Source: Nannochloropsis oceanica (lineage: Eukaryota; Sar; Eustigmatophyceae; Eustigmatales; Monodopsidaceae). Taken from it: DNA of 64,000 bases. The notes under the pieces were generated by a model, which searched no databases, was not told the DNA's origin, and was given only the letters and a program-made list of their open reading frames with translations. A program made the position numbers and the translations under genes. The stretch is from the NCBI GenBank assembly GCA_004519485.1, contig CP038108.1, positions 124,001 to 188,000 of the forward strand. Reading direction: 5' to 3'. Below, piece after piece: positions 1-64,000 of this stretch; the stretch's first letter is position 1, and each line of letters opens with the position of its first letter.

Positions 1-84
1 CTAGACCACAAGACATTCATAATCCTCACACCTCCCTCCCCCCCTTCCTCCCCCCCTCTCTCCCCTCTTGCCTTTCTCAAACAG

Positions 85-1458
85 CAGAACTTTCTCCCTC
101 CACGACCGGACATCTACTCCGCGGCCGCCGTAGCACGAGCCCGTGAAATGAACGTGATTGCCGCTGCTCCCTCCCGCCCTTCCCCCCTTCCTTCCTCTCT
201 TCCTCCAGCCCGCCCTGCACCCCTCCCTCCTCCTTCCATCGCGGCGGAGGAGGGGAAGCGAGGGAACGGGAACGCGGGAGGGAGGTCGGGGAGGAGGGAG
301 GAGGAGGATAATGAGGACGAAAACGATCCCATCATGGCGGCTATTCGAGGAGGGAGGGAGGGAGGGAGGAAGGGAGGGAGGGAGGAGGAGGAGGAGGAGG
401 AGGTGGACGTCGAGGCGGCAGTGGCCGAATCCCTGGCGTTCCTGAACAAGAAGCAGCCGGCAGCAGGGGCAGGAGTATCACGAGGAGGAGGAGGAGGAGG
501 AGGAGGAGGAAGAGGAGGAGGAGAAGAAGAAGGAGGGAAATGGGAGGGAGGAAAGGGTGGGGTGGGTGAGTGGGCGGGGAGGGTGAGGAGTGAGTTCTGG
601 GGCACCGTGGGCAAGGCGATGGGACAGCCATGGGGAGGAGGAGGGGGAGGAGGAGGGGGAGGGGGAGGAGGAGGAGGAGGGGGAGGGAAAGGGAATGAGG
701 GAGGAGGGAAGTGGGGGCATGTGAATGATGGTGGCGGTGGAGGAGGGAGAGGAGCAGCAGCAGCAGGGGAGGTGGAAGTAGTCAGGATACAGGGACGTGA
801 GGTTCTCACAGAGGAAGAGGTAAGTGTCATCCTCCCTCCCTCCCTCCCTGCCTTCTCCCCTCCTTCGACACTATCCAATTTGAAACCATCCCTCCTTCCC
901 TCCTTCCCTCCATCCCTCCCTCCCTCCTTCCCTCCTTCCCTCCTTCCTTCCTTCCCTCCCTCAGCGTCGACACCTTGCCGCCCTCCAAGGAGGGCACCAC
1001 GGCGGCTTCTTTACTTCCCTCTTCGGTTTCACAGGGGCAGGAGGAGGAGGAGGTGGAGGAGGAGGGAGCTCGGCGGCTTTTTTCGTTCTTCCCACCTCGT
1101 CCTCGTCCTCGACCTCGGGTAGGCAAGTGATGCGGCCGGTGCCGATGCGAGGGACTGTGGGAGCTGGAGCAGGGAGTCGCCTTCGATTGGGCTGGAAAAT
1201 GCGAGGTAGGGAAGGAGGGAGAATGGAGGGTCGAAGGGAGGGAGGAGGGAAGTGGGAAGGGGGGGAGGGAGGAAAGACATATGTTATCTTTACACATAAT
1301 TGCTTTACTGAGTCATTTTTCCTCGCTCCCGCTCCCCCCTTTTTAATCCCTCTACCCCTCCTTTCTCCTTTAATCCCTTTTTCTCATCGTCGGTAGTGGT
1401 CATGCTGGTGATGGGTGCGCTCATTATCTGGTGGGTAGCTTTCAAGAAGGAGGAATAG
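85..1458 (+). CDS. Partial unrecognised low-complexity protein with C-terminal membrane tail
   Basis: The 3' end of a gene that begins before the window. Three exons close in phase: 85-819, 965-1205 and 1397-1458. The first starts after an acceptor (acag at 81-84) and reads QNFLPPRPDIYSAAAVAR, so the Met at 148 is probably internal. The middle of the protein is acidic and Gly-rich runs encoded by (GGA)n and (GGGA)n, with one ordinary stretch (VEVVRIQGREVLTEEE) at the first exon end. The last exon encodes VVMLVMGALIIWWVAFKKEE and a stop: a single hydrophobic segment with a short charged tail, as in tail-anchored ER or outer-membrane proteins. No family is recognised. The phase agreement of both introns supports the model; membrane location is inference. 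Confidence 0.6.
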
Positions 1459-1952
1459 GAGAATGCAGGAGGAAGTAGAGGAGAAGGAGGAGGAGGAGGA
1501 GGAGGAGATGGTGGGAGGAGGAGGAGGAAGAGGAGGAGAGAAACGCGTTGGTGACTTCCCTTCCTCGATCATGCTCTCCCTCCCCTCTCGTACGTAGTCC
1601 GTATTCTCTCTCTTTCTGCTTGTGTGTATGTGTGTATGTGCGTATGTGCGTACGCGCCTCTCTTTGTGTACGTGTGCATATGTGTATGTATGTATGTCGG
1701 ACGAGATGGCGAGGGTCCGAGAGCCTACAGCACCACCGACGGCGACTGGAAACAACTTCGACTTGTCAATGTCGGTACTGCCCCTGGATTGCAAGGAGCA
1801 GTACACACGTCAATGCTATCAGAGATTTTTTCGGGCTTTAGCGCCAGATGGAGCTTTCCGAACGGCAGATCTGACACGGTCAAGCTAACGGTCAAGACCG
1901 TGGACCATCGGTCTTTAGCCATCCCGCCACGCCGCCCGCATCCTCCACGCGC
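1459..1952. other. Intergenic, purine-rich then TG-rich
   Basis: This stretch holds (GGA)n purine runs to about 1545, then a TG/TATG-rich microsatellite at about 1618-1696. From 1697 onward lies ordinary-complexity sequence that may be the worn edge of the adjoining retroelement remnant. No gene is supported. Confidence 0.5.
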
Positions 1953-2450
1953 ATGACGGGTTCCGAGCAGCAGGAGCTGGTCTCTCTGCAGAAGGCGGTG
2001 ATAACCCTCGAATTAATCGTCATCGTCGAGCAGGAGGTTAAGGCGCGGTTCACGATCAACTACCTAGAGCTCACCCAGGTCACACGAAACAGTGAGAAAC
2101 TCTTCCAATCGATCGACTCATGCTTGGATGTAATGAACGGAGCACAGTCTTTCACGGTGATGGATATTCTTTCGCGTGGCGATCGATGAGGGCTCTCTTG
2201 CCAAGACGGCCTTCGTGTGTAAGTACAGCCACTTGGAGTGCGTGCGGGCGCGTGTTGGGCATAAGAATATCGCGGGTTCGTGGAGTTGGTTAGCCGACGT
2301 GATCTTCAAGGGGCTAAAGTGGTCGATTGTCACGGTATTCCTCGATGATATCTGTGTGTTCTCCAAGACTACGGGAAACTATATGAGGGGTGTGGCTTTA
2401 GTATTGGACACGCTGATCGAGGAGGAGCTGACAGTGTCGCCCGAATATTC
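1953..2450 (+). mobile_element. Ty3/gypsy LTR-retrotransposon fossil, reverse transcriptase fragment (sense)
   Basis: Six-frame reading shows scattered Ty3/gypsy reverse-transcriptase signatures in order: RFTINYLEL, QSFTVMDILSRG, then KTAFVCKYSHLE and the palm-like VFLDDICVFSKT. Family assignment rests on the order and spacing of these blocks. The copy is short and broken several times, with no LTRs, gag, protease or integrase recognised, so it is an old degraded relic. Base composition differs from the CCCT/GGGA-rich surroundings. Confidence 0.75.
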
Positions 2451-2673
2451 GGTCTCCGATGGAATAGGGCAAATTGATACCTTCGGTACGACACCGTCAA
2501 TCCTGTCTTAACCATCTTGTCCAATACTTACGACACATCTCTCACGTGATCCTCAAGCCACCGCCTTATAGAATATACAATCTGACATCGTCGTCGAAGA
2601 AGAAACTGTCTATCGGCACTTGAACTCCTTGAAAATCATATCGACGAGCCGGCTTTACAACCCCGGGATGTTT

Positions 2674-2960
2674 CTTAACCCGAACGATGCTATCACATAC
2701 TCAAAGTGCCCGTAGTTGCAGACGAAGGCCGTCTTCGGGATTAAGTCTTTGTCGACCGGGATCTAGTGGTACGCCGAAAGGACATCCACTTTGAGTACGT
2801 CCAAGCGGGAGTCGGTAAGGCTGATCGGATAGTGCGTCTTGCTGTAGGACTTCATTCAACTCTGTAATCGATGGCAAACCGCGCCTTGCCCTTTCGCATG
2901 ACAAATACTATTGGCGCCGCCCTTGGAGAACTGGATTCACGGATAATCCCAGCCTTGTGG
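2674..2960 (-). mobile_element. Ty3/gypsy fossil, reverse transcriptase fragment (antisense)
   Basis: The minus strand shows the N-terminal part of a Ty3/gypsy reverse transcriptase: a GIIRESSSP-like block, then RKGKARFAIDYRELNEVL, followed by KTAFVCNYGHFE-like sequence. It overlaps in content with the neighbouring sense fragment but lies in the opposite orientation, so it is either a second insertion or an internal inversion. It is broken in several places and clearly not functional. Confidence 0.7.
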
Positions 2961-3786
2961 AGCTAAAGAAACTAGTCGACATGGGTCCAGTGAAGGTGGA
3001 GTATCTCAGTATCCATGACCGAGGACCAGCTTCGTCGTCACCAAATCATTTTGCACGTAAGGGTATCGGCGTAACGCAAGAACGCCTTTTGGAGCGAAGG
3101 CCAGCGTCATCTTCGCGAAATTGTTCTGCGCACAACAGGTGTCTAGATAGATAAAATATATTCGGAGGGACATCTGGAGGAAGCGCCGTACGCAGGCCGG
3201 CGAAAGGGGAGGAAGGGGGGGAGGGAGGGAGGGTGGGAAGAGAAAGCGGAGCAGAGATGGAGGGAAGGAAGAGAAAGGGAAGGAGAGAGGGAGCAGGAGG
3301 AAGGGGAGGGGGAAGGAGAGGAGGAAAAGGGGACTACCACGATCCTGTCACACATTGAGAGCGATTTTAATAGGCAAATAGTAAGATGAAAGCAAAGGAG
3401 AATAGAATAGCGCCATCACCATTATTTGCTGCATCTCGTTTATGATTTTATTCCTATTTTTCTTCTTCATCATCGCCATCAAAATCTTCTTAAGTTCTTT
3501 CTTTTTATGTTCTCCGCTGTGCATTTGTCAAGCCCTCTACCTCCAATCATCGATCTCCCTCCCTCCTTTCACCTCAGTCTCCCGCCCCCTCCCTAGCGTG
3601 ACCACGCATTTCCCCCTCCCCTCCCTTTGCCCTCCCCTCCACCCTATCCCTTGGCTACCCCTAGTATCCATCTATCCATTTTTACATCCCCATCCCCCAC
3701 CTCCCTCCCTTCCTTCCTTCCATACAGATGGCTCACTATTACGTGCGTGCCCCCCCCCCTCCCTCCCTCCCTCCCTCCCTCCCTCG
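2961..3786. other. Non-coding: possible retroelement residue and GGA-rich spacer
   Basis: 2961-3150 has the same base composition as the Ty3/gypsy fragments and is probably more of that relic, but no domain is recognised. 3180-3340 is a purine run of GGGA/GGA, and 3430-3786 is T/C-rich downstream sequence of CSN5 ending in (CCCT)n. No gene is seen. Confidence 0.5.
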
Positions 3787-6700
3787 TTAAAGCTGATTCA
3801 TGACCACGTGCTTCGCCAACTGCGACTGCTGTCCTTGGCATTGCTCCAACGCGATCTCGCAGCTAGCAATAAAAGGGAGGGAGGGAGGGAGGGAGGGAGG
3901 GAGGGGAAAAGGGGCGAATGAGACTTACACTTGGCATTGGCAAAGACCTTGCGGTGAGAGAGGAAAGAAGGGATGGAGGGAGGGAAGGATGAAGGGAGGG
4001 AAGGAGAGAGCGAGGGGCCATGCCCCTTGTAATTTATGGCTGCTGTTGGCTCTTCCCAGGGTAGGCACATGGAAGGAGGGAGGGAGGGAGGGAGGGACGG
4101 GAGGGAGGGAGGGAGGGAGGGACGGGAGGGAGGGACGGGAGGGAGGGACGGGAGGGAGGAAAGGCGAGAGGGTGGGAGTATCCTTGCCACTGACTTCAGG
4201 AAGAGGCAAGAGCAGGGGGCAAAGACAGAGGGAGGAGGGGGGGGAGGAAGCGATTGCGGGAGGGGTCTGCCTGTTGTCTGTTTTCTTACCTGCTCCGAGT
4301 CACCCTGGCCAGCGCCCCCTTCTCTCCTTTCCCTCCTCCTCCCCCCCTTCCCCCCCCCCCCTCCGCCGCCGGTGCTGGTGTCCTCCCCCGAGCCGAGTAA
4401 AGCTGGCAGGCCTGCACAGAGAGCATGAGAGAGAAGAGGGGGAGGAAAGACGACATGAGAAAAAAAGGAGGAAACCAGACAAAATTAGGAATAACAGGAG
4501 GCCAAGAACTTTGGGATACTCATACTGTCAGGTACTAACCCTAGAGGAATCTTTTGGCCCGAGCACTCCCGTCCTCCCCCCCTCCCTCCCTCCCTCTCCT
4601 CAGCATTGAAACAAGCAGTAGATCCTTTCACACCCTCTCCCTCCCTCCCTCCCTCCCTCCCTCCTTCCCTCCCTCCCTCCCTCCCTCCCTCTTTCCTGCA
4701 TACCGGGTTGTGGGTAGTTCGAGCACGAGCACTGCTCCAGCTTCTCGGCCACCGTGACAATGCGCTCCGACAGCTGCTCGGCATTCTGGAGGGAGGAAGG
4801 GAGGGAAGTAGGGAGGGAGGGAGGCAGGGACGGAGGGAGGGAGAGAGGGAGGGGAAGAGGGACCAGAGCGGAGGTGCGTCTTATTAAAGTGCGTTTGGAG
4901 TCAGAAAGGCGACTAGACAGCTACCCTTACCCTCCCTCCCTCCCTCCTTCCCTTCCTCACTCCCTCCCTCCTTCCCTACCTCGCTCTCGAGCTGCGGCGT
5001 GGTGGTCAGGGGCGTCATCCACAGATAGTTCCGGGTGAGAGTCGAGAGGAGGTCAAGGGCCAACGAGGACATGAAGTACTCCACCTCCAGCTCGTAGTAC
5101 CTGGGGAGGGAGGGAGGGAGGGAGGGAGGGAGGGAGGGAGGGAGGGAAAAAGGGAGGAATGTGAGAGGGGATACTCGACAGAGGTCCAAGTTCGGTAATT
5201 GTTTATTACCATGCCTCCCTCCCTCCCTCCCTCCCTCCCTCCCTCCCTCCCTACCGATTCCAGCAAGAGCCCCAGCGCTCGACGCGGGCCGTGTCGTTGG
5301 TCACGATCTTTCCGTCCGGCGTCTGGTTTGCTGGTGCCGTGTACTCGGGGGGATAGACCCCTGGGAAGGGAGGGAGGGAGGGAGGGAGGGAGGGAGGGAG
5401 GGAGGGAGGGTCAGGTGTTGAAGATGAAAGGGTAGGGCAAAAGGGCGGGAGGGAGGGAGAATGAGGGTTTGAGGAAGGATGGAGAGGGAGGGAGGGAGGG
5501 AGGGAGGGAGGGCACGTACGGTAGGCGCCGAATTCGGGCTTGTTCTTAGCGAGGGCTCGGAGGGGGTCCACAACGATGGCAAGCCAGGGACAGTCCTGGG
5601 GAGGGAGGGAGGGAGGGAGGGAGGGAGGGAGGGAGGGAGGGAGGGAGTTGACGACAGTGGTTGTTCGAGTCGGGGACAACCCTAGGGAGGGAGGGAGGGA
5701 GGGAGGGAGGGAGGGAGGGAGGGGTCGTACCTTGGCATCAGTGAAGCGCTGCCAGGCCAGCTGCGTCTGAACGTCAGTGGAGGAGAGGAAGCAATTGGAG
5801 TGCACCTGATATTGGGAGAGGGAGGGAGGGAGGGAAGGAGGGAGGGAGGGAAAGAGGGAGGTACGTCAGTACGGAAGAGGAAGCAATTGGAGTGCACCTG
5901 ATTGGGGGGGGGAGGGAAGGAGGAAGGGACCGAGGAAGGGAGGAGGGGAAGGGAGGGGGAAAGAGCAACCAGAGTATACTGGATGGGAAAGAGGGAGGGA
6001 GGGAGGGAGGGAGGGAGGGAGGGGATGGAGGGAGGGAGGGTGGGACGTTACCTCGACTGAGAAAGGGTGCGAGTGGTACCACCCCATAAACCTCTCCTTC
6101 CGGGTCTGTTTCGGTTCGAAGTGCATGCGTAGCATTTATTAAGGCATGTGTATGGAAGAGTGTCAAGCAACCCAGCTAGCCTGCCTTCTCCCTCCCTCCC
6201 CTCCCTCCCTCCCTACCTCTCTCCTTCCCTCCCCCCCTACCCCACCTGCTTCCCCTTCGTCCCCTCCCTCCCTCCCTCCCTCCCTCTCACCATCTCCAAG
6301 CTCTCTCCAAGGCTGATCATGTAATTTTGCACCTCCGTATCATCGGCCAATACGCGCGTTTCAGCCCCTTCCACAGGGAGCGGGAATACGTCCGTCACCA
6401 CCAAAGTGTTCTAAAGAGGAGGAAGGGAGGGAGGGAGGGAGGGAGGCGCATGGACATCACACCAGGAGGATTAAAGGGCTTAAAGAATGGAGGCGTTTGA
6501 CATCAAGGGATGTGGGACATAAGTATAGGAATTGTGCACCTCTTCCCTTCCTCCCTCTTTCCCTCCCTCTTTTATTGCCTACTGATCCGAGCCATCTTCC
6601 CTTCCCCTCCCTCCCCTCCCTCCCTCCCTCCCTCCCTCCCTCCCTCAGCACCCACCGGGCTCTCCACGTCCGGGCGACCAATCATGAGGCCCATCACTTC

Positions 6701-7726
6701 AACAGGCTTCCCCCCCGGGGCCTGCGAAAGACAAAGTGACGACAAACGGACGTGTGTGTGAGAGAAGTGCTTTGATATGACCGCCTTCCCCTCCCTCTCT
6801 CCCTTCTTCCCTTCTCCCCTCCCTCGTTTGACCACCCCCTCCCTCCCTCCGGCTCTTATGCCCTTTTTTTCCTCCCTTCTTGCGTCTCCTCCTCCCCCCC
6901 CCTCATCATCCCTAGCCGTCTTCCCTCCTCCCATCCCTCTCCCCGTCTCTCTTTCCCTCCCCCAACCCCTCCCTCCTCCTCACCTTCATTCCCTTCTCCA
7001 CCCCTCCACAAGCATGCATGAGCATCTTCATCGCCGCCGAGGGGGAAAGGCGAACCTTCTTAAAATACTTGGGGCTGTTGACGTAGGGAGAGGGAGAAAA
7101 GGAGGGAGGTAGAGAAGTGCGCATAAGAAGGAGAAACAATCAGGATCCTATGTAGCATCAGCCATGTGTCTTCCCGCCTCCCCTCCTTCCCTCCTTCCCT
7201 CCCTCCCTCCCTCCCTCCCTTCCCCTGCCCGTCGACGCACTCTTGGCTCCAGGCCTTGGCCGCCATCACTTCCTCCAACCGGCTCTCGTTGAATGTATAC
7301 CAGCCATCTCGAGCCTGCGCGGACATGTCTATTCCACGATAAGAAGGAAAAGGGGAGAGGGGATAAAGGGAGTAGTATATGTAGCGGGGTGAATGTTCAG
7401 ACGTTGGTGCTCTACCCCCCTCCTTATTTTCTTTCCATCGTCCCCATCCCCCCTCAGATTCCCGGTCCAACCAGATCCATCTAATGCACCAATATCCACA
7501 ACAGCCTATGCATGTCAAATGCGTGCCGGCTAAGCCTCTTCCCCCCCCCCCCTCCAACCCTAACCCTGAAGGGAATTGGAACCTCCCCCTCCCTTTTCAT
7601 GTCCCCACCATCCTCACCTGAGGCGGCAGCATCTCCCGGGGGCACTGGAGGAGCCGTATTACTGCTGCTACTCGACGCATCCGTCGAAGAAGAGGAAGAG
7701 GCGGCAGCAGCCCCACCTGTGACCAT
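3787..7726 (-). CDS. CSN5: COP9 signalosome subunit 5 (JAMM/MPN+ deneddylase)
   Basis: Catalytic subunit of the COP9 signalosome, which removes NEDD8 from cullins. Thirteen exons all close in phase and give about 382 aa: 7618-7726, 7241-7328, 6984-7074, 6656-6721, 6291-6410, 6052-6105, 5731-5805, 5520-5595, 5255-5360, 4980-5100, 4704-4785, 4290-4374, 3787-3862. Family blocks appear in order: DPKYFKKVRLS, VEVMGLMIG with the JAMM Glu (E104), LPVEGAETRV, WYHSHPF (H169, H171), SSTD (D187), WLAIVVDPLRALAK, AYRVYPPEYTAP, RWGSCWNRYYELEVEYFMSS, EKLEQ. The spacing between HSHP and the Asp is longer than in animal or plant CSN5 and resembles my recollection of fungal-type CSN5. Rpn11 is excluded by the CSN5-type C-terminal half. 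The N-terminal 36 residues are Ser/Ala-rich. Almost every intron carries (CCCT)n; the intron before exon 7 holds a partial copy of that exon. Confidence 0.93.
5599..5646. repeat. (GGGA)n intronic microsatellite
   Basis: About twelve GGGA units inside a CSN5 intron, CCCT on the gene's sense strand. It represents many similar tracts in this window (for example 5101-5155, 5213-5252, 5371-5410, 5682-5722, 25549-25607). Confidence 0.9.
5863..5905 (-). other. Decayed partial copy of CSN5 exon 7 within intron
   Basis: The segment repeats, with few differences, the acceptor and first 33 coding bases of the real exon at 5731-5805 (real VHSNCFLSSTD, copy VHSNCFLFRTD). It keeps an AG acceptor and is followed by GTACCT, a usable donor. 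As a 33-base mini-exon it would preserve the reading frame. It lies just upstream of the real exon in transcription direction. Confidence 0.75.
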
Positions 7727-8538
7727 AGTTTCCTAGGTTTAGGAGCCGTGGGTTAAGGGTAGGGGTAGAGGAGGAGAGGGAGTATGGGAGAGTGGACGAA
7801 ACATGCACAGTATAGCCTGAGCCAGCTAATTGGCAGGCCAATGGCTCTTTTCGTGATCATGGCGAGATGGAGGTTGTGGCCGCGTGCTAAATTTGTGCAC
7901 TAAGGTGTGTGTGATTTGAGCATGAATGAAAGACGAAGACATGGAAAGAAGGATGGCGCTGCCGCCTGCGGCAGGCGTTGTGCTTGCCTTCTCCCACGGA
8001 TTGTTCGCCAACAAAAATAATGCGCATTTTCTTTTAGGATGACCGACTGCCCAAAATAAGCTACACACCACGGCCACATGCCTCGAAAAGAGGAGAAAAC
8101 GGTAGTGGAATAATATGTGGTGGTGGAGAAAGCGCTCTTTCGGGGCTTGACCGGGCGCAGCTCGGCTGCTTACCGTGGTCATCGCCCAGGCCCCCGTCCG
8201 TACGTTTATCTACCTTCCACACCCGTTCACAGATGTGCGTGCCATGAACAACCGCCACCAGCAGAGACACACGAAGAAGACACTTGTGGTTTTTGTTGAG
8301 GAGCGCCAGATGTGGCATCGGGTGTTTCGCGGCTGCTTGGCGTAGCTTTTCTATTTGCCTCTTTTTCAATAACTTACACGTCCAGCGTGCAAGCCATGAA
8401 CATCACTTTTACCAACGGCCACTCAGCATCGTCTCTCGTTCCCTCTCCGTACACTACAGTTCCTGCGTTGAGCTCTTCGTGGCAGTCATGGTGCGATTCA
8501 TACAATCACCGCGACCCAAATCAGGCAGGACGGTAAAG
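7727..8538. other. Divergent intergenic region CSN5 / U-box gene
   Basis: About 810 bp between two genes transcribed away from each other, so it should contain both promoters. There is a short palindrome-like run (CCGCCTGCGGCAGGCG) near 7965-7985. I see no convincing TATA box or other defined element, and the small open frames here look fortuitous. Confidence 0.5.
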
Positions 8539-9647
8539 ATGACAAGCAAAGTCTTGTCCACCGAGAAACGCAAGCAGACCCAGAGCAAGGGTGGGAAGCA
8601 GGCAATAATGTGAGTAAGAATTGAAGGCGTTGGGAGCGAAGGCAAGGTAGTGCATGAAGAAAGTGCGATTTGGAGAAGGCGGAGGGAGAAGGGATTGTAG
8701 GGAGCCATGCGGAGACGAAGATTGCGGTTTGTGTTGGTAGCTGCAGTCTGTGGGGCGTATCACGTGACGTGACTTCCCTTGCAGGCGGGCACTATACTTT
8801 CTTCTATTTTCGTAACTCGTCTAACGTACCAATGCATACAGCGACGAGGAGGCCCAGATCAAAGCACTTGAGAAGAAGGTAGCGGCATTGAGGTAGCGAA
8901 AATTTTCCATGTGCAAATCTCTACAGTCTAATCGTGGGTGCCATATTTTGGCTTGCATAGAAGATTCTCTGCGATCTTACTTGTATCTTTTTCCTCCCTG
9001 CCCTTCATTCTCTCCATCTCGTCACCACCTTTATCACCTCCAGAGCTGCTCGAAATCAAAGCAAGGGTGCAACAGTGGCGAATTGCGCGAAGAGGAGGGA
9101 ACGGACGAATAGCAGCATCAACAGCGGCAGCAGTAAGAATGGTTATTCACGTGCAGTGCTCTTTACCAATGAGGAAGAGGAAGGAGAGGAGGAGGAGGAA
9201 GAGGCAGAAGAAGAGGAAGAAGAGGAGGAGGAAGAGGTGAAAGAGGAGGAGGAGGAGAAGGAGCCGGACGCGCTGGTGTGCCCCCTGTCCCTGGAACTTT
9301 TGTCCAAGGCCGTCTGTGCTGCGGACGGCCACACGTACAATCAGGACGTGCTTCAGGCGTGGATTGACCGGTGCCGCAATGACCGAAAGCCGCTCACCTC
9401 CCCTCTCTCAGGGAAGCCCATGCAGTCTTTCTTTCTTCCTAATCAGCTGGTCAAGACATTGGTGCGCGATTATACTGAAGCACGGGAAAAGCGGGAGAAT
9501 GCAAAGGAGGGTAGGGGGAGAGAAGGGGTTTCGACGAATAAGTGGGGGAAAGGAAAAGTCTGGGGTTCCAAGAAGGGGAAAAGGCAGAACACGAAGGAGA
9601 ACCTGAAGGCACCAGCCAAGGCCGAGGTCCAGAAACAGAAGAAGTGA
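8539..9647 (+). CDS. U-box domain protein
   Basis: Probable E3 ubiquitin ligase or adaptor. Three exons close in phase: 8539-8609, 8842-8892 and 9044-9647, giving about 241 aa. The N-terminus is a basic, helical stretch (KALEKKVAALR), followed by a long Glu-rich run encoded by GAGGAA repeats. Then comes the U-box: ALVCPLSLELLSKAVCAADG, HTYNQDVLQAWI, PLTSPLSGKPM, LPNQLVKTLVRDY, matching the CPI-x-DP-hxxxGhTYxRxxI pattern of the fold, which lacks zinc-binding Cys/His. The canonical Asp-Pro after the first strand is replaced, as happens in divergent members. The C-terminal 60 residues are Lys-rich and could be a nuclear localisation signal. No ARM, WD40 or TPR partner domain is present. Substrate unknown. 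Confidence 0.85.
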
Positions 9648-10343
9648 ACAGAGACATGGCCAATGAACATATGAGCATATTCGTGATAAAGAGAAAAGGA
9701 TTGTACACTTAAAACAAAAAGAGAGGAAATTTTGTCCAGCCACTGCTAATTGCGGACGTAGGATAGCTGTAGGGGATAGAAAATTGAAGCAGCAGCAGAG
9801 CTGCGACCAACAATACAATGTGTCATCAATTGTAGGTTCAAAATCTCATCAGAAGGTTTGTGACCGCAGTTATGTTCCCTCCCCTTTACTTAGACCATGT
9901 TTTGTGAGGGTGGGGAGGTTGATATAAAATTCGTACAAGTTTCAGAACTGCACAAGCCCCGAGGGGTATCTAGTGATAAGATTTGGGAGCCCCATCCATG
10001 ATGGTTTTAACACGGTCTAGTTTCGACCTTCTTCGGCATTGCCATGAAAGGCCCTCTTGGAGGGTGCTTTTTGAAGAAACAAAGTCAAGACCAGTCAAGG
10101 TGGCATTTTGGTTTTTCATTTCATGTAAAATGACTGTAATCCACCGACCTAATGACCTTCGATGCTATGAAATTGTCTTTCTGACATTTTCGAGTCGAAA
10201 AGAGGCCAAATCAGTGTGATTTATGCAGGTTAGTGCGAAATAAATTGACGAACACGCTCTTCAACTCAACCGCGCCACTCCATCCAGGCCACCAACCAAC
10301 AAATACACACCATGCCTCCCCTTATGCAAGCACAGGTGTCATC
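9648..10343. other. Intergenic, no element recognised
   Basis: About 700 bp between the U-box gene and the pseudouridine synthase gene, both on the plus strand. It is more AT-rich than the coding regions and without (CCCT)n tracts. It should contain the upstream 3' UTR and the downstream promoter; I identify no motif. Confidence 0.5.
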
Positions 10344-12096
10344 ATGGTGCCAAGAAGAAGGTCTCGAGCAATAGGTGCACCAGTACGACGTATGGTTGGG
10401 GTCCTGACACTCTTATTTGCCGGCCACAGCTTATTCGTCACCACCCATGCCCGTGCTGCATTTCTGCTGCCCTCCGCCGCCTCGGGTCGCTGCCCTTCAT
10501 CACGCTCCCACCCAGACCCTGCGACAGGAAGGAGGAGACACAATGTCCCACATATGGCACGTACCAGCGGTAGCAGCGGAGGTGGCGGTGGTGGTGGCCG
10601 GAGGGATGGAGGAGGCAATTACAGAGGAGCCAACCGGGATGCGCCACGCCGACGCTTTAATGACGACGACGACGAACGGCGCCGCCGCCGCAGCAGCAGC
10701 AATAGCAAGCCCCCACATGGCAGCAATAGAGACAGTTACAGTGGACGCAGTACATCAGCTACAGCAGCCGACACAAACGACATGCGTGGACAGGGACTAC
10801 GCAAGGCTTTGTCGGCACTAACGGGCCTCCGTGGTGACAAACCCTCCGCTCGAAAGGGCCAAGCAGGCACATCCAGAAAGAAATCGTCTCCCTCCTCCCC
10901 ATCCATAGCACCGAAAGGTAGCGTCGTGTCCCTCTCTCCCCGTGGGGCCACTACGCGGCTGAATAAGATGCTGGCGCATGCCGGAGTCGCCTCTCGACGA
11001 AGCGCAGAGGAAATGATTGCTCAAGGGAAGGTCAGCGTGAATGGCGTGATTGTGTTGGACGTGGGTTGCAAGGTTGATCCATCTGTGGACTCCATAACGG
11101 TGGAGGGGAAGGCTGCGCCGGTAGCGTTGCGGAAGGCGAGTGAGGTGGTGTGGATGAAGGTGAACAAGCCGAAGGGCACTCTGACGTCAATCACGGACAG
11201 CAAAGGCCGTAAATGTCTGGGGGATCTGGTGGAAAGCGCGGTGGAAAAGCGGCTTTTGCCTGTTGGACGGTTGGACAGGGACACTGCGGGATTGTTGTTG
11301 ATGACGAATGACAACGAGGCAATCAATCTGTTGACGCACCCGTCCTTTGGCCACGTTAAGTTGTACAAGGCTGTGGTGGAGAAGGGCATGCCGTCTGTGC
11401 ATGTTTTGCACCAGCTTAAGAGGGGCTTGGTGCTCTTGGAGGAGGAGAACGGGGGTAAAGAGGAGCTGGAGGGGGGGGTAAGGGGAAAGAGGAAGGGGGG
11501 GGGGGGAGTATGATGAGAGGGGGCGGCGGAGGGTGGTGCCGCGAGGGAAGGGGGGAGGGACGGTGACCTTGGAACCGTTGATGGTGGAGACGGTAGATTA
11601 TTTCGCGGACCGTAAGGAGGCGGTGTTGGAAGTCTCAGTGAGGGAGACGAAGAGTGAGGAGATTAGGCGGGCTTTTGAGCAGGTGGGGCATCCGGTCAAG
11701 GGATTGACAAGGGTAGCTTTTGGGTCTATCGTGCTCGGTGATATGAGGCTGGGGGAGGCGAAGAAATTGTCGATGGTGGAGATGGGACGTTTGAGGGGGG
11801 CGCTGGCGGCGATGAGGAAGAGGATGAGCCGTCGGAGGAGAAAGGCGTTGACGGGTTTGGGATCCGAGGGCGAGGAGGAGGGAAGGAGGGCGAGGAAAAA
11901 GAGTAAGGGGGGAGGAGTGATGGGAGCGGGAGGGAAGGGGGGAATAGCGGGGGAGGAGGGGGCGGAGGAAATAGATCCAGATATTGAGGCGTTCTGGGAT
12001 GCGGTGGAGGATGAGGAGGACCAGGAGGAAGACGGGGTATGGTTGGGCGATTATGATGAGGACGAGGACGAGGGGGAGGAGGAGGAGTCGTCGTAG
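10344..12096 (+). CDS. Plastid-targeted RsuA/RluB-family rRNA pseudouridine synthase
   Basis: Isomerises uridine to pseudouridine in rRNA, presumably plastid rRNA. The start at 10344 gives a hydrophobic signal peptide (VGVLTLLFAGHSLFV) ending ARA-AFLLPS, an ASAFAP-type plastid signal. A Ser/Arg-rich linker follows, then an S4 RNA-binding domain (TTRLNKMLAHAGVASRRSAE, VSVNGVIV), the catalytic motif GRLDRDTAGLLLMTND with the nucleophilic Asp, and HVKLYKAVVEKG. The family C-terminal half (VRETKSEEIRRAFEQVGHPV, LTRVAFGSI) lies in another frame, offset at a 12-G run (11495-11506). One base less would join the frames; alternatively removal of 11478-11508, a phase-0 GT-AG segment of only 31 bases, does the same. 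The C-terminus is a long acidic tail. Confidence 0.85.
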
Positions 12097-12233
12097 CGAG
12101 AGTCAAACAAATAGAGAAAGGCGACAAAGTACCCCTCAGAACTCACTCATAGATTGCCTTGCATGTTCTTTATTTTTAAATTCCTTTTCCAATGTTATTT
12201 AAACTTCACACCGTACAGATATCCGTTACTTCT

Positions 12234-13271
12234 TCAAAAGCGTCCCTTCTTGGCCCGAGCCCGCTCGATGACCGACTCGGCGACGGAGGCAGTGCTGAGG
12301 GTAGTGGTCGTTGGTGCCAAGCTCTGGGCGCTCACACTCCCCTTCTTCCTCCCTCGCCACGACGACAAGGATAAAATCGAGCACGTCTCGGAATTTCCTT
12401 GTCGATGCCTGCCTCTATAAACACTGCCCTTTGGCCTGTAGTCTCGTCCTCGTCCGCTGGTGCTGGTGCTAGTGCTGATGGTGCTAGTATTGCTGATGCT
12501 GGTGATGGCTCCACCTGGAAGCTTGCCCAGCGTGAGCGCCGAAAGGCGCGACACATGCGAACCCACTTCTTCATGTTCCGCTTTCCTAACCTCCATTTCC
12601 TGCTGCTGCGCCCTCCCTCCCTCCACATACTTCGGACAGACCTCGGCAAAGGCCGTAAACCCGCCCGTCAACACGAATACGTTCTCCCATCCCCTTTCCA
12701 CAAGCTGCGTGGCCATCGACGCCGCAAGTCCTGCACGCTCATCGTCATCGTACAAAATAACCAATGTCCTTTCCAGATTCTTGTAGCGGCGCAGCTCTGG
12801 AAAGTACTTGTCCTGGTGCAAATGCGCGTGGGGAAACGGACGGGTGTGGGTAATGACCCCAAGAGTGGGTGTGCTCTCGCCCTCGTCGCGGACATCGAGC
12901 AACAAAAAAGGCTTCTCATACACAGCATCATCCAGGCTCCCGTGCGTCACTACCAGTGGGCCGCAGCCCTCTGCCTCCTCCAGTGCGTCTTGTGTTCTCA
13001 TTTCATCGTCGTATTCAAGCAGTAGAGCTCGGAGCTGTCCGGGATTGACCCGACAAAACGTCTCTTGCCGTCGACGCACATACTGCGCGAAAGTCACCAC
13101 CTTGACCTTGTTTATTGTTGGGCCCGAATTAATTTTGCTGCGCACGTGATGGTATTGCCGTTGGGTGCGAGGCGGCAAAGGCGGCAAAGGCAGTGGTCTC
13201 TCGCTGATGGAGGAAGAGGTGGAAGAGGAGGACAAGGCGCGGCGACTCTCGGTCAACCGGGCACGATGCAT
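12234..13271 (-). CDS. CEP41: CEP41-like rhodanese-domain protein
   Basis: Single exon, 345 aa. The rhodanese fold occupies roughly residues 115-215: PFLLLDVRDEGES, HLHQDKYFPELRRYKNLE, LVILYDDDERAGLAAS, GWENVFVLTGGFTAFAE. The ILYDDDER block and ERG(F/W)EN-(V/L)F-L-GG arrangement are characteristic of centrosomal protein CEP41, and there is no catalytic Cys in the active loop, also as in CEP41. In animals CEP41 helps tubulin polyglutamylation at cilia and basal bodies. The C-terminal 120 residues are Ser/Thr/Arg-rich and disordered. The N-terminus is Ser-rich without a clear targeting peptide. It converges with the pseudouridine synthase gene, leaving about 140 bp between stops. The function is inferred from the family only. 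Confidence 0.8.
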   Translation of the reverse strand: MHRARLTESRRALSSSSTSSSISERPLPLPPLPPRTQRQYHHVRSKINSGPTINKVKVVTFAQYVRRRQETFCRVNPGQLRALLLEYDDEMRTQDALEEAEGCGPLVVTHGSLDDAVYEKPFLLLDVRDEGESTPTLGVITHTRPFPHAHLHQDKYFPELRRYKNLERTLVILYDDDERAGLAASMATQLVERGWENVFVLTGGFTAFAEVCPKYVEGGRAQQQEMEVRKAEHEEVGSHVSRLSALTLGKLPGGAITSISNTSTISTSTSTSGRGRDYRPKGSVYRGRHRQGNSETCSILSLSSWRGRKKGSVSAQSLAPTTTTLSTASVAESVIERARAKKGRF

Positions 13272-13986
13272 GATGTTGATGGACTGTATTGAGAATGACT
13301 GAAGTAATCGTGCCTTGGGTCAGTTGATGGAAACCACGGCTTGTGAGGTAAGGTGAAGACGACTTCCCCAATATTGACGGCGGGCGCAGCACATGAAAAT
13401 TGCGGTAAACATGGCCCAAATTGTGCCGGGCCATGGTGCGAGGTAGTGAGTGGTCTCTATGAGCCAAGCTGCAGTCCTCCCTGCTGAAGGCGGCCACAAT
13501 AAATGCGACTCACACACTTTCCACGCCAAAACAAGCACTTTTGTTGAATAAGGCATGGGCCCGCGGATGCACATTAAAAGCCCAAAATGTGCCAGCGAAG
13601 AAAGTATCCATCCAATTTCTTTTGGGGGTGCGTTGCCTCTGCGTTGCAGCACTACCGTGACCTCTCTCGCCACCCTTCATCTTCCCGTTTTGCCACGATT
13701 CTCGGCATCGAGCGATCTTGGTCTTGTCATCTGGGTTTTGCACACTTTGTGCCTGTGTTTGGCTTCAGCTCTCGGTTTGGGGATCACACCCATTTCCACT
13801 CACATTGAACTGCCGAGCCAACATGATTCGTAGCCTCCTCTCCCCCTGTCCACTCGCGAGCGCAAGCACTGATCTAACTCGCCCAGCGGGAGTGCCTGCG
13901 TGCGCGTTTCTAGATCCTCCATTTCCTTTGCACACAGCACATGACCATCACTCCCCAACCTTGTCGCCATCATATTCCAACAGAAG
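13272..13986. other. Divergent intergenic region CEP41-like / PGK
   Basis: About 715 bp between two divergent genes, hence probably both promoters, including that of a highly expressed plastid PGK. The sequence is ordinary in complexity, without (CCCT)n tracts. I recognise no specific element, and the short open frames here match nothing I know. Confidence 0.5.
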
Positions 13987-15815
13987 ATGAAGTTCACCGG
14001 CCTCGTCACGCTCCTGAGCGTCGCCTCTGCGCAAGGTAAGCCAAAGGAGGGATAGAAAGGAGGGGAGACCGTACTGAATTTTGGATCTGAGAACAACAGC
14101 AAGAAGGAAAACCAAGCCAAAAAGCAAGCCTCTTACCTTGCCTCACAACTCCCAACTCCCCACACACCAACCACACCCACAGCCTTTGTGGCCCCCGCTA
14201 TGTTCAAGGCCGCCTCCGCGGGCTCTCTGACCACGGCCACCTCCGCCGTGACGGCTGCCCCGGTCTGTCCTTCCAACCGACAAGGCGTTGTGACCATGGC
14301 TAAGAAGAGCGTGTCCTCCCTGAGCGACGCGGAGCTCAAGGGCAAGCGTGTGTTTGTGCGTTGCGACTTGAACGTGCCCCTTGACGGAAAGAAGATCACG
14401 GACGACACCCGTATCCGTGCGTCGGTGCCCACCATCGAGTACCTGGCCTCCAAGGGCGCCAAGGTCCTCCTCACCTCCCACTTGGGCCGACCCAAGGGCA
14501 AGGAGGACAAATACTCCCTGGCCCCCGTGGCTGATCGCCTGACCGAGCTCTTGGGCAAGAAGGTGACTTTCGTCCCGGACTGCATCGGCGAGACTGTCAC
14601 CAGCGCCGTCGCTGGCCTTGCGGAAGGAGATGTCGCTCTCCTGGAGAACGTCCGCTTCTACCCCGAGGAGGAGAAGAATGTGCCTGCCTTCGCTGAGAAG
14701 CTGGCTGCCAACGCTGACTTGTACGTGAACGATGCCTTCGGCACGGCCCACCGCGCTCACGGCTCCACTGAGGGTGTCTCCAAGTTCCTCAAGCCCGCTG
14801 TCGCCGGTTTCCTTCTCCAGAAGGAGCTCGACTACCTTGACGGCGCCGTCTCCCAGCCCAAGCGCCCCTTCGCCGCCATCGTTGGCGGGTCTAAGGTATG
14901 ATCTCGAGGGTGGGAAAGAGGGAGGATCGATGGTGGTGCCCCATGGGGGCGTTGTCTGTCGGTCAGCCCTTACCCTCACTCTCACGCTTCCTCCCTCTCT
15001 CGTTTACTCTCTTGCCCGTTTCTTTTCCTTTCATCCAGGTCTCCACCAAGATCACTGTGATTGAGACGCTCATCAACAAGGTCGACAAGATCGTCATCGG
15101 CGGCGGCATGGTCTTTACCTTCCTGAAGGCCCGTGGACACAACGTGAGTCCCCCTCATGCCCTCCCTCTCTCCCTCCCTCTCTCACTTCCTCCTTTCTTC
15201 CCTATCAAACTTTTTTGACCCTCCATACACCTACCTGCCCACTACCACACCCACAATCTTTGCCTTGAAACCTTCCCCCCTCCTCCTTCCCCCCCTCCTC
15301 CTTCCCCCCCTCCTCCTCAGGTCGGCGGCTCCCTCGTCGAGGAGGACAAGCTCGACTTGGCCCGTGAGTTGGAGGCCCTCGCCGCGAAGAAAGGCGTCAA
15401 ATTTATCCTGCCCACGGACGTGGTCATCGCCGACAAATTTGCTCCGGACGCCAACAGCAAGGTGGTGGCTGCCACTGCCATCCCGGAGGGGTGGATGGGC
15501 CTTGACAACGGCCCCGAGTCGACCAAGATGATCCAGGCGGAGCTCGCGGACTGCAAGACCATCATCTGGAACGGTCCCATGGGCGTGTTTGAGTTCGACA
15601 AATTCGCCGCAGGCACCAGCGCGATCGCCCAGACTATGGCGGAGCTCACTGCCAAGGGCGCTACCACCATCGTCGGCGGCGGTGACTCGGTGGCTGCTGT
15701 CGAGAAGGCCGGCCTGGCCGACAAGCTCTCCCACGTCTCCACCGGCGGGGGTGCTTCCTTGGAGCTGCTCGAGGGCAAGGTGCTCCCCGGTGTGGCGGCC
15801 CTCAACGAGTCTTAA
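13987..15815 (+). CDS. PGK: Plastid phosphoglycerate kinase
   Basis: Interconverts 1,3-bisphosphoglycerate and 3-phosphoglycerate with ADP/ATP; in the plastid it serves the Calvin cycle. Four exons close in phase: 13987-14035, 14183-14895, 15039-15143, 15321-15815, giving 453 aa. The first exon is a signal peptide ([16 protein letters not shown]) split from FVAP by intron 1, a textbook ASAFAP-type plastid signal. All PGK blocks are present: [94 protein letters not shown]. Codon use is strongly biased to C/G-ending codons (AAG, CTC, GCC), fitting high expression. The intron between signal-peptide exon and mature protein suggests acquisition of the presequence by exon addition (inference). Confidence 0.98.
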
Positions 15816-16785
15816 GTCTCTTTCTAGATGGAGGAGCGAGGGAGGGAGGGAGGGAGGGAGGGTAGATGGTAGGGGGGGAGGAGGGGGTATCGTCCACGTG
15901 TGAATTGATTAACACGATTGTGGCAAATTTGCCCCTCCTTTCATTCCTCACTTTTTCCTTCCCTCGAAGATGAGTCGTTGGTGAAGATACCTACTTCCCT
16001 TGGAGCGCGTCTTTGTGTGTACGGAGGACGGGGCAGGGATGGGAGCTTGGGGTCGATATATCGGTGGGTCTTATGTGTGCGTGGCGGGGCATGACGGGCA
16101 AGGAGGGGAGAGGGACCTGGATCCTCTCTGGCTCCCTGGACAGAATTGACGTACACCACACAATGACAAGATCGTGAAGATGGATGCGACTCGATTTTGA
16201 GCCTGCTTTGTTTTCTGCTACTTATGATATTATTATGTGTTTCTCTATGTCTACGTGATTGTGAGTCTACCCCACCACGAGCGTGTCCCCTGCTTTGTTG
16301 AAAGCGAGGAGATAGGTGCAGCTAGAGGGAGGGAACAAGGAAGGAGAAAAGATGTGAGGCGAGGATGAGGGGGGGAAAATACCATCACCTTGTGATATGA
16401 CAGTTATTTATGTCATCTCGTGCTGACATGTTGCCATTTCTCGTTGTCACTTTCGCTCGTGCTTTATCCTTTTGTAGGCCTAAATTCTGACAGCCCTGCC
16501 AACATCTTTCTTCATCCCATAAATTTAGACATAATCACATGAAAGTATCACTCGCATCACCAATTTTATAGACAAGCCAAACGAATGGTGAATTACACAA
16601 CATCTATTTGTGCATCTTCGTCTACCACAGCAGCTTCTCTTTCTCTTCCCGACGCGCTCTTCATCACCCCCCCTTTCTATCAATTACGCGAATGTGTTTG
16701 CGTGGGTCATTAATACGATATATCACATTCTCCTACCCTTTTTCAGTCTCTTGTTTGCTATCGAGACATTTGGCCATTCCACCAT
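15816..16785. other. Convergent intergenic region PGK / bHLH
   Basis: About 970 bp between two converging genes. It holds a short (GGGA)n run just after the PGK stop (15838-15862) and otherwise AT-richer unique sequence that should contain both 3' UTRs. No gene or repeat family is recognised. Confidence 0.5.
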
Positions 16786-19212
16786 TTAGGGCCCTTGTTC
16801 AGTCTTTGTCGTCGTCACTAACGTCACTCGCACCTCTTTACCTAACCCGTCTCCATCCTCATCGCTATCCAAAACCCCACCTCCCTCCGTCGTATCGTCG
16901 CCCTTCTCCTCCTTGTTGCAGACATCTGAAACCGCCACCGCCGGCACCTTGGACGGCACTAATGCCGTGAACGCCATCTCCTTCGTCCAGGTCTCCGCCT
17001 CCTCGGCACTCATCCCCTCCCCTTTCCCCTTCGCCTTCTCTTTCCCATTTTCTGCACCCATGTCTGAACGCATGCCAAGGTCTCTGCGCAATAAAACGTA
17101 AAAAGTAAGCACGGCCGTATCAAACAGACCCAGCCGCAAGCCACCAACTCCCTCGTAGCACACCCAGGGAATGCTGCCGTCCGCGTTCAAATCCGTCTCT
17201 TGGCATGACATGAGGGAAGCCTGATACAGGGAGGGGTCTAACCCTTGCTCCTTTAGCTGCATTTCTGTTGGCTCTTGTAGTATCACCGGCATATTCGCCT
17301 GTTCTTTCTGCTCTTCCCCCTCGCCATCTCCGTCGCTGGTGCTGCCGATGGAGGAGGTGGTAGTGGAGGAACTGTTGGAGATGGAGCGAGTGGGAATGAC
17401 ACGCGGGCCTTGCTTCTGCTTCTGCTGCTGTGACGGGACCTGTCTCTTGATATGCACCTCAAAACGCTGGTGTGGGATAGTGATCATGTCGTGCGTGATA
17501 TTTTGCATCACCAGGATAAAGGAGAGCAAGGCCTGCGGCGCACTCGAGCTGCCCACAGGTGAGGGCAAAGGGATGTAGGAAGAGGTGCGCGCCAGCAGCC
17601 AGCCGCAGACGCCCCCGGATTCCCCCGACGAAACTACTGAGCCTATGGACAAAAAGTTTGGGGAGTGAGGTAGCCGCAAGGCCCGGGCTTGCTGCAGATA
17701 CACGTGGCGCCAGTCAATCGTGGTCGTGGGGTGTAGCTCCTCGTGGAATTCGGCTTCCTCCGCCTTCCAGCGCATGCGGCATATTTCTTTCCAGGGCACG
17801 TCCTGCAAGGCCGTTGGCTCTTTTTTATCGGGTACCACATCTCGGCAGGGCTCGAGGAAAGCAGAATCCAAGCACGCCAGCAGCGTGTGCGTCACTTTGG
17901 GTGTGGCCAGGCGTTCCTTCAAGGGCAAGTTAGCTGGAAAGGAGGTCGTCGGCGTCGAAGGAGGGGTGAAGGTCTGAGGCGACGGAGTCGTGGGATCGGA
18001 GTTTTGTTGGTGCTGGATCATACTGACAGGAATCCATCGAGTCGGAGATTTTCGAGAGTGCACACGGTTCACACATCCTCGCTTCCCCGGTTGGCGCTCT
18101 CCGTTTTCGTCATCGTTGTCGTCGCGTTCTTTGTTGTCGTCGTTGTTCGTCGATGCCGCCGACAGCGCCGAGCCCCGTATTGTGCGCTTGCTACGTCGTG
18201 TGCCCTGACTGTGGTGATGATAATGGTGGCCGTTCCCACCGCCTCGCCACGCCGTTGGGGCCCGTTGCACGTCGAAAAAGGCTCCTCCAGCGCCGCCCAG
18301 CTGCTGCCGCATGGTCGTAATGAGATTAATCGCCCGCGTCAAGAGTCCGACCTTGTCCGAGCGTCGAATGTGGGGATCACCGCATACCTTGAGCAGCGTG
18401 TCGAACCGCTCCTTCAGCACCTTGCGACAGGCCTTGGCTCTACTCTTCTTCCGCTCATAGCTCTCCGCCTTCTGCTTCAAGCGTCGCGTCATCTGCTGCA
18501 CGTCCAGGGAGCCCTTACGTCGCCCACGCCCGCCATTACCACGAGCACCCCCACGCCCATGGCTTCGGCCTGATCCGCCGCCAGTTCCATCGCCCGCAGC
18601 CCAATGGGGGACAGATCCATCCGGGTAGGATGAGTGGGTGCTCATGCCGTCAGGGGAGCCCATGCCGTTCATGATTGAAGGGGGGAGGTAGGGAGTGCGC
18701 ACCTGATGATTGCTCCGATCTTCATCCAGGCTTGAGAGATCATCCTCATCAATCACAAAGTCGCTGTCACTGGCGTAAAATTCTTCCTCTTCCTCCTCAT
18801 CGTCATCGTTGTCACTCTGGCCCTTGTGGTGGCGGGTAGGGTGGAGGTCTTGCTGACTGCGGGTATGTCTGTAGTGGTGAGACGGCAAGGGTAGCGGGGA
18901 CAAGGACGGAAGCTGTTGCTGCATTTGAAAATGACCCGTCATGGGGTCGAGCATAAAAGTGTCAAAGCCACCACCGCCAGCCCCAATTTCCCCTATGGCA
19001 GCTGCAGGGCTCGGAGGGGGGTTAGGGGCATGCTGCTGATGGTGGTGATGCTGCCGCTGCTCTTGATCTTGCATCATCCAAATGTCATCCATAACCATAT
19101 CAGATAAGTCAGGCACAGGATAGGTGTGGTTCATGAGGAAAGGAAGGCCGGAGGACGGTGAGGGAAGTGGTATTGGAGGAAGGTGAAAGGGAGGGTGGGG
19201 GCCGTCCTCCAT
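16786..19212 (-). CDS. bHLH-domain transcription factor candidate
   Basis: Single-exon, 808 aa from the Met at 19212; the frame extends upstream but reads as an unlikely hydrophobic leader. Around residues 237-305 lies a basic/helix-loop-helix-like segment: KAESYERKKSRAKACRKVLK (basic region and helix 1), RFDTLLKVCG, a short loop (DPHIRRSDK) and helix 2 VGLLTRAINLITTMRQQL. Flanks are rich in Gln/His, Gly/Arg and acidic runs (DNDDDEEEEEEF), typical of transcriptional regulators. The C-terminal part (residues about 430-800) contains ordinary-complexity sequence (ICRMRWKAEEAEF, TIDWRHVYLQQARAL, FILVMQNITHDM) that I do not recognise. The DNA-contacting Glu of canonical E-box binders is not obvious, so target specificity is unknown. 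Confidence 0.7.
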   Translation of the reverse strand: MEDGPHPPFHLPPIPLPSPSSGLPFLMNHTYPVPDLSDMVMDDIWMMQDQEQRQHHHHQQHAPNPPPSPAAAIGEIGAGGGGFDTFMLDPMTGHFQMQQQLPSLSPLPLPSHHYRHTRSQQDLHPTRHHKGQSDNDDDEEEEEEFYASDSDFVIDEDDLSSLDEDRSNHQVRTPYLPPSIMNGMGSPDGMSTHSSYPDGSVPHWAAGDGTGGGSGRSHGRGGARGNGGRGRRKGSLDVQQMTRRLKQKAESYERKKSRAKACRKVLKERFDTLLKVCGDPHIRRSDKVGLLTRAINLITTMRQQLGGAGGAFFDVQRAPTAWRGGGNGHHYHHHSQGTRRSKRTIRGSALSAASTNNDDNKERDDNDDENGERQPGKRGCVNRVHSRKSPTRWIPVSMIQHQQNSDPTTPSPQTFTPPSTPTTSFPANLPLKERLATPKVTHTLLACLDSAFLEPCRDVVPDKKEPTALQDVPWKEICRMRWKAEEAEFHEELHPTTTIDWRHVYLQQARALRLPHSPNFLSIGSVVSSGESGGVCGWLLARTSSYIPLPSPVGSSSAPQALLSFILVMQNITHDMITIPHQRFEVHIKRQVPSQQQKQKQGPRVIPTRSISNSSSTTTSSIGSTSDGDGEGEEQKEQANMPVILQEPTEMQLKEQGLDPSLYQASLMSCQETDLNADGSIPWVCYEGVGGLRLGLFDTAVLTFYVLLRRDLGMRSDMGAENGKEKAKGKGEGMSAEEAETWTKEMAFTALVPSKVPAVAVSDVCNKEEKGDDTTEGGGVLDSDEDGDGLGKEVRVTLVTTTKTEQGP

Positions 19213-20155
19213 CTTGTGTGGTGTCAATGGCAGTGCACGTGCCTTTGCTGCCCTTACACTGTTGAAATGTTGGAGTAGCAAATAAATGAGCACACGAGAC
19301 AATTTGCAAGAAATATGTAAAAGCAGCAAAAGAATGTGACACTTGTCCCGAGGGTGGGAAATTGCAAGGTGGGAAAATGAAAGGCGGCACATTCTTTCTT
19401 TTTATTTTGGCCTCCAAGAAAGTGAAAAAGCACGTATCCTGACACGTTCCTGTCCAATAATTGAATTGTTAAACTTTGAGGGGCGCTGGGACGCCGTTTT
19501 TGTGCACGTACACGTAAAATGAGCACACGAAAGGTGATGCTGCGTGCTTGGAACGACGAACTTGAAGAAAGACGGGGAGGTCGAGAGAAACGACAGCAGC
19601 CGGGCATGCCCATGCTTGCCAACGCAGGCGGAAAACTTCTTTTTGTGGAAAATCCCTGGGACACAAGCGTAACATAAATACAAACACCTTACACCCTTCC
19701 GTGTATTGTTGACTTTCAAATACAAGCATACGTGAATATCGGCAGGTAGTCTCTGCGACAGTCCATCAAGTCTAAGACGTGAGAGCCGTCCGTCCACTAA
19801 AGCGAGCGCGCGGGCTGAAGCAAGCGCACGATGATGATAAGGAAGAATTTCACCCACTACGGGTTGGCGTGGTCGGCTATGCCACATTGTCCGACTGTAT
19901 ATCGTTCTCAAGAGCGGTAAAATTCCAGGCCTAGCGCCGTGCTGTAGTGTGCGGTTAATGGCCAGCGCGTTTCGTTCACACGTTCGCTCAAGCCGCGAAG
20001 TCAAGTGGAAGAAGAAGGTCATGACCAAACAAGCAGACTCGGACTAGACCTGTCGCGTAGCCGCCCAATATGCCGTATCAATTCTTCTCGAACTGCTTCA
20101 CCCATTCTATCCCCCTCTATTCCACGCACCCAAACCACAGCCAGACATAGCAACT
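19213..20155. other. Divergent intergenic region bHLH / RNR2
   Basis: About 940 bp between divergent genes. It is free of (CCCT)n tracts and of moderate complexity, and presumably carries both promoters. No motif or RNA gene is recognised; the long minus-strand frames here have no family resemblance. Confidence 0.5.
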
Positions 20156-23008
<2,853 letters not shown>

Positions 23009-23100
23009 GGGAGGGAAGGAGGGCGGGAGGGAGGGAAGAGGGGAGGGAGGGAGGGAGGGAGGGAGGGAGGGAGGGAGGGAGGGAGGGAGGGAGGGAGGAA
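23009..23100. repeat. (GGGA)n microsatellite, longest in window
   Basis: About ninety bases of almost pure GGGA units immediately after the RNR2 stop codon, probably in its 3' UTR. It could form G-quadruplexes in the transcript. Confidence 0.9.
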
Positions 23101-24537
23101 GGTGATGTACATGGCATAGGGACAACTACGAAAAAGGCAAATCACGTAAAATGAAGAAGAAGAAAGAGCTTGGGGCAGGCTTCTTATCAAACCGACGAAG
23201 ACACCTGAAAAAAGGAGAGAGGGGGCACACAGCGAGGGCACGTGAACAAATACGAACTGCCTGGCACACTCTCACAAGCCCCCCCCCCCCCGCGTGTGTG
23301 AGACAAGAATCTCGCGACTTGTTGACCTTCGGCCACTCCCGCATTCGAGACGGGAGAAAAGGAAAAGAAAAGGACGTCACATCAAACGTGGACGGCGACG
23401 ACCTCTGCAGCGGCCAAGGGGGAACAAAGAGTAAGGCAAGACTTCTCTTGTCTACACCAAAAACAGATTTCCCAAAGAAACAAAACAAAACAAAACAAAA
23501 CAAACAAAACACACACACACACAACATAACGCCCCACGCGCCAGAAAGAGTCGGCAACACACTCACAACTGACCGTGAACACGACACCATTAAGATTAAC
23601 TGAAATATACTTGAAAATTAAACGCATCGACGACAGACACAGGAGGGGGGGATTTGAAAGGAGAGCCCTAAACCAGGAGTAAAGCATTCATCGACGTCCG
23701 GAACCTCCCGCATGCTGGCCGCAAAGAAAGAAATCAACAATCAAGAAACGAGGGTGTTCTTCCGCCCCCCTTCACCCGGGAGGGGATGCAAAACAAGACG
23801 TGAATACTCACACTCTTTTCCCTGTTGATCTTCCCTTTCTCCGTCAGAGAAAGAGAAGGGCAGGAGGGAGATGTGCACTCCTACTAAGACCTATACCTCG
23901 CTAGGCCATAAGCACTTCGTCGCCCTGCTTGTGGATTCCGATCTTGACGGCCTCTTATCCCTTTCTTTTTCTTTCTTGTTATATTTCTTTCCTCCTTTGC
24001 CTCTCCTCTCCTTTTTTCTTCCATCACTGTCACATTCTCCTCGTCCTCTGTCCTCTTTCCTTCCGTCTCTTCCTCTCCCCCTCCCTTCCTCCGTTCGCAT
24101 CCGCGCTCGTCATGCACGTCCGCGTCAAAAATGTCAATCAGGGGACATGCGAAGAAAGAGGGAGACAACATGTTTGTGTATCAACAACGGAAAGGGAAAG
24201 CCCTCCCTCCCTCCCTCCCTCCCTCCCTCCCTCCCATGCGAACCCCTCCGTGGTTCAAGCTCGTGTCTGCGTCTACTTCCCCAAGGCCCCAATTGTGCCT
24301 CCATACACAAGCTCCGCCGCGCCTGTGATTGGATAGCCAGGGAAGAGTCCAGAGAAAATCCAGAGCATGAGAAACAGAGTTATCTCTTGATCCAGGTTGC
24401 GGAATGTGATTACTGGGTCTTCCCATTCACGAATTATTATTCCTCGACATCGCTGATGATCAAATAGGAAATAAATTAGATTTTGATACTGTCGAATATC
24501 ACATTATACACCACTGAATCATGCTGAGGATTGCTCG
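23101..24537. other. Convergent intergenic region RNR2 / dapF
   Basis: About 1.4 kb between converging genes. It contains an AAAAC/CA microsatellite at about 23470-23525, a run of C at 23280-23291, T/C-rich sequence at 23960-24100 and a (CCCT)n tract at 24199-24235. Small open frames have no recognisable family. I see no RNA gene. Confidence 0.5.
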
Positions 24538-27441
24538 TCACTTGGCACACGTTTCTCCCTTCCTGCTCTCTGGCGTTGTGCTCTCTCCTGCCGCGTCCAC
24601 AGGCACAGCTTCCCTCTCTCCTTCCCTCCCTCCCTCTCTTCTCGCCTTACCGGTCATATAAACGTGATCGTCGCTCTTTCGCCACTCAATCTGAAGGTCC
24701 CCGCCGGGTAGCTGCACAGTCACCTCTCTGAGGGAGGGAGGGAGGGGGATAGGGAAGGGGGGAAGGGGGGAAAGGAAGGGAAATAGATGAATGGATGGAA
24801 AGTCCAAGACGCCTATACCGCCATGTCCAGCGTCAAGCCCAGAGCCTTCATCTTTCCCTCCCTCCCTCCCTCCTTCCCTCCCTCCTTCCCTCCCTCCTTC
24901 CCTCCCTCCCTTCCTTTCCCCCCGCCCCTCTATCTGGCTGCTTACCTCTTATCCGTCTTTCCCGCCAAAATGGCCGCCACCGTCAACGCACATGCCCCGG
25001 TACCACACGCCAAAGTGGGCCCAGCACCGCGTTCCCACACCTTCATGCGAAGGAGATGGGGTGCCACCACCTAGTGGAGGGAAGAAGGAAGGGAGGGATG
25101 GGGAGGGAGGGAGGGACGGAGGGAGGGACGGAGGGTGTTTAAGAGGTATGTTGAGACAAATAGCGTCTCTTTCAAAGCTCCCGAAAACAAATGGCAAGCT
25201 CTGTCCGTCCGTCGCCCTCCTTCCCCCCTCCCCTGCCTCCCTCCCTCCCTTCCCACCTGCACGAACTCCACGTTGGTCTTCTTGGGGAAGACGGGATGCA
25301 CCTCAATTTGTGGACCCACCTTGGCCAGGTCCACAGGATCGAGGAAGGGCACGAAAATGACGGCATGAGGGTTGCCCATCGACACGGTGGTGACCTGGGG
25401 AGGGAGGGAGGGAGGGAGGGAGGATGGGAGGGAGGTTGAGATATTGCGCGAAGGATGAGGGCAAGGCAAGCACCGGGGGCTGTACAAGATACGAGGCCGG
25501 GGTCCGAGAAGGAATAACCGGCCGACGAGACTCCTGCCCCTGCCTCCTCGTCCCTCCCTCCCTCCCTCCCTCCCTCCCTCCCTCCCTCCCTCCCTCCCTC
25601 CCTCCCTCCTTACCCCCCAAGTCTTCCCCGCCACCTCCAAAGGCGCCTCAACAACGCGGCCGTCTGGACCGGCCGGCAACGTGGTGGGTACCTTAGCGCC
25701 TAATCAAAGTGCGATTAGGAATTCAAGGGAATCGGGATACGGGGGGGATAAAGACTAAGTAATCATAATATTAATATATTAATAATAATTATATGTATAA
25801 TATAAATAATAATAATATATATAATTATAGTAATATAATAAATATGATTAAAACAATATTATTGGAAATATGGGAGGGATGAAGGACAAAAAATTGACAC
25901 GCATCACCTCAGGAAGAGAAAAAAGAAAAGGGAAAAGAGAGGAAGGAAGAGAAAAACTAGAAATGAATGCTCCTGCACACAGCCAACCGCAGTGCAACCC
26001 GCTTCCCTCCGTCGATTCGACCTCCTTCCTACTCCCTCCCTCCCTCCCTCCTCACCGTCCAAGATGGGGGTGCCCATGTCGACGGTGACGAGCCCATCTC
26101 CTCGCACCACGGGCACCACCATACCGGCCAGCGTATAGATGCGGTACGACCGGGACTCGCCGTTCCTGTCGTCGCCTTGAGGGAGGGGAGGGGAGGAAGG
26201 CAGGAGGGAGGGAGGGAGGGAGAAAGGGAGGAGGTGAGTGCAGTTTCCTCTCATCGACACAAAAGCACGTCTTTTCCGTCGGTGTCATTTCCCTCCACAG
26301 CGTTTTCTCCCCCCCCTCTGTCTTTAAGCCTGAAGGTATCATCCAAAAACATTCACCACTTTCCTCCCTCCCTCCCTCCCTCCCTCCCTCCCTTCCTCCT
26401 ACCCACCTTCCAGCTGTCGAAGAAACTTGGCCATGCACCGGATGCCATTCCCGCACATCTCCGGCTCCGAACCTGGACACGAGGGAGGGAGGGAGGGAGG
26501 AAGGGAGGCCCAAGAGAGCTTTGAAAAGCGGCCCACAAAGAGCAAAGGTTTTCCTCCCTCCTTTTCAATTTCCTATCCCCCCACCTTCCCTCCCTCACTC
26601 CCTCCCTCACTCCCTCCCTCACTCCCTCGACCACGTACCGTCAGAGTTATAAATGCGCATGGAGTAGTCAGCACCCTCCTTGCCGGGTAGAGCGAAGATG
26701 ACGCCGTCCGCACCGATTGAATAATGGCGCGAGCAGATCTGAAAGTTGGCGAGCCGGCGGAAGGGGTGGAGGGAGGGAGGGAGGGAGGGAGGGAGGAAGG
26801 GAGGGATAGATGAATAAAATGATGGTCGTCAGAGGAGCATGCGATTGCCGAAAGAGAAGTCTGGGGTTCAGTTAGAGTCCTTCAGATACCCCTTACTTTC
26901 CCTCCTTCCCTTCCTCTCTCCCTCCCTTCCTGTCTACCTCCTTGCACTGCTCGGCGCTGAGGATGGGCTTGTCGCTCTGGCGGTTGTCGATCAGGATGAA
27001 GTCATTCCCAATGCCGTGGTACTTGGAGAATGAGATTTTAGGCACGTCAATGCCTAGAGGAAATGAAACCATAGGAGGAAAGAGCAAGGAAGGGAGTGAG
27101 GGAAGGCACTGGAGTGCGATGTCGCGTTGTGGTGGCATGTCCAAATACTCAAGCCGCCATCCGAATCTGCAGTCATCCTTTCGCCGCAATATAACAGATA
27201 ATACCCTCTTTTTCTGCCATTTCTGTCGTCCCCCTTTCCCCTCTTCCCGAACTCCCCGTCTTATCCCCCTCGTACCCGTCGTCGCGGCCGCCTGCTGCAT
27301 CCTCAACGACGACCCTGCTGCCATCGCCGTCGCCCGTCTGGTCACCGCCGCGGCCATGTAGATAGAGGGGGCAAGGAATGCTTGAGCCAGCGGGGCAAAC
27401 AAGCAAAGGCTACCCAGGAGTAGGAGCATGCGGGACTTCAT
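24538..27441 (-). CDS. DAPF: Plastid diaminopimelate epimerase
   Basis: Converts LL- to meso-diaminopimelate in lysine synthesis. Ten exons: 27276-27441, 26938-27053, 26639-26738, 26407-26472, 26056-26175, 25614-25699, 25257-25394, 24946-25070, 24651-24727, and a tentative last one 24538-24608. The first nine close in phase. Exon 1 encodes a signal peptide ([16 protein letters not shown]) followed by FLAPS, an ASAFAP-type plastid signal; an in-frame Met six codons earlier is an alternative start. Family blocks: [49 protein letters not shown] (first catalytic Cys), [28 protein letters not shown] (second Cys) and [16 protein letters not shown]. After HVYMT the frame also stays open without the last intron. 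An AT-rich island sits in the intron between 25699 and 26056. Confidence 0.93.
25753..25866. repeat. AT-rich island in dapF intron
   Basis: Roughly 110 bases composed almost only of A and T (AATAAT, ATATAT, TTAATA words), abruptly different from the GC-rich surroundings. It may be a microsatellite or an inserted organellar fragment; no coding or tRNA structure is seen. Confidence 0.8.
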
Positions 27442-27984
27442 TATCGTGGTAGTCGTCATGGAACCGTGTATTCCTTGCATGGAAAGGAAGGGGAGGATGT
27501 GGGTGTCGTGTTGGTCCTTGGGCCTTGTTGCGTCCCGGTCACCCCGTGCGCGCACCTGTCTGCCTGGCCCGCCGCCCTGTCGTTGTAGCACAATGGTCGG
27601 CGAGGTGAGTGGGCGCAATCGTATGAGTGGGTGTGTGTATGTGTGTGTTGCGAAGTACCACTTTACTTTCTTCTTTGTTTGTTTGCCGCAGCCGCACATC
27701 ATCGTCCATCCAGAGCAGCAGTCGGACGCCCGCTGCCCTCTTTGCCAAAGCCACAGTCACACACATGCAGAGCACATGCAACAAAAGGACACGTGTCAAT
27801 GTCACTCAAACCTCTTTCCTCTTCTGGCAGTGCAGCTAGTCAAGGGTTCGTTCGTCCACCCGGATGTGCAAATGGCCTCGCCAGCATCCCTTGTCATTCG
27901 TCGCAGCGCCTTTCCGGCTCCGTCGACCATGTCCTACCCGCGCACTTATACTGACTGCGATTTTCCCCCACGCACACCCAAAGC
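27442..27984. other. Divergent promoter region dapF / methyltransferase gene
   Basis: About 540 bp between divergent starts, containing a TG-rich patch (27625-27650). No specific element is recognised; both genes encode putative plastid proteins. Confidence 0.5.
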
Positions 27985-30226
27985 ATGACAAGTAGGGCAC
28001 GTAGACGAAGTAGGCCACCACCCACGACCCTGTTTTTTGGTGCCACAATTATGGCCGGCGCTCTCGCCCTCTCCCTTTCTTGCCTCACCAAGGGTGGCAG
28101 CACCATCATTAAGCGCCGTTCTGCCCCTGCCTTCTTGCTCTTACCTCGCTCACCTTGCTCTCTCCACGTGGCCAAGCCCTCCACCACGAGTTGCACCACT
28201 CTTCATGGCCGTGGTGGCGGTGCGGGCAGGAAAGGAGAGGACAAGTTGTCGAAGGGCAAAAAAAAAGGCGACCTCCCAGAGAAGACTTGCGTGGTATGCG
28301 GTAGGCCTTTCACATGGCGTGCCAAGTGGGCCAAGGTACGTTTCGATTTTTGACTATTCCGTGAGGAGATAGCATTAGTAGGACGAATGTAACAGAAAGC
28401 AACAAAATGGCAAGGTGCCTTGTCAGAAAAGCATCACCTGACGCACAAACACTGACTGACATGGCGCGTATTCGACCCCCCACTCCCTGACAGGTCTGGG
28501 ACGAGGTTAAGTATTGCTCGGATAAGTGTCGAGGACAGCGGTCCAAGGGAAGCGAAGGCGGTGGGGTTGGAGGAGGGGAGGGAGGGGGCAGCCTGAAGAG
28601 CAATCGAGCGACCACAACAACCACAGCAACGACTATGGCAAAGGCGACGACGCATATGCCAGTGGCAAGTTCCTTCATGATTACGCCTCGACGGTCTTTC
28701 TTATCGTCCACTGTCAAAGGGCTGGGGGGAGGCATAGCTGCCGCAGTCGTAGCGGGCGCATTCTTCACAAGCTTAGAGGAAGGAGGAGGAACCCCCCGCC
28801 GCCTTCTCCGCCCTTCCCCCGCGCTAGCGGACGGTGAGACAGCCCGTAGACCGGGCAAGGGTGAGATTGATGCCTTGTTGGAAGGCAGTGAGGAGGAGCT
28901 ATGGCCAGACGTGGACCCGCCATATCAAAAATCGGATTTCGCGCGGTTGGATGAGACGGATGATGGGCTCTTTTATGACGAGCCCAAGGTGAAGAGGGAG
29001 GGAGACTGGGAAGGAGGGAGCTGAAGCGGGGAGTCTTGGATTACAGGAAAAGGTCCAGCCACTCGGCATGAAGAAAAAATGAACACATTTCCTCCCTCCT
29101 TCCCTCCCTCCTTCCTCCAGCTGGTCGAGCACATTGACAAGGCGGCAGTGCAGGCCATGACCAAATACTACCAACAGATGCTGGAGGAGGTTGGGTTGGA
29201 CATGTACGGGGATAAGACCCGACCGTTGGATATACTGGACGTCGGGGCGTCATGGTGAGTGGGAAGCTTAACCTCACATAGTCTATTTCCCCTCTCTGGG
29301 TGAAACGAAGGAGGACTTGGCGTTTGCGTGTCCTCTTGACGCCTTGTACTCACCATTGCCTGACAAACAAACACGCACCAACACACATGCAGGGTGAGCC
29401 ACCTCCCCTCCTCCTACACTCCTGCGCGGACCACCACCACCGGCAGCAGCAGCAGCAGCAGCAGCAGTCGTGTGGCGGGCCTGGGAATGAATGCTGAGGA
29501 ACTTAAACTGAACCCCCAGCTGACTGAGTACGTTTAATATATCCATCTTTGGGGTTGGGGGGGGGATGTAATGTGTGCATTGTTTGCCTCATGCCGGCTC
29601 TCTCTCTGGTGCATCGCGTCCATCTCCTCTCGCCCCTCTTTCGACGTATTTCCTCTCTACATTTGATGACACTCCTAGGTTCACGGTGTGCGACCTCAAT
29701 AAGACACCACGCCTGCCCTACGATGACGCCAGTTTCGACGTAGTCGTTTGCGGTGCGTTTACCTCCCTCTCTCCCTCCTTTACTGGCCTCTTTTTTTCCC
29801 TTCGCGCAAATCTCGTCTTCATACTACCTTGAAGATAAATCACCCACACTTTGGAATGTCTGCCTTACTCTCTCACTTTCTTTAACCCTCTCCTCCTTCC
29901 CTCCAGCCCTCACAATTGACTACCTCACCCGTCCTATCTCCGTCTGTCGGGAAATGACTCGTGTCCTTCGCCCACGGGGCCGCGTCTGCATTGTCTTCTC
30001 CAACCGCTTGTTCTTCACGAAGGCCGTTGCAAACTGGGCGGGGAAAGATGACGTTGATCATGTGTTGGACGTGGCGAGCTACCTGCACTACGCTAGCGCG
30101 GGAGGGGGAGGAATGGAGGGAGGAAGGGCGGAGGTGGGGAGGCTTGACAAGCCTAAGGCCCGGGACGTCAGCCCAAGTCCAACGAAAGGAGACCCACTTT
30201 ACGTGGTATGGGCAAACAAACTGTGA
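27985..30226 (+). CDS. DUF2256 zinc ribbon + internal TAT-like signal + SAM methyltransferase
   Basis: Six exons close in phase (27985-28335, 28494-28988, 29121-29254, 29393-29527, 29679-29752, 29907-30226), 502 aa. Residues 1-60 look like a signal peptide with a PAFLLLP plastid-type continuation. Residues 100-130 form a DUF2256 ribbon: CVVCGRPFTWRAKWAK, YCSDKCR (C102, C105, C125, C129). Residues 179-225 resemble a thylakoid twin-arginine signal: TPRRSFLSS, hydrophobic GGGIAAAVVAGAFF, then PALA-D. The rest is a class I methyltransferase of the plant/cyanobacterial UbiE-like family: FARLDETDDGLFYDEP, LVEHIDKAAVQAMTKYY, LDILDVGASWVSHLPSS, FTVCDLN, LPYDDASFDVVVCALTIDYL, EMTRVLRPRG, DPLYVVWANK. 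A Ser-rich (AGC)n run interrupts residues 340-350. Whether one fusion protein or two overlapping transcripts is made cannot be told from sequence alone. Confidence 0.82.
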
Positions 30227-31160
30227 GTTATGGCCGAGGTATTGGGGTCATCATTTGTGTAAAAGAAAGAACCAAAAAAAGAATGCTCTGCGTAGATAGA
30301 GCCCTGATTGGGCTGGGTGAAAGCAACGAAAACGAAAATGGAAACCAAAATAAATAAACAAGAGTTATGCAGTGAAAAAGGTGTGCCCGTCTCTCCTCTG
30401 TTAATGTGAGATACACATTCCTTTATATTACTCTGATGAAAGCAGAGGGTGCTGCTGCTGCTAGTCTGACTTCTTCACCGGCTTCAGGAAACTGAATAAG
30501 CCCCCCCTTCTCCTGTTTTTTGTAGCCTCTACGAGGTCTACGAGGAGGCCATCAACCTGGTTGTTTCTTATGTTGGTTCCGAGGTTGCCCTTGCTCAATT
30601 GCCGCTGTTTCCCCGGCGGTGGTTCTAACTGATGCCACAACCTTAGATCTAATATGTATAAAAATAGATGGTGATATGAGCGTCGGTGGTAATTGTTTGT
30701 TGGTATCGAAAATTTGGACGACAGAGCTGACACCTGACCCCCTGAAGGCCTTATCACGCAATGCAGCATGAAGTGAAGCTCCTTGTTTGTTGTGCCCCTT
30801 GGGTGGTACCCCCAGGTGCCCCCAAGATGTCCTCGCCGTCGGCGAAACCAATGATATCATCAGTGACAGCAGCCCTACCCTCTCTCAGGGCTGTCGAAAC
30901 CATCTACGCCCCCACGCTCACACAACGCCGCACATCCCGCGCACCCACCCCACGCACAAATCGCCAGGAGCTCACTTTCTCGGTCTATGGGGTTGTCGGA
31001 GTGCTAGCCTCAATCCAAAGCACTGCTGCTCATCCACCCACTCGGCGGGGCAGGCAGAAAGAACAAAGCGAAGCAAGTAGGCCGGCCCGGCGACGAGGCC
31101 TTGGCTTCAAACATAAAACACCAAGCCACGGTCACAAGGACAACTCAAAGGAGACGGAGA
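30227..31160. other. Intergenic, possible short minus-strand reading frame
   Basis: About 930 bp between two plus-strand genes. On the minus strand, 30461-30600 encodes a basic tail (NLGTNIRNNQVDGLLVDLVE, ending FSFLKPVKKSD and a stop) of fairly normal composition, which could be a last exon of a small gene, but no upstream exons or family could be established. The upstream plus-strand frames look fortuitous. Confidence 0.35.
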
Positions 31161-34100
31161 ATGAGGCGGCGGGCCGGGGATCACCACCCTTCAAGGGGCG
31201 GAGGAGGCAGAGGAAGATGGGCTTTCCAGCCCTTCCTCCCTCCTCTCCTCCTCTTCGCCCTGACGACCATCCCCAGATTGTGGGGTTTTGTCACCCCCAT
31301 CCCACCCGCACCTCCCTCTTCTTTTGCATCGTCGAAATTGCGTGTCTCTACCACACGTATCTACTCCTCCACCCTCTCTCGAGGGCCACGTGTGCGCACT
31401 CTTATCGCCAGCCCCCCACCTCCCATCCCCTTTCCAACCTCCCGGTCGTCACCTCCTTCCACCTCTCCCTCCTCCTCGCCTCAGCAACGGGGCTTTAATG
31501 GAAAAGACGACGAAGAATGGGAAGAGGAAGATGAGGGAGGGAAGGGGGAGCGGCCTCTGTGGCGGCGACGGCAACGGCAAATGGACGACGTAGAGAAGGA
31601 CAAGGACTACATAGAGCAAGCCATAGAAGACGACGAAGCAAAACGGCAGAAAGCGCGCCGTCGCTCGAGCTACTCTGCGTCTCCATCAATGCATCGTCTA
31701 AAGCAAAGATCCTCTTCTTCGCTCCGGCCTGATCACCCTGATGCCCTCCAAGCCCGGGTCATCACCAACGCCGCCCAGTACTCCCTCCTCGTCGCCGGGG
31801 CCGGCACGGGCAAAACCCGTGTCCTGGCCGCACGCATCGCCCATTTAGTCAAGACCAAACAAGCGCGTCCAGAGGAGGTCTTGGTCTTGTCCTTTACCAA
31901 CGCAGCCGCCCAGTCGATCCAAGCACGAGCTAATGCCCTGTTGGGGGGGATCTTACCCCAACAGCAGCAGCAGCAGCAACAACAACAACAACACCATCAA
32001 CAATACCGTCAGAAGGAGATGGAAGGATGTGGGGGGGGCGAAGGCGGGGTATTTCTTACCGCAGGGACATTTCACGGGCTGGCAGCTGCCATGCTGAGGG
32101 AGCATCATCAATTAGCCCTCGGTCGGCCCCTCCGAATAGCCAGCAAAGCCCAGCAGCTCCATGCCATGCGCCAGGCCATGCAAGAGGCCTTTGGGATGCC
32201 CCATCGCCTTCCTTCCATCCCTCCCTCCCTCACGTCTTCCTTGGTGGAACAACACCGTTACCTTGACGGGGAGGCTGAGGCGATGCTTCGATATATCTCC
32301 TTGTGGAAAGCGTCCGGTTGCCGGCCCTCGGACTTGTCCCCCGCCCTCTGCGAGAACCCGACCGAGAAGCGTGCCTGCCGTCTGTACCATCTTTACGAGC
32401 ACTCCCTCCACCACTCTCTCGGCGTCCTGGACCTGGATGACCTGGTTCTGGTCGCAGGCGATCTCCTGGTAGCATACCCGGCAGTACTCGCTGCGTACCA
32501 ACGCCGGTGGAAGCACGTGCTAGTGGACGAGTTTCAGGACACGAACGAAGCCCAGTACATCCTCTTGCGCACGCTCGCCTTGGGGGCCACGCCCACCGCC
32601 ACGACTGGAGGGCAGCAAGGCGAGGGAGGGAGGGAGGGAGGGATGTGCGTCTTGTGTGCCGGGGACGACGACCAGAGCATCTTCAGTTTTCGAGGGGCGC
32701 GGGCTGGGCGGGCGTTTGCGGCGTTTCTGGCCGATTTTCCAGGAGCCGTTGCAGTGGGTCTTCCGATTTCGTATAGACTGCCCAGCCATATCTTCTTGGT
32801 GGCGCAGGAGGTGATTGCACGGAACGCGGCTCCTCCCTTGTTCCCACCCTCGGCCTCGTTTCCTCCGCCGGATGCGGGTGAGGAGGAGGCGGAGGGAAAG
32901 GGGGAGGGAGGGAGACAAGGAGGGGATGGGCATGGCGAGTCCATATTGGAGTTTTATTCGCACCAGGAGGAACAAAACACGGCAATTGGTGCTGGTGCTG
33001 CTGGTGCTGCGGCCCTCCCTCTCCCCCTCCCTTCCATCCCTCCCCGGGACTTCGCGCCTCGCTTGGCGCCCGGGGTGACACTGGCCGGACTGCAAGAGAG
33101 GGCAGGTCGAGCGGAGGGCTGGGCGGAGGGAGGGCTGGAGGGCTGGAGGGAGGGAGGAAATGGTGACCTGGTAAGTCGCGTAAGTGTGCAAGAGGTGTGG
33201 GATGACGAGGATGAGGCCCGTTGGATTGCCAGGACGGTGAAGGAGCTCTATCTCTCCTTCGGGTCCTCTTCCTTTACCTGGGAGGAGCAGAAAGCCTTGT
33301 TCGATCGCTCTTCCTCCGCCCCTCCCTCCGCCCCTCCCTCCTCCTCGGCCTATGTCGACCCTCGTTCGTCGCCTTTGTCTTCTCCTCTCGGGCAACCGCC
33401 AGCCTCTCTTAAGAATGACGGTCATAAGGACGAGGATCTTGTGGACCTCCCGGCTGCTTCCTCCTCCTCCTCCCCCCCCTCCTCGTCACGGGAAGAGGAG
33501 GGGAAGGAAGAAGAAGAAGGAGACAAAGAAGGAGAAGGAAAAGGCGACGCCGAGGACACGCACCACCTGGCCATCCTTGTGCGGTCCGGCTGGCAGCTTG
33601 GCGTGTTGGAAGAAGCCTTAATCCGGCAACGCCTCCCTTACGTTGTGCAGGGGGGCGCGTCACTGCTCAAGACTGCCGAGGCTCGCGCTGGCATGGCCAT
33701 GCTGGGGGCGTTGCTGGAGGGAGGGGGGGAAGGGGAGGAGGAAGGGGAGGAGGGGAGGAGAGGGAGATGGGAGAAGGTGGCTGGGGCATTGGGGTATCGG
33801 GGAGCGGGGAGTGTGTGGAGGAGGGCGAGGAGGGAGGGGATAAGCGTAGGGGAGGCGGCGTTGAGGACGACGATGGATCAGGAGTTGCAGCAGGGGGGAG
33901 GGAGGGGGGGAGGGGGGGGGGAGGAAAAGCTGGTGACGCGGCGTGTGCCGGAGCTGGTTTTGTTGGAAGGCGATGTCCCGAGGTGGAGGGCACTATTAAA
34001 GAGGGAGTGGTCATCGCGAAGGCGTCACAAGGCCCTCCGGATGGTGATGGAAGAAGCAGGCCTCCTCCCTCCCTCTTCGTCCTACCCCCCTCGCTCCTCG

Positions 34101-35882
34101 TCTCCTTCCCACACTTTCAAGAAGGGAGGGGCTGCCAACGATCTCTCTCGGCTTCTGTCTCTCATTGCCGACTCGTTTGATGACCCTACGCACCTGGGCA
34201 CATGGGCCTCCGCCGTCCAGACTCCCCACCTCCACCTGCCTCACCCCCACCCTCCATCTGCTACTCGTCCCGAAGGACGACAACAAGTTCCACAGAAGAA
34301 GAAGGAGTACAGCAGGAGGCAGCAGCGGAAAGTGGTTCTGAGCACCATGCACGGTGCCAAGGGGCAGGAATTCGACCTCGTTTTCCTCGCCGGCTGGGAC
34401 GAGGGGGTTTTCCCCCTCCTCCCCCGCACCTCTTCCTCTTCCGGTCCTTCCACCCTGGCACTGGCCGAAGAGCGGCGTCTTGCCTATGTGGCTTTGACCA
34501 GGGCTCGTTTGAATGCTTACATAACGTTTACGCACCGGCGGCGTTTGCCGGGGGGGGCATGGGTGACCACCACGCCGTCTCGCTTCATTGGCGAGATTCC
34601 TCGGAGGCTGGTGCGACTGCGGTTGTTAGGGCCTGCACGGATGCAGAGGGGCATCAAACCGAGTAATGACGTGGACTTTAGGCGGCTTAGACCGTTGGGC
34701 GTAAGGACCCGGAAGGATGCGTTCTTGGTGGAGCCGCGGAAGAGGCGGGGCGGGTGGGGAGGGGTGGGAGGTGGGGGTTTGGGAGTCGAAGGAAGCGTGC
34801 CGGTTGCGGAGAAGGAGACCGAGAAGGAAGAGGAGATGGGGAGGGTTTCATCGATGGTGAGGGAGGACGTGGAGGAGGGGATAGTGAAGGAGGACGTGAG
34901 GGAGGGAGAGGGGGAGGGAGGGGTTATGCCGGTGCTTTTTCCACAGCCGTCTGGGTTGGGAGCTGCTGTATGTGGAGGCAGAGGAGGAAAAGCAACAGCA
35001 GCAGCAGCGCCAGCTATGATAGCATCAGTGCCAGCAGCAGCAGCAGTGGAAGCAGCCGTCTCCCCGGTCCACATTCTCCGTGACGACACAGAGGCCGAGC
35101 GCGTCATCCTGGTCGCCCCCCAAGACGAAGCATCTCTCTCCCCCCTCGCTGTCCAATCCGCCGCCCGATCCCTCGCTCTCACCGCGGCCATCGCTAAGGG
35201 CATGGTGTTAGAAGAGGGCAGGACACAGGAAGACGTCAAAAAATTGCAGAGACGACGGCAAAGGTCAGCAGCGCTGGTCGTCTCCAGGGCCGCGCTCCCA
35301 CTGGAGAAGGGAGGAAAAGGGGAAGGGAAAAGTGTGCCGGAAGTGATTCCCTCCTTGCTAGCCCTTCTGGCAGACCCTGTGATCGTTCAAAAGAAGAAGC
35401 TGCGTCCGTTCTACCGTGCCTGTATTCAGGCAACCGGGCATAAGCTCAATGCCCTCCCTTCCCGCGAAGATCCTTCCCTCCTCCTCCCCCTCTCCCTCAC
35501 CCCCACCCACCACCTGGGTTTGCTGGCGGTCGCTTTTCTGGTGACGGATAAAACGATAGTTTCCTTGGAGGGGTGGGGGGCGCTAAGGACGTTATTTCGG
35601 GCCGTTTTGAGAGTGTACGGCGTGACGGGAGGCAAGGTGCCAATGTGGGAGAAAAGGGGACGGAGGGAGGGAGGGAGAGAGGGAGGGAGGGAGGGAGGAA
35701 TGGCGAAGTTAAAGTCGGTGCTGGTGTGTGGAGGGGCGGAGCTGGGAGATGTGTTGCTGGCGCTCTTGGCGCAGGAGGAGGGGATGGTGGAGGTAGTGGG
35801 GGAGGAGGGAAAGGAGGAGAAAGTGAAGATAAGCGCGTCGAAGAAGAGGGGGAGGAAGACGGTGAAAGAGGACAAGGAGTAG
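31161..35882 (+). CDS. Plastid-targeted UvrD/PcrA-type SF1A DNA helicase
   Basis: Long intronless frame, 1573 aa from the Met at 31161 (an upstream in-frame Met lies at 31101). The N-terminus has a hydrophobic leader (FQPFLPPLLLFALTTIPRLW) followed by GFVTPIPP, consistent with plastid targeting. Helicase motifs occur in order: Walker A GAGTGKTR (about residue 211), VLVLSFTNAAA, GTFHGLA, DEFQDTNEAQ (Walker B), GDDDQSIFSFRGA, ISYRLP, then after a low-complexity insert WDDEDEARWI, LSTMHGAKGQEFDLVFLAGW and EERRLAYVALTRAR. This is the UvrD/PcrA/Rep order, so 3'-5' unwinding in plastid DNA repair or replication is the inferred role. Large Gly/Glu, Pro/Ser and Gln inserts separate motifs. The C-terminal 500 residues are unrecognised. 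Some GGGA-rich inserts could be unspliced introns. Confidence 0.88.
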   Translation: MRRRAGDHHPSRGGGGRGRWAFQPFLPPLLLFALTTIPRLWGFVTPIPPAPPSSFASSKLRVSTTRIYSSTLSRGPRVRTLIASPPPPIPFPTSRSSPPSTSPSSSPQQRGFNGKDDEEWEEEDEGGKGERPLWRRRQRQMDDVEKDKDYIEQAIEDDEAKRQKARRRSSYSASPSMHRLKQRSSSSLRPDHPDALQARVITNAAQYSLLVAGAGTGKTRVLAARIAHLVKTKQARPEEVLVLSFTNAAAQSIQARANALLGGILPQQQQQQQQQQQHHQQYRQKEMEGCGGGEGGVFLTAGTFHGLAAAMLREHHQLALGRPLRIASKAQQLHAMRQAMQEAFGMPHRLPSIPPSLTSSLVEQHRYLDGEAEAMLRYISLWKASGCRPSDLSPALCENPTEKRACRLYHLYEHSLHHSLGVLDLDDLVLVAGDLLVAYPAVLAAYQRRWKHVLVDEFQDTNEAQYILLRTLALGATPTATTGGQQGEGGREGGMCVLCAGDDDQSIFSFRGARAGRAFAAFLADFPGAVAVGLPISYRLPSHIFLVAQEVIARNAAPPLFPPSASFPPPDAGEEEAEGKGEGGRQGGDGHGESILEFYSHQEEQNTAIGAGAAGAAALPLPLPSIPPRDFAPRLAPGVTLAGLQERAGRAEGWAEGGLEGWREGGNGDLVSRVSVQEVWDDEDEARWIARTVKELYLSFGSSSFTWEEQKALFDRSSSAPPSAPPSSSAYVDPRSSPLSSPLGQPPASLKNDGHKDEDLVDLPAASSSSSPPSSSREEEGKEEEEGDKEGEGKGDAEDTHHLAILVRSGWQLGVLEEALIRQRLPYVVQGGASLLKTAEARAGMAMLGALLEGGGEGEEEGEEGRRGRWEKVAGALGYRGAGSVWRRARREGISVGEAALRTTMDQELQQGGGRGGGGGEEKLVTRRVPELVLLEGDVPRWRALLKREWSSRRRHKALRMVMEEAGLLPPSSSYPPRSSSPSHTFKKGGAANDLSRLLSLIADSFDDPTHLGTWASAVQTPHLHLPHPHPPSATRPEGRQQVPQKKKEYSRRQQRKVVLSTMHGAKGQEFDLVFLAGWDEGVFPLLPRTSSSSGPSTLALAEERRLAYVALTRARLNAYITFTHRRRLPGGAWVTTTPSRFIGEIPRRLVRLRLLGPARMQRGIKPSNDVDFRRLRPLGVRTRKDAFLVEPRKRRGGWGGVGGGGLGVEGSVPVAEKETEKEEEMGRVSSMVREDVEEGIVKEDVREGEGEGGVMPVLFPQPSGLGAAVCGGRGGKATAAAAPAMIASVPAAAAVEAAVSPVHILRDDTEAERVILVAPQDEASLSPLAVQSAARSLALTAAIAKGMVLEEGRTQEDVKKLQRRRQRSAALVVSRAALPLEKGGKGEGKSVPEVIPSLLALLADPVIVQKKKLRPFYRACIQATGHKLNALPSREDPSLLLPLSLTPTHHLGLLAVAFLVTDKTIVSLEGWGALRTLFRAVLRVYGVTGGKVPMWEKRGRREGGREGGREGGMAKLKSVLVCGGAELGDVLLALLAQEEGMVEVVGEEGKEEKVKISASKKRGRKTVKEDKE

Positions 35883-36672
35883 GAGAAGGCAGAGGAGATG
35901 TAGTAGAAGTAGAAGATCAAAACGTAGTAGTAATAGGATGCAAAAAGGAAGGTAGATGTACTTTTGATTGAGTGGCGTTAATCCAGCTATGCGTCGGGGG
36001 GCAGTGTATGTACATAGAGAGGAGTGTGTTGCTAAAAATGACAAAACAATTTAACCCGATTAAAGTTAGATAACGAGATATTTAAACGAAGAACAAGAAC
36101 AAAATATTATGGTGAAGATGATGATTATGTTATGATAAAAAAATATGAAAGGAGAGGGGACCCCAAAAAAGAAGATGTAGTTGTAGCAGTACGAGTAATA
36201 AAAAGATGGTGTCACCCCAAAAAACTTAAGCCATAGACGCCTGAATATATTTTAAAATGACCGACAGACCGACCGTGGAGTTTCCCTCCCTTGGTTTTAT
36301 GTAGCCGGGTCGCTTTCTTTATCTACCGATGGACTTCTCTTGGCCGTACAATCGGCCTTTGTGTCTAATCGCCGTTTTTGTGTCTGTCCTTTCTGTCTCT
36401 CTCTTTGTCACTCTCTTGGACCCTCTCTCATTCTCTCTCTCTCCCTTTCTCCATGTCCCATCTTAATCTTTCCGTCTCTTTCACACACACACATATACAC
36501 TCCCTCCCTCCCTCTTTTTCTCTTTAATACAGGCGCATGCACATAAACACACTCCTCTCCCTCCCCCTCTCTTTTCTCTTTACTCAGGCGCACGCACATG
36601 AACACACCTTCATATTTTTCCTTCTTTACACCGTCTCATCCACTTTCCCTTCCTCATCTTCCCACTTTCCTC
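35883..36672. other. Convergent intergenic region
   Basis: About 790 bp between converging genes. The first 400 bases are AT-rich with ordinary complexity; 36380-36600 is T/C-rich with CACACA words. No gene is recognised. Confidence 0.5.
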
Positions 36673-38184
36673 CTACTTCCCCTCATTCTCACACTTCCCC
36701 TCACACCTCATCGTCCCTCCCAACTCAAACGCAATCCGTTCCATAATCACCTCCCTCGCCACCTCTTCCCTCCCCCCCCCCTTCATCACTGACGCGATCA
36801 GCCTGGCCTCGCCCTGGAACGACTCCTGGCACAGTTTTTCAAAGCCTTTCCCCGTCGGCCCTGAGAGGCAGGCCGCACTGCCTAACGGAAACGTTAATTC
36901 CAGCACGAGCCGCCGACGTCGAGGGGTCAAAGGAGAGGGAGGGAAAAGCGCACTCGCAACAATCTTGCCAGGGCCACTCCCTCCCTTCTTCTCCTCCTCC
37001 TCCTCCTCCTCCTCCTCCTCCTCCCTTTTCTCAGCCATTGCACCCGGGGCAGCACCACGCATCATCCTCTTCCTCTCCTCCTCCTCCCTCCCTCCCTCTT
37101 CCTCACCCCATCCCTCCAGGACGAACCTCGCCCTCCCTTCACATCCATCCACCTCCTCCGCCACCAGCACCGAGTTCACCGGCTTGAAGTCCCAGGCGAT
37201 GCCCAGCTCCTCGTCCCGAAAATGCGCGAAATGAGTAAATATTCCAGGTGAAACCTGACCGTAGGAAAGGACGAACGCCACCGAGGAAGGGAGGGAGGAA
37301 GAGGAGGCGTGGGAGGAAGGGGCTGCCGTCACGCCCTGCGCCCACAACCACGAGTCTGGGAAACGCTTTCCCCAGTTCTTCTCGAGATGCACAAGCCCGT
37401 GGCGACTCTCCATCACCTTCCCTCCCTCCCTCGCGCCCTCTGCTTGATGCAGCTCCAAGCGGGCGTAGAGGAGACGGGAGGAGAGGGTGTGGATGTACCA
37501 GTGCAACGGAACCTCGTCAATAATGTCCGTCCAGCTGTGAGGACGTGGAGAGCCGTCGTACGCCCAGGGAGAAACCTCGATTTGGGCAAGAAAGCGGGCG
37601 GTGGGCAGGGTGATGTGCAGGAAGAGCAAGGGGCCCTCCTGGACTGCGGTCATGGTGGTGAAGGGGGAGGAAGAGGAGGAGGAGAGGGAGGAGGACGACG
37701 AGGAGGAGGAAAGCATCATATTATTGATTTCTTGCTTGATGGCCTCGGTGTCGGCGGTAAGATTATCGGAGTTGTGATGAGAAGGGGTGCGGGCGCGCCA
37801 GGTGAAATGAGGTTCTGTCCTCCAATCCGGTGACTTGGTAATGTTTCGGCCATAATGCCCTCGGATCTCCACGGACTCCAACGGCGGGTTCCCTTCGTAA
37901 ACAGTGGTCTTGTTCGTCTTGCCGTCCCCGTGGAGGATCGCGACATAGCAGGGGGGTAGGGAGGAAGGGGGGGAGAGGGGCAGCAAGGAGGCACCGAAGA
38001 TAACCCCTAGAGTGTCGGACGTGTCCAAGCTAGTGAGACGGACGTACCATCCCTCCACGTAGGGAGGGGTGGAGGGCCAGGGGTGGGGGTCCCAGGCGGA
38101 AGAGGATGAGGGTGTGGGCAGTAGGGCGAGAAAGGCGAGGAGGAAGAGGAAAGGAAAGAGGATGGGGTGGGATTGCCAGTACAT
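36673..38184 (-). CDS. Tocopherol-cyclase-like (PF14249-type) secretory protein
   Basis: Single exon, 503 aa. It starts with a clear signal peptide (LFPFLFLLAFLALLPTPSSS) but with no Phe-type plastid motif after it. The mature part begins YVEGWYVRLTSLDTSDTLGV, matching the EGWYxR(x)T opening of tocopherol-cyclase-fold proteins, and later has VHLEKNWGKRFPDSWLWAQG, the family's most diagnostic EKNWG-x-FP-x-W-W/L-Q block. The interval contains a Ser-rich insert (encoded by CTC repeats) and a Glu-rich insert before the C-terminus, so only parts align. True tocopherol cyclase (VTE1) closes the chromanol ring in plastids; many members of this family are not cyclases, and the secretory leader argues for another role. 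Function uncertain. Confidence 0.72.
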   Translation of the reverse strand: MYWQSHPILFPFLFLLAFLALLPTPSSSSAWDPHPWPSTPPYVEGWYVRLTSLDTSDTLGVIFGASLLPLSPPSSLPPCYVAILHGDGKTNKTTVYEGNPPLESVEIRGHYGRNITKSPDWRTEPHFTWRARTPSHHNSDNLTADTEAIKQEINNMMLSSSSSSSSLSSSSSSPFTTMTAVQEGPLLFLHITLPTARFLAQIEVSPWAYDGSPRPHSWTDIIDEVPLHWYIHTLSSRLLYARLELHQAEGAREGGKVMESRHGLVHLEKNWGKRFPDSWLWAQGVTAAPSSHASSSSLPSSVAFVLSYGQVSPGIFTHFAHFRDEELGIAWDFKPVNSVLVAEEVDGCEGRARFVLEGWGEEEGGREEEERKRMMRGAAPGAMAEKREEEEEEEEEEEKKGGSGPGKIVASALFPPSPLTPRRRRLVLELTFPLGSAACLSGPTGKGFEKLCQESFQGEARLIASVMKGGGREEVAREVIMERIAFELGGTMRCEGKCENEGK

Positions 38185-38832
38185 GGTAACGCGGGTCTGT
38201 AATTTGATTATTATGGGGGCAGAGGTGGGTAGGAGAGAGCTTTGCTGATGAATGACCGCACGGATGGAGACGGCTGATTTTCCACAGGGTCGGACATGTA
38301 CTTTGTATGCTTAGTGTGTGGTTTCGCGTGGTGCCGACGCCGATGTCCGTTTTGAATGACTTTGCATTTTGTTGCAGGCAGAGCAGAACATGAAAAAGAC
38401 GAGAGAGGGAGCGACCAGCATCGGTTTACGTTCCGAGCGGCCTGCTTCCCTCTCCCACGAGAGGAAATAGTGTGTACAAAAAGAAACCACAAAATGAAAC
38501 AACCCTATCCCCCTATAACAACCAAGTCTGCGTTGGATAATATTCGGGATTCTTTTCCTTCTTTTTGGAAGTGTCTTGCCTTCTCACTCGTCTCCGTACA
38601 ATTTCTAACTATATGCCTCAGTCACGTTATGTCTCACTTTTCTCATTTTCCACCGACATACACCGCACATACAACACTCACGACATATACATATATATAT
38701 GTATGTGAGAGTGTGTGTGGGAGGGTGTGTGCGTAAATAGTGATTTTCATTCGCATGTTCTGTTCAACGTCACAATTCCCCGCACATGGAACACATAAAT
38801 TTACAGCTCTTCTCGTACTCCTTCCCCCTTCA
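38185..38832. other. Intergenic between two minus-strand genes
   Basis: About 650 bp containing the promoter of the tocopherol-cyclase-like gene and the 3' end of the PLA2-like gene. A short ATATAT/GTGTGT microsatellite lies at about 38688-38735. Nothing else recognised. Confidence 0.5.
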
Positions 38833-40755
38833 TCAAGGCTTGCCGTTGCTGCTCGTCGTCGCCGTCACTACCTGTGAGGACGACTTGAGTCCCTTGCTCT
38901 TCCCATTGATCATCCGGGACTCATGGCTGCTGCCCTGCACCATTCCTTCCTCCCCCTTCTTCTCGTCCTCCCCAAACCAGTAGGCTCGCCCTCTTTCCAT
39001 CCCGCCCTGTGCTTGCTGTGTGAAATGTATGTATACATAAGGAGGAAGGAAAACATTAATGTATAAATCAGTACGCATGCATCCACAACTCCACTCAACC
39101 CTTCTCTCGTCCTCGCTCCCTCCCACCCTCTCTCACCAGGTCGAGGATCTCGGCGTCCACCGCCATGTTCCTCCTAAAAACGTCCAAGAGCGAGTCAAAC
39201 TTCCAGCGGGTCACAGGATCCCAGTACTGGGCAGGCAGGCGGCCTGACGGGAGGGAAAGGGGGCGGAAGGGATAGGGGGGGTGAATGGTCCGGGACAACG
39301 CTTCCTTGTTTGTTTACATGTGTTTACCGACATTTACTTATTGATTTATTTATTTAGTTCACGTTTAAGTCAACCATTCAGTACCTTGTTCTCCCTCTTT
39401 CTCGTCTGCTCCCTCCCTCCCTCCCTCCCTCCCTCCCTCTTTCCCTCTCCCCCTCACCCTCCGACACCAGCGTGTCGAAATGCCCCAGCATCTCCTGGTC
39501 TGCCTCGTGGACACACAGGTAGTAGTCGCGGTCGAGGTTGGCGAGATAGGTCTTGCGGAAACCCGACTGGACTGAACGAGTGGCGATGAGGGCCGAGGAG
39601 GGCGCCGTTTTGCCTTGTCTAAGGAAGAGTGAGGGAGGGAGGGAGGGGGGGAGGGAGGGATGGAGGGAGGGAGGGAGGAAAGGGTGAGTCTTGACCACCA
39701 GGTCAAACAAATCAGATCGGCATCCCATTGACCGACAAAGCAAGGCCTCCAGGAGTCCTAGTGTCTATCGTGCTTTCCTTCCATTCAACGCCCTCTCCCA
39801 CCCCCTGCCTCCTTGCCTCCCTCCCTCTTTCTTCATCCCTACCCCTACCAAGCATGTCGTCCCATGCCTCCCTCCCTCCCTCCCTACCTCCCTACCTGGC
39901 GTAGATCGAGTCACACTTGCAGTAAAAATGGTCGTGCAGGCGACACACCTCGTCCGTGTCGTCCAAGGCCGCTAGATTCAGAGGGTGCTGACAGCCCGTG
40001 GACGGCGTAATCTGATGGAAGGAGGGAGAAAAAGAGGAAGGGGGAAGAGGGGGGAGGTTTCAAAAGGATGAGGCTACTAGATTAGGAATGATAAGGCTGT
40101 TAGATTGATCGAGCATTCAATCAATCATTCATTCAATACTAGATTCGGCGGGTGCCGACAGCCCGTGCAGAGGGTTATCTGAACGGAATGTGGAAGATGG
40201 TAGGAAGGATGGAAAAGGCACGACAGCTTCAGCATGGCCTGCATTCTCGTGAGCACGCACCTACACCCCCCAAAAAAGGAAAAAGGGAGAGAGGGAAGAG
40301 GGACAGGTGAGGGACGTACCTCAGGTGTAGGGCCGCAATAATCGCCATAGTGTCTGAAAGATTGAAAATAAGGGCATATGTACATATATACATGTATAAA
40401 TGGAAGGATTAATCGTGCGTGAATGACCCCAAGCCGAGATTCTGTTTACCTCGCCTCTCCTCTCTCCCTTCACCTTCCTCCCTTCCCATCCCTCCACATA
40501 CATTGGGTCGATGACGCGCTGGTATACGAGCTTCACCTCGATAGGAGACGAGGGTATCTCGATATTAGGAAGGGCCGGGATGGGGAGTCCCAGGAATGTG
40601 AACGCACTGGGAAGGTGGTGCCTGCTTGTTCCGCGGGATCGAGGGAGGACACTCGCGGTAGCCGAGATCGCGGTGAGGGACAGGACAAGGGAGAGGAGAT
40701 GGAAGGTAGTGGCAGCACATTGGAGCAGCTGGCGAGGACAAGGAGGTGCCGTCAT
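38833..40755 (-). CDS. Secreted phospholipase-A2-like protein
   Basis: Six exons close in phase: 40502-40755, 40320-40353, 39896-40011, 39458-39618, 39137-39243, 38833-39006; about 281 aa. The N-terminus is a signal peptide (FHLLSLVLSLTAISATASV). Residues about 86-135 carry the secretory PLA2 core pattern: HYGDYCGPTPE (the YGxYCG calcium-loop-like motif) and DEVCRLHDHFYCKC, equivalent to DxCCxxHDxCY with the catalytic His-Asp pair. The calcium loop glycines and the doubled Cys are not fully conserved, so this is a divergent member and activity is not certain. The C-terminal half is charged and unrecognised. The intron before the third exon contains a partial copy of that exon. PLA2 would cleave the sn-2 acyl chain of phospholipids (family knowledge). 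Confidence 0.75.
40139..40182 (-). other. Decayed partial copy of PLA2-like gene exon 3 within intron
   Basis: This segment matches the acceptor and first about 38 bases of the real exon (39896-40011): real ITPSTGCQHPLNL, copy ITLCTGCRHPPNL, both preceded by CAG. Roughly four of five bases agree. It sits upstream of the real exon in the sense direction. Confidence 0.75.
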
Positions 40756-41532
40756 CGTTGGTCCTTGTTGTGCTCGGTATAGTCGTAGGGTGGACGGAAG
40801 ACGGGGGGGCTGCTGCTGCCTGTTAAAACTGGTGACGTGTGCGTTTGATGAGGAGAGAGAGGAACTCGGAGATGGTTCTACTACGCGAGGCAGTGAGGGT
40901 GCCCGAGGCGCTTCACACGCACAAACGGGAGATGCCAAGCATCTTGCAGCTAAAGATGCCTTGGTGTGGACGGAATGGTTGGGTTGGACTGGGGGACGAC
41001 AACCAAATGCACACGGCGAGTGGACGGCACTCTCGATGGGATCGGTGAACGACTTGAATTTCTTATTATTTATTATATTGACCGCTGCTTCGCATGGCGT
41101 CTCGCGTCTGCCATGCCCCGTCGCTTCGTACCCGCCTTAGCATAGACTACAACATCACACAACAGAGCCAATATATTCTTCATGAGAGGATGGCATGGTG
41201 GCTAGTGCTTTTTTGTTCCACCACAGACGCTCCGGCTTGAAAAGAAATACTACCACCGTCATCATTATCATAATCAAGTGCCCACAGCAGCCCGTGCCTT
41301 AAGCCCCTCCCCCACTCAAAATCACACCGCCCACACGCTACCAATCACGCTGACGACAAGACTTTAAGTTTATGCCTCCGTGAATGCCCGTCCAGGTCTT
41401 AACGTTCTGTCTGCCTGTTTGAACAGCATCGCATCTGAGCAGCATGCCGCCTCCCCCCTTCATTCCATCAACTTACATGAACCTCTCACAACACCCAGCC
41501 CCCTCCACAGTGTACCTTCGTGCTTCCACCCA
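40756..41532. other. Divergent intergenic region PLA2-like / SFT2
   Basis: About 780 bp that should contain both promoters. The plus-strand frame upstream of 41533 is open from 41380 but its composition is not obviously coding. No element recognised. Confidence 0.45.
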
Positions 41533-42156
41533 ATGAACCTGGAAGCTGGCCTAAATCCTGGCCGTGGTGCCTCCCACTCTTCCACTTCCTCCGCCCAAGC
41601 CGCCTTCGCCTCCTCGTCTCCTTCCTTCATGGACTCAGCCCGCCGCCTCCTGGGAGTAGAAGCCCGACCCAAGACATGGTGTGAACAAATGGAAGAAGAC
41701 ATGTGCTGGTGGTGTCCTTCCTTGACTTGGCAACATCGCATTTTTGGCTGCCTCTGCTGTTTCGTTCTGGGTCTCATCCTCGAGGTGGGCTCGTTCTTCC
41801 GGTTCACCAAGCTCCTGACGGGCAGTCCCGGGCCTTTCGCCGTCATGTACACCCTAGGAAATCTCATTTCCCTCGCAGGGTCGTGCTTCTTATCTGGGCC
41901 ATTTGCACAGGCGAAAAGCATGTTCCATCCGACTCGGGCCCTGTGTACGGCGGTGTATGTGCTGACGTTGGTGTTGACCCTCGCAGTGGCCTTCTCGGAT
42001 GTACCAGGTCAGGGAGCCTTGTTAGTGATCATGATCATTATCCAGTTTATGTCCTTGTGTTACTATGTTTTATCGTACATCCCATTCGCGAGGCAGATGG
42101 TGTGGCAGACGTGCGGGAGCTGCTTGGGGCTGGGGCATGATGGGTCATTGGGATGA
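41533..42156 (+). CDS. SFT2: SFT2/Got1-family vesicle transport protein
   Basis: Single exon, 207 aa from the Met at 41533 (MNLEAGLNPG); an in-frame Met at 41380 would add 51 residues. The Ser/Ala-rich cytosolic N-terminus is followed by four membrane segments typical of SFT2: FGCLCCFVLGLILEVGSF, FAVMYTLGNLISLAGSCFL, ALCTAVYVLTLVLTLAVAF and LLVIMIIIQFMSLCYYVLSY. The conserved GNLISLAGSCFLSGP and QAKSMFHPTRALCTAVY signatures between segments 2 and 3 are characteristic of the family, and the protein ends with a short FARQMV region. SFT2 proteins act in fusion of endosome-derived and retrograde vesicles with the Golgi. A (GGGA)n run follows the stop codon. Confidence 0.92.
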   Translation: MNLEAGLNPGRGASHSSTSSAQAAFASSSPSFMDSARRLLGVEARPKTWCEQMEEDMCWWCPSLTWQHRIFGCLCCFVLGLILEVGSFFRFTKLLTGSPGPFAVMYTLGNLISLAGSCFLSGPFAQAKSMFHPTRALCTAVYVLTLVLTLAVAFSDVPGQGALLVIMIIIQFMSLCYYVLSYIPFARQMVWQTCGSCLGLGHDGSLG

Positions 42157-42774
42157 GGGAGGAGGGAGGGAGGGAGGGAGGGAAAGTGTACATACGTAGA
42201 TATTCACATTTAATACACAAAGACTCTGAGGAAAGCAAGCGTTAGCATGGATCAAATGAATAGAATGATGGCTTTAAATCAAGTGGAAGAAAACTGAAAG
42301 ACTGCAATAAGGGCAAACAAAGAGTCACGGAATCAAGCAACAAGGAGGGAGGGGGGGATGGGGGATGGGGGTACGTGTCTTTCCCTTTCTTCTAAACATG
42401 TAACGCACAGTTCATTCATGATTTGCCTTCACATAAAAGGGATGTGACCCAGTCTGAATGTATGTTCGCATTCCCCCCCCCCCCCCCCCCTCGAAGACAT
42501 ACCACATAATTGTGGCATAATGAACGGGATGGAGAGGCAGAGGAAACGATGGAGCCATGATCCTGTACCTCTCCACGCGGGTCGCAATCGTGTGTTGGTG
42601 TTCGTCCTGCTGTTATTCTCTTCGTTCTTGATCTTTTTCTTGGTGGTATTTTTGTCAATAATAAGCTATTCTTTCATTCCATCGTCCACCCTAAAATCAC
42701 AAATACAAATCTACAACTACAATCTTCCCCTCCCCTCCTCCTCCCCTCCCTCCCTCCCACGTCCCGTTCCCCCG
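42157..42774. other. Convergent intergenic region with poly-C tract
   Basis: About 620 bp between converging genes. It includes an 18-C homopolymer at 42473-42490 and AT-richer unique sequence. No gene is supported. Confidence 0.5.
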
Positions 42775-45037
42775 TCACTGCGGCAATGCCACCCCTCCAA
42801 ATTCATCCAGCATGTCTTGTCCACCCCCTTCCCCCAACAGGGCCGTCACATTCAAGGGTATATCGTCCGTGTAATAAAACTCATCCAATTTCTCGATGTT
42901 CCCCTTGGCGTCCACGACACCCGTGCTCACCACGGTGGGTCGGGTTTTGTCGCGGCTTTCGCCCTTGCGGCTTGTGCTGCTCTTGCTGCTGCTGCTCTTT
43001 CGGCTGCTGCTGCTGCTCTTGCGGCTTGTGCTGCTGCTGCTCGTGGTCGTGCGGCTGCTGCGGTCAGATTTCCTGCTGCCACCGTCTCTCTCTGCAGCTC
43101 TCTGTTGAGGAGAGGACGAGGGGGAGGAGGAGGAGGAGGAGGAGGAGGAGGAGGAGGAGGAGGAGGAGGAGGAGGAGGGCGAGGAGGAGAGGGGGGAGAC
43201 CTTCATCAGATCATTCTTGAGGTGGGTTTGCATGTCCCCAGCCGACCGTCTGCCGTCCTCTTCCTCATCGTCCTCCTCGCTCTTCTCTTCCTCCTCCTCG
43301 TGAAGGCCCCCCTCCTCCCCCCTCTTCACACCCGCCCCCTCAAGCCCTCTCCAGTCCCAAACATCATCGTCGTCATCATTCTCATCCTCATCCTCATCCT
43401 CCCACTCTCCCTCCACCTCCTCCACGCTTTCCCACCCTTCCTCCTCCTCCTCCCTCTCTTTCTTCCCATATACCTCCTCGTAGTAGGAAGGCTCCCCATT
43501 GGCCATGCGTCGGGCGTCGTCCTCTCGCGCGGTATCCACTTCCTGGTAGAGTTTTCCTACGTATGGAAGGAAAGAGGGAGACAGAGGGAGGGGAATAATG
43601 AGTGTACATATATATATAGATATGAGGGAGGAGAAGGGTAAGTGAAGACTCTCTTTTCGTTTCAATATTTTCCTCCCCCTGTCCTCCCTCACTCTCTCCG
43701 TCCCTCGGCCCCTCCGTCTTACCTGAAAAGAAATCATTTTCCTCCATGTACAGCCAGTGGAGGACGTCGTCCCTCCATGCCTCCCTTACCTCCTCCTCCC
43801 CCCCCTCCTCTGCCATCCAATCTAGATCCCTCCTCTTCTTCTTGTCCTTCTCCTTCTTCTTCTTATTCCCTTCCCCACCCTTTATCCGTTGCTGCTGCGA
43901 TAGAGAAGAGGAGGAAGGAGGAGGAGGAGGAGGATGGTCTTGAGAAAACTCGGCCCATCCACTCAGAAGATCGAGGCACGTCTCCGCATCCTTCATTGAC
44001 GGGTAAAAGGCGCAGAGGTCGGCAAAATCATCCTGCATGTCCAACTGCGCATTGCTGTAGGTATGAACCGCACTGTCGTAATCCTCTTCTCCTCCTACCT
44101 CCCAGTCATTTCTGGCTTGGTGGTGTTGCCATCGGGAAGGGCCGGAGGAGCGCGAGGAGGAGGAGGAGCGATGAATGTCCAAACGGGTGAAGGCGGCTTC
44201 GAGGAGGACGGGGGCGGCGCGCCCGAAGCAGGTGATGGTGGTGGGGCTGGAGGCGGAAGAGAAGGAAGAGGAGGAGGAGGAGGAGGAGGAGGAGGAGGGA
44301 GTACAGGTGTATAGGCTGGGGTCGAGGAGGAAGGGGAAACGCTCAGTGGCCGTGCGAGGGAAGGGTTGGGAGGCAGAGAAGGAAGGGAAGGAAGAGAAGG
44401 AGGAGGAAGCGGGGGCAGGGAGCTCAGGGATAGCATGAAGAAGGCAGTCCACATCGAGTGTAACACGGCCAGTGGGGGCGTCGTCCACCACAAGGTAGAC
44501 AGGCTCACCTCCTCCTCCTCCTTCTCCTCCTCCTCCTCCTTCTCCTCCTCCTCCTCCTCCTCCTACTTCTTTTTCTTCTTCTCTTTCCAAATAGTCAGCG
44601 GTGGAAGGTGGTGGCAAGCCAAACGGAGAAAGGGTCAAGCAGTCCATGTACTCTCGCAACGGCTTGGGGGGCTCCATCCGCATCAGCTCCTCCCAGTCCT
44701 CCATCATCTTCCCACTCTCCATCATCACGAACGTCCCTTCCGCGGTCCCCGGACCATACTGACCACTGCCCTCCCTTCCTTTCTCGTCTTCTCCCCATTC
44801 CCCGTATGGATCAAGAAAGTCTGCGAGCTTGAATTTGATTTTTTCCGCTGATGGTGGTGGTGCCTGCTCCTTCTGTTGGGGGGTGGGCGCGGCTCGTGCT
44901 TTTTTTCTGTCCTCTTTACTGCCGCTGCTGGGCTTGCGGGAGGCCTTCACTCTTATGGGGCCGGAGGAGAGGGCCAGGAACATGACTGAGAGTGAGACCA
45001 GAGCCGGTGGTCTTGGTCGTGACACGCTGGGAGCCAT
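42775..45037 (-). CDS. Unrecognised acidic, Ser-rich secretory protein
   Basis: Two exons in phase (43723-45037 and 42775-43556), about 698 aa. The N-terminus after MAPSVSRPRP is a signal peptide-like segment (ALVSLSVMFLALSSGPIRV). Ordinary-complexity islands include KIKFKLADFLDPYGEW, LREYMDCLTLSPFG, EPVYLVVDDAPTGRVTLDVD, HTYSNAQLDMQDDFADLCAF, EAWRDDVLHWLYMEEND, and the C-terminal NIEKLDEFYYTDDIPLNVTA. Between them are long Ser, Gly, Glu and Asp runs from trinucleotide repeats, including a poly-Ser block at 43117-43180. No domain is recognised. The Asp/Glu/Ser-rich composition could suit a calcium-binding or wall-associated secreted protein, but this is a guess. Confidence 0.7.
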
Positions 45038-45343
45038 GCCTGTCAATATTTGTGGAGGGTGGGGGTATTGAAGTCCTTTTGGGAGGGTGATTGGATCGAT
45101 CTGTTACGGTCGCCGTGAGCGATTGAGAAAGAGAGGTGCCTTGACGCAGGCAGGATGACGATGCTTGACTATATCGTATACGTAGGATAGGTGTGCTGTG
45201 AGCTGTGCGAGCTTGCCTGTGGCTTTCAGGCGCATTTGCGATTCCTCGTTCAACCTCCCGGCGCCGCTCGCACCCACCCCTTCCCGCTCCCCCTCACGCG
45301 CTCCCATGCACATCACACCACAGGCTTGCCACCGGTGCTGGCA
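45038..45343. other. Short divergent promoter region
   Basis: About 300 bp between two divergent genes for secretory or plastid proteins. No specific motif recognised. Confidence 0.5.
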
Positions 45344-46802
45344 ATGGCGGCAACTATAAGATACGTCCGTCATCCCTGCCTCGTTCCCCTGCTTGTCCTC
45401 CTCAACCTTCTCTTGGCCAGCACACCCTGTGCCTTTTCCTTCATCCCCTCCCTTTCCCACCTAAAGCCGCTTCGTTCTTCGCCGCTTTCATCCTCTCCTC
45501 CCCGCGACCGCCGCCAGCACGGCGTCCTCCAAATGCGCACCAAGCCGTCTGGGGAGGAACGCGAGCGTGGCGTTGCCGAAAAAGAGCTCCGGGAAAAGCA
45601 AAGCCAAGTGTTGTTATCGCAACGCATTCAGCACATTCGTCGCTTGCGGGCCTCGAGACGCGAGGACATAATGGAAACTGAATGGTATAATCCCCAAAAA
45701 CCCAACCCGGATTGGCGGAACGCCGCGGAAGGAAGCAAGGGTAGAGAAGGAGGGGAGGCAGCTGCGATGGAGGAATTGAGTGCCATGTTGGAATTCAAGG
45801 TGGAGCGTGGCTCGGGGGGGAGTGTGGTGAATGTCTACGCCAAGGAGGAGGAAGCTGCGAAAGCTCAAGCGCAAAGGATGGGAGGAGGCAATTTCCCAGC
45901 AGCGGTAGCGGCAGCGGCGGCAGCGGGTGTGGTTGTGCCGTTGTCCTCTCCACTTCCTTATTCTTTTTCTTCGCCTTCGTCATCAGTGCCAGGAGGGGAG
46001 CAGCAGCATCAACAACAGCAGCAGCAAGAGCATCAGCAGCCGGAGGTGTTGATAGGCAAGGCTTTGAAGCGGCACGATTACGCGCCTCTTTCGGCTTGGC
46101 GATGCCTCCAGCGGTCTGAAAATGCTGGAGAAGGACAAGTGCAAGTCACGTACAACAGTGTGCGGGTGAGATATATGGAGTGGCAAGGGAGGGATGCAGG
46201 GAGGGAGGGGGGGAGAGTGTCGAGAAGGAGGTCATGAGATGCTAGCGCGCTTTGAATGGTGATGGTATATTGTAGCACACGAATGTAGATCATACATATA
46301 TCTTTGAATAGATACTCTTCATGTCTCCTCCGCCCGCATCTTACCCTTCCTCAATTAGTCTTTCCCTGCATCCCTCCTTCTTTACACCGCCGCACAGGGC
46401 ACCAGCAAGTACGTCATCGTCCTGGTCGACCCCAGCCAATCCGCACTCACGCTCACAGAAGGACTCAAACGCATGCGGATCATCCCTCCCTCTCTCGCCG
46501 CCGTCGTGGGTGTGACAATTCTACCTCCTCAGGACGCGCAGCGCCTGGCCAAAAAAAGCGGGTTGCCACCCTTCTCCTCCCCCTCCTCCTCCTCCTCTCC
46601 CTCCTCCTCTCCCTCCCTCCTCAGCGACCCTTCTCATCAATGGATGGATGCCCATGGCATTCCTCGCTTGTCGATGCGTCCGCTTTTCTTGGTGTTGGAT
46701 GGCGCGAAAGGCACCGTGCTGCTGGTGGTCCGTGACCCTGTTGCGGGGGCGTTGAACGACTTGGTAATGGAGGTAATAGGGGACTGGCGAGGTAGGGGAT
46801 GA
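45344..46802 (+). CDS. Unrecognised putative plastid protein
   Basis: Two exons in phase (45344-46165 and 46398-46802), 408 aa. The start gives a signal peptide (CLVPLLVLLNLLLASTPCA) followed by FSFIPSL, an ASAFAP-type plastid signal, with a Ser/Pro-rich transit-like stretch after it. Residues 65-110 are a charged helix (EKELREKQSQVLLSQRIQHI). The middle contains Ala and Gln runs. The C-terminal exon is well-formed alpha/beta sequence: GTSKYVIVLVDPSQSALTLT, GLKRMRIIPPSLAAVVGVTI, PLFLVLDGAKGTVLLVVRDP. That region could be a thioredoxin- or flavodoxin-like fold, but no motif (such as CxxC) supports a definite family. Function unknown. Confidence 0.75.
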
Positions 46803-47548
46803 GGAGTAAGGTAGAGCCCACACGACGGCGATGCCTCGAGCTCGTTCAGTCGCTGCCGACACTATTGTACACGTCTTCGATCCCTTAACCCTGGATGGGC
46901 CCTAAATTGTAATCAACTAAAGCAAAGAACAAAATGAAAGAAATAATACTTGGGAAAAGAAGAAAAAGGGAAGTGCGTGATGGAAAAAAGAATTGTGTCG
47001 AGTACCTTGGGCACACAGAGGAGGATAAGTTAAAAGTCCCCTGGTTATTTTTCTGACTCCTCTGATTTGTTAAGGACACCAAAAGTTGAGGCGCTGGAGG
47101 GGGAGGGAAGGGTAGTTAAACGTCAGCCTTTTTTATGGGGGTTCTCTTCCAAAATAAGACCCAGATGAACCATCAGTGCACAGCTAAGCACGTGTAGGCG
47201 GGTTTCTTTTGTTTAACCAATGGACGTATCACATTACTCTCGTTTTGGCCCTGATATCTCCAGTTTCTCGAAATTTTCATCAATAATAACGGGAAAATAT
47301 CATGTCGGCCATATTGAGCGACTGCTGAATGCAAATTCCTAGCGCGTTTATCTTGTGCACCTGCCACGCACGTAACACTGAAGTGGCTTTATTGAAATCA
47401 CGTCAGAATTGCTACCTTTCTCGTCACATTTCTTTCAATCAATGTCCTCAACGCACAGGCAAAGACCATCATAAAGCATTTCGACAGATCTTGATCCTTC
47501 GACTGCGTCGCCATACCTCTTCCACACTCCGATCCCCTCCTAGCCATC
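46803..47548. other. Intergenic upstream of metacaspase gene
   Basis: About 750 bp between two plus-strand genes. It is AT-richer, without long simple repeats, and presumably contains the metacaspase promoter. No element recognised. Confidence 0.5.
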
Positions 47549-49917
47549 ATGGCATACCCCGGCGCCAAGTACCGGAGGCAACAGCAGCAGCGGGGGCAGC
47601 ATGAGTCTGGGCCAGTGCCCTTGCCCATTCCCGTGGCGGCTGTCGTGCCCCAGCAGCAGTCTCATCCTTCCGGATTTGCGCCGACGTATGTCGCACCGCC
47701 TCGCCGCCCTCCTGCCTACTACCAACAGCAGTCACAGCCTGTCATGGCCACTGCTTACGCCGTCCCTGTTGGTGGTGCGTCCAGTCCAGTCGGTGCTCCC
47801 TATGCACCTGTCGTAAATGCCCCTACATCGAGCGCACCCGACTTCGCACCTAGCGCGCCTCCTCCTCCTCCTCCTCCTCCTCCTCCTCCTCCTCCTCCTC
47901 CTCCTCCTCCTCCTCAATATCAGCAAATTCAGAGCGCCTCCAGCAATGTGTACACACCCATTGGTGGTGTTAATGTCGCTAATGGTCGTGTTGGCACGAT
48001 TCCTTCTCGTCCTCCCCAGCATCAGCAGCAGTATCAGCGGTACCCCTCTCCCTCCTCGCCCTCCTCTTCCTCTTCCGCTTCCTCCTCCATATACCGGGTC
48101 CCCCACCAGGAACCACCGCAACAACCGCCCCTCTCTTCCTACCCCTCCTCTTCCTCCCTCCCTCAAGGAAGCACGTATCAAAGCCCTGGGAACCTCCATG
48201 GCGCTCTACCCTTCACCTCTACCTGTGCTGGTCGAAAAAAAGCGTTATTTGTCGGGATTACGTATCGCGGGACGCGCGCCGAGCTGAGGGGTTGTGTGAA
48301 TGACGTAAAGAACTTGCATTCCTTTATAAAACGGTTTTATGGATTCCAGAATGAGGAGATGCGGGTGTTGACGGACGATTCAAGCTTTAGTGAAGGGAGT
48401 CCGACGAGGCATAATATCTTGAGTGGCATGCGATGGCTGGTGGCGGGGGCTCAGCCGGGTGATAGGTAGGCGGGAGAGTGGAAAGGAGGGAGGAAGAGAG
48501 GGACGGCGAGGGAGGGCTTAGATGAGTATTGATGCACAGATAAAGGGATTCTTAAAATACTCACTCACACACTCCCTCCCGCTCCTTCCCCCTCTCGCTC
48601 GCCTCCTCCATACAAGCCTCTTCTTCCATTTCTCGGGCCACGGAGGGTCGGTCCGGGATTTAAACGGCGACGAGGCCGACGGGATGGACGAGACGATCCT
48701 TCCCATTGACCATGATCGGGCGGGACAGATCATAGACGATGAAATCCACGACGTCATGGTGCGGCCCCTCCAAAAAGGAGTGCGCTTGACGGCCATCTTC
48801 GACTCCTGTCACAGGTACGTGTCTCTCCCTCCCTCACTTCCCTCCCTCCCTCCTTCCTTCCCGCCTTCCCGCTCTCGGATCGTCTTCCTTCGATCCTTTC
48901 TTCGTTGTCGTCATCCGCCGTTGGATTTTTTTTCCTGAGTTCGCAAGGACTTCAATTCCTCCCTCCCTCCCTCCCTGCCTTCATCCATCCATTCCTCCCT
49001 CCCTGCTTCCTTCCTTCCTGCAGTGGCTCAGTGATGGATTTGCCCTTCTCCTACAAAGTCGATGGCTCCCTGCAAATTATTCAAGTTGACAACACCGCCG
49101 TGGTAAGCAATGGGGGAGGGAGGGGGGGCGGGCAGGGATGTGCAGCTGTACGATTGTCAAGTGCGTGGTCTTGTTTTCTCACCCTTCATCCACACGTGAT
49201 GAGATCCTTCCGAAGGCTCCGATGCTCCCATCAGTCCTCTTGCCTGACCTTACCCCTCTCTCTTCCTTCCTTGCTCGTAGCACTGACTCTCCCTGCCTGT
49301 CTGATCCTCCTCCCCTTCCATGGATCGTAGTATACCCTCCCCGTCTGATCCTTCCCCCCTCCTTCCCTATCGTAGTACTGACTCTCCCCGTGTGATCCTC
49401 CCCCCCTTCCATGGATCGTAGTATACCCTCCCCGTCTAATCCTTCCCCCCTCCTTCTCTATCGTAGTACTGACTCTCCCTGCCTGTCTGATCCTCCCCTC
49501 CTCCTCCTTCGCCTCCTTTAGGTCGTGAACGGCCTCGCCAACGTGGGCCTCCACCTCCTGACAGGCAACAAGACGGCCGCGCTCTTTTCGGGGTTGGAGG
49601 CCGTGGGAAAATTGATCATGGGACCCAAGAATGACGAGGCGGCCCGTCGACGGACAGAGCAGAATAATCAGAGCGAGGCCGACGTGATCCAATTCGGGGG
49701 TTGTCGGGATGATCAGACCAGTGCCGACGCCCATATCGACGGGCAGGCGAGTGGGGCCATGTCGTGGGCGTTTATTAAGGCCTTGAGCCAGAGTCCGCAC
49801 CAGCAATACGCGGAATTACTGAAGAATATGAGACAATTGTTGAAGTATAGGTATACCCAGATTCCCCAGATTTCGACCAGCCATAAGGTTGATTTGTTTA
49901 CGCCCTTCAATATGTAA
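47549..49917 (+). CDS. Type I metacaspase
   Basis: Cys protease cleaving after Arg/Lys, linked to stress and cell-death responses in protists and plants. Four exons close in phase: 47549-48465, 48617-48814, 49024-49102, 49522-49917; 529 aa. The first 220 residues form a Gln/Pro/Ser-rich prodomain including an uninterrupted Pro run (CCT repeat, 47862-47914), as usual for type I; no zinc-finger is seen. The p20 domain starts [20 protein letters not shown], with the catalytic His in HFSGHGG (H314) and the catalytic Cys in DSCHSGS (C370). The p10 region follows ([27 protein letters not shown]). Acidic residues around [16 protein letters not shown] fit the calcium-dependent S1 pocket. The third intron holds a 90-95-bp minisatellite. 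Confidence 0.95.
49272..49500. repeat. Minisatellite in metacaspase intron 3
   Basis: Two to three copies of a pyrimidine-rich unit of 91-95 bp, recognised by the recurring CGTAG-TACTGACTCTCCC start (49276, 49371, 49462) and by CCATGGATCGTAGTATACCC inside each full unit. Confidence 0.85.
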
Positions 49918-50500
49918 TTCGACGAGGGGCGGGAGGGAGGGAAGGAGGGGAGGGGAATCGAGGTTTCTTGCAGGAGGAGGGGCGTTGCAGCATGGGTGGC
50001 GTAGCGTACATAAGGTCCGTAGATTGACACAGGGGTTGAATAAAGGAGACGAATACATGAGTGGTATGCATTCGTGCGTGTAGTAAAGAACATTGAGAAA
50101 CTTGTTTTAGTGTGTCCTTGTCCTAGCGTTCTGGAGGGGAAATCATAGAGTAGGGGCGGAGAAATGATGTTGATAATTGCATGTGCACAAAAGAGAGGGG
50201 TAGAAAAAGAAAATTACAGAAACGGGGATATACTCATGTCTGCTAAATACTAACGTCTCTTTGCAAGTATTTTTAGAGGGAGGGCGATTTCGACTGCTGC
50301 TCCGTATACTGAGTTTTCTCTTGCTCTGTGCGTTGTGTTATTGTTTGTTTTCTCATCACCTCTCCTGCGCCCCAACCATCTGCCTCTGCTACCAACGTAG
50401 ATTGCGTGTTTTATTCCCTATTCATCTCATCTCTCCTTGTTGTCTCTGCGCCCCAGTGGCTCACTTTCGATTTCTGTTTCCTCCTCTCCCTCACACTCCC
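49918..50500. other. Convergent intergenic region
   Basis: About 580 bp between the metacaspase and the barrel-protein gene, which converge. A GGGA/GGA-rich patch follows the metacaspase stop. No gene recognised. Confidence 0.5.
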
Positions 50501-51238
50501 TCACTCACTCAACGTGTGGAGGGTTATGGCGGGAAACAGCGAGTACCGGTCCTTTGCCTCAGGCAAGCAAGTCAAAGGGCAATTATGCTCCACCGACACA
50601 TTAAAGTCATTCCACAGGCCTTGCACAATTTCGCTCGACTGAGCTTCCTTTACCTTCTCCAAAGATGTCCATTCCGCAATCTCCACCAAATGTCCCTCCT
50701 TCTCTCCGCGCATGTGCATCACTGGCCGCTCTGTCGTATACCCCGCCTTGTACAGCGCCACGTCGTGCTTCTTTAGCTTGGCAACCAGGTCGTTCAATTT
50801 TCCAGTGTGAGGTTTGACCGCAACAATCTTGGCCATAGCCCCCGTGGTCTGTAGAACCCCAGGAATGAGGACATGGAAATGCGCGTAAGGCTCGTTGCTC
50901 TCCCCCAAGGACGCCAGCGGCACCATTGTTGCAATATCCAATAAATTTTTCCATGTTTTGTGCAGCTCACTTCGACGGTGAGCTTCTTCAATTGATTCTT
51001 TATCTTTCCATTCAAAGACTTCCAAGACCCTTCCGGCGCGGCTGCGGAGGAACAAAGGCTCTTGGTTGGGTGCCGTCAAGCCAGCCGCGTGCAACGCATC
51101 CCAGTGCTCTTTCAGTCGAACTTCCAGATCCTGCTCATGACCCGGATGCGGCATAAATGTCTTAATGCAGAAAATTGCGGGCTCGGGCGTCAAGGTGGCG
51201 GGGCGCTCCGCTATTTTTTGCACGGATGGCTGCTGCAT
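50501..51238 (-). CDS. Two-repeat dimeric alpha/beta-barrel (ABM-like) protein
   Basis: Single exon, 245 aa, no targeting peptide. Two tandem modules of about 95 residues each have the ferredoxin-like beta-alpha-beta-beta-alpha-beta character of ABM monooxygenase-type dimeric barrels: module 1 AIFCIKTFMPHPGHEQDLEV, RAGRVLEVFEWKDKESIEEA; module 2 AKIVAVKPHTGKLNDLVAKL, EGHLVEIAEWTSLEKVKEAQ. The repeated (V/L)EI/VxEWxSxExxxEA block between modules indicates internal duplication, letting one chain form the barrel usually made by a dimer. Substrate or cofactor cannot be inferred; relatives range from quinol oxygenases to haem-degrading enzymes and stress proteins. Codon use is ordinary. Confidence 0.75.
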   Translation of the reverse strand: MQQPSVQKIAERPATLTPEPAIFCIKTFMPHPGHEQDLEVRLKEHWDALHAAGLTAPNQEPLFLRSRAGRVLEVFEWKDKESIEEAHRRSELHKTWKNLLDIATMVPLASLGESNEPYAHFHVLIPGVLQTTGAMAKIVAVKPHTGKLNDLVAKLKKHDVALYKAGYTTERPVMHMRGEKEGHLVEIAEWTSLEKVKEAQSSEIVQGLWNDFNVSVEHNCPLTCLPEAKDRYSLFPAITLHTLSE

Positions 51239-51456
51239 CTTTGGCTGGTTGGGCAGGGTGGAGAGGGCTTGTGTTGTTGTCTGAGTGGTTATTTGGGAAG
51301 GGGTTAGGAATTAGTTTCTGGTGCATGAAAGCAGGATGAGATTGCTACGCTATTTCTTAGGCCAAAGACTAAAATTAAGCGCAGGTGTATCCAAGCAGTA
51401 GGTGAAAGCAAGTTGGGGTGGCAACCTGGCACTACAGCAAATTGAGCGACGCCAGC

Positions 51457-53444
51457 ATGAATACAAAACTATTCACTACTCTTTTGTACTTTCTAGCTTC
51501 AGTACTGGCACTTGAATATGCAGTCTCAGGAAAAAGAAACAAAAAGCGAAAGCAAAACACGAGGGTATTGCACGTTCCCACCATGGGCCAAACAAAAAAT
51601 AAATTAATTAATCCCGCCTTCAGCGAACGGAAGGTGCATCGCTTCAGAGGCACCACGCCACGCACCCGGCGCGTGCCTATGAAAGCATATTCTCGCCGCC
51701 TACACATCCTTCCACCATACACCATAATATGTGTTTCCTTCTCCTCTTCCTTATCCCTCCTTCTAGATGCTGCGGGGTACAGACCCACCACCTGCCCCGT
51801 CGCCTCCCCTCTCTCAACGCACCTGCCAAATCATTGCCGACGCATTCAATAGCATCATACGCGGTAATAAGGGCTATGGCGGTGGTGTCCTGAGAATAGA
51901 TTCACTCACGCGTGGGCTTTTGTATGAAGGAGCATGGGGCAAGGTACGCGGATGGGTTTTGGATTGTATGCGCCGGGACGCAGCCCTGTTCCTCTCCATT
52001 ATGAAAGTTGTGGCTTTGGTATTTATTTATGCTTACTATATATATAAATACATATGTATATATATGTGTGTGTGTGTATGCAGTCGTGCCAGTCCTCTTT
52101 GTCCCTTCCCCTTCTTGCTTTCCTTGTCTCGTCCCCCCACCCTCCCTCGATCCCTCGCATCTTACCATCCACCTTTTCTTCCGCACAAGACACAACATGT
52201 CAGCGATGAGTTCAACGGCATTGTTATGACACATGCCTGTCGCTTCGACGTGGCTAGCATCACTAAGACTTTCACAGCCACTCTCCTTCTCCTCCTCCTC
52301 TCCCGCGGCACCCCCCCGTTCCTTGCCGGCAAGCCCAACAGCACCAATAACCCTATCGGTAACAACAGAAGCAGCGTGAATATTGGCACTCTAACCCTAA
52401 CCCCCTCCTATAGTTCTTCCTCCCCGCCCTCGTTTGCCCCCTTGCGTTCCCTTGGGCTCGATACCATCCTTGCCGATGCCTTTGCCTCCCCATCCTTCCT
52501 CCCCTCCCTCCTCGCTCCGCCCCACTGGCACAATGCCACCCTCCGCCAGCTGCTTTCGCACACCTCAGGCATCGCCGATTACTGGTCTGAACCTTCATTT
52601 ATTCAAGCATTCATTGATTCCCCTCAGCGGCTCTGGACACCCACAGAAATCTTGACTTACGCCCGCCAACAACCGCCCCTCCCCCCCGCCCCCCCGGCCT
52701 CCGCCTGTCTGTTTCCTTACCACTACAGCGATACTAATTACGTCTTGCTGGGCCTTCTGATCGAGGATTGGGAAAGCAAGGCATTGCATGAGGTGATGAA
52801 TGAGATCCTGTGGCAGCCCTCGGGGATGACGGACACCTACTTTCCTTACCTTCAACCCAGCCCTCCCCCACTTCCTCCCTCTCCTCCTCCTCCTCCAATC
52901 TCTATGGCTGCTGAGGATGTACCTGCTGCGGCGGCTGCAACTACAACTACTAGGTATGAGGAGGTGCGTGCAATACAAGAATCAAAGCTGTCACATCGGT
53001 ACGAGGGACACGAGGACTTGACAGGCGTACCGAGACAGTCAGCTGATTGGGCGGGAGGAGGCATGGTATCCTCCACTGAGGATTTGAGCAATTTTGTCAA
53101 AAACATGCTGTTGCAAGGAGGGAGGGGGGGGGGGGGGCACGTTGTTGGAGGCGATGCTATTGGAGACGCATTTGACGGGGGAGGAGGGGTTGAGGTACGG
53201 GCTTGGGTTGTTTGTGATGGAGTTGGTCGAGGGGGAGGATGGGGTGGGAGGGAGGGTGTGGGGTCACGATGGGTGGGGGCATGCGTTTATGTATGTGTAT
53301 GAGCCGCCGGTCATGAAGGAAGGGGAGGGAGAGGAGGGGGAAGTGCTGGTGATGGCGGGGACTGTAAATCAGCAGGACATGCGGGCAGACCCATGGGATG
53401 CGATAATGGTGGCATTGAGGGCTGTTGTGAAGGACGGGAAGTAG
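51457..53444 (+). CDS. Beta-lactamase-fold serine hydrolase
   Basis: PF00144-type serine hydrolase (esterase or D-peptidase family; host gene). The core coding exon may begin at ATG 51767, but a strong acceptor (TTCTAG at 51761-51766) precedes it, so an upstream exon from 51457 encoding a signal peptide (LFTTLLYFLASVLALEYAVS) is likely; its donor, perhaps near 51638, is uncertain. The following exons are 51767-51943 and 52190-53444. Active-site motifs: SITK (SxxK) in DVASITKTFTATLL, SHTSGI, YSDTN (YxN) in YHYSDTNYVLLG and a C-terminal WGHDGWGHAF (H/KxG). At a 14-G run (53124-53137) the frame changes; 13 G would join NFVKNMLLQGG to LLEAMLLETHLTG. The break may be a homopolymer artefact or real. 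Substrate unknown. Confidence 0.8.
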
Positions 53445-54311
53445 GGAGGAGGAGGAGGCGGAGCAGGGAGAGGAGCTGTCGGAAAGGTAGGCCACGTTCT
53501 TGTAACGATATGAAGTGAATATAAAAGAATAAAACTGAGTGTCTTGGGCGTCCAGGAATGGAAATGAATGACAAGTAAATTAGACAGAAATAAAAAAAGA
53601 AAAAACATGCTTTCATACACTACACTAAATTCTAGGCTTCTGTCTCTTTAAACCAGGAGTGCATAGAATACGTGCCTCTACTCGGGAAGGAGATCATGCT
53701 TAGGGAATAATGTTGAATTTTGCGCATACCAAGCTGTTGCCATTGATGACCAAGCTTGTTTCCAATGAAGTAGTAGCTGCTTATAGCATTGGCGCAAACT
53801 TTTGCCAAAACGCTTGTGAACGCAAAAAGTGTCTCACATCCATCTCGACTCGACTCAATTCAACTCAAGTGGTGCGTTTTGCACTTTTTGGCACGAATCC
53901 TAACCAGCGTAGTCTTCCCACACTAGTCTTGTGTCTTTGTCTAAGGTGTTACCTCTGAAACGTTGCTGTGTGCGATTTCATCGCTTTGTTGACCGCTAGA
54001 AGGCACTTTAAAATCACGTCGGAGCGTAAGACTGCTGCTTCGTTTGTGACGTCGCCTCTCCTCCCTCCGGGACAGTCCTTAGTCCAACCCTTCGACCTCG
54101 AATCATTATGCCAATAGAGAAAACCCAAAATGATTCCCGCCTTTTTAGTAAACATTATTAAATATGTCCAAGCATGCCAAATTGGCTCGCGATCATGAGC
54201 TGGTCTGTGACAAGGCGGAGGAAGCGTGTGTAAATCTCCCACTCAACTCTCACATCACCTCATCCTTTCCCTCCACACAACACCTCCAAACACACAGCCC
54301 CCCCGGTGCAG
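53445..54311. other. Intergenic upstream of the AGC kinase gene
   Basis: About 870 bp, AT-richer and free of long simple repeats, between two plus-strand genes. It presumably carries the kinase promoter. No element recognised. Confidence 0.5.
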
Positions 54312-57300
54312 ATGGGTAATGCCTGCATACGTAACGCGGCCAGACACGTGAGCAGCAACGTAGAGCTGCCACCGCCGTCATCGAACCAACCGTGTTCCAC
54401 CCAATCAGCTTCACAACCAGCCTTTGACCCCCCCCTCAACCTCCCCCTCCACGCCCTCCTCCTTGAGGCCACCCACCGGCTCTGCGCCTATCAAAATGAA
54501 GTCACGCAAGAATATGTTCTACTGCCCATAGGCACCGACGCCATTGCCGCCCTCGGAGAGGACTGGTTGTGTCTCTCTATCTCCTCTGCTACACAGAACG
54601 CTATGCTCGACCGTGTCGCCCGCCTCCTCTCTTCATCAAGCAGCCAGAATCCTGCGTCCCCTTCCTCCGCTCCCCACACCGTACCCTTGACGTCGCTTGC
54701 CTCACTTCAGCACCAGCAACAACAACTTCCACCACAACCACCGCTGCAGCGTGGGCTTCGTTGCCGCGTGTGTGAGCGTGAAGTCCCGACGAAGGCCCTG
54801 TTGCACGAGCACCTCGCCACCTGCCTCTTGGTGGCCGATGCACGCGAGCAAACCCGTCGGTCGGATGAGGGATTAAAGATGCTAATGGTGGAGATGAGGC
54901 AGTTAATGGAGGAGCAGATGAGCGTGATGCTGCGCACGGGTAAGGCGGAAGGGAGGGAGGGAGGGAGGGAGGGAGGGAGGAAGGGCGAAGAAAAGGGGCG
55001 ACTACCGGATAACATTCAGTCACTGACTCGCTGTCCTCCGCCTCTCTTTCTCATCCTTGCAGCTTTCTTCCGTTTCGAGGCCCAGGCAGTACGTCTGAAG
55101 CGACTGTGTGACATTGTCAGGTGCGCGCTCGAGGTGCAAGTAGACAAGGCGGCCTCCCTCTCGGACTTTAGGACGGCGCACGCGGGTTTGAGAGGTACGG
55201 AGGGAGGGAGGGAGGATGAGGTAGGGCGGATGAGGGAGTGATAGAGGAAGGAAAGGAGGACAGGAGGGAGGAAGGGAGAGAGGGAGGGAGGGAGGAAGGA
55301 AGAGAAGGAGGGAGGGAGGGAGGGAGGGAGGGAGGGAGGGAGGGAGGGAGAGATGGAGGGAGGGAATGGCAAGTAAAGTCTCTCCATCCAAGAATGGTTG
55401 ACAAGTGACTCTTTTTAATCTCTCCTTCACATTTGCCATGGTTGTTCCAACGACAGAGCTGGTAGAGGCCGTGGAGGAGGACCGGCGTAAACGCAAGGAA
55501 GGGGAAGCAGCAACGGAGGGCGGGAGGGAGGGTGGCGCGGGGAAGCGGGAAGAAAAAGAGGACGAGCGGGCACTACGGTCATTGTTGCGGCGGGCCTGTC
55601 CACTCATTCGAAGAAAGGGAAAGATTTTGCACGAGCTACAAGTAAGGAGGGAGGGGGGGGAGGGACGGAGGGAGGGATGGAGGGAGGGACGGAGGGAGGG
55701 ACGGAGGGAGGAACGGAGGGAGGGAGGGGGGGAGGGAAATTTTGACTTGGACGAATGTTTCATGTATTTCGGCCGACCAGCTTTTTCACGGTCTCCTTTT
55801 CCTTTCTCCTTCGTCCTTTCCTTCCACTCTCTTTTCAGGAAAAGCGCGCGAACGTCTCCCATTCCGGCCTCGTCCGCATCACGGACTTCGCCTTTTTGCG
55901 GCCCATATGCCAGGGGGCGTTTTCGCACGTCTACCTCGCGCGTAAAATAGAGACTGGCACACTGTACGCTGTCAAGGTACGCCTTTCATCATTTCCCTCC
56001 CTCTCCTCCTCCCTCCTTATATTTTCTTCTTTGTCCACACCCTTCCATCTCCCTTTCCCCTCCCCATTCATATCCCCCTCCCGCCCGCCTGCCCTCCTCC
56101 CCTTTGGCAGGTGATGGATAAGGCCGCACTCCACAGCATGGAAATGGGGGCCCGCGTCCGACAAGAACGACAAATCATGGCACTATTGAAGAAGCAGAGC
56201 CCCTTCGTCGTCCGCCTCTTCTTCTCCTTCCACACCATGCACCACCTCTTCTTGGTGATGGAATATGTACCTGGAAGCGATTGCGCGGCCATGCTCAGGA
56301 CGTACGGGCCTCTCCCCGAAGGTGAGGGAGGGAGGGAGGGAGGGAGAGCGCGGGAGGGAGGGACCGAGGAAGGGTGATGAGGAGCAACTACAATTCCGTC
56401 ATCTCATTTTCGCTCCTTTGTAAATATTTTTGGTTTTTACTTTGAGAATTTTGGATGTGTACATTCATGCATTCAGTAACGGTATAATGGCATATTTCTT
56501 ATTTTGACTCATTTGTAATGCAAACACATACACGCGTAGCGGTGGCACGGCACTACCTGGCCGAGACGGTCCTAGCCATCGAGTTCCTGCACCAGCACGG
56601 TATCATCCACCGAGACGTCAAGGTACGCTCCCTCCCTCCCTCACTCCCTCCCTCCCTCGCTCCCTCCCTCCCTCCATTTCTATATCTCCTACCATCTCCA
56701 CCTCCCTCCTTCCCTCCTTTCCTCTCCATCCTCCCTCGCCCCCTCAACAACAGCCTCAAAATGTCCTTGTTACTACGGAGGGCCACGTCAAGCTCATCGA
56801 CTTCGGCCTCTCCTGCAAGTCGACTCGAAGCCAGGTGCCCTCCCTCCCTCCCTCCCTCCCTCCCTCCCTCCCTTACGCCTTTCCTCAATCAACCTCTTCT
56901 ATCCCTATTCCCTCTTTCAAAGGTCCTGGGCTCCTCCACCTCCCTCCTTTCCACTACCGGAGGCTCTTCTACTGCCATTTCTCGCGTCTCCGCCTCAGGT
57001 GCTGCCTCGTCCTTGAACAGCAGCGGTGGAGAAGGTGCGCCCTCCCTCCCTCCCTTCCTCCCGCCCTCCTTCCGTCTGTTCCTGACTCTCCCCCTTTTTT
57101 CTTCTTTTTCATTTCCTCCTCTGATTTTTGATAGGGACGAGCTTTCGATCTAGTCTGACTTTTCGCCCCGTCCGATGTCGAGACAAACGATATTCTCCCG
57201 TGGGCACCCATCAGGTAAGGAGGGAGGGAGGGACGGTGGGAGGGACGGAGGGAGGGAAGGACGTGCACAGGCGCGCAGGCGTATGGGATCTGTTTAGGAC

Positions 57301-58543
57301 TGAAGTTATTGCTGACCGGCCTCTCTCTTTCCTCTTTCCCCCCCTTCCTCCACCCCTCCCTCCCTCAGTACCTCGCCCCTGAGATTATCCTCGCCGTTGG
57401 CCATGATGAGCGCGTCGACTGGTGGTCTCTTGGTGTCCTGCTCTTTGAATTTCTAACGGGCCGGACGCCGTTTGCAGACCCATCGCAAGACCAGCTTTTT
57501 GAGAATATCGTGGCGGGGGAGATACGGTATGTTGCCCCTGTCCGTCCCTCCCTCCTGCTCTCGCTCCCTCCCTCCCTCCCTCCCTCGTGCCCTCCGCCAC
57601 TTTCAAACCATGTTGTTTCCTCCTCTTTGTCAGTGGCCCAAATATTCAAGACACTTCCTGACGCAATTCCTCGCTCCCTCCCTCCCTCCCTCCCCCCTCC
57701 CTCTCCCACCCCTCACAACCCACAAACAGCTGGCCGTCTGAGCACGACGACCTCTCCCCCTCCCTCCCTCCCCGCCCCCCCTCCTCCCCCCCTCCCTCCC
57801 CCTCCGCCAAGGCCATCGTGCGCGCCCTTCTGTGCTACCGGCCCCCTGACAGGCTGGGAGCAGGAGGCGCAGGCGAGATTAAACTACACCCTTTCTTCGG
57901 CCCTATCTCGGACTGGGGCTCTCTTTACACGACACCCTCTCCTTTCATCCCTACGGCGTGTTTTCCCCCGCCGGTGGAGGAGGGGGTGGGGGGAGGGAGG
58001 GAGGAAGGAAGGGAGGGAGGGAGGGGTGGAAGCATTGACCTGACGGCGGCTGGAGTGATGGGGGCGGAGGCGGGATTGTTTTTAATGGAGGGGGAGGGAG
58101 GGGGAGAGAGGGAGGGAGGTTGGGGAAAACGCGGGAGAGATCGGCGGAGGCCCGCAGCGGATCAATTTGAGTCGTTTGCGTCCGACATGGAGGAGGGAGG
58201 GAGGGAGGGAGAAGGGGGTGAAAGCGTGTCGCTCTTGTCCTTGTCGTGTCGATTTAGTGACTTTTCGTACTGTGATTTGGAGTCGAGTCAAACCTTGAAC
58301 GATGTGGCGATCATGGAGAGGGCGGCCGCGGCTGCTGCGGCGGTGGGGGACAAGGGAGAGAGGGAGGAGGGCGGGGGGATGGTGAATGGGATCGTGGGTG
58401 GTGACGTCGAGTTTAGTCAAACCTTGAACGACATGGTGAGTGTGCAGGGGCCGGCCGGGGCTGCTACAACTTTGGAGAAGGAGGAGGAGGAGGGAGAGAA
58501 GGAGGGAGGGGAAGAGGCGAATCTGTCGACAGTAGCAGGGTAG
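54312..58543 (+). CDS. RIM15/IREH/Greatwall-like AGC Ser/Thr kinase
   Basis: Eleven exons close in phase (54312-54939, 55063-55194, 55457-55641, 55839-55976, 56111-56321, 56540-56622, 56754-56834, 56923-57034, 57135-57214, 57369-57526, 57730-58543), 873 aa. The N-terminus MGNACIRN fits N-myristoylation at Gly2 with a nearby palmitoylatable Cys. A C2HC finger (CRVCEREVPTKALLHEHLATC-like) near residue 150 resembles the one in plant IREH and fungal RIM15 kinases. The kinase core has a glycine-loop remnant ICQGAFSHVYLAR, K361 (LYAVK), HRDVK (D457), LIDFG (D475) and YLAPEI. Between DFG and APE lies an insert of about 60 residues, diagnostic of the Greatwall/MAST/RIM15 group. The Gly/Glu-rich tail contains two SQTLND motifs 43 codons apart. 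These kinases control PP2A via endosulfine in yeast and animals; here that is inference. Confidence 0.9.
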
Positions 58544-58771
58544 AATAGGCAACCTGTAGGCCGTAGGGGAGGAATCGAAAGAGGGGGAGCAGGACAATGG
58601 AAGATGAAAATAGAATGCGAGCACGGCTGTGCACTAACTCCACAGGACACGCAAAATATGTAAACCGCATAATTAATCCTTTGACATAAAGAAAGACAAG
58701 CTCTCTCTTCTTCTCCTTCTCCTTGTTTAATTTCTTCTTTTATTTCTTCTGCATCATTTTCACCCACCTGC

Positions 58772-59921
58772 TTATGTTCTCTCTCCACTTCTCTTCGACA
58801 CGTACCATTTCATCCCCCACAAAAATAACCCCATCCCCACTCCAACCACGCCCGTCTTCCCTCGCTCCCTCCACCGGTACCTCCTGTCCGCCTCCCCTAC
58901 CTTTCGTACCACGTCCATCACCACACCTTTATTACCGGCCACCACCCTGCCCTTCCCTAAATTCAACTCCCAAGCCTCTCCGCCCAAGCCTACAACGACC
59001 CCCCCCGCCTCCTCTACGAGTATTTTCCCGGCGGCCACATCCCACACACCTCCATAACCATCTTCCAAATACACGTCAACCTTACCCGCGGCCACCATGG
59101 CAAGATTCACACAGGCCGAGCCCGACATCCGCAGACCCTGCAATGGTCCGGGCTCTCCCCTCGTCATTAGGTAATGGAGGCGTGCGAAGGACAGATGGGA
59201 GAAACGCCAGTCACGGGACGACCCTATATTGTTAACGAGCAAAGCATCATGTATACCCGTGGCCCTGCCCACGCAGAGGGGGGTATCATTGCAGCGTGTG
59301 CCTCCTCCCCCTCGCCACGCAGTGTACATCTCGTTCAGGTAGGGGATGAAGACCACGCCGACGACGATAGTTTGGTGGACGCTGAGGGCAATGGCGACTG
59401 CGACAAGTGGGTGGCCATGGACAAAGTTGGTTGTGCCTGTTAGAGAGGTAGGAGTGAGACGAGAGGATAATAAAAAGTGAGTTTATGGAAAGTGTGATTT
59501 CGGAGGGGCGGGAGAAGGGGAGGAAGTGGGGTTTGAAAATGAGTGCATCAAGTGTACCATCGATGGGATCGCAGATCCAGGTGGGAGCTGCTTCACCAGG
59601 GGAGCCGAAAGGAGGAGGGGAGGAGGCGGAGGATGGGCCGGAGAGATAGGTAGACTCTTCCCCGACAAAATGATGCGTAGGATACTTGGTCCGAAGAGCT
59701 TGGAAAATGCCTTCTTCGCATTGTCGATCGACTTCTGTGACCAGATCCACACCGCCCTTGCTCTCGATAACAAGGCGAGGGTTCGTCTGACGCTCACGTA
59801 GGGAGGCCATGATGAGCTCGCCTGCAGCACGTGCCGCTTTTTCGGCGCTTCGGCAGTAGGCTTCGAGTTCTTCGGGGGGCGGAGGGGGCGGAGGGGTGGG
59901 AACATCGTTTGATAGTGGCAT
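58772..59921 (-). CDS. Inositol-monophosphatase family phosphatase
   Basis: Two exons in phase (59558-59921, 58772-59436), 342 aa. It hydrolyses inositol monophosphate or a similar sugar phosphate using magnesium. Motifs: VDLVTEVDRQCEEGI, FVGEES (metal Glu), WICDPIDGTTNFVHG with the intron splitting the Gly codon, and the C-terminal VWDVAAGKILVEEAGG (metal Asp). YLNEMYTAWRGGGGTRCND is the usual IMPase middle block. The N-terminus is Pro-rich and lacks a presequence. The C-terminus has an extra segment, GVVGVGMGLFLWGMKWYV, followed by KRSGERT, which could anchor the protein to a membrane; soluble IMPases end before this. It converges with the kinase gene, 228 bp between stops. Confidence 0.92.
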
Positions 59922-60903
59922 GGCTGCTGCTGTGAATGGGGGAATGGGGGAGAAAATTCGAATAGGTGCAGGTCAGCGTAGAGATAAATTGAGACCATGC
60001 CCATCATCATAAATCACAAACAGCATCATTAAGATCATCCACGCGTGCTATATTTTTTTGTGTACAGGCGCGTCTTTATCTGGTAACGGGTTTGGACCTG
60101 CTCGTGACAGGGGGAAGGGGCGTCAAAGCGAGACACCGCGCAACCAACCAGGAGAAGTTGGCAACATAGCATATGCTACTGCACTCTAAGTTTTCTAAAA
60201 AGGCGTTCGTTGAGCTGGTCATTCATTATTGTCTATGGTTGGGTTCGTTTAGGGAGAGTGAAATGAACGGGCTTGCATTGCTTGCTTTTGCGACAGGGGG
60301 TTAAAGCGCTCGCCAACGCCGATCTGTGAGGTAGACGAGGCGTGCGCGTACTTTCCTTTGGACAGCGCTTCAGAGTATGTGAAGCACTATAGCTTTTCAC
60401 GCTCAAGTATAAGTTGTGCATAGTTTGTGGGTTCTCTGATGCCTTCCCATTTTTACCTCCCCGTATCCGTGCTTGGGTGGCCGTTGTTGAAAGCCCAACA
60501 CTTGACTGCTGTAATTTCTGTTGCGTGGGGGAGCGTGGCGTCAAGAAAGGGAAGCATACGTCAAAGAGCGTTCGACGGCATCGTGTGAGTTAAAAGATGA
60601 GCCGCCGCGGGCTGGTTAAGGGCCCTTACACAGAGATGGATGGCATTCGCACGAGGTGGTGTCAAGTGGCAAGTTGCTGGCGCCAAAGAAGCAAGCAACC
60701 AGGGGGCGTCACCACATTTGCCTGGCATGTGAATCTGAGCGTGTCTTTGAGTATAGCACGCCGTACAGCGTGGCTTCCGACGCAACGGGACAGCTAGTAT
60801 CATACTCTCCTAGCCATCCCTGGCTCTCGGGTCCCAACTTTCACACAAACACACAAACACACGCGTACACACACAGATCCTCCTTCTACCTCTCCAAGCA
60901 ACC
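59922..60903. other. Divergent intergenic region IMPase / VDAC
   Basis: About 980 bp that should include both promoters. A CA-rich stretch (60840-60875) lies just before the VDAC start. No RNA gene or defined element was found. Confidence 0.5.
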
Positions 60904-63130
60904 ATGAGCAAAACTACCCCGGCTTTTTTCAAGGACTTTAACAAGCCAGCTGACAGTAAGTTCATGGTGAACAGATGGAGAATGGGATGGATGTGTGCGT
61001 GGGAGAGTGAGAGGGGACAGGGGAAGGCATTTTGATCGACATGTTTTGATCGACATGAGCAGCACCAGCAGCATCACCATGACATGTTAGGAGCAGCAGG
61101 GCTGCATGCGGCAGTGATGGCACAGTGGCAAAGTTCTCTCACACTATTTTCACATCTTTCGCGTCCCCTTTTCACAGCCATCCTCAACGATGACTACTCG
61201 CTCAAGCGCACGCTCAAGGTCAAGCACGTCACCCCTGACGGCGTGGTACGTACCTCTAGGATTGGAGGCCGGTCCTCCCTGCTTTCCTCCCTCTCCTCTT
61301 TGTCTTTGCCTCCTTCGTGCTGTATGGTTTTTCCACGCATCTCCTGCATGACGTCCGCACGGGGTTCACGCAGTAAATAAATAGCATGCATATCAAACAC
61401 TCCATTTCTGTCGTCTTACTCCACCCATCCCTCCCTCCCATTTCCTTCCCTTCTCCTTGTCTCATGAAGACCATCACCACCGAGAACGAGCTGGCCGGAA
61501 AGGACGGGAAGTACGACCTGAAGGCTAAGATTTCGGGGAAGTATAAGCACGGTGCCACCGGCTTTTCGGTGGACAAGCTACAGCTTAAGGAGACGGGCGG
61601 CATGTAAGGAGGGAGAGAGGGAGAGAGGGAGAAAGGGAGAGAAAGAGAGTGGACTCTATGGTTTGTATAAAGAAATTATGATTCGGGGCTGGACGCCTGA
61701 TGATCACACATGAGATAATTGTTCTTCTCTTTGACGTACCTCCTTCCTTCCCTCCCTCCCTCCCTCCCTCCCTCCCTCCCTCACAGAGTGGGTGAGTTCG
61801 CCCTGGCAGGCGTGGCCCCCGGTCTGACCTTCACCTTTAAGGGGGAAGAGAAGCCCACAGGTGAGCTTGGCCTCGAATACACGGGGGCGCGGTTTGCGGT
61901 CAAGAGCGAGGTGAGGAAAAGAGGGAGGGAGGGAGGGAGGAAAAGAGGGGAAGTGCGAGGGTACGTCAGGTTGCGGCATGGTGATGTGGTGCCAACAGAC
62001 CATTTCCTTCCTCCCTTTCTTCCTCCCTCCCTCCCTCCCTCCCTCCCCCCTTCCCTTTATTTCAGGTGGACCTGGTCCAATTGAGTAAGCTCAAGGCCTC
62101 GGCGGTGCTGGCGCACGAGGGCGGCAAGGTACGATCTTTTCCTCCCTCCCTCCCTCCCTCCCTCTCTTCCCCTCCATCACCCTCTTACCTACCCCCTCCC
62201 TCCCTCCCTCTTTAGGTGGGTGGTGATGTGGAGGTGGCCCTGCCGGACGGGAAGAGCGATCTCGGTCTCAACCGTTGGTCGGTGGGAAGTGCCTATGGCA
62301 CCTCCACCTCCTTCGCCTCCATTGTCGCCGCCAGCGGTACGTTTCCTCCCTCCCTCCCTCCCTCCCTCCCTTTGATTCATCGATCATGGTTTGGCCTGAG
62401 AGGGCAGGATTCCAGAGATGTGGTGACAGAGGTGGTGGAGGTGCTGCTGCTGCTGCTGCTGCTCCCTATCAGCAAGGCTCACCCCTCCCTCCCTCCCTCC
62501 CTCCTTCCCATCCACAGGCAAGACCGGGATGGACTATTCGATCTACGGCGTGGTGAAGACCAGCCCCCCCCTCTCCGTGGCCGGCAAGCTCACCTACCCC
62601 TCGGGCGGTACGTCAGGCGGGAAGGAGGGGGGGAGGGGAAAGAGACGAGGAGGAAGGGAGCGATCGACAGATAGAAAGACATTCAACGAACTTCCTCCCT
62701 CCATCCCTCCCTCCATCCCTCCCTCCCTCCTTTCTATCCTCCCCCCCTCCCTCAATTCCTTCTTTCTTCCCTCCCTCGCTGCAGGCAACTACGGCGTTAC
62801 TTTAGGTGGGATTTACAAGTGCTCAGCCACCTCCACCCTCAAGGGCAAGATCAACATGAGCGGTCTCCTGTCGACCTCAATCATCCACGTAAGGAGAGAG
62901 GGGAAGGGGTGGGAGGGTGAGAAGAATGGAATGGGATTGGATGAAGGACGGTAGCCCCCGAAAGCAACAAACCAGCAATAGCACATGAACGCACGCCCCT
63001 CAACCCGCCTTCCCTCCCTCCCTTCCTCCCTCAGAACGTCCACCCCAAGGTGCAAGTGACGGCCACGGCCGAAGGCTCCCTCAAGACCATGCAGGACTAC
63101 AGGATGGGCTTCGGGGCCACGCTCGGGTAG
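60904..63130 (+). CDS. VDAC: Voltage-dependent anion channel (mitochondrial porin)
   Basis: Outer mitochondrial membrane beta-barrel for metabolite and ADP/ATP exchange. Nine exons close in phase: 60904-60955, 61178-61245, 61470-61603, 61787-61910, 62066-62128, 62216-62336, 62518-62607, 62785-62888, 63035-63130, giving 283 aa, the usual VDAC length. The N-terminus (MSKTTPAFFKDFNKPADT) is the amphipathic helix, followed by DDYSLKRTLKVKHVTPDGV, then alternating beta strands: YDLKAKISGKYKHGA, LTFTFKGEE, LGLEYTGARFAVKSE, KLKASAVLAHEG, KLTYPSGGNYGVTLGGIY, KVQVTATAEGSLKTMQDYRM and the C-terminal GFGATLG, a sorting-type beta-signal. No introns interrupt out of phase, and no cleavable presequence is present, as expected. 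Many introns have GGGA near the donor and CCCT near the acceptor. Confidence 0.95.
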
Positions 63131-64000
63131 TTAGGTTGATGTAGGGAAGGAGGGACGGGGGAGAGGGGGTAGGGAAGGAGGGAAGGACGGAGGGATGGAG
63201 GGAGGGGGCAGCAGAAGAATGGCTCGTACCTTCTCCTCTTTTCCCTACTCTCTCCTCCTTCTTAATGCTGGAGGTGTTGGGAGGGTCATGTGAACGAAGG
63301 AAGGAGGAAAGCTCATATTTATTGCCCTTGCTTTTCGGTTCAATCACTATTATAGAGAGATGAATATGGGAAAAAAGCGATCCCTAAAAAAAACAGAAAA
63401 ACACCAAAAAAAAATCGAAAGGGATGCGATGTTGGGAAAGAAAGAAAGGCTTTGTCATTCTTAATTCTTGGACCATACCCGGATGATGATGGCACGAAAG
63501 CCACATACATATTATCCACCTCCACTTGCAGTGGAGGACGGGAGGGAGGGAGGACGACGGTATGTCAGGTCGTTAAGGTTTTATGGAAGCACTTGTGGCG
63601 GTCATGGGAGTGAGTGTTAGCATTGTGGCAGGCACAAGCCAGAGAAGACGAAGAGGGAAAGGAGAAGTAAGGATGAAGAAGAAAGTTTCTCGGGAAAAGT
63701 GGGAGAGAGAGGTTTTCGTGAAGCATAATCAGGAGGAGCATAAGGATGAGGAGGAGAAAAAGGAAGAGGAGGAATAGATGGGGAAAAAAGATGAGGAGAT
63801 AAACGCAGCAAAGAAAATAAGAAACGAAAACAACGAAGACAAGAAATCAACTTTTTGGATCGATTTGCGTAAATCGTGAAGATTACGATTCTCAGCACTC
63901 CCTCGCTTGCAACAACACCGTACCCATGTGCAAGGTTAGTCATGCACACTCATTCCTTCTCTTCTTCTATCTCGACTTCGTTGTTTTTCCTCGCCTTGCT
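63131..64000. other. 3' flank of VDAC, no gene recognised
   Basis: About 870 bp with GGGA-rich runs at 63145-63210 and 63540-63555, poly-A patches (63386-63415) and purine-rich sequence at 63640-63775. The short open frames are Lys/Glu-rich products of purine runs. A gene could begin beyond the window. Confidence 0.45.

Follow-up and report, generated by a model that had tools for sequence, protein, structure and literature searches.

Partial exon copies in introns of Nannochloropsis oceanica look like small duplications across exon boundaries

How do fragments of exons come to lie in neighboring introns, and does the process that places them there have a fixed direction? The question arises from a 64-kb window (64,000 nucleotides, positions 124001-188000 of contig C11) of DNA from Nannochloropsis oceanica, an oil-producing eustigmatophyte alga, in which an initial annotation had reported that three unrelated genes each carry a partial exon copy in the same orientation, on the 5' side of the original and separated from it by tetranucleotide tracts. 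It tentatively attributed the copies to slippage or unequal exchange between CCCT tracts flanking nearly every exon, with later decay, and proposed that they could be a major source of new exons. We consider it probable (roughly 0.75) that the copies are instead small tandem duplications that spanned an exon-intron boundary and then decayed. The features concerned in the window are as follows.

5864..5902, minus strand: event A partial copy (exon start and acceptor CAG), in intron 5806-6051 of the CSN5 gene
5731..5805, minus strand: event A original exon (VHSNCFLSSTDVQTQ...), from the gene model
about 22771..22818, plus strand: event B probable copy, a degenerate stretch resembling the exon start, within R2 gene intron 22717-22879
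22880..23008, plus strand: event B original last exon, ribonucleotide reductase small chain, from the gene model
40139..40180, minus strand: event C partial copy (exon start and acceptor CAG), in predicted intron 40012-40319
39896..40011, minus strand: event C original exon, from the gene model

Events A and C are real copies at the DNA level. Event A lies in the gene for COP9 signalosome subunit 5 (CSN5; PDB search E 2.1e-42, Pfam JAB), where exons 6052-6105 and 5731-5805 flank the intron that holds the copy, which lies 92 bp upstream of the original in the direction of the gene; positions 5772-5810 and 5864-5902 match over 39 nt at 89.7% identity with a spacing of 92, include an exact 27-mer and score 50 in our DNA scan. 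In event C, positions 39972-40013 match 40139-40180 over 42 nt at 81% identity with a spacing of 167 and a DNA-scan score of 43. The gene is on the minus strand with its ATG at 40755 (by eye), and its product gave neither a Pfam match at 1e-3 nor a convincing PDB match. The predicted intron of C contains zero CCCT/AGGG tracts of at least four units, and the claim that tetranucleotide tracts separate copy from original thus fails for this event.

Event B is a probable copy of the start of the last exon, though not a proved one. It was first spotted by reading the sequence of a ribonucleotide reductase R2 gene, whose predicted protein matches Pfam PF00268 (E 6.4e-75). At the DNA level, with a strict score of 14 and p = 0.085 in the lenient shuffle test, it does not exceed chance, so that of the three copies originally described A and C hold as DNA, and B holds as protein: its protein-level score of 39 compares with a shuffled mean of 18 and was reached in 0/1000 shuffles, and it was also recovered in the protein-level scan of 278 introns. 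In a second R2 gene, on contig C4, the corresponding intron contains tracts but, by eye, not copy B. In a test of whether the intron preceded the duplication, this paralogous intron without a copy indicates that the intron was not newly gained at B; this paralogue, the one comparison of its kind among the nine events described below, may represent the unduplicated state.

The search for further copies covered 334 kb of the 29.3-Mb genome, comprising the window, a 200-kb block of contig C1 and seven 10-kb stretches (L-numbered, e.g., L032, L033, and L035) picked for tract matches, so that about half of the 278 introns came from stretches selected by tract content. Gene models were predictions of a purpose-built gene finder trained on the same sequences, which overlooks some exons, such as 6052-6105 and 4704-4785 of CSN5; the 278 predicted introns were taken from genes with a score of at least 15. 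At each exon edge, up to 90 nt were compared with the exon's own adjacent intron after tract masking, with the reverse complement and swapped introns as controls, and exon edges were also scanned at the protein level with a threshold of at least 39 and with antisense and control sets. When 40-nt copies were planted in 261 introns, they were recovered in 253, 249, 213, 111, and 18 of them at divergences of 0, 10, 20, 30, and 40%, respectively. Within the window, an unmasked whole-window repeat search was swamped by tracts, and local repeats were therefore sought by tract masking and local BLAST; few were found in this self-comparison.

At a DNA score of at least 30, the 278 predicted introns yielded six direct copies and no inverted ones, against 0.0 and 0.05 copies per set expected from swapped introns. 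Three are copies of downstream-exon starts and lie 5' of the original (A, C, and L032 7634-7782), and three are copies of upstream-exon ends and lie 3' of it (L032 2192-2535, L033 2066-2425, and L035 1549-1776). Lowering the threshold to at least 24 gave six starts and three ends (reverse complement, 1 and 0; control, 0.95 and 0.8). The protein scan at 39 or above returned six starts (A, C, B, L032 7634, L032 7955, and L032 3790) and two ends (L033 and L032 2192), with 1 + 0 antisense matches and 0.3 + 0.55 in the control, while L035 scored 36. The union of both scans comprises nine events in 278 predicted introns. Four of the nine fall in a single 10-kb stretch (L032), spread over two genes, one with an amino-acid-kinase domain and the other for dephospho-CoA kinase (CoaE); the L033 event is hosted by an ACBP-PH-MBOAT gene and the L035 event by CLPTM1 (all by Pfam). 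Events B, L032-7955, and L032-3790, all on the acceptor side, depend mainly on protein similarity, with DNA scores of 14, 25, and at most 20.

It is hardly conceivable that chance similarity explains the copies as a group. The failure of B to rise above chance as DNA and the antisense false positive in the protein scan, which scored 47, would be compatible with coincidence, but six DNA matches of at least 30 against about 0.05 expected, with none inverted, refute it for events A and C and for the four found as DNA matches beyond the window. Several further candidates were left out of the count. Two DNA matches scoring 24 to 27 (L029 1513 and L031 6347) were excluded, since about 0.9 matches are already obtained with swapped introns at scores of at least 24, and L030 247/369 (30 nt, 80%) was too weak. 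Two repeats were set aside: window positions 58272-58336/58401-58465, which lie in frame inside one predicted exon with a spacing of 129, and L029 9592/9834, of 150 bp, which lies outside predicted genes. As a separate observation in keeping with small tandem duplication, a 74-bp tandem duplication at 70471-70619 of the C1 block was seen by reading to consist of intron sequence without an exon part.

Partial exon copies in adjacent introns, in direct orientation and in unrelated genes, are thus recurrent, as first proposed. The placement of every copy on the 5' side is another matter. It holds for A, B, and C, which are copies of exon starts lying upstream, but not outside the window, and a general 5' bias is not supported by the overall counts: six of the nine events are on the acceptor side, with the copy 5' of the original, and three are on the donor side, with the copy 3' of it (binomial p = 0.51), and the split is 3:3 at DNA scores of at least 30. 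The exon-versus-intron comparison that had been suggested genomewide, carried out here on 334 kb and 278 introns, gives copies above control and no 5' bias, with tract dependence as a trend (discussed below).

These observations are consistent with the following model. A small tandem duplication, placing copies 83 to 167 bp apart, would by happenstance span an exon-intron boundary. Where it spanned the acceptor, the extra copy would carry the intron end, AG, and the exon start and would lie 5' of the intact exon; where it spanned the donor, it would carry the exon end, GT, and the intron start and would lie 3' of that exon. In either case the full exon would survive, and the partial copy would be left in the intron to decay more or less neutrally. 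Tandem duplication is the type of event that we infer, with slippage or end-joining as its presumed cause and near-neutrality as its presumed fate. The copies are in direct orientation, sit at exon boundaries, occur on both sides and have diverged from their originals, and each is positioned as a boundary duplication predicts. The side of the copy is set by which exon edge was duplicated. Copies are probably conspicuous there since exon sequence can be told apart from tract-filled introns and since duplications within exons are likely selected against.

The anatomy of the copies bears on what was duplicated. Spacings are 92, 109, 167, 117, 124, and 97 bp on the acceptor side and 94, 129, and 83 bp on the donor side. 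By eye, homology continues past the splice site into the intron in A (CAATCAG), L035 (the donor and about 17 nt), and L032-2192 (the donor and a tract), and therefore genomic DNA was duplicated, unlike in a copy of spliced mRNA; in the other copies such intron homology is short or unclear. L032-2192 has an additional copy near 2356. Tandem duplication also leads one to expect likeness between the intron piece upstream of a copy and that between the copies, and the finding that in C these were only weakly alike (p = 0.052) counts against the model; elsewhere, this test was masked by tracts.

Could the tracts themselves be responsible? Low-complexity sequence or simple repeats make up 8.7% of an N. 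oceanica assembly (PMC3499364). Tracts of at least four CCCT/AGGG units occur in 164 of the 278 introns, but they are far from flanking nearly every exon, as had been supposed: one is present in 38 of the window's 71 introns and in 8 of 75 from the C1 block, compared with 118 of 132 in the selected stretches. The mechanism originally envisaged, in which an exon's two flanking tracts undergo slippage or unequal exchange, gains some plausibility from the fact that exons in tract-rich genes often have a tract on either side, but it predicts whole-exon copies. None were found: after masking, neighboring exons resembled each other in 0 of 278 pairs (5 of 278 unmasked). In addition, every copy has one end inside the exon. 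We regard exchange between flanking tracts as largely refuted and very improbable. A less likely alternative, which is a special case of boundary tandem duplication with the tracts as cause, is that replication stalls at tracts (through quadruplex or triplex formation) and that the exon edge next to the tract is copied a second time by template switching. In its favor, eight of the nine events are in tract-bearing introns (8/164 versus 1/114 of the others), the tract-poor C1 block has 0 events in 75 introns versus 9 in 203 elsewhere, and seven of the nine copies have their outer ends 9 to 26 nt from a tract. However, neither difference is significant (p = 0.087 and p = 0.12, respectively), positions drawn at random from these introns are equally near a tract in 16 to 60% of cases, and two of the nine copies (C and L032-7634) have no tract of at least three units between themselves and the original exon. 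Event introns are also longer (median, 308 versus 193), and therefore have a greater chance of an event from length alone. The tract effect on event rate is only a trend; that tracts boost the local duplication rate is possible.

Tandem duplication with subsequent decay must also be weighed against the idea that the copies are retained because splicing makes use of them, whether as small exons or as alternative splice sites, which we consider unlikely. Acceptors are mostly preserved in the copies, with copy/original scores of 13.0/8.3 for A, 4.4/11.3 for C, 15.0/9.0 for L032-7634, and 14.1/14.8 for L032-3790; those of A, L032-7634, and L032-3790 match or come near their originals. Donor scores in the donor-side events are -2.1/2.6 for L033, 5.1/4.2 for L032-2192, and 0.4/0.4 for L035. 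Moreover, in-frame mini-exons of 33, 39, 36, and 21 nt can be made out by eye in A, C, L032-3790, and L033, respectively, and B, L032-7955, and L032-3790 retain amino-acid similarity despite their DNA divergence. Against exon use, all four mini-exon candidates have weak outer donors (-2.5, -4.5, -1.2, and -2.1, respectively, versus a predicted-intron median of 3.4, a gap partly built in, as the gene finder shut out donors below -1). The B copy has no AG preceding its start, the L032-7955 acceptor is poor (-12.2 versus 12.8 in the original), and the L032-7634 copy is out of frame (64 nt). The amino-acid similarity of B, L032-7955, and L032-3790 is not an independent sign of selection because it was the search criterion. 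Finally, both copies in the CoaE gene are dispensable, since splicing past them leaves a complete Pfam CoaE domain (profile positions 1-179 of 180). The weak outer donors speak against these copies being a major source of new exons. It is likewise improbable that exon-edge duplication (9 of 278 introns) amounts, in the intron-dense and tract-rich genes of this alga, to a steady supply of mini-exons, some of which may be spliced in as insertions of 7 to 13 residues.

In sum, the copies look like the product of ordinary small-scale duplication with decaying remnants and not of an exon-making process of fixed direction. Literature searches, together with the passages searched in PMC6610115 and PMC3499364, gave no description of exon-edge copies in Nannochloropsis; papers on partial exon duplication with introns are, by title, on other subjects; and Nannochloropsis is absent from the main text of an introner paper (PMC9860276). 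This study counts exon-edge duplications against controls in a portion of a compact stramenopile genome, and the result corrects a 5'-only picture. Extended genomewide with transcripts, such a count would give the rates at which duplicated splice sites are ignored, tolerated, or used, and it bears on both intron growth and the origin of small exons.

Exon-edge duplication is nonetheless a known kind of event. In tandem exon duplication, including that of mutually exclusive exons, whole exons are duplicated; the N. oceanica copies resemble this in that exon sequence has been duplicated next to its source within one gene but differ in involving exon edges only, as no adjacent exon pair was alike after masking. 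Tandem genomic duplication and intron gain were reportedly the subject of Gao and Lynch (2009), whose study probably comes nearest to the exon-edge copies, and of Hellsten (2011). Tandem genomic (internal gene) duplication is a well-described route to intron gain (PMC3443670). As described there, and as in our events, a short in-gene duplication includes splice-site sequence and one copy ends up intronic; unlike that route, in which a new intron arises within an exon from duplicated AGGT, here a pre-existing intron received an exon edge together with its splice site. Regional tandem duplications also underlie novel intron positions in Drosophila (PMC2891723), where, as here, part of an exon is duplicated close to a splice site; in that account the duplicated proto-splice sites set a new intron position, whereas in N. 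oceanica the original boundary seems to have been retained.

Within predicted introns, the tetranucleotide tracts were polarised along the direction of the gene, with AGGG runs toward the 5' end and CCCT runs toward the 3' end. When introns predicted in the window, in a 200-kb block of contig C1 and in seven 10-kb stretches picked for their tracts (L029-L035) were oriented by gene direction, 91 of 101 AGGG tracts fell in the 5' half of the intron and 161 of 233 CCCT tracts in the 3' half. The subset involving no tract-based choice, namely the window and the C1 block, gave 5' half to 3' half counts of 25:4 for AGGG and 13:40 for CCCT. Part of this polarity, and only part, arises because the acceptor model of our gene finder prefers pyrimidines over the final 18 nt of an intron. 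AGGG on the 5' side and CCCT on the 3' side occurred together in 53 of the 278 predicted introns, and all such introns shorter than 400 nt (43/43) folded with their ends together in a computation made without a shuffled control.

Tracts in the window and C1 block were concentrated in intron-dense genes, being present in 31/46 predicted introns of genes with six to nine predicted introns and in 15/100 of those in genes with one to five. Introns that carry tracts may perhaps be acquired several at a time.

Tract-rich sequence was also seen at or near the ends of contigs C2, C12 and C14, and close to the end of C3. Examples are as follows:
C2:1-825
C12:100-1000
C14:348-620

Other repeats were found in the window and C1:
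window 2203-2321 and 2617-2735, inverted repeat of 120 nt with 70% identity and a spacing of 414 bp, coding in appearance
window 49264-49502, minisatellite with 2.4 copies of a unit about 91 bp long
window 58272-58336 and 58401-58465, coding repeat (SQTLND) that keeps the reading frame, 77%, with 129 nt spacing, inside a single predicted exon
C1:370471-370619 (L016:471-619), nearly perfect (98.7%) 74-bp tandem duplication, entirely intronic by our reading of the sequence

Two observations concern the surroundings of exon-edge copies. In the minus-strand intron 7955-8379 of L032, a stem of approximately 16 bp, recognized by eye, lies at the end of the exon-start copy and pairs CCAGGGGCTGCGTCGA with TCGACGCAGCCCCTGG. 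The spliced CSN5 protein (window 5731-6105) has five residues more than human CSN5 between HSHP and the SSTD motif, at the exon junction adjoining copy A, the partial exon-start copy within an intron of this gene.
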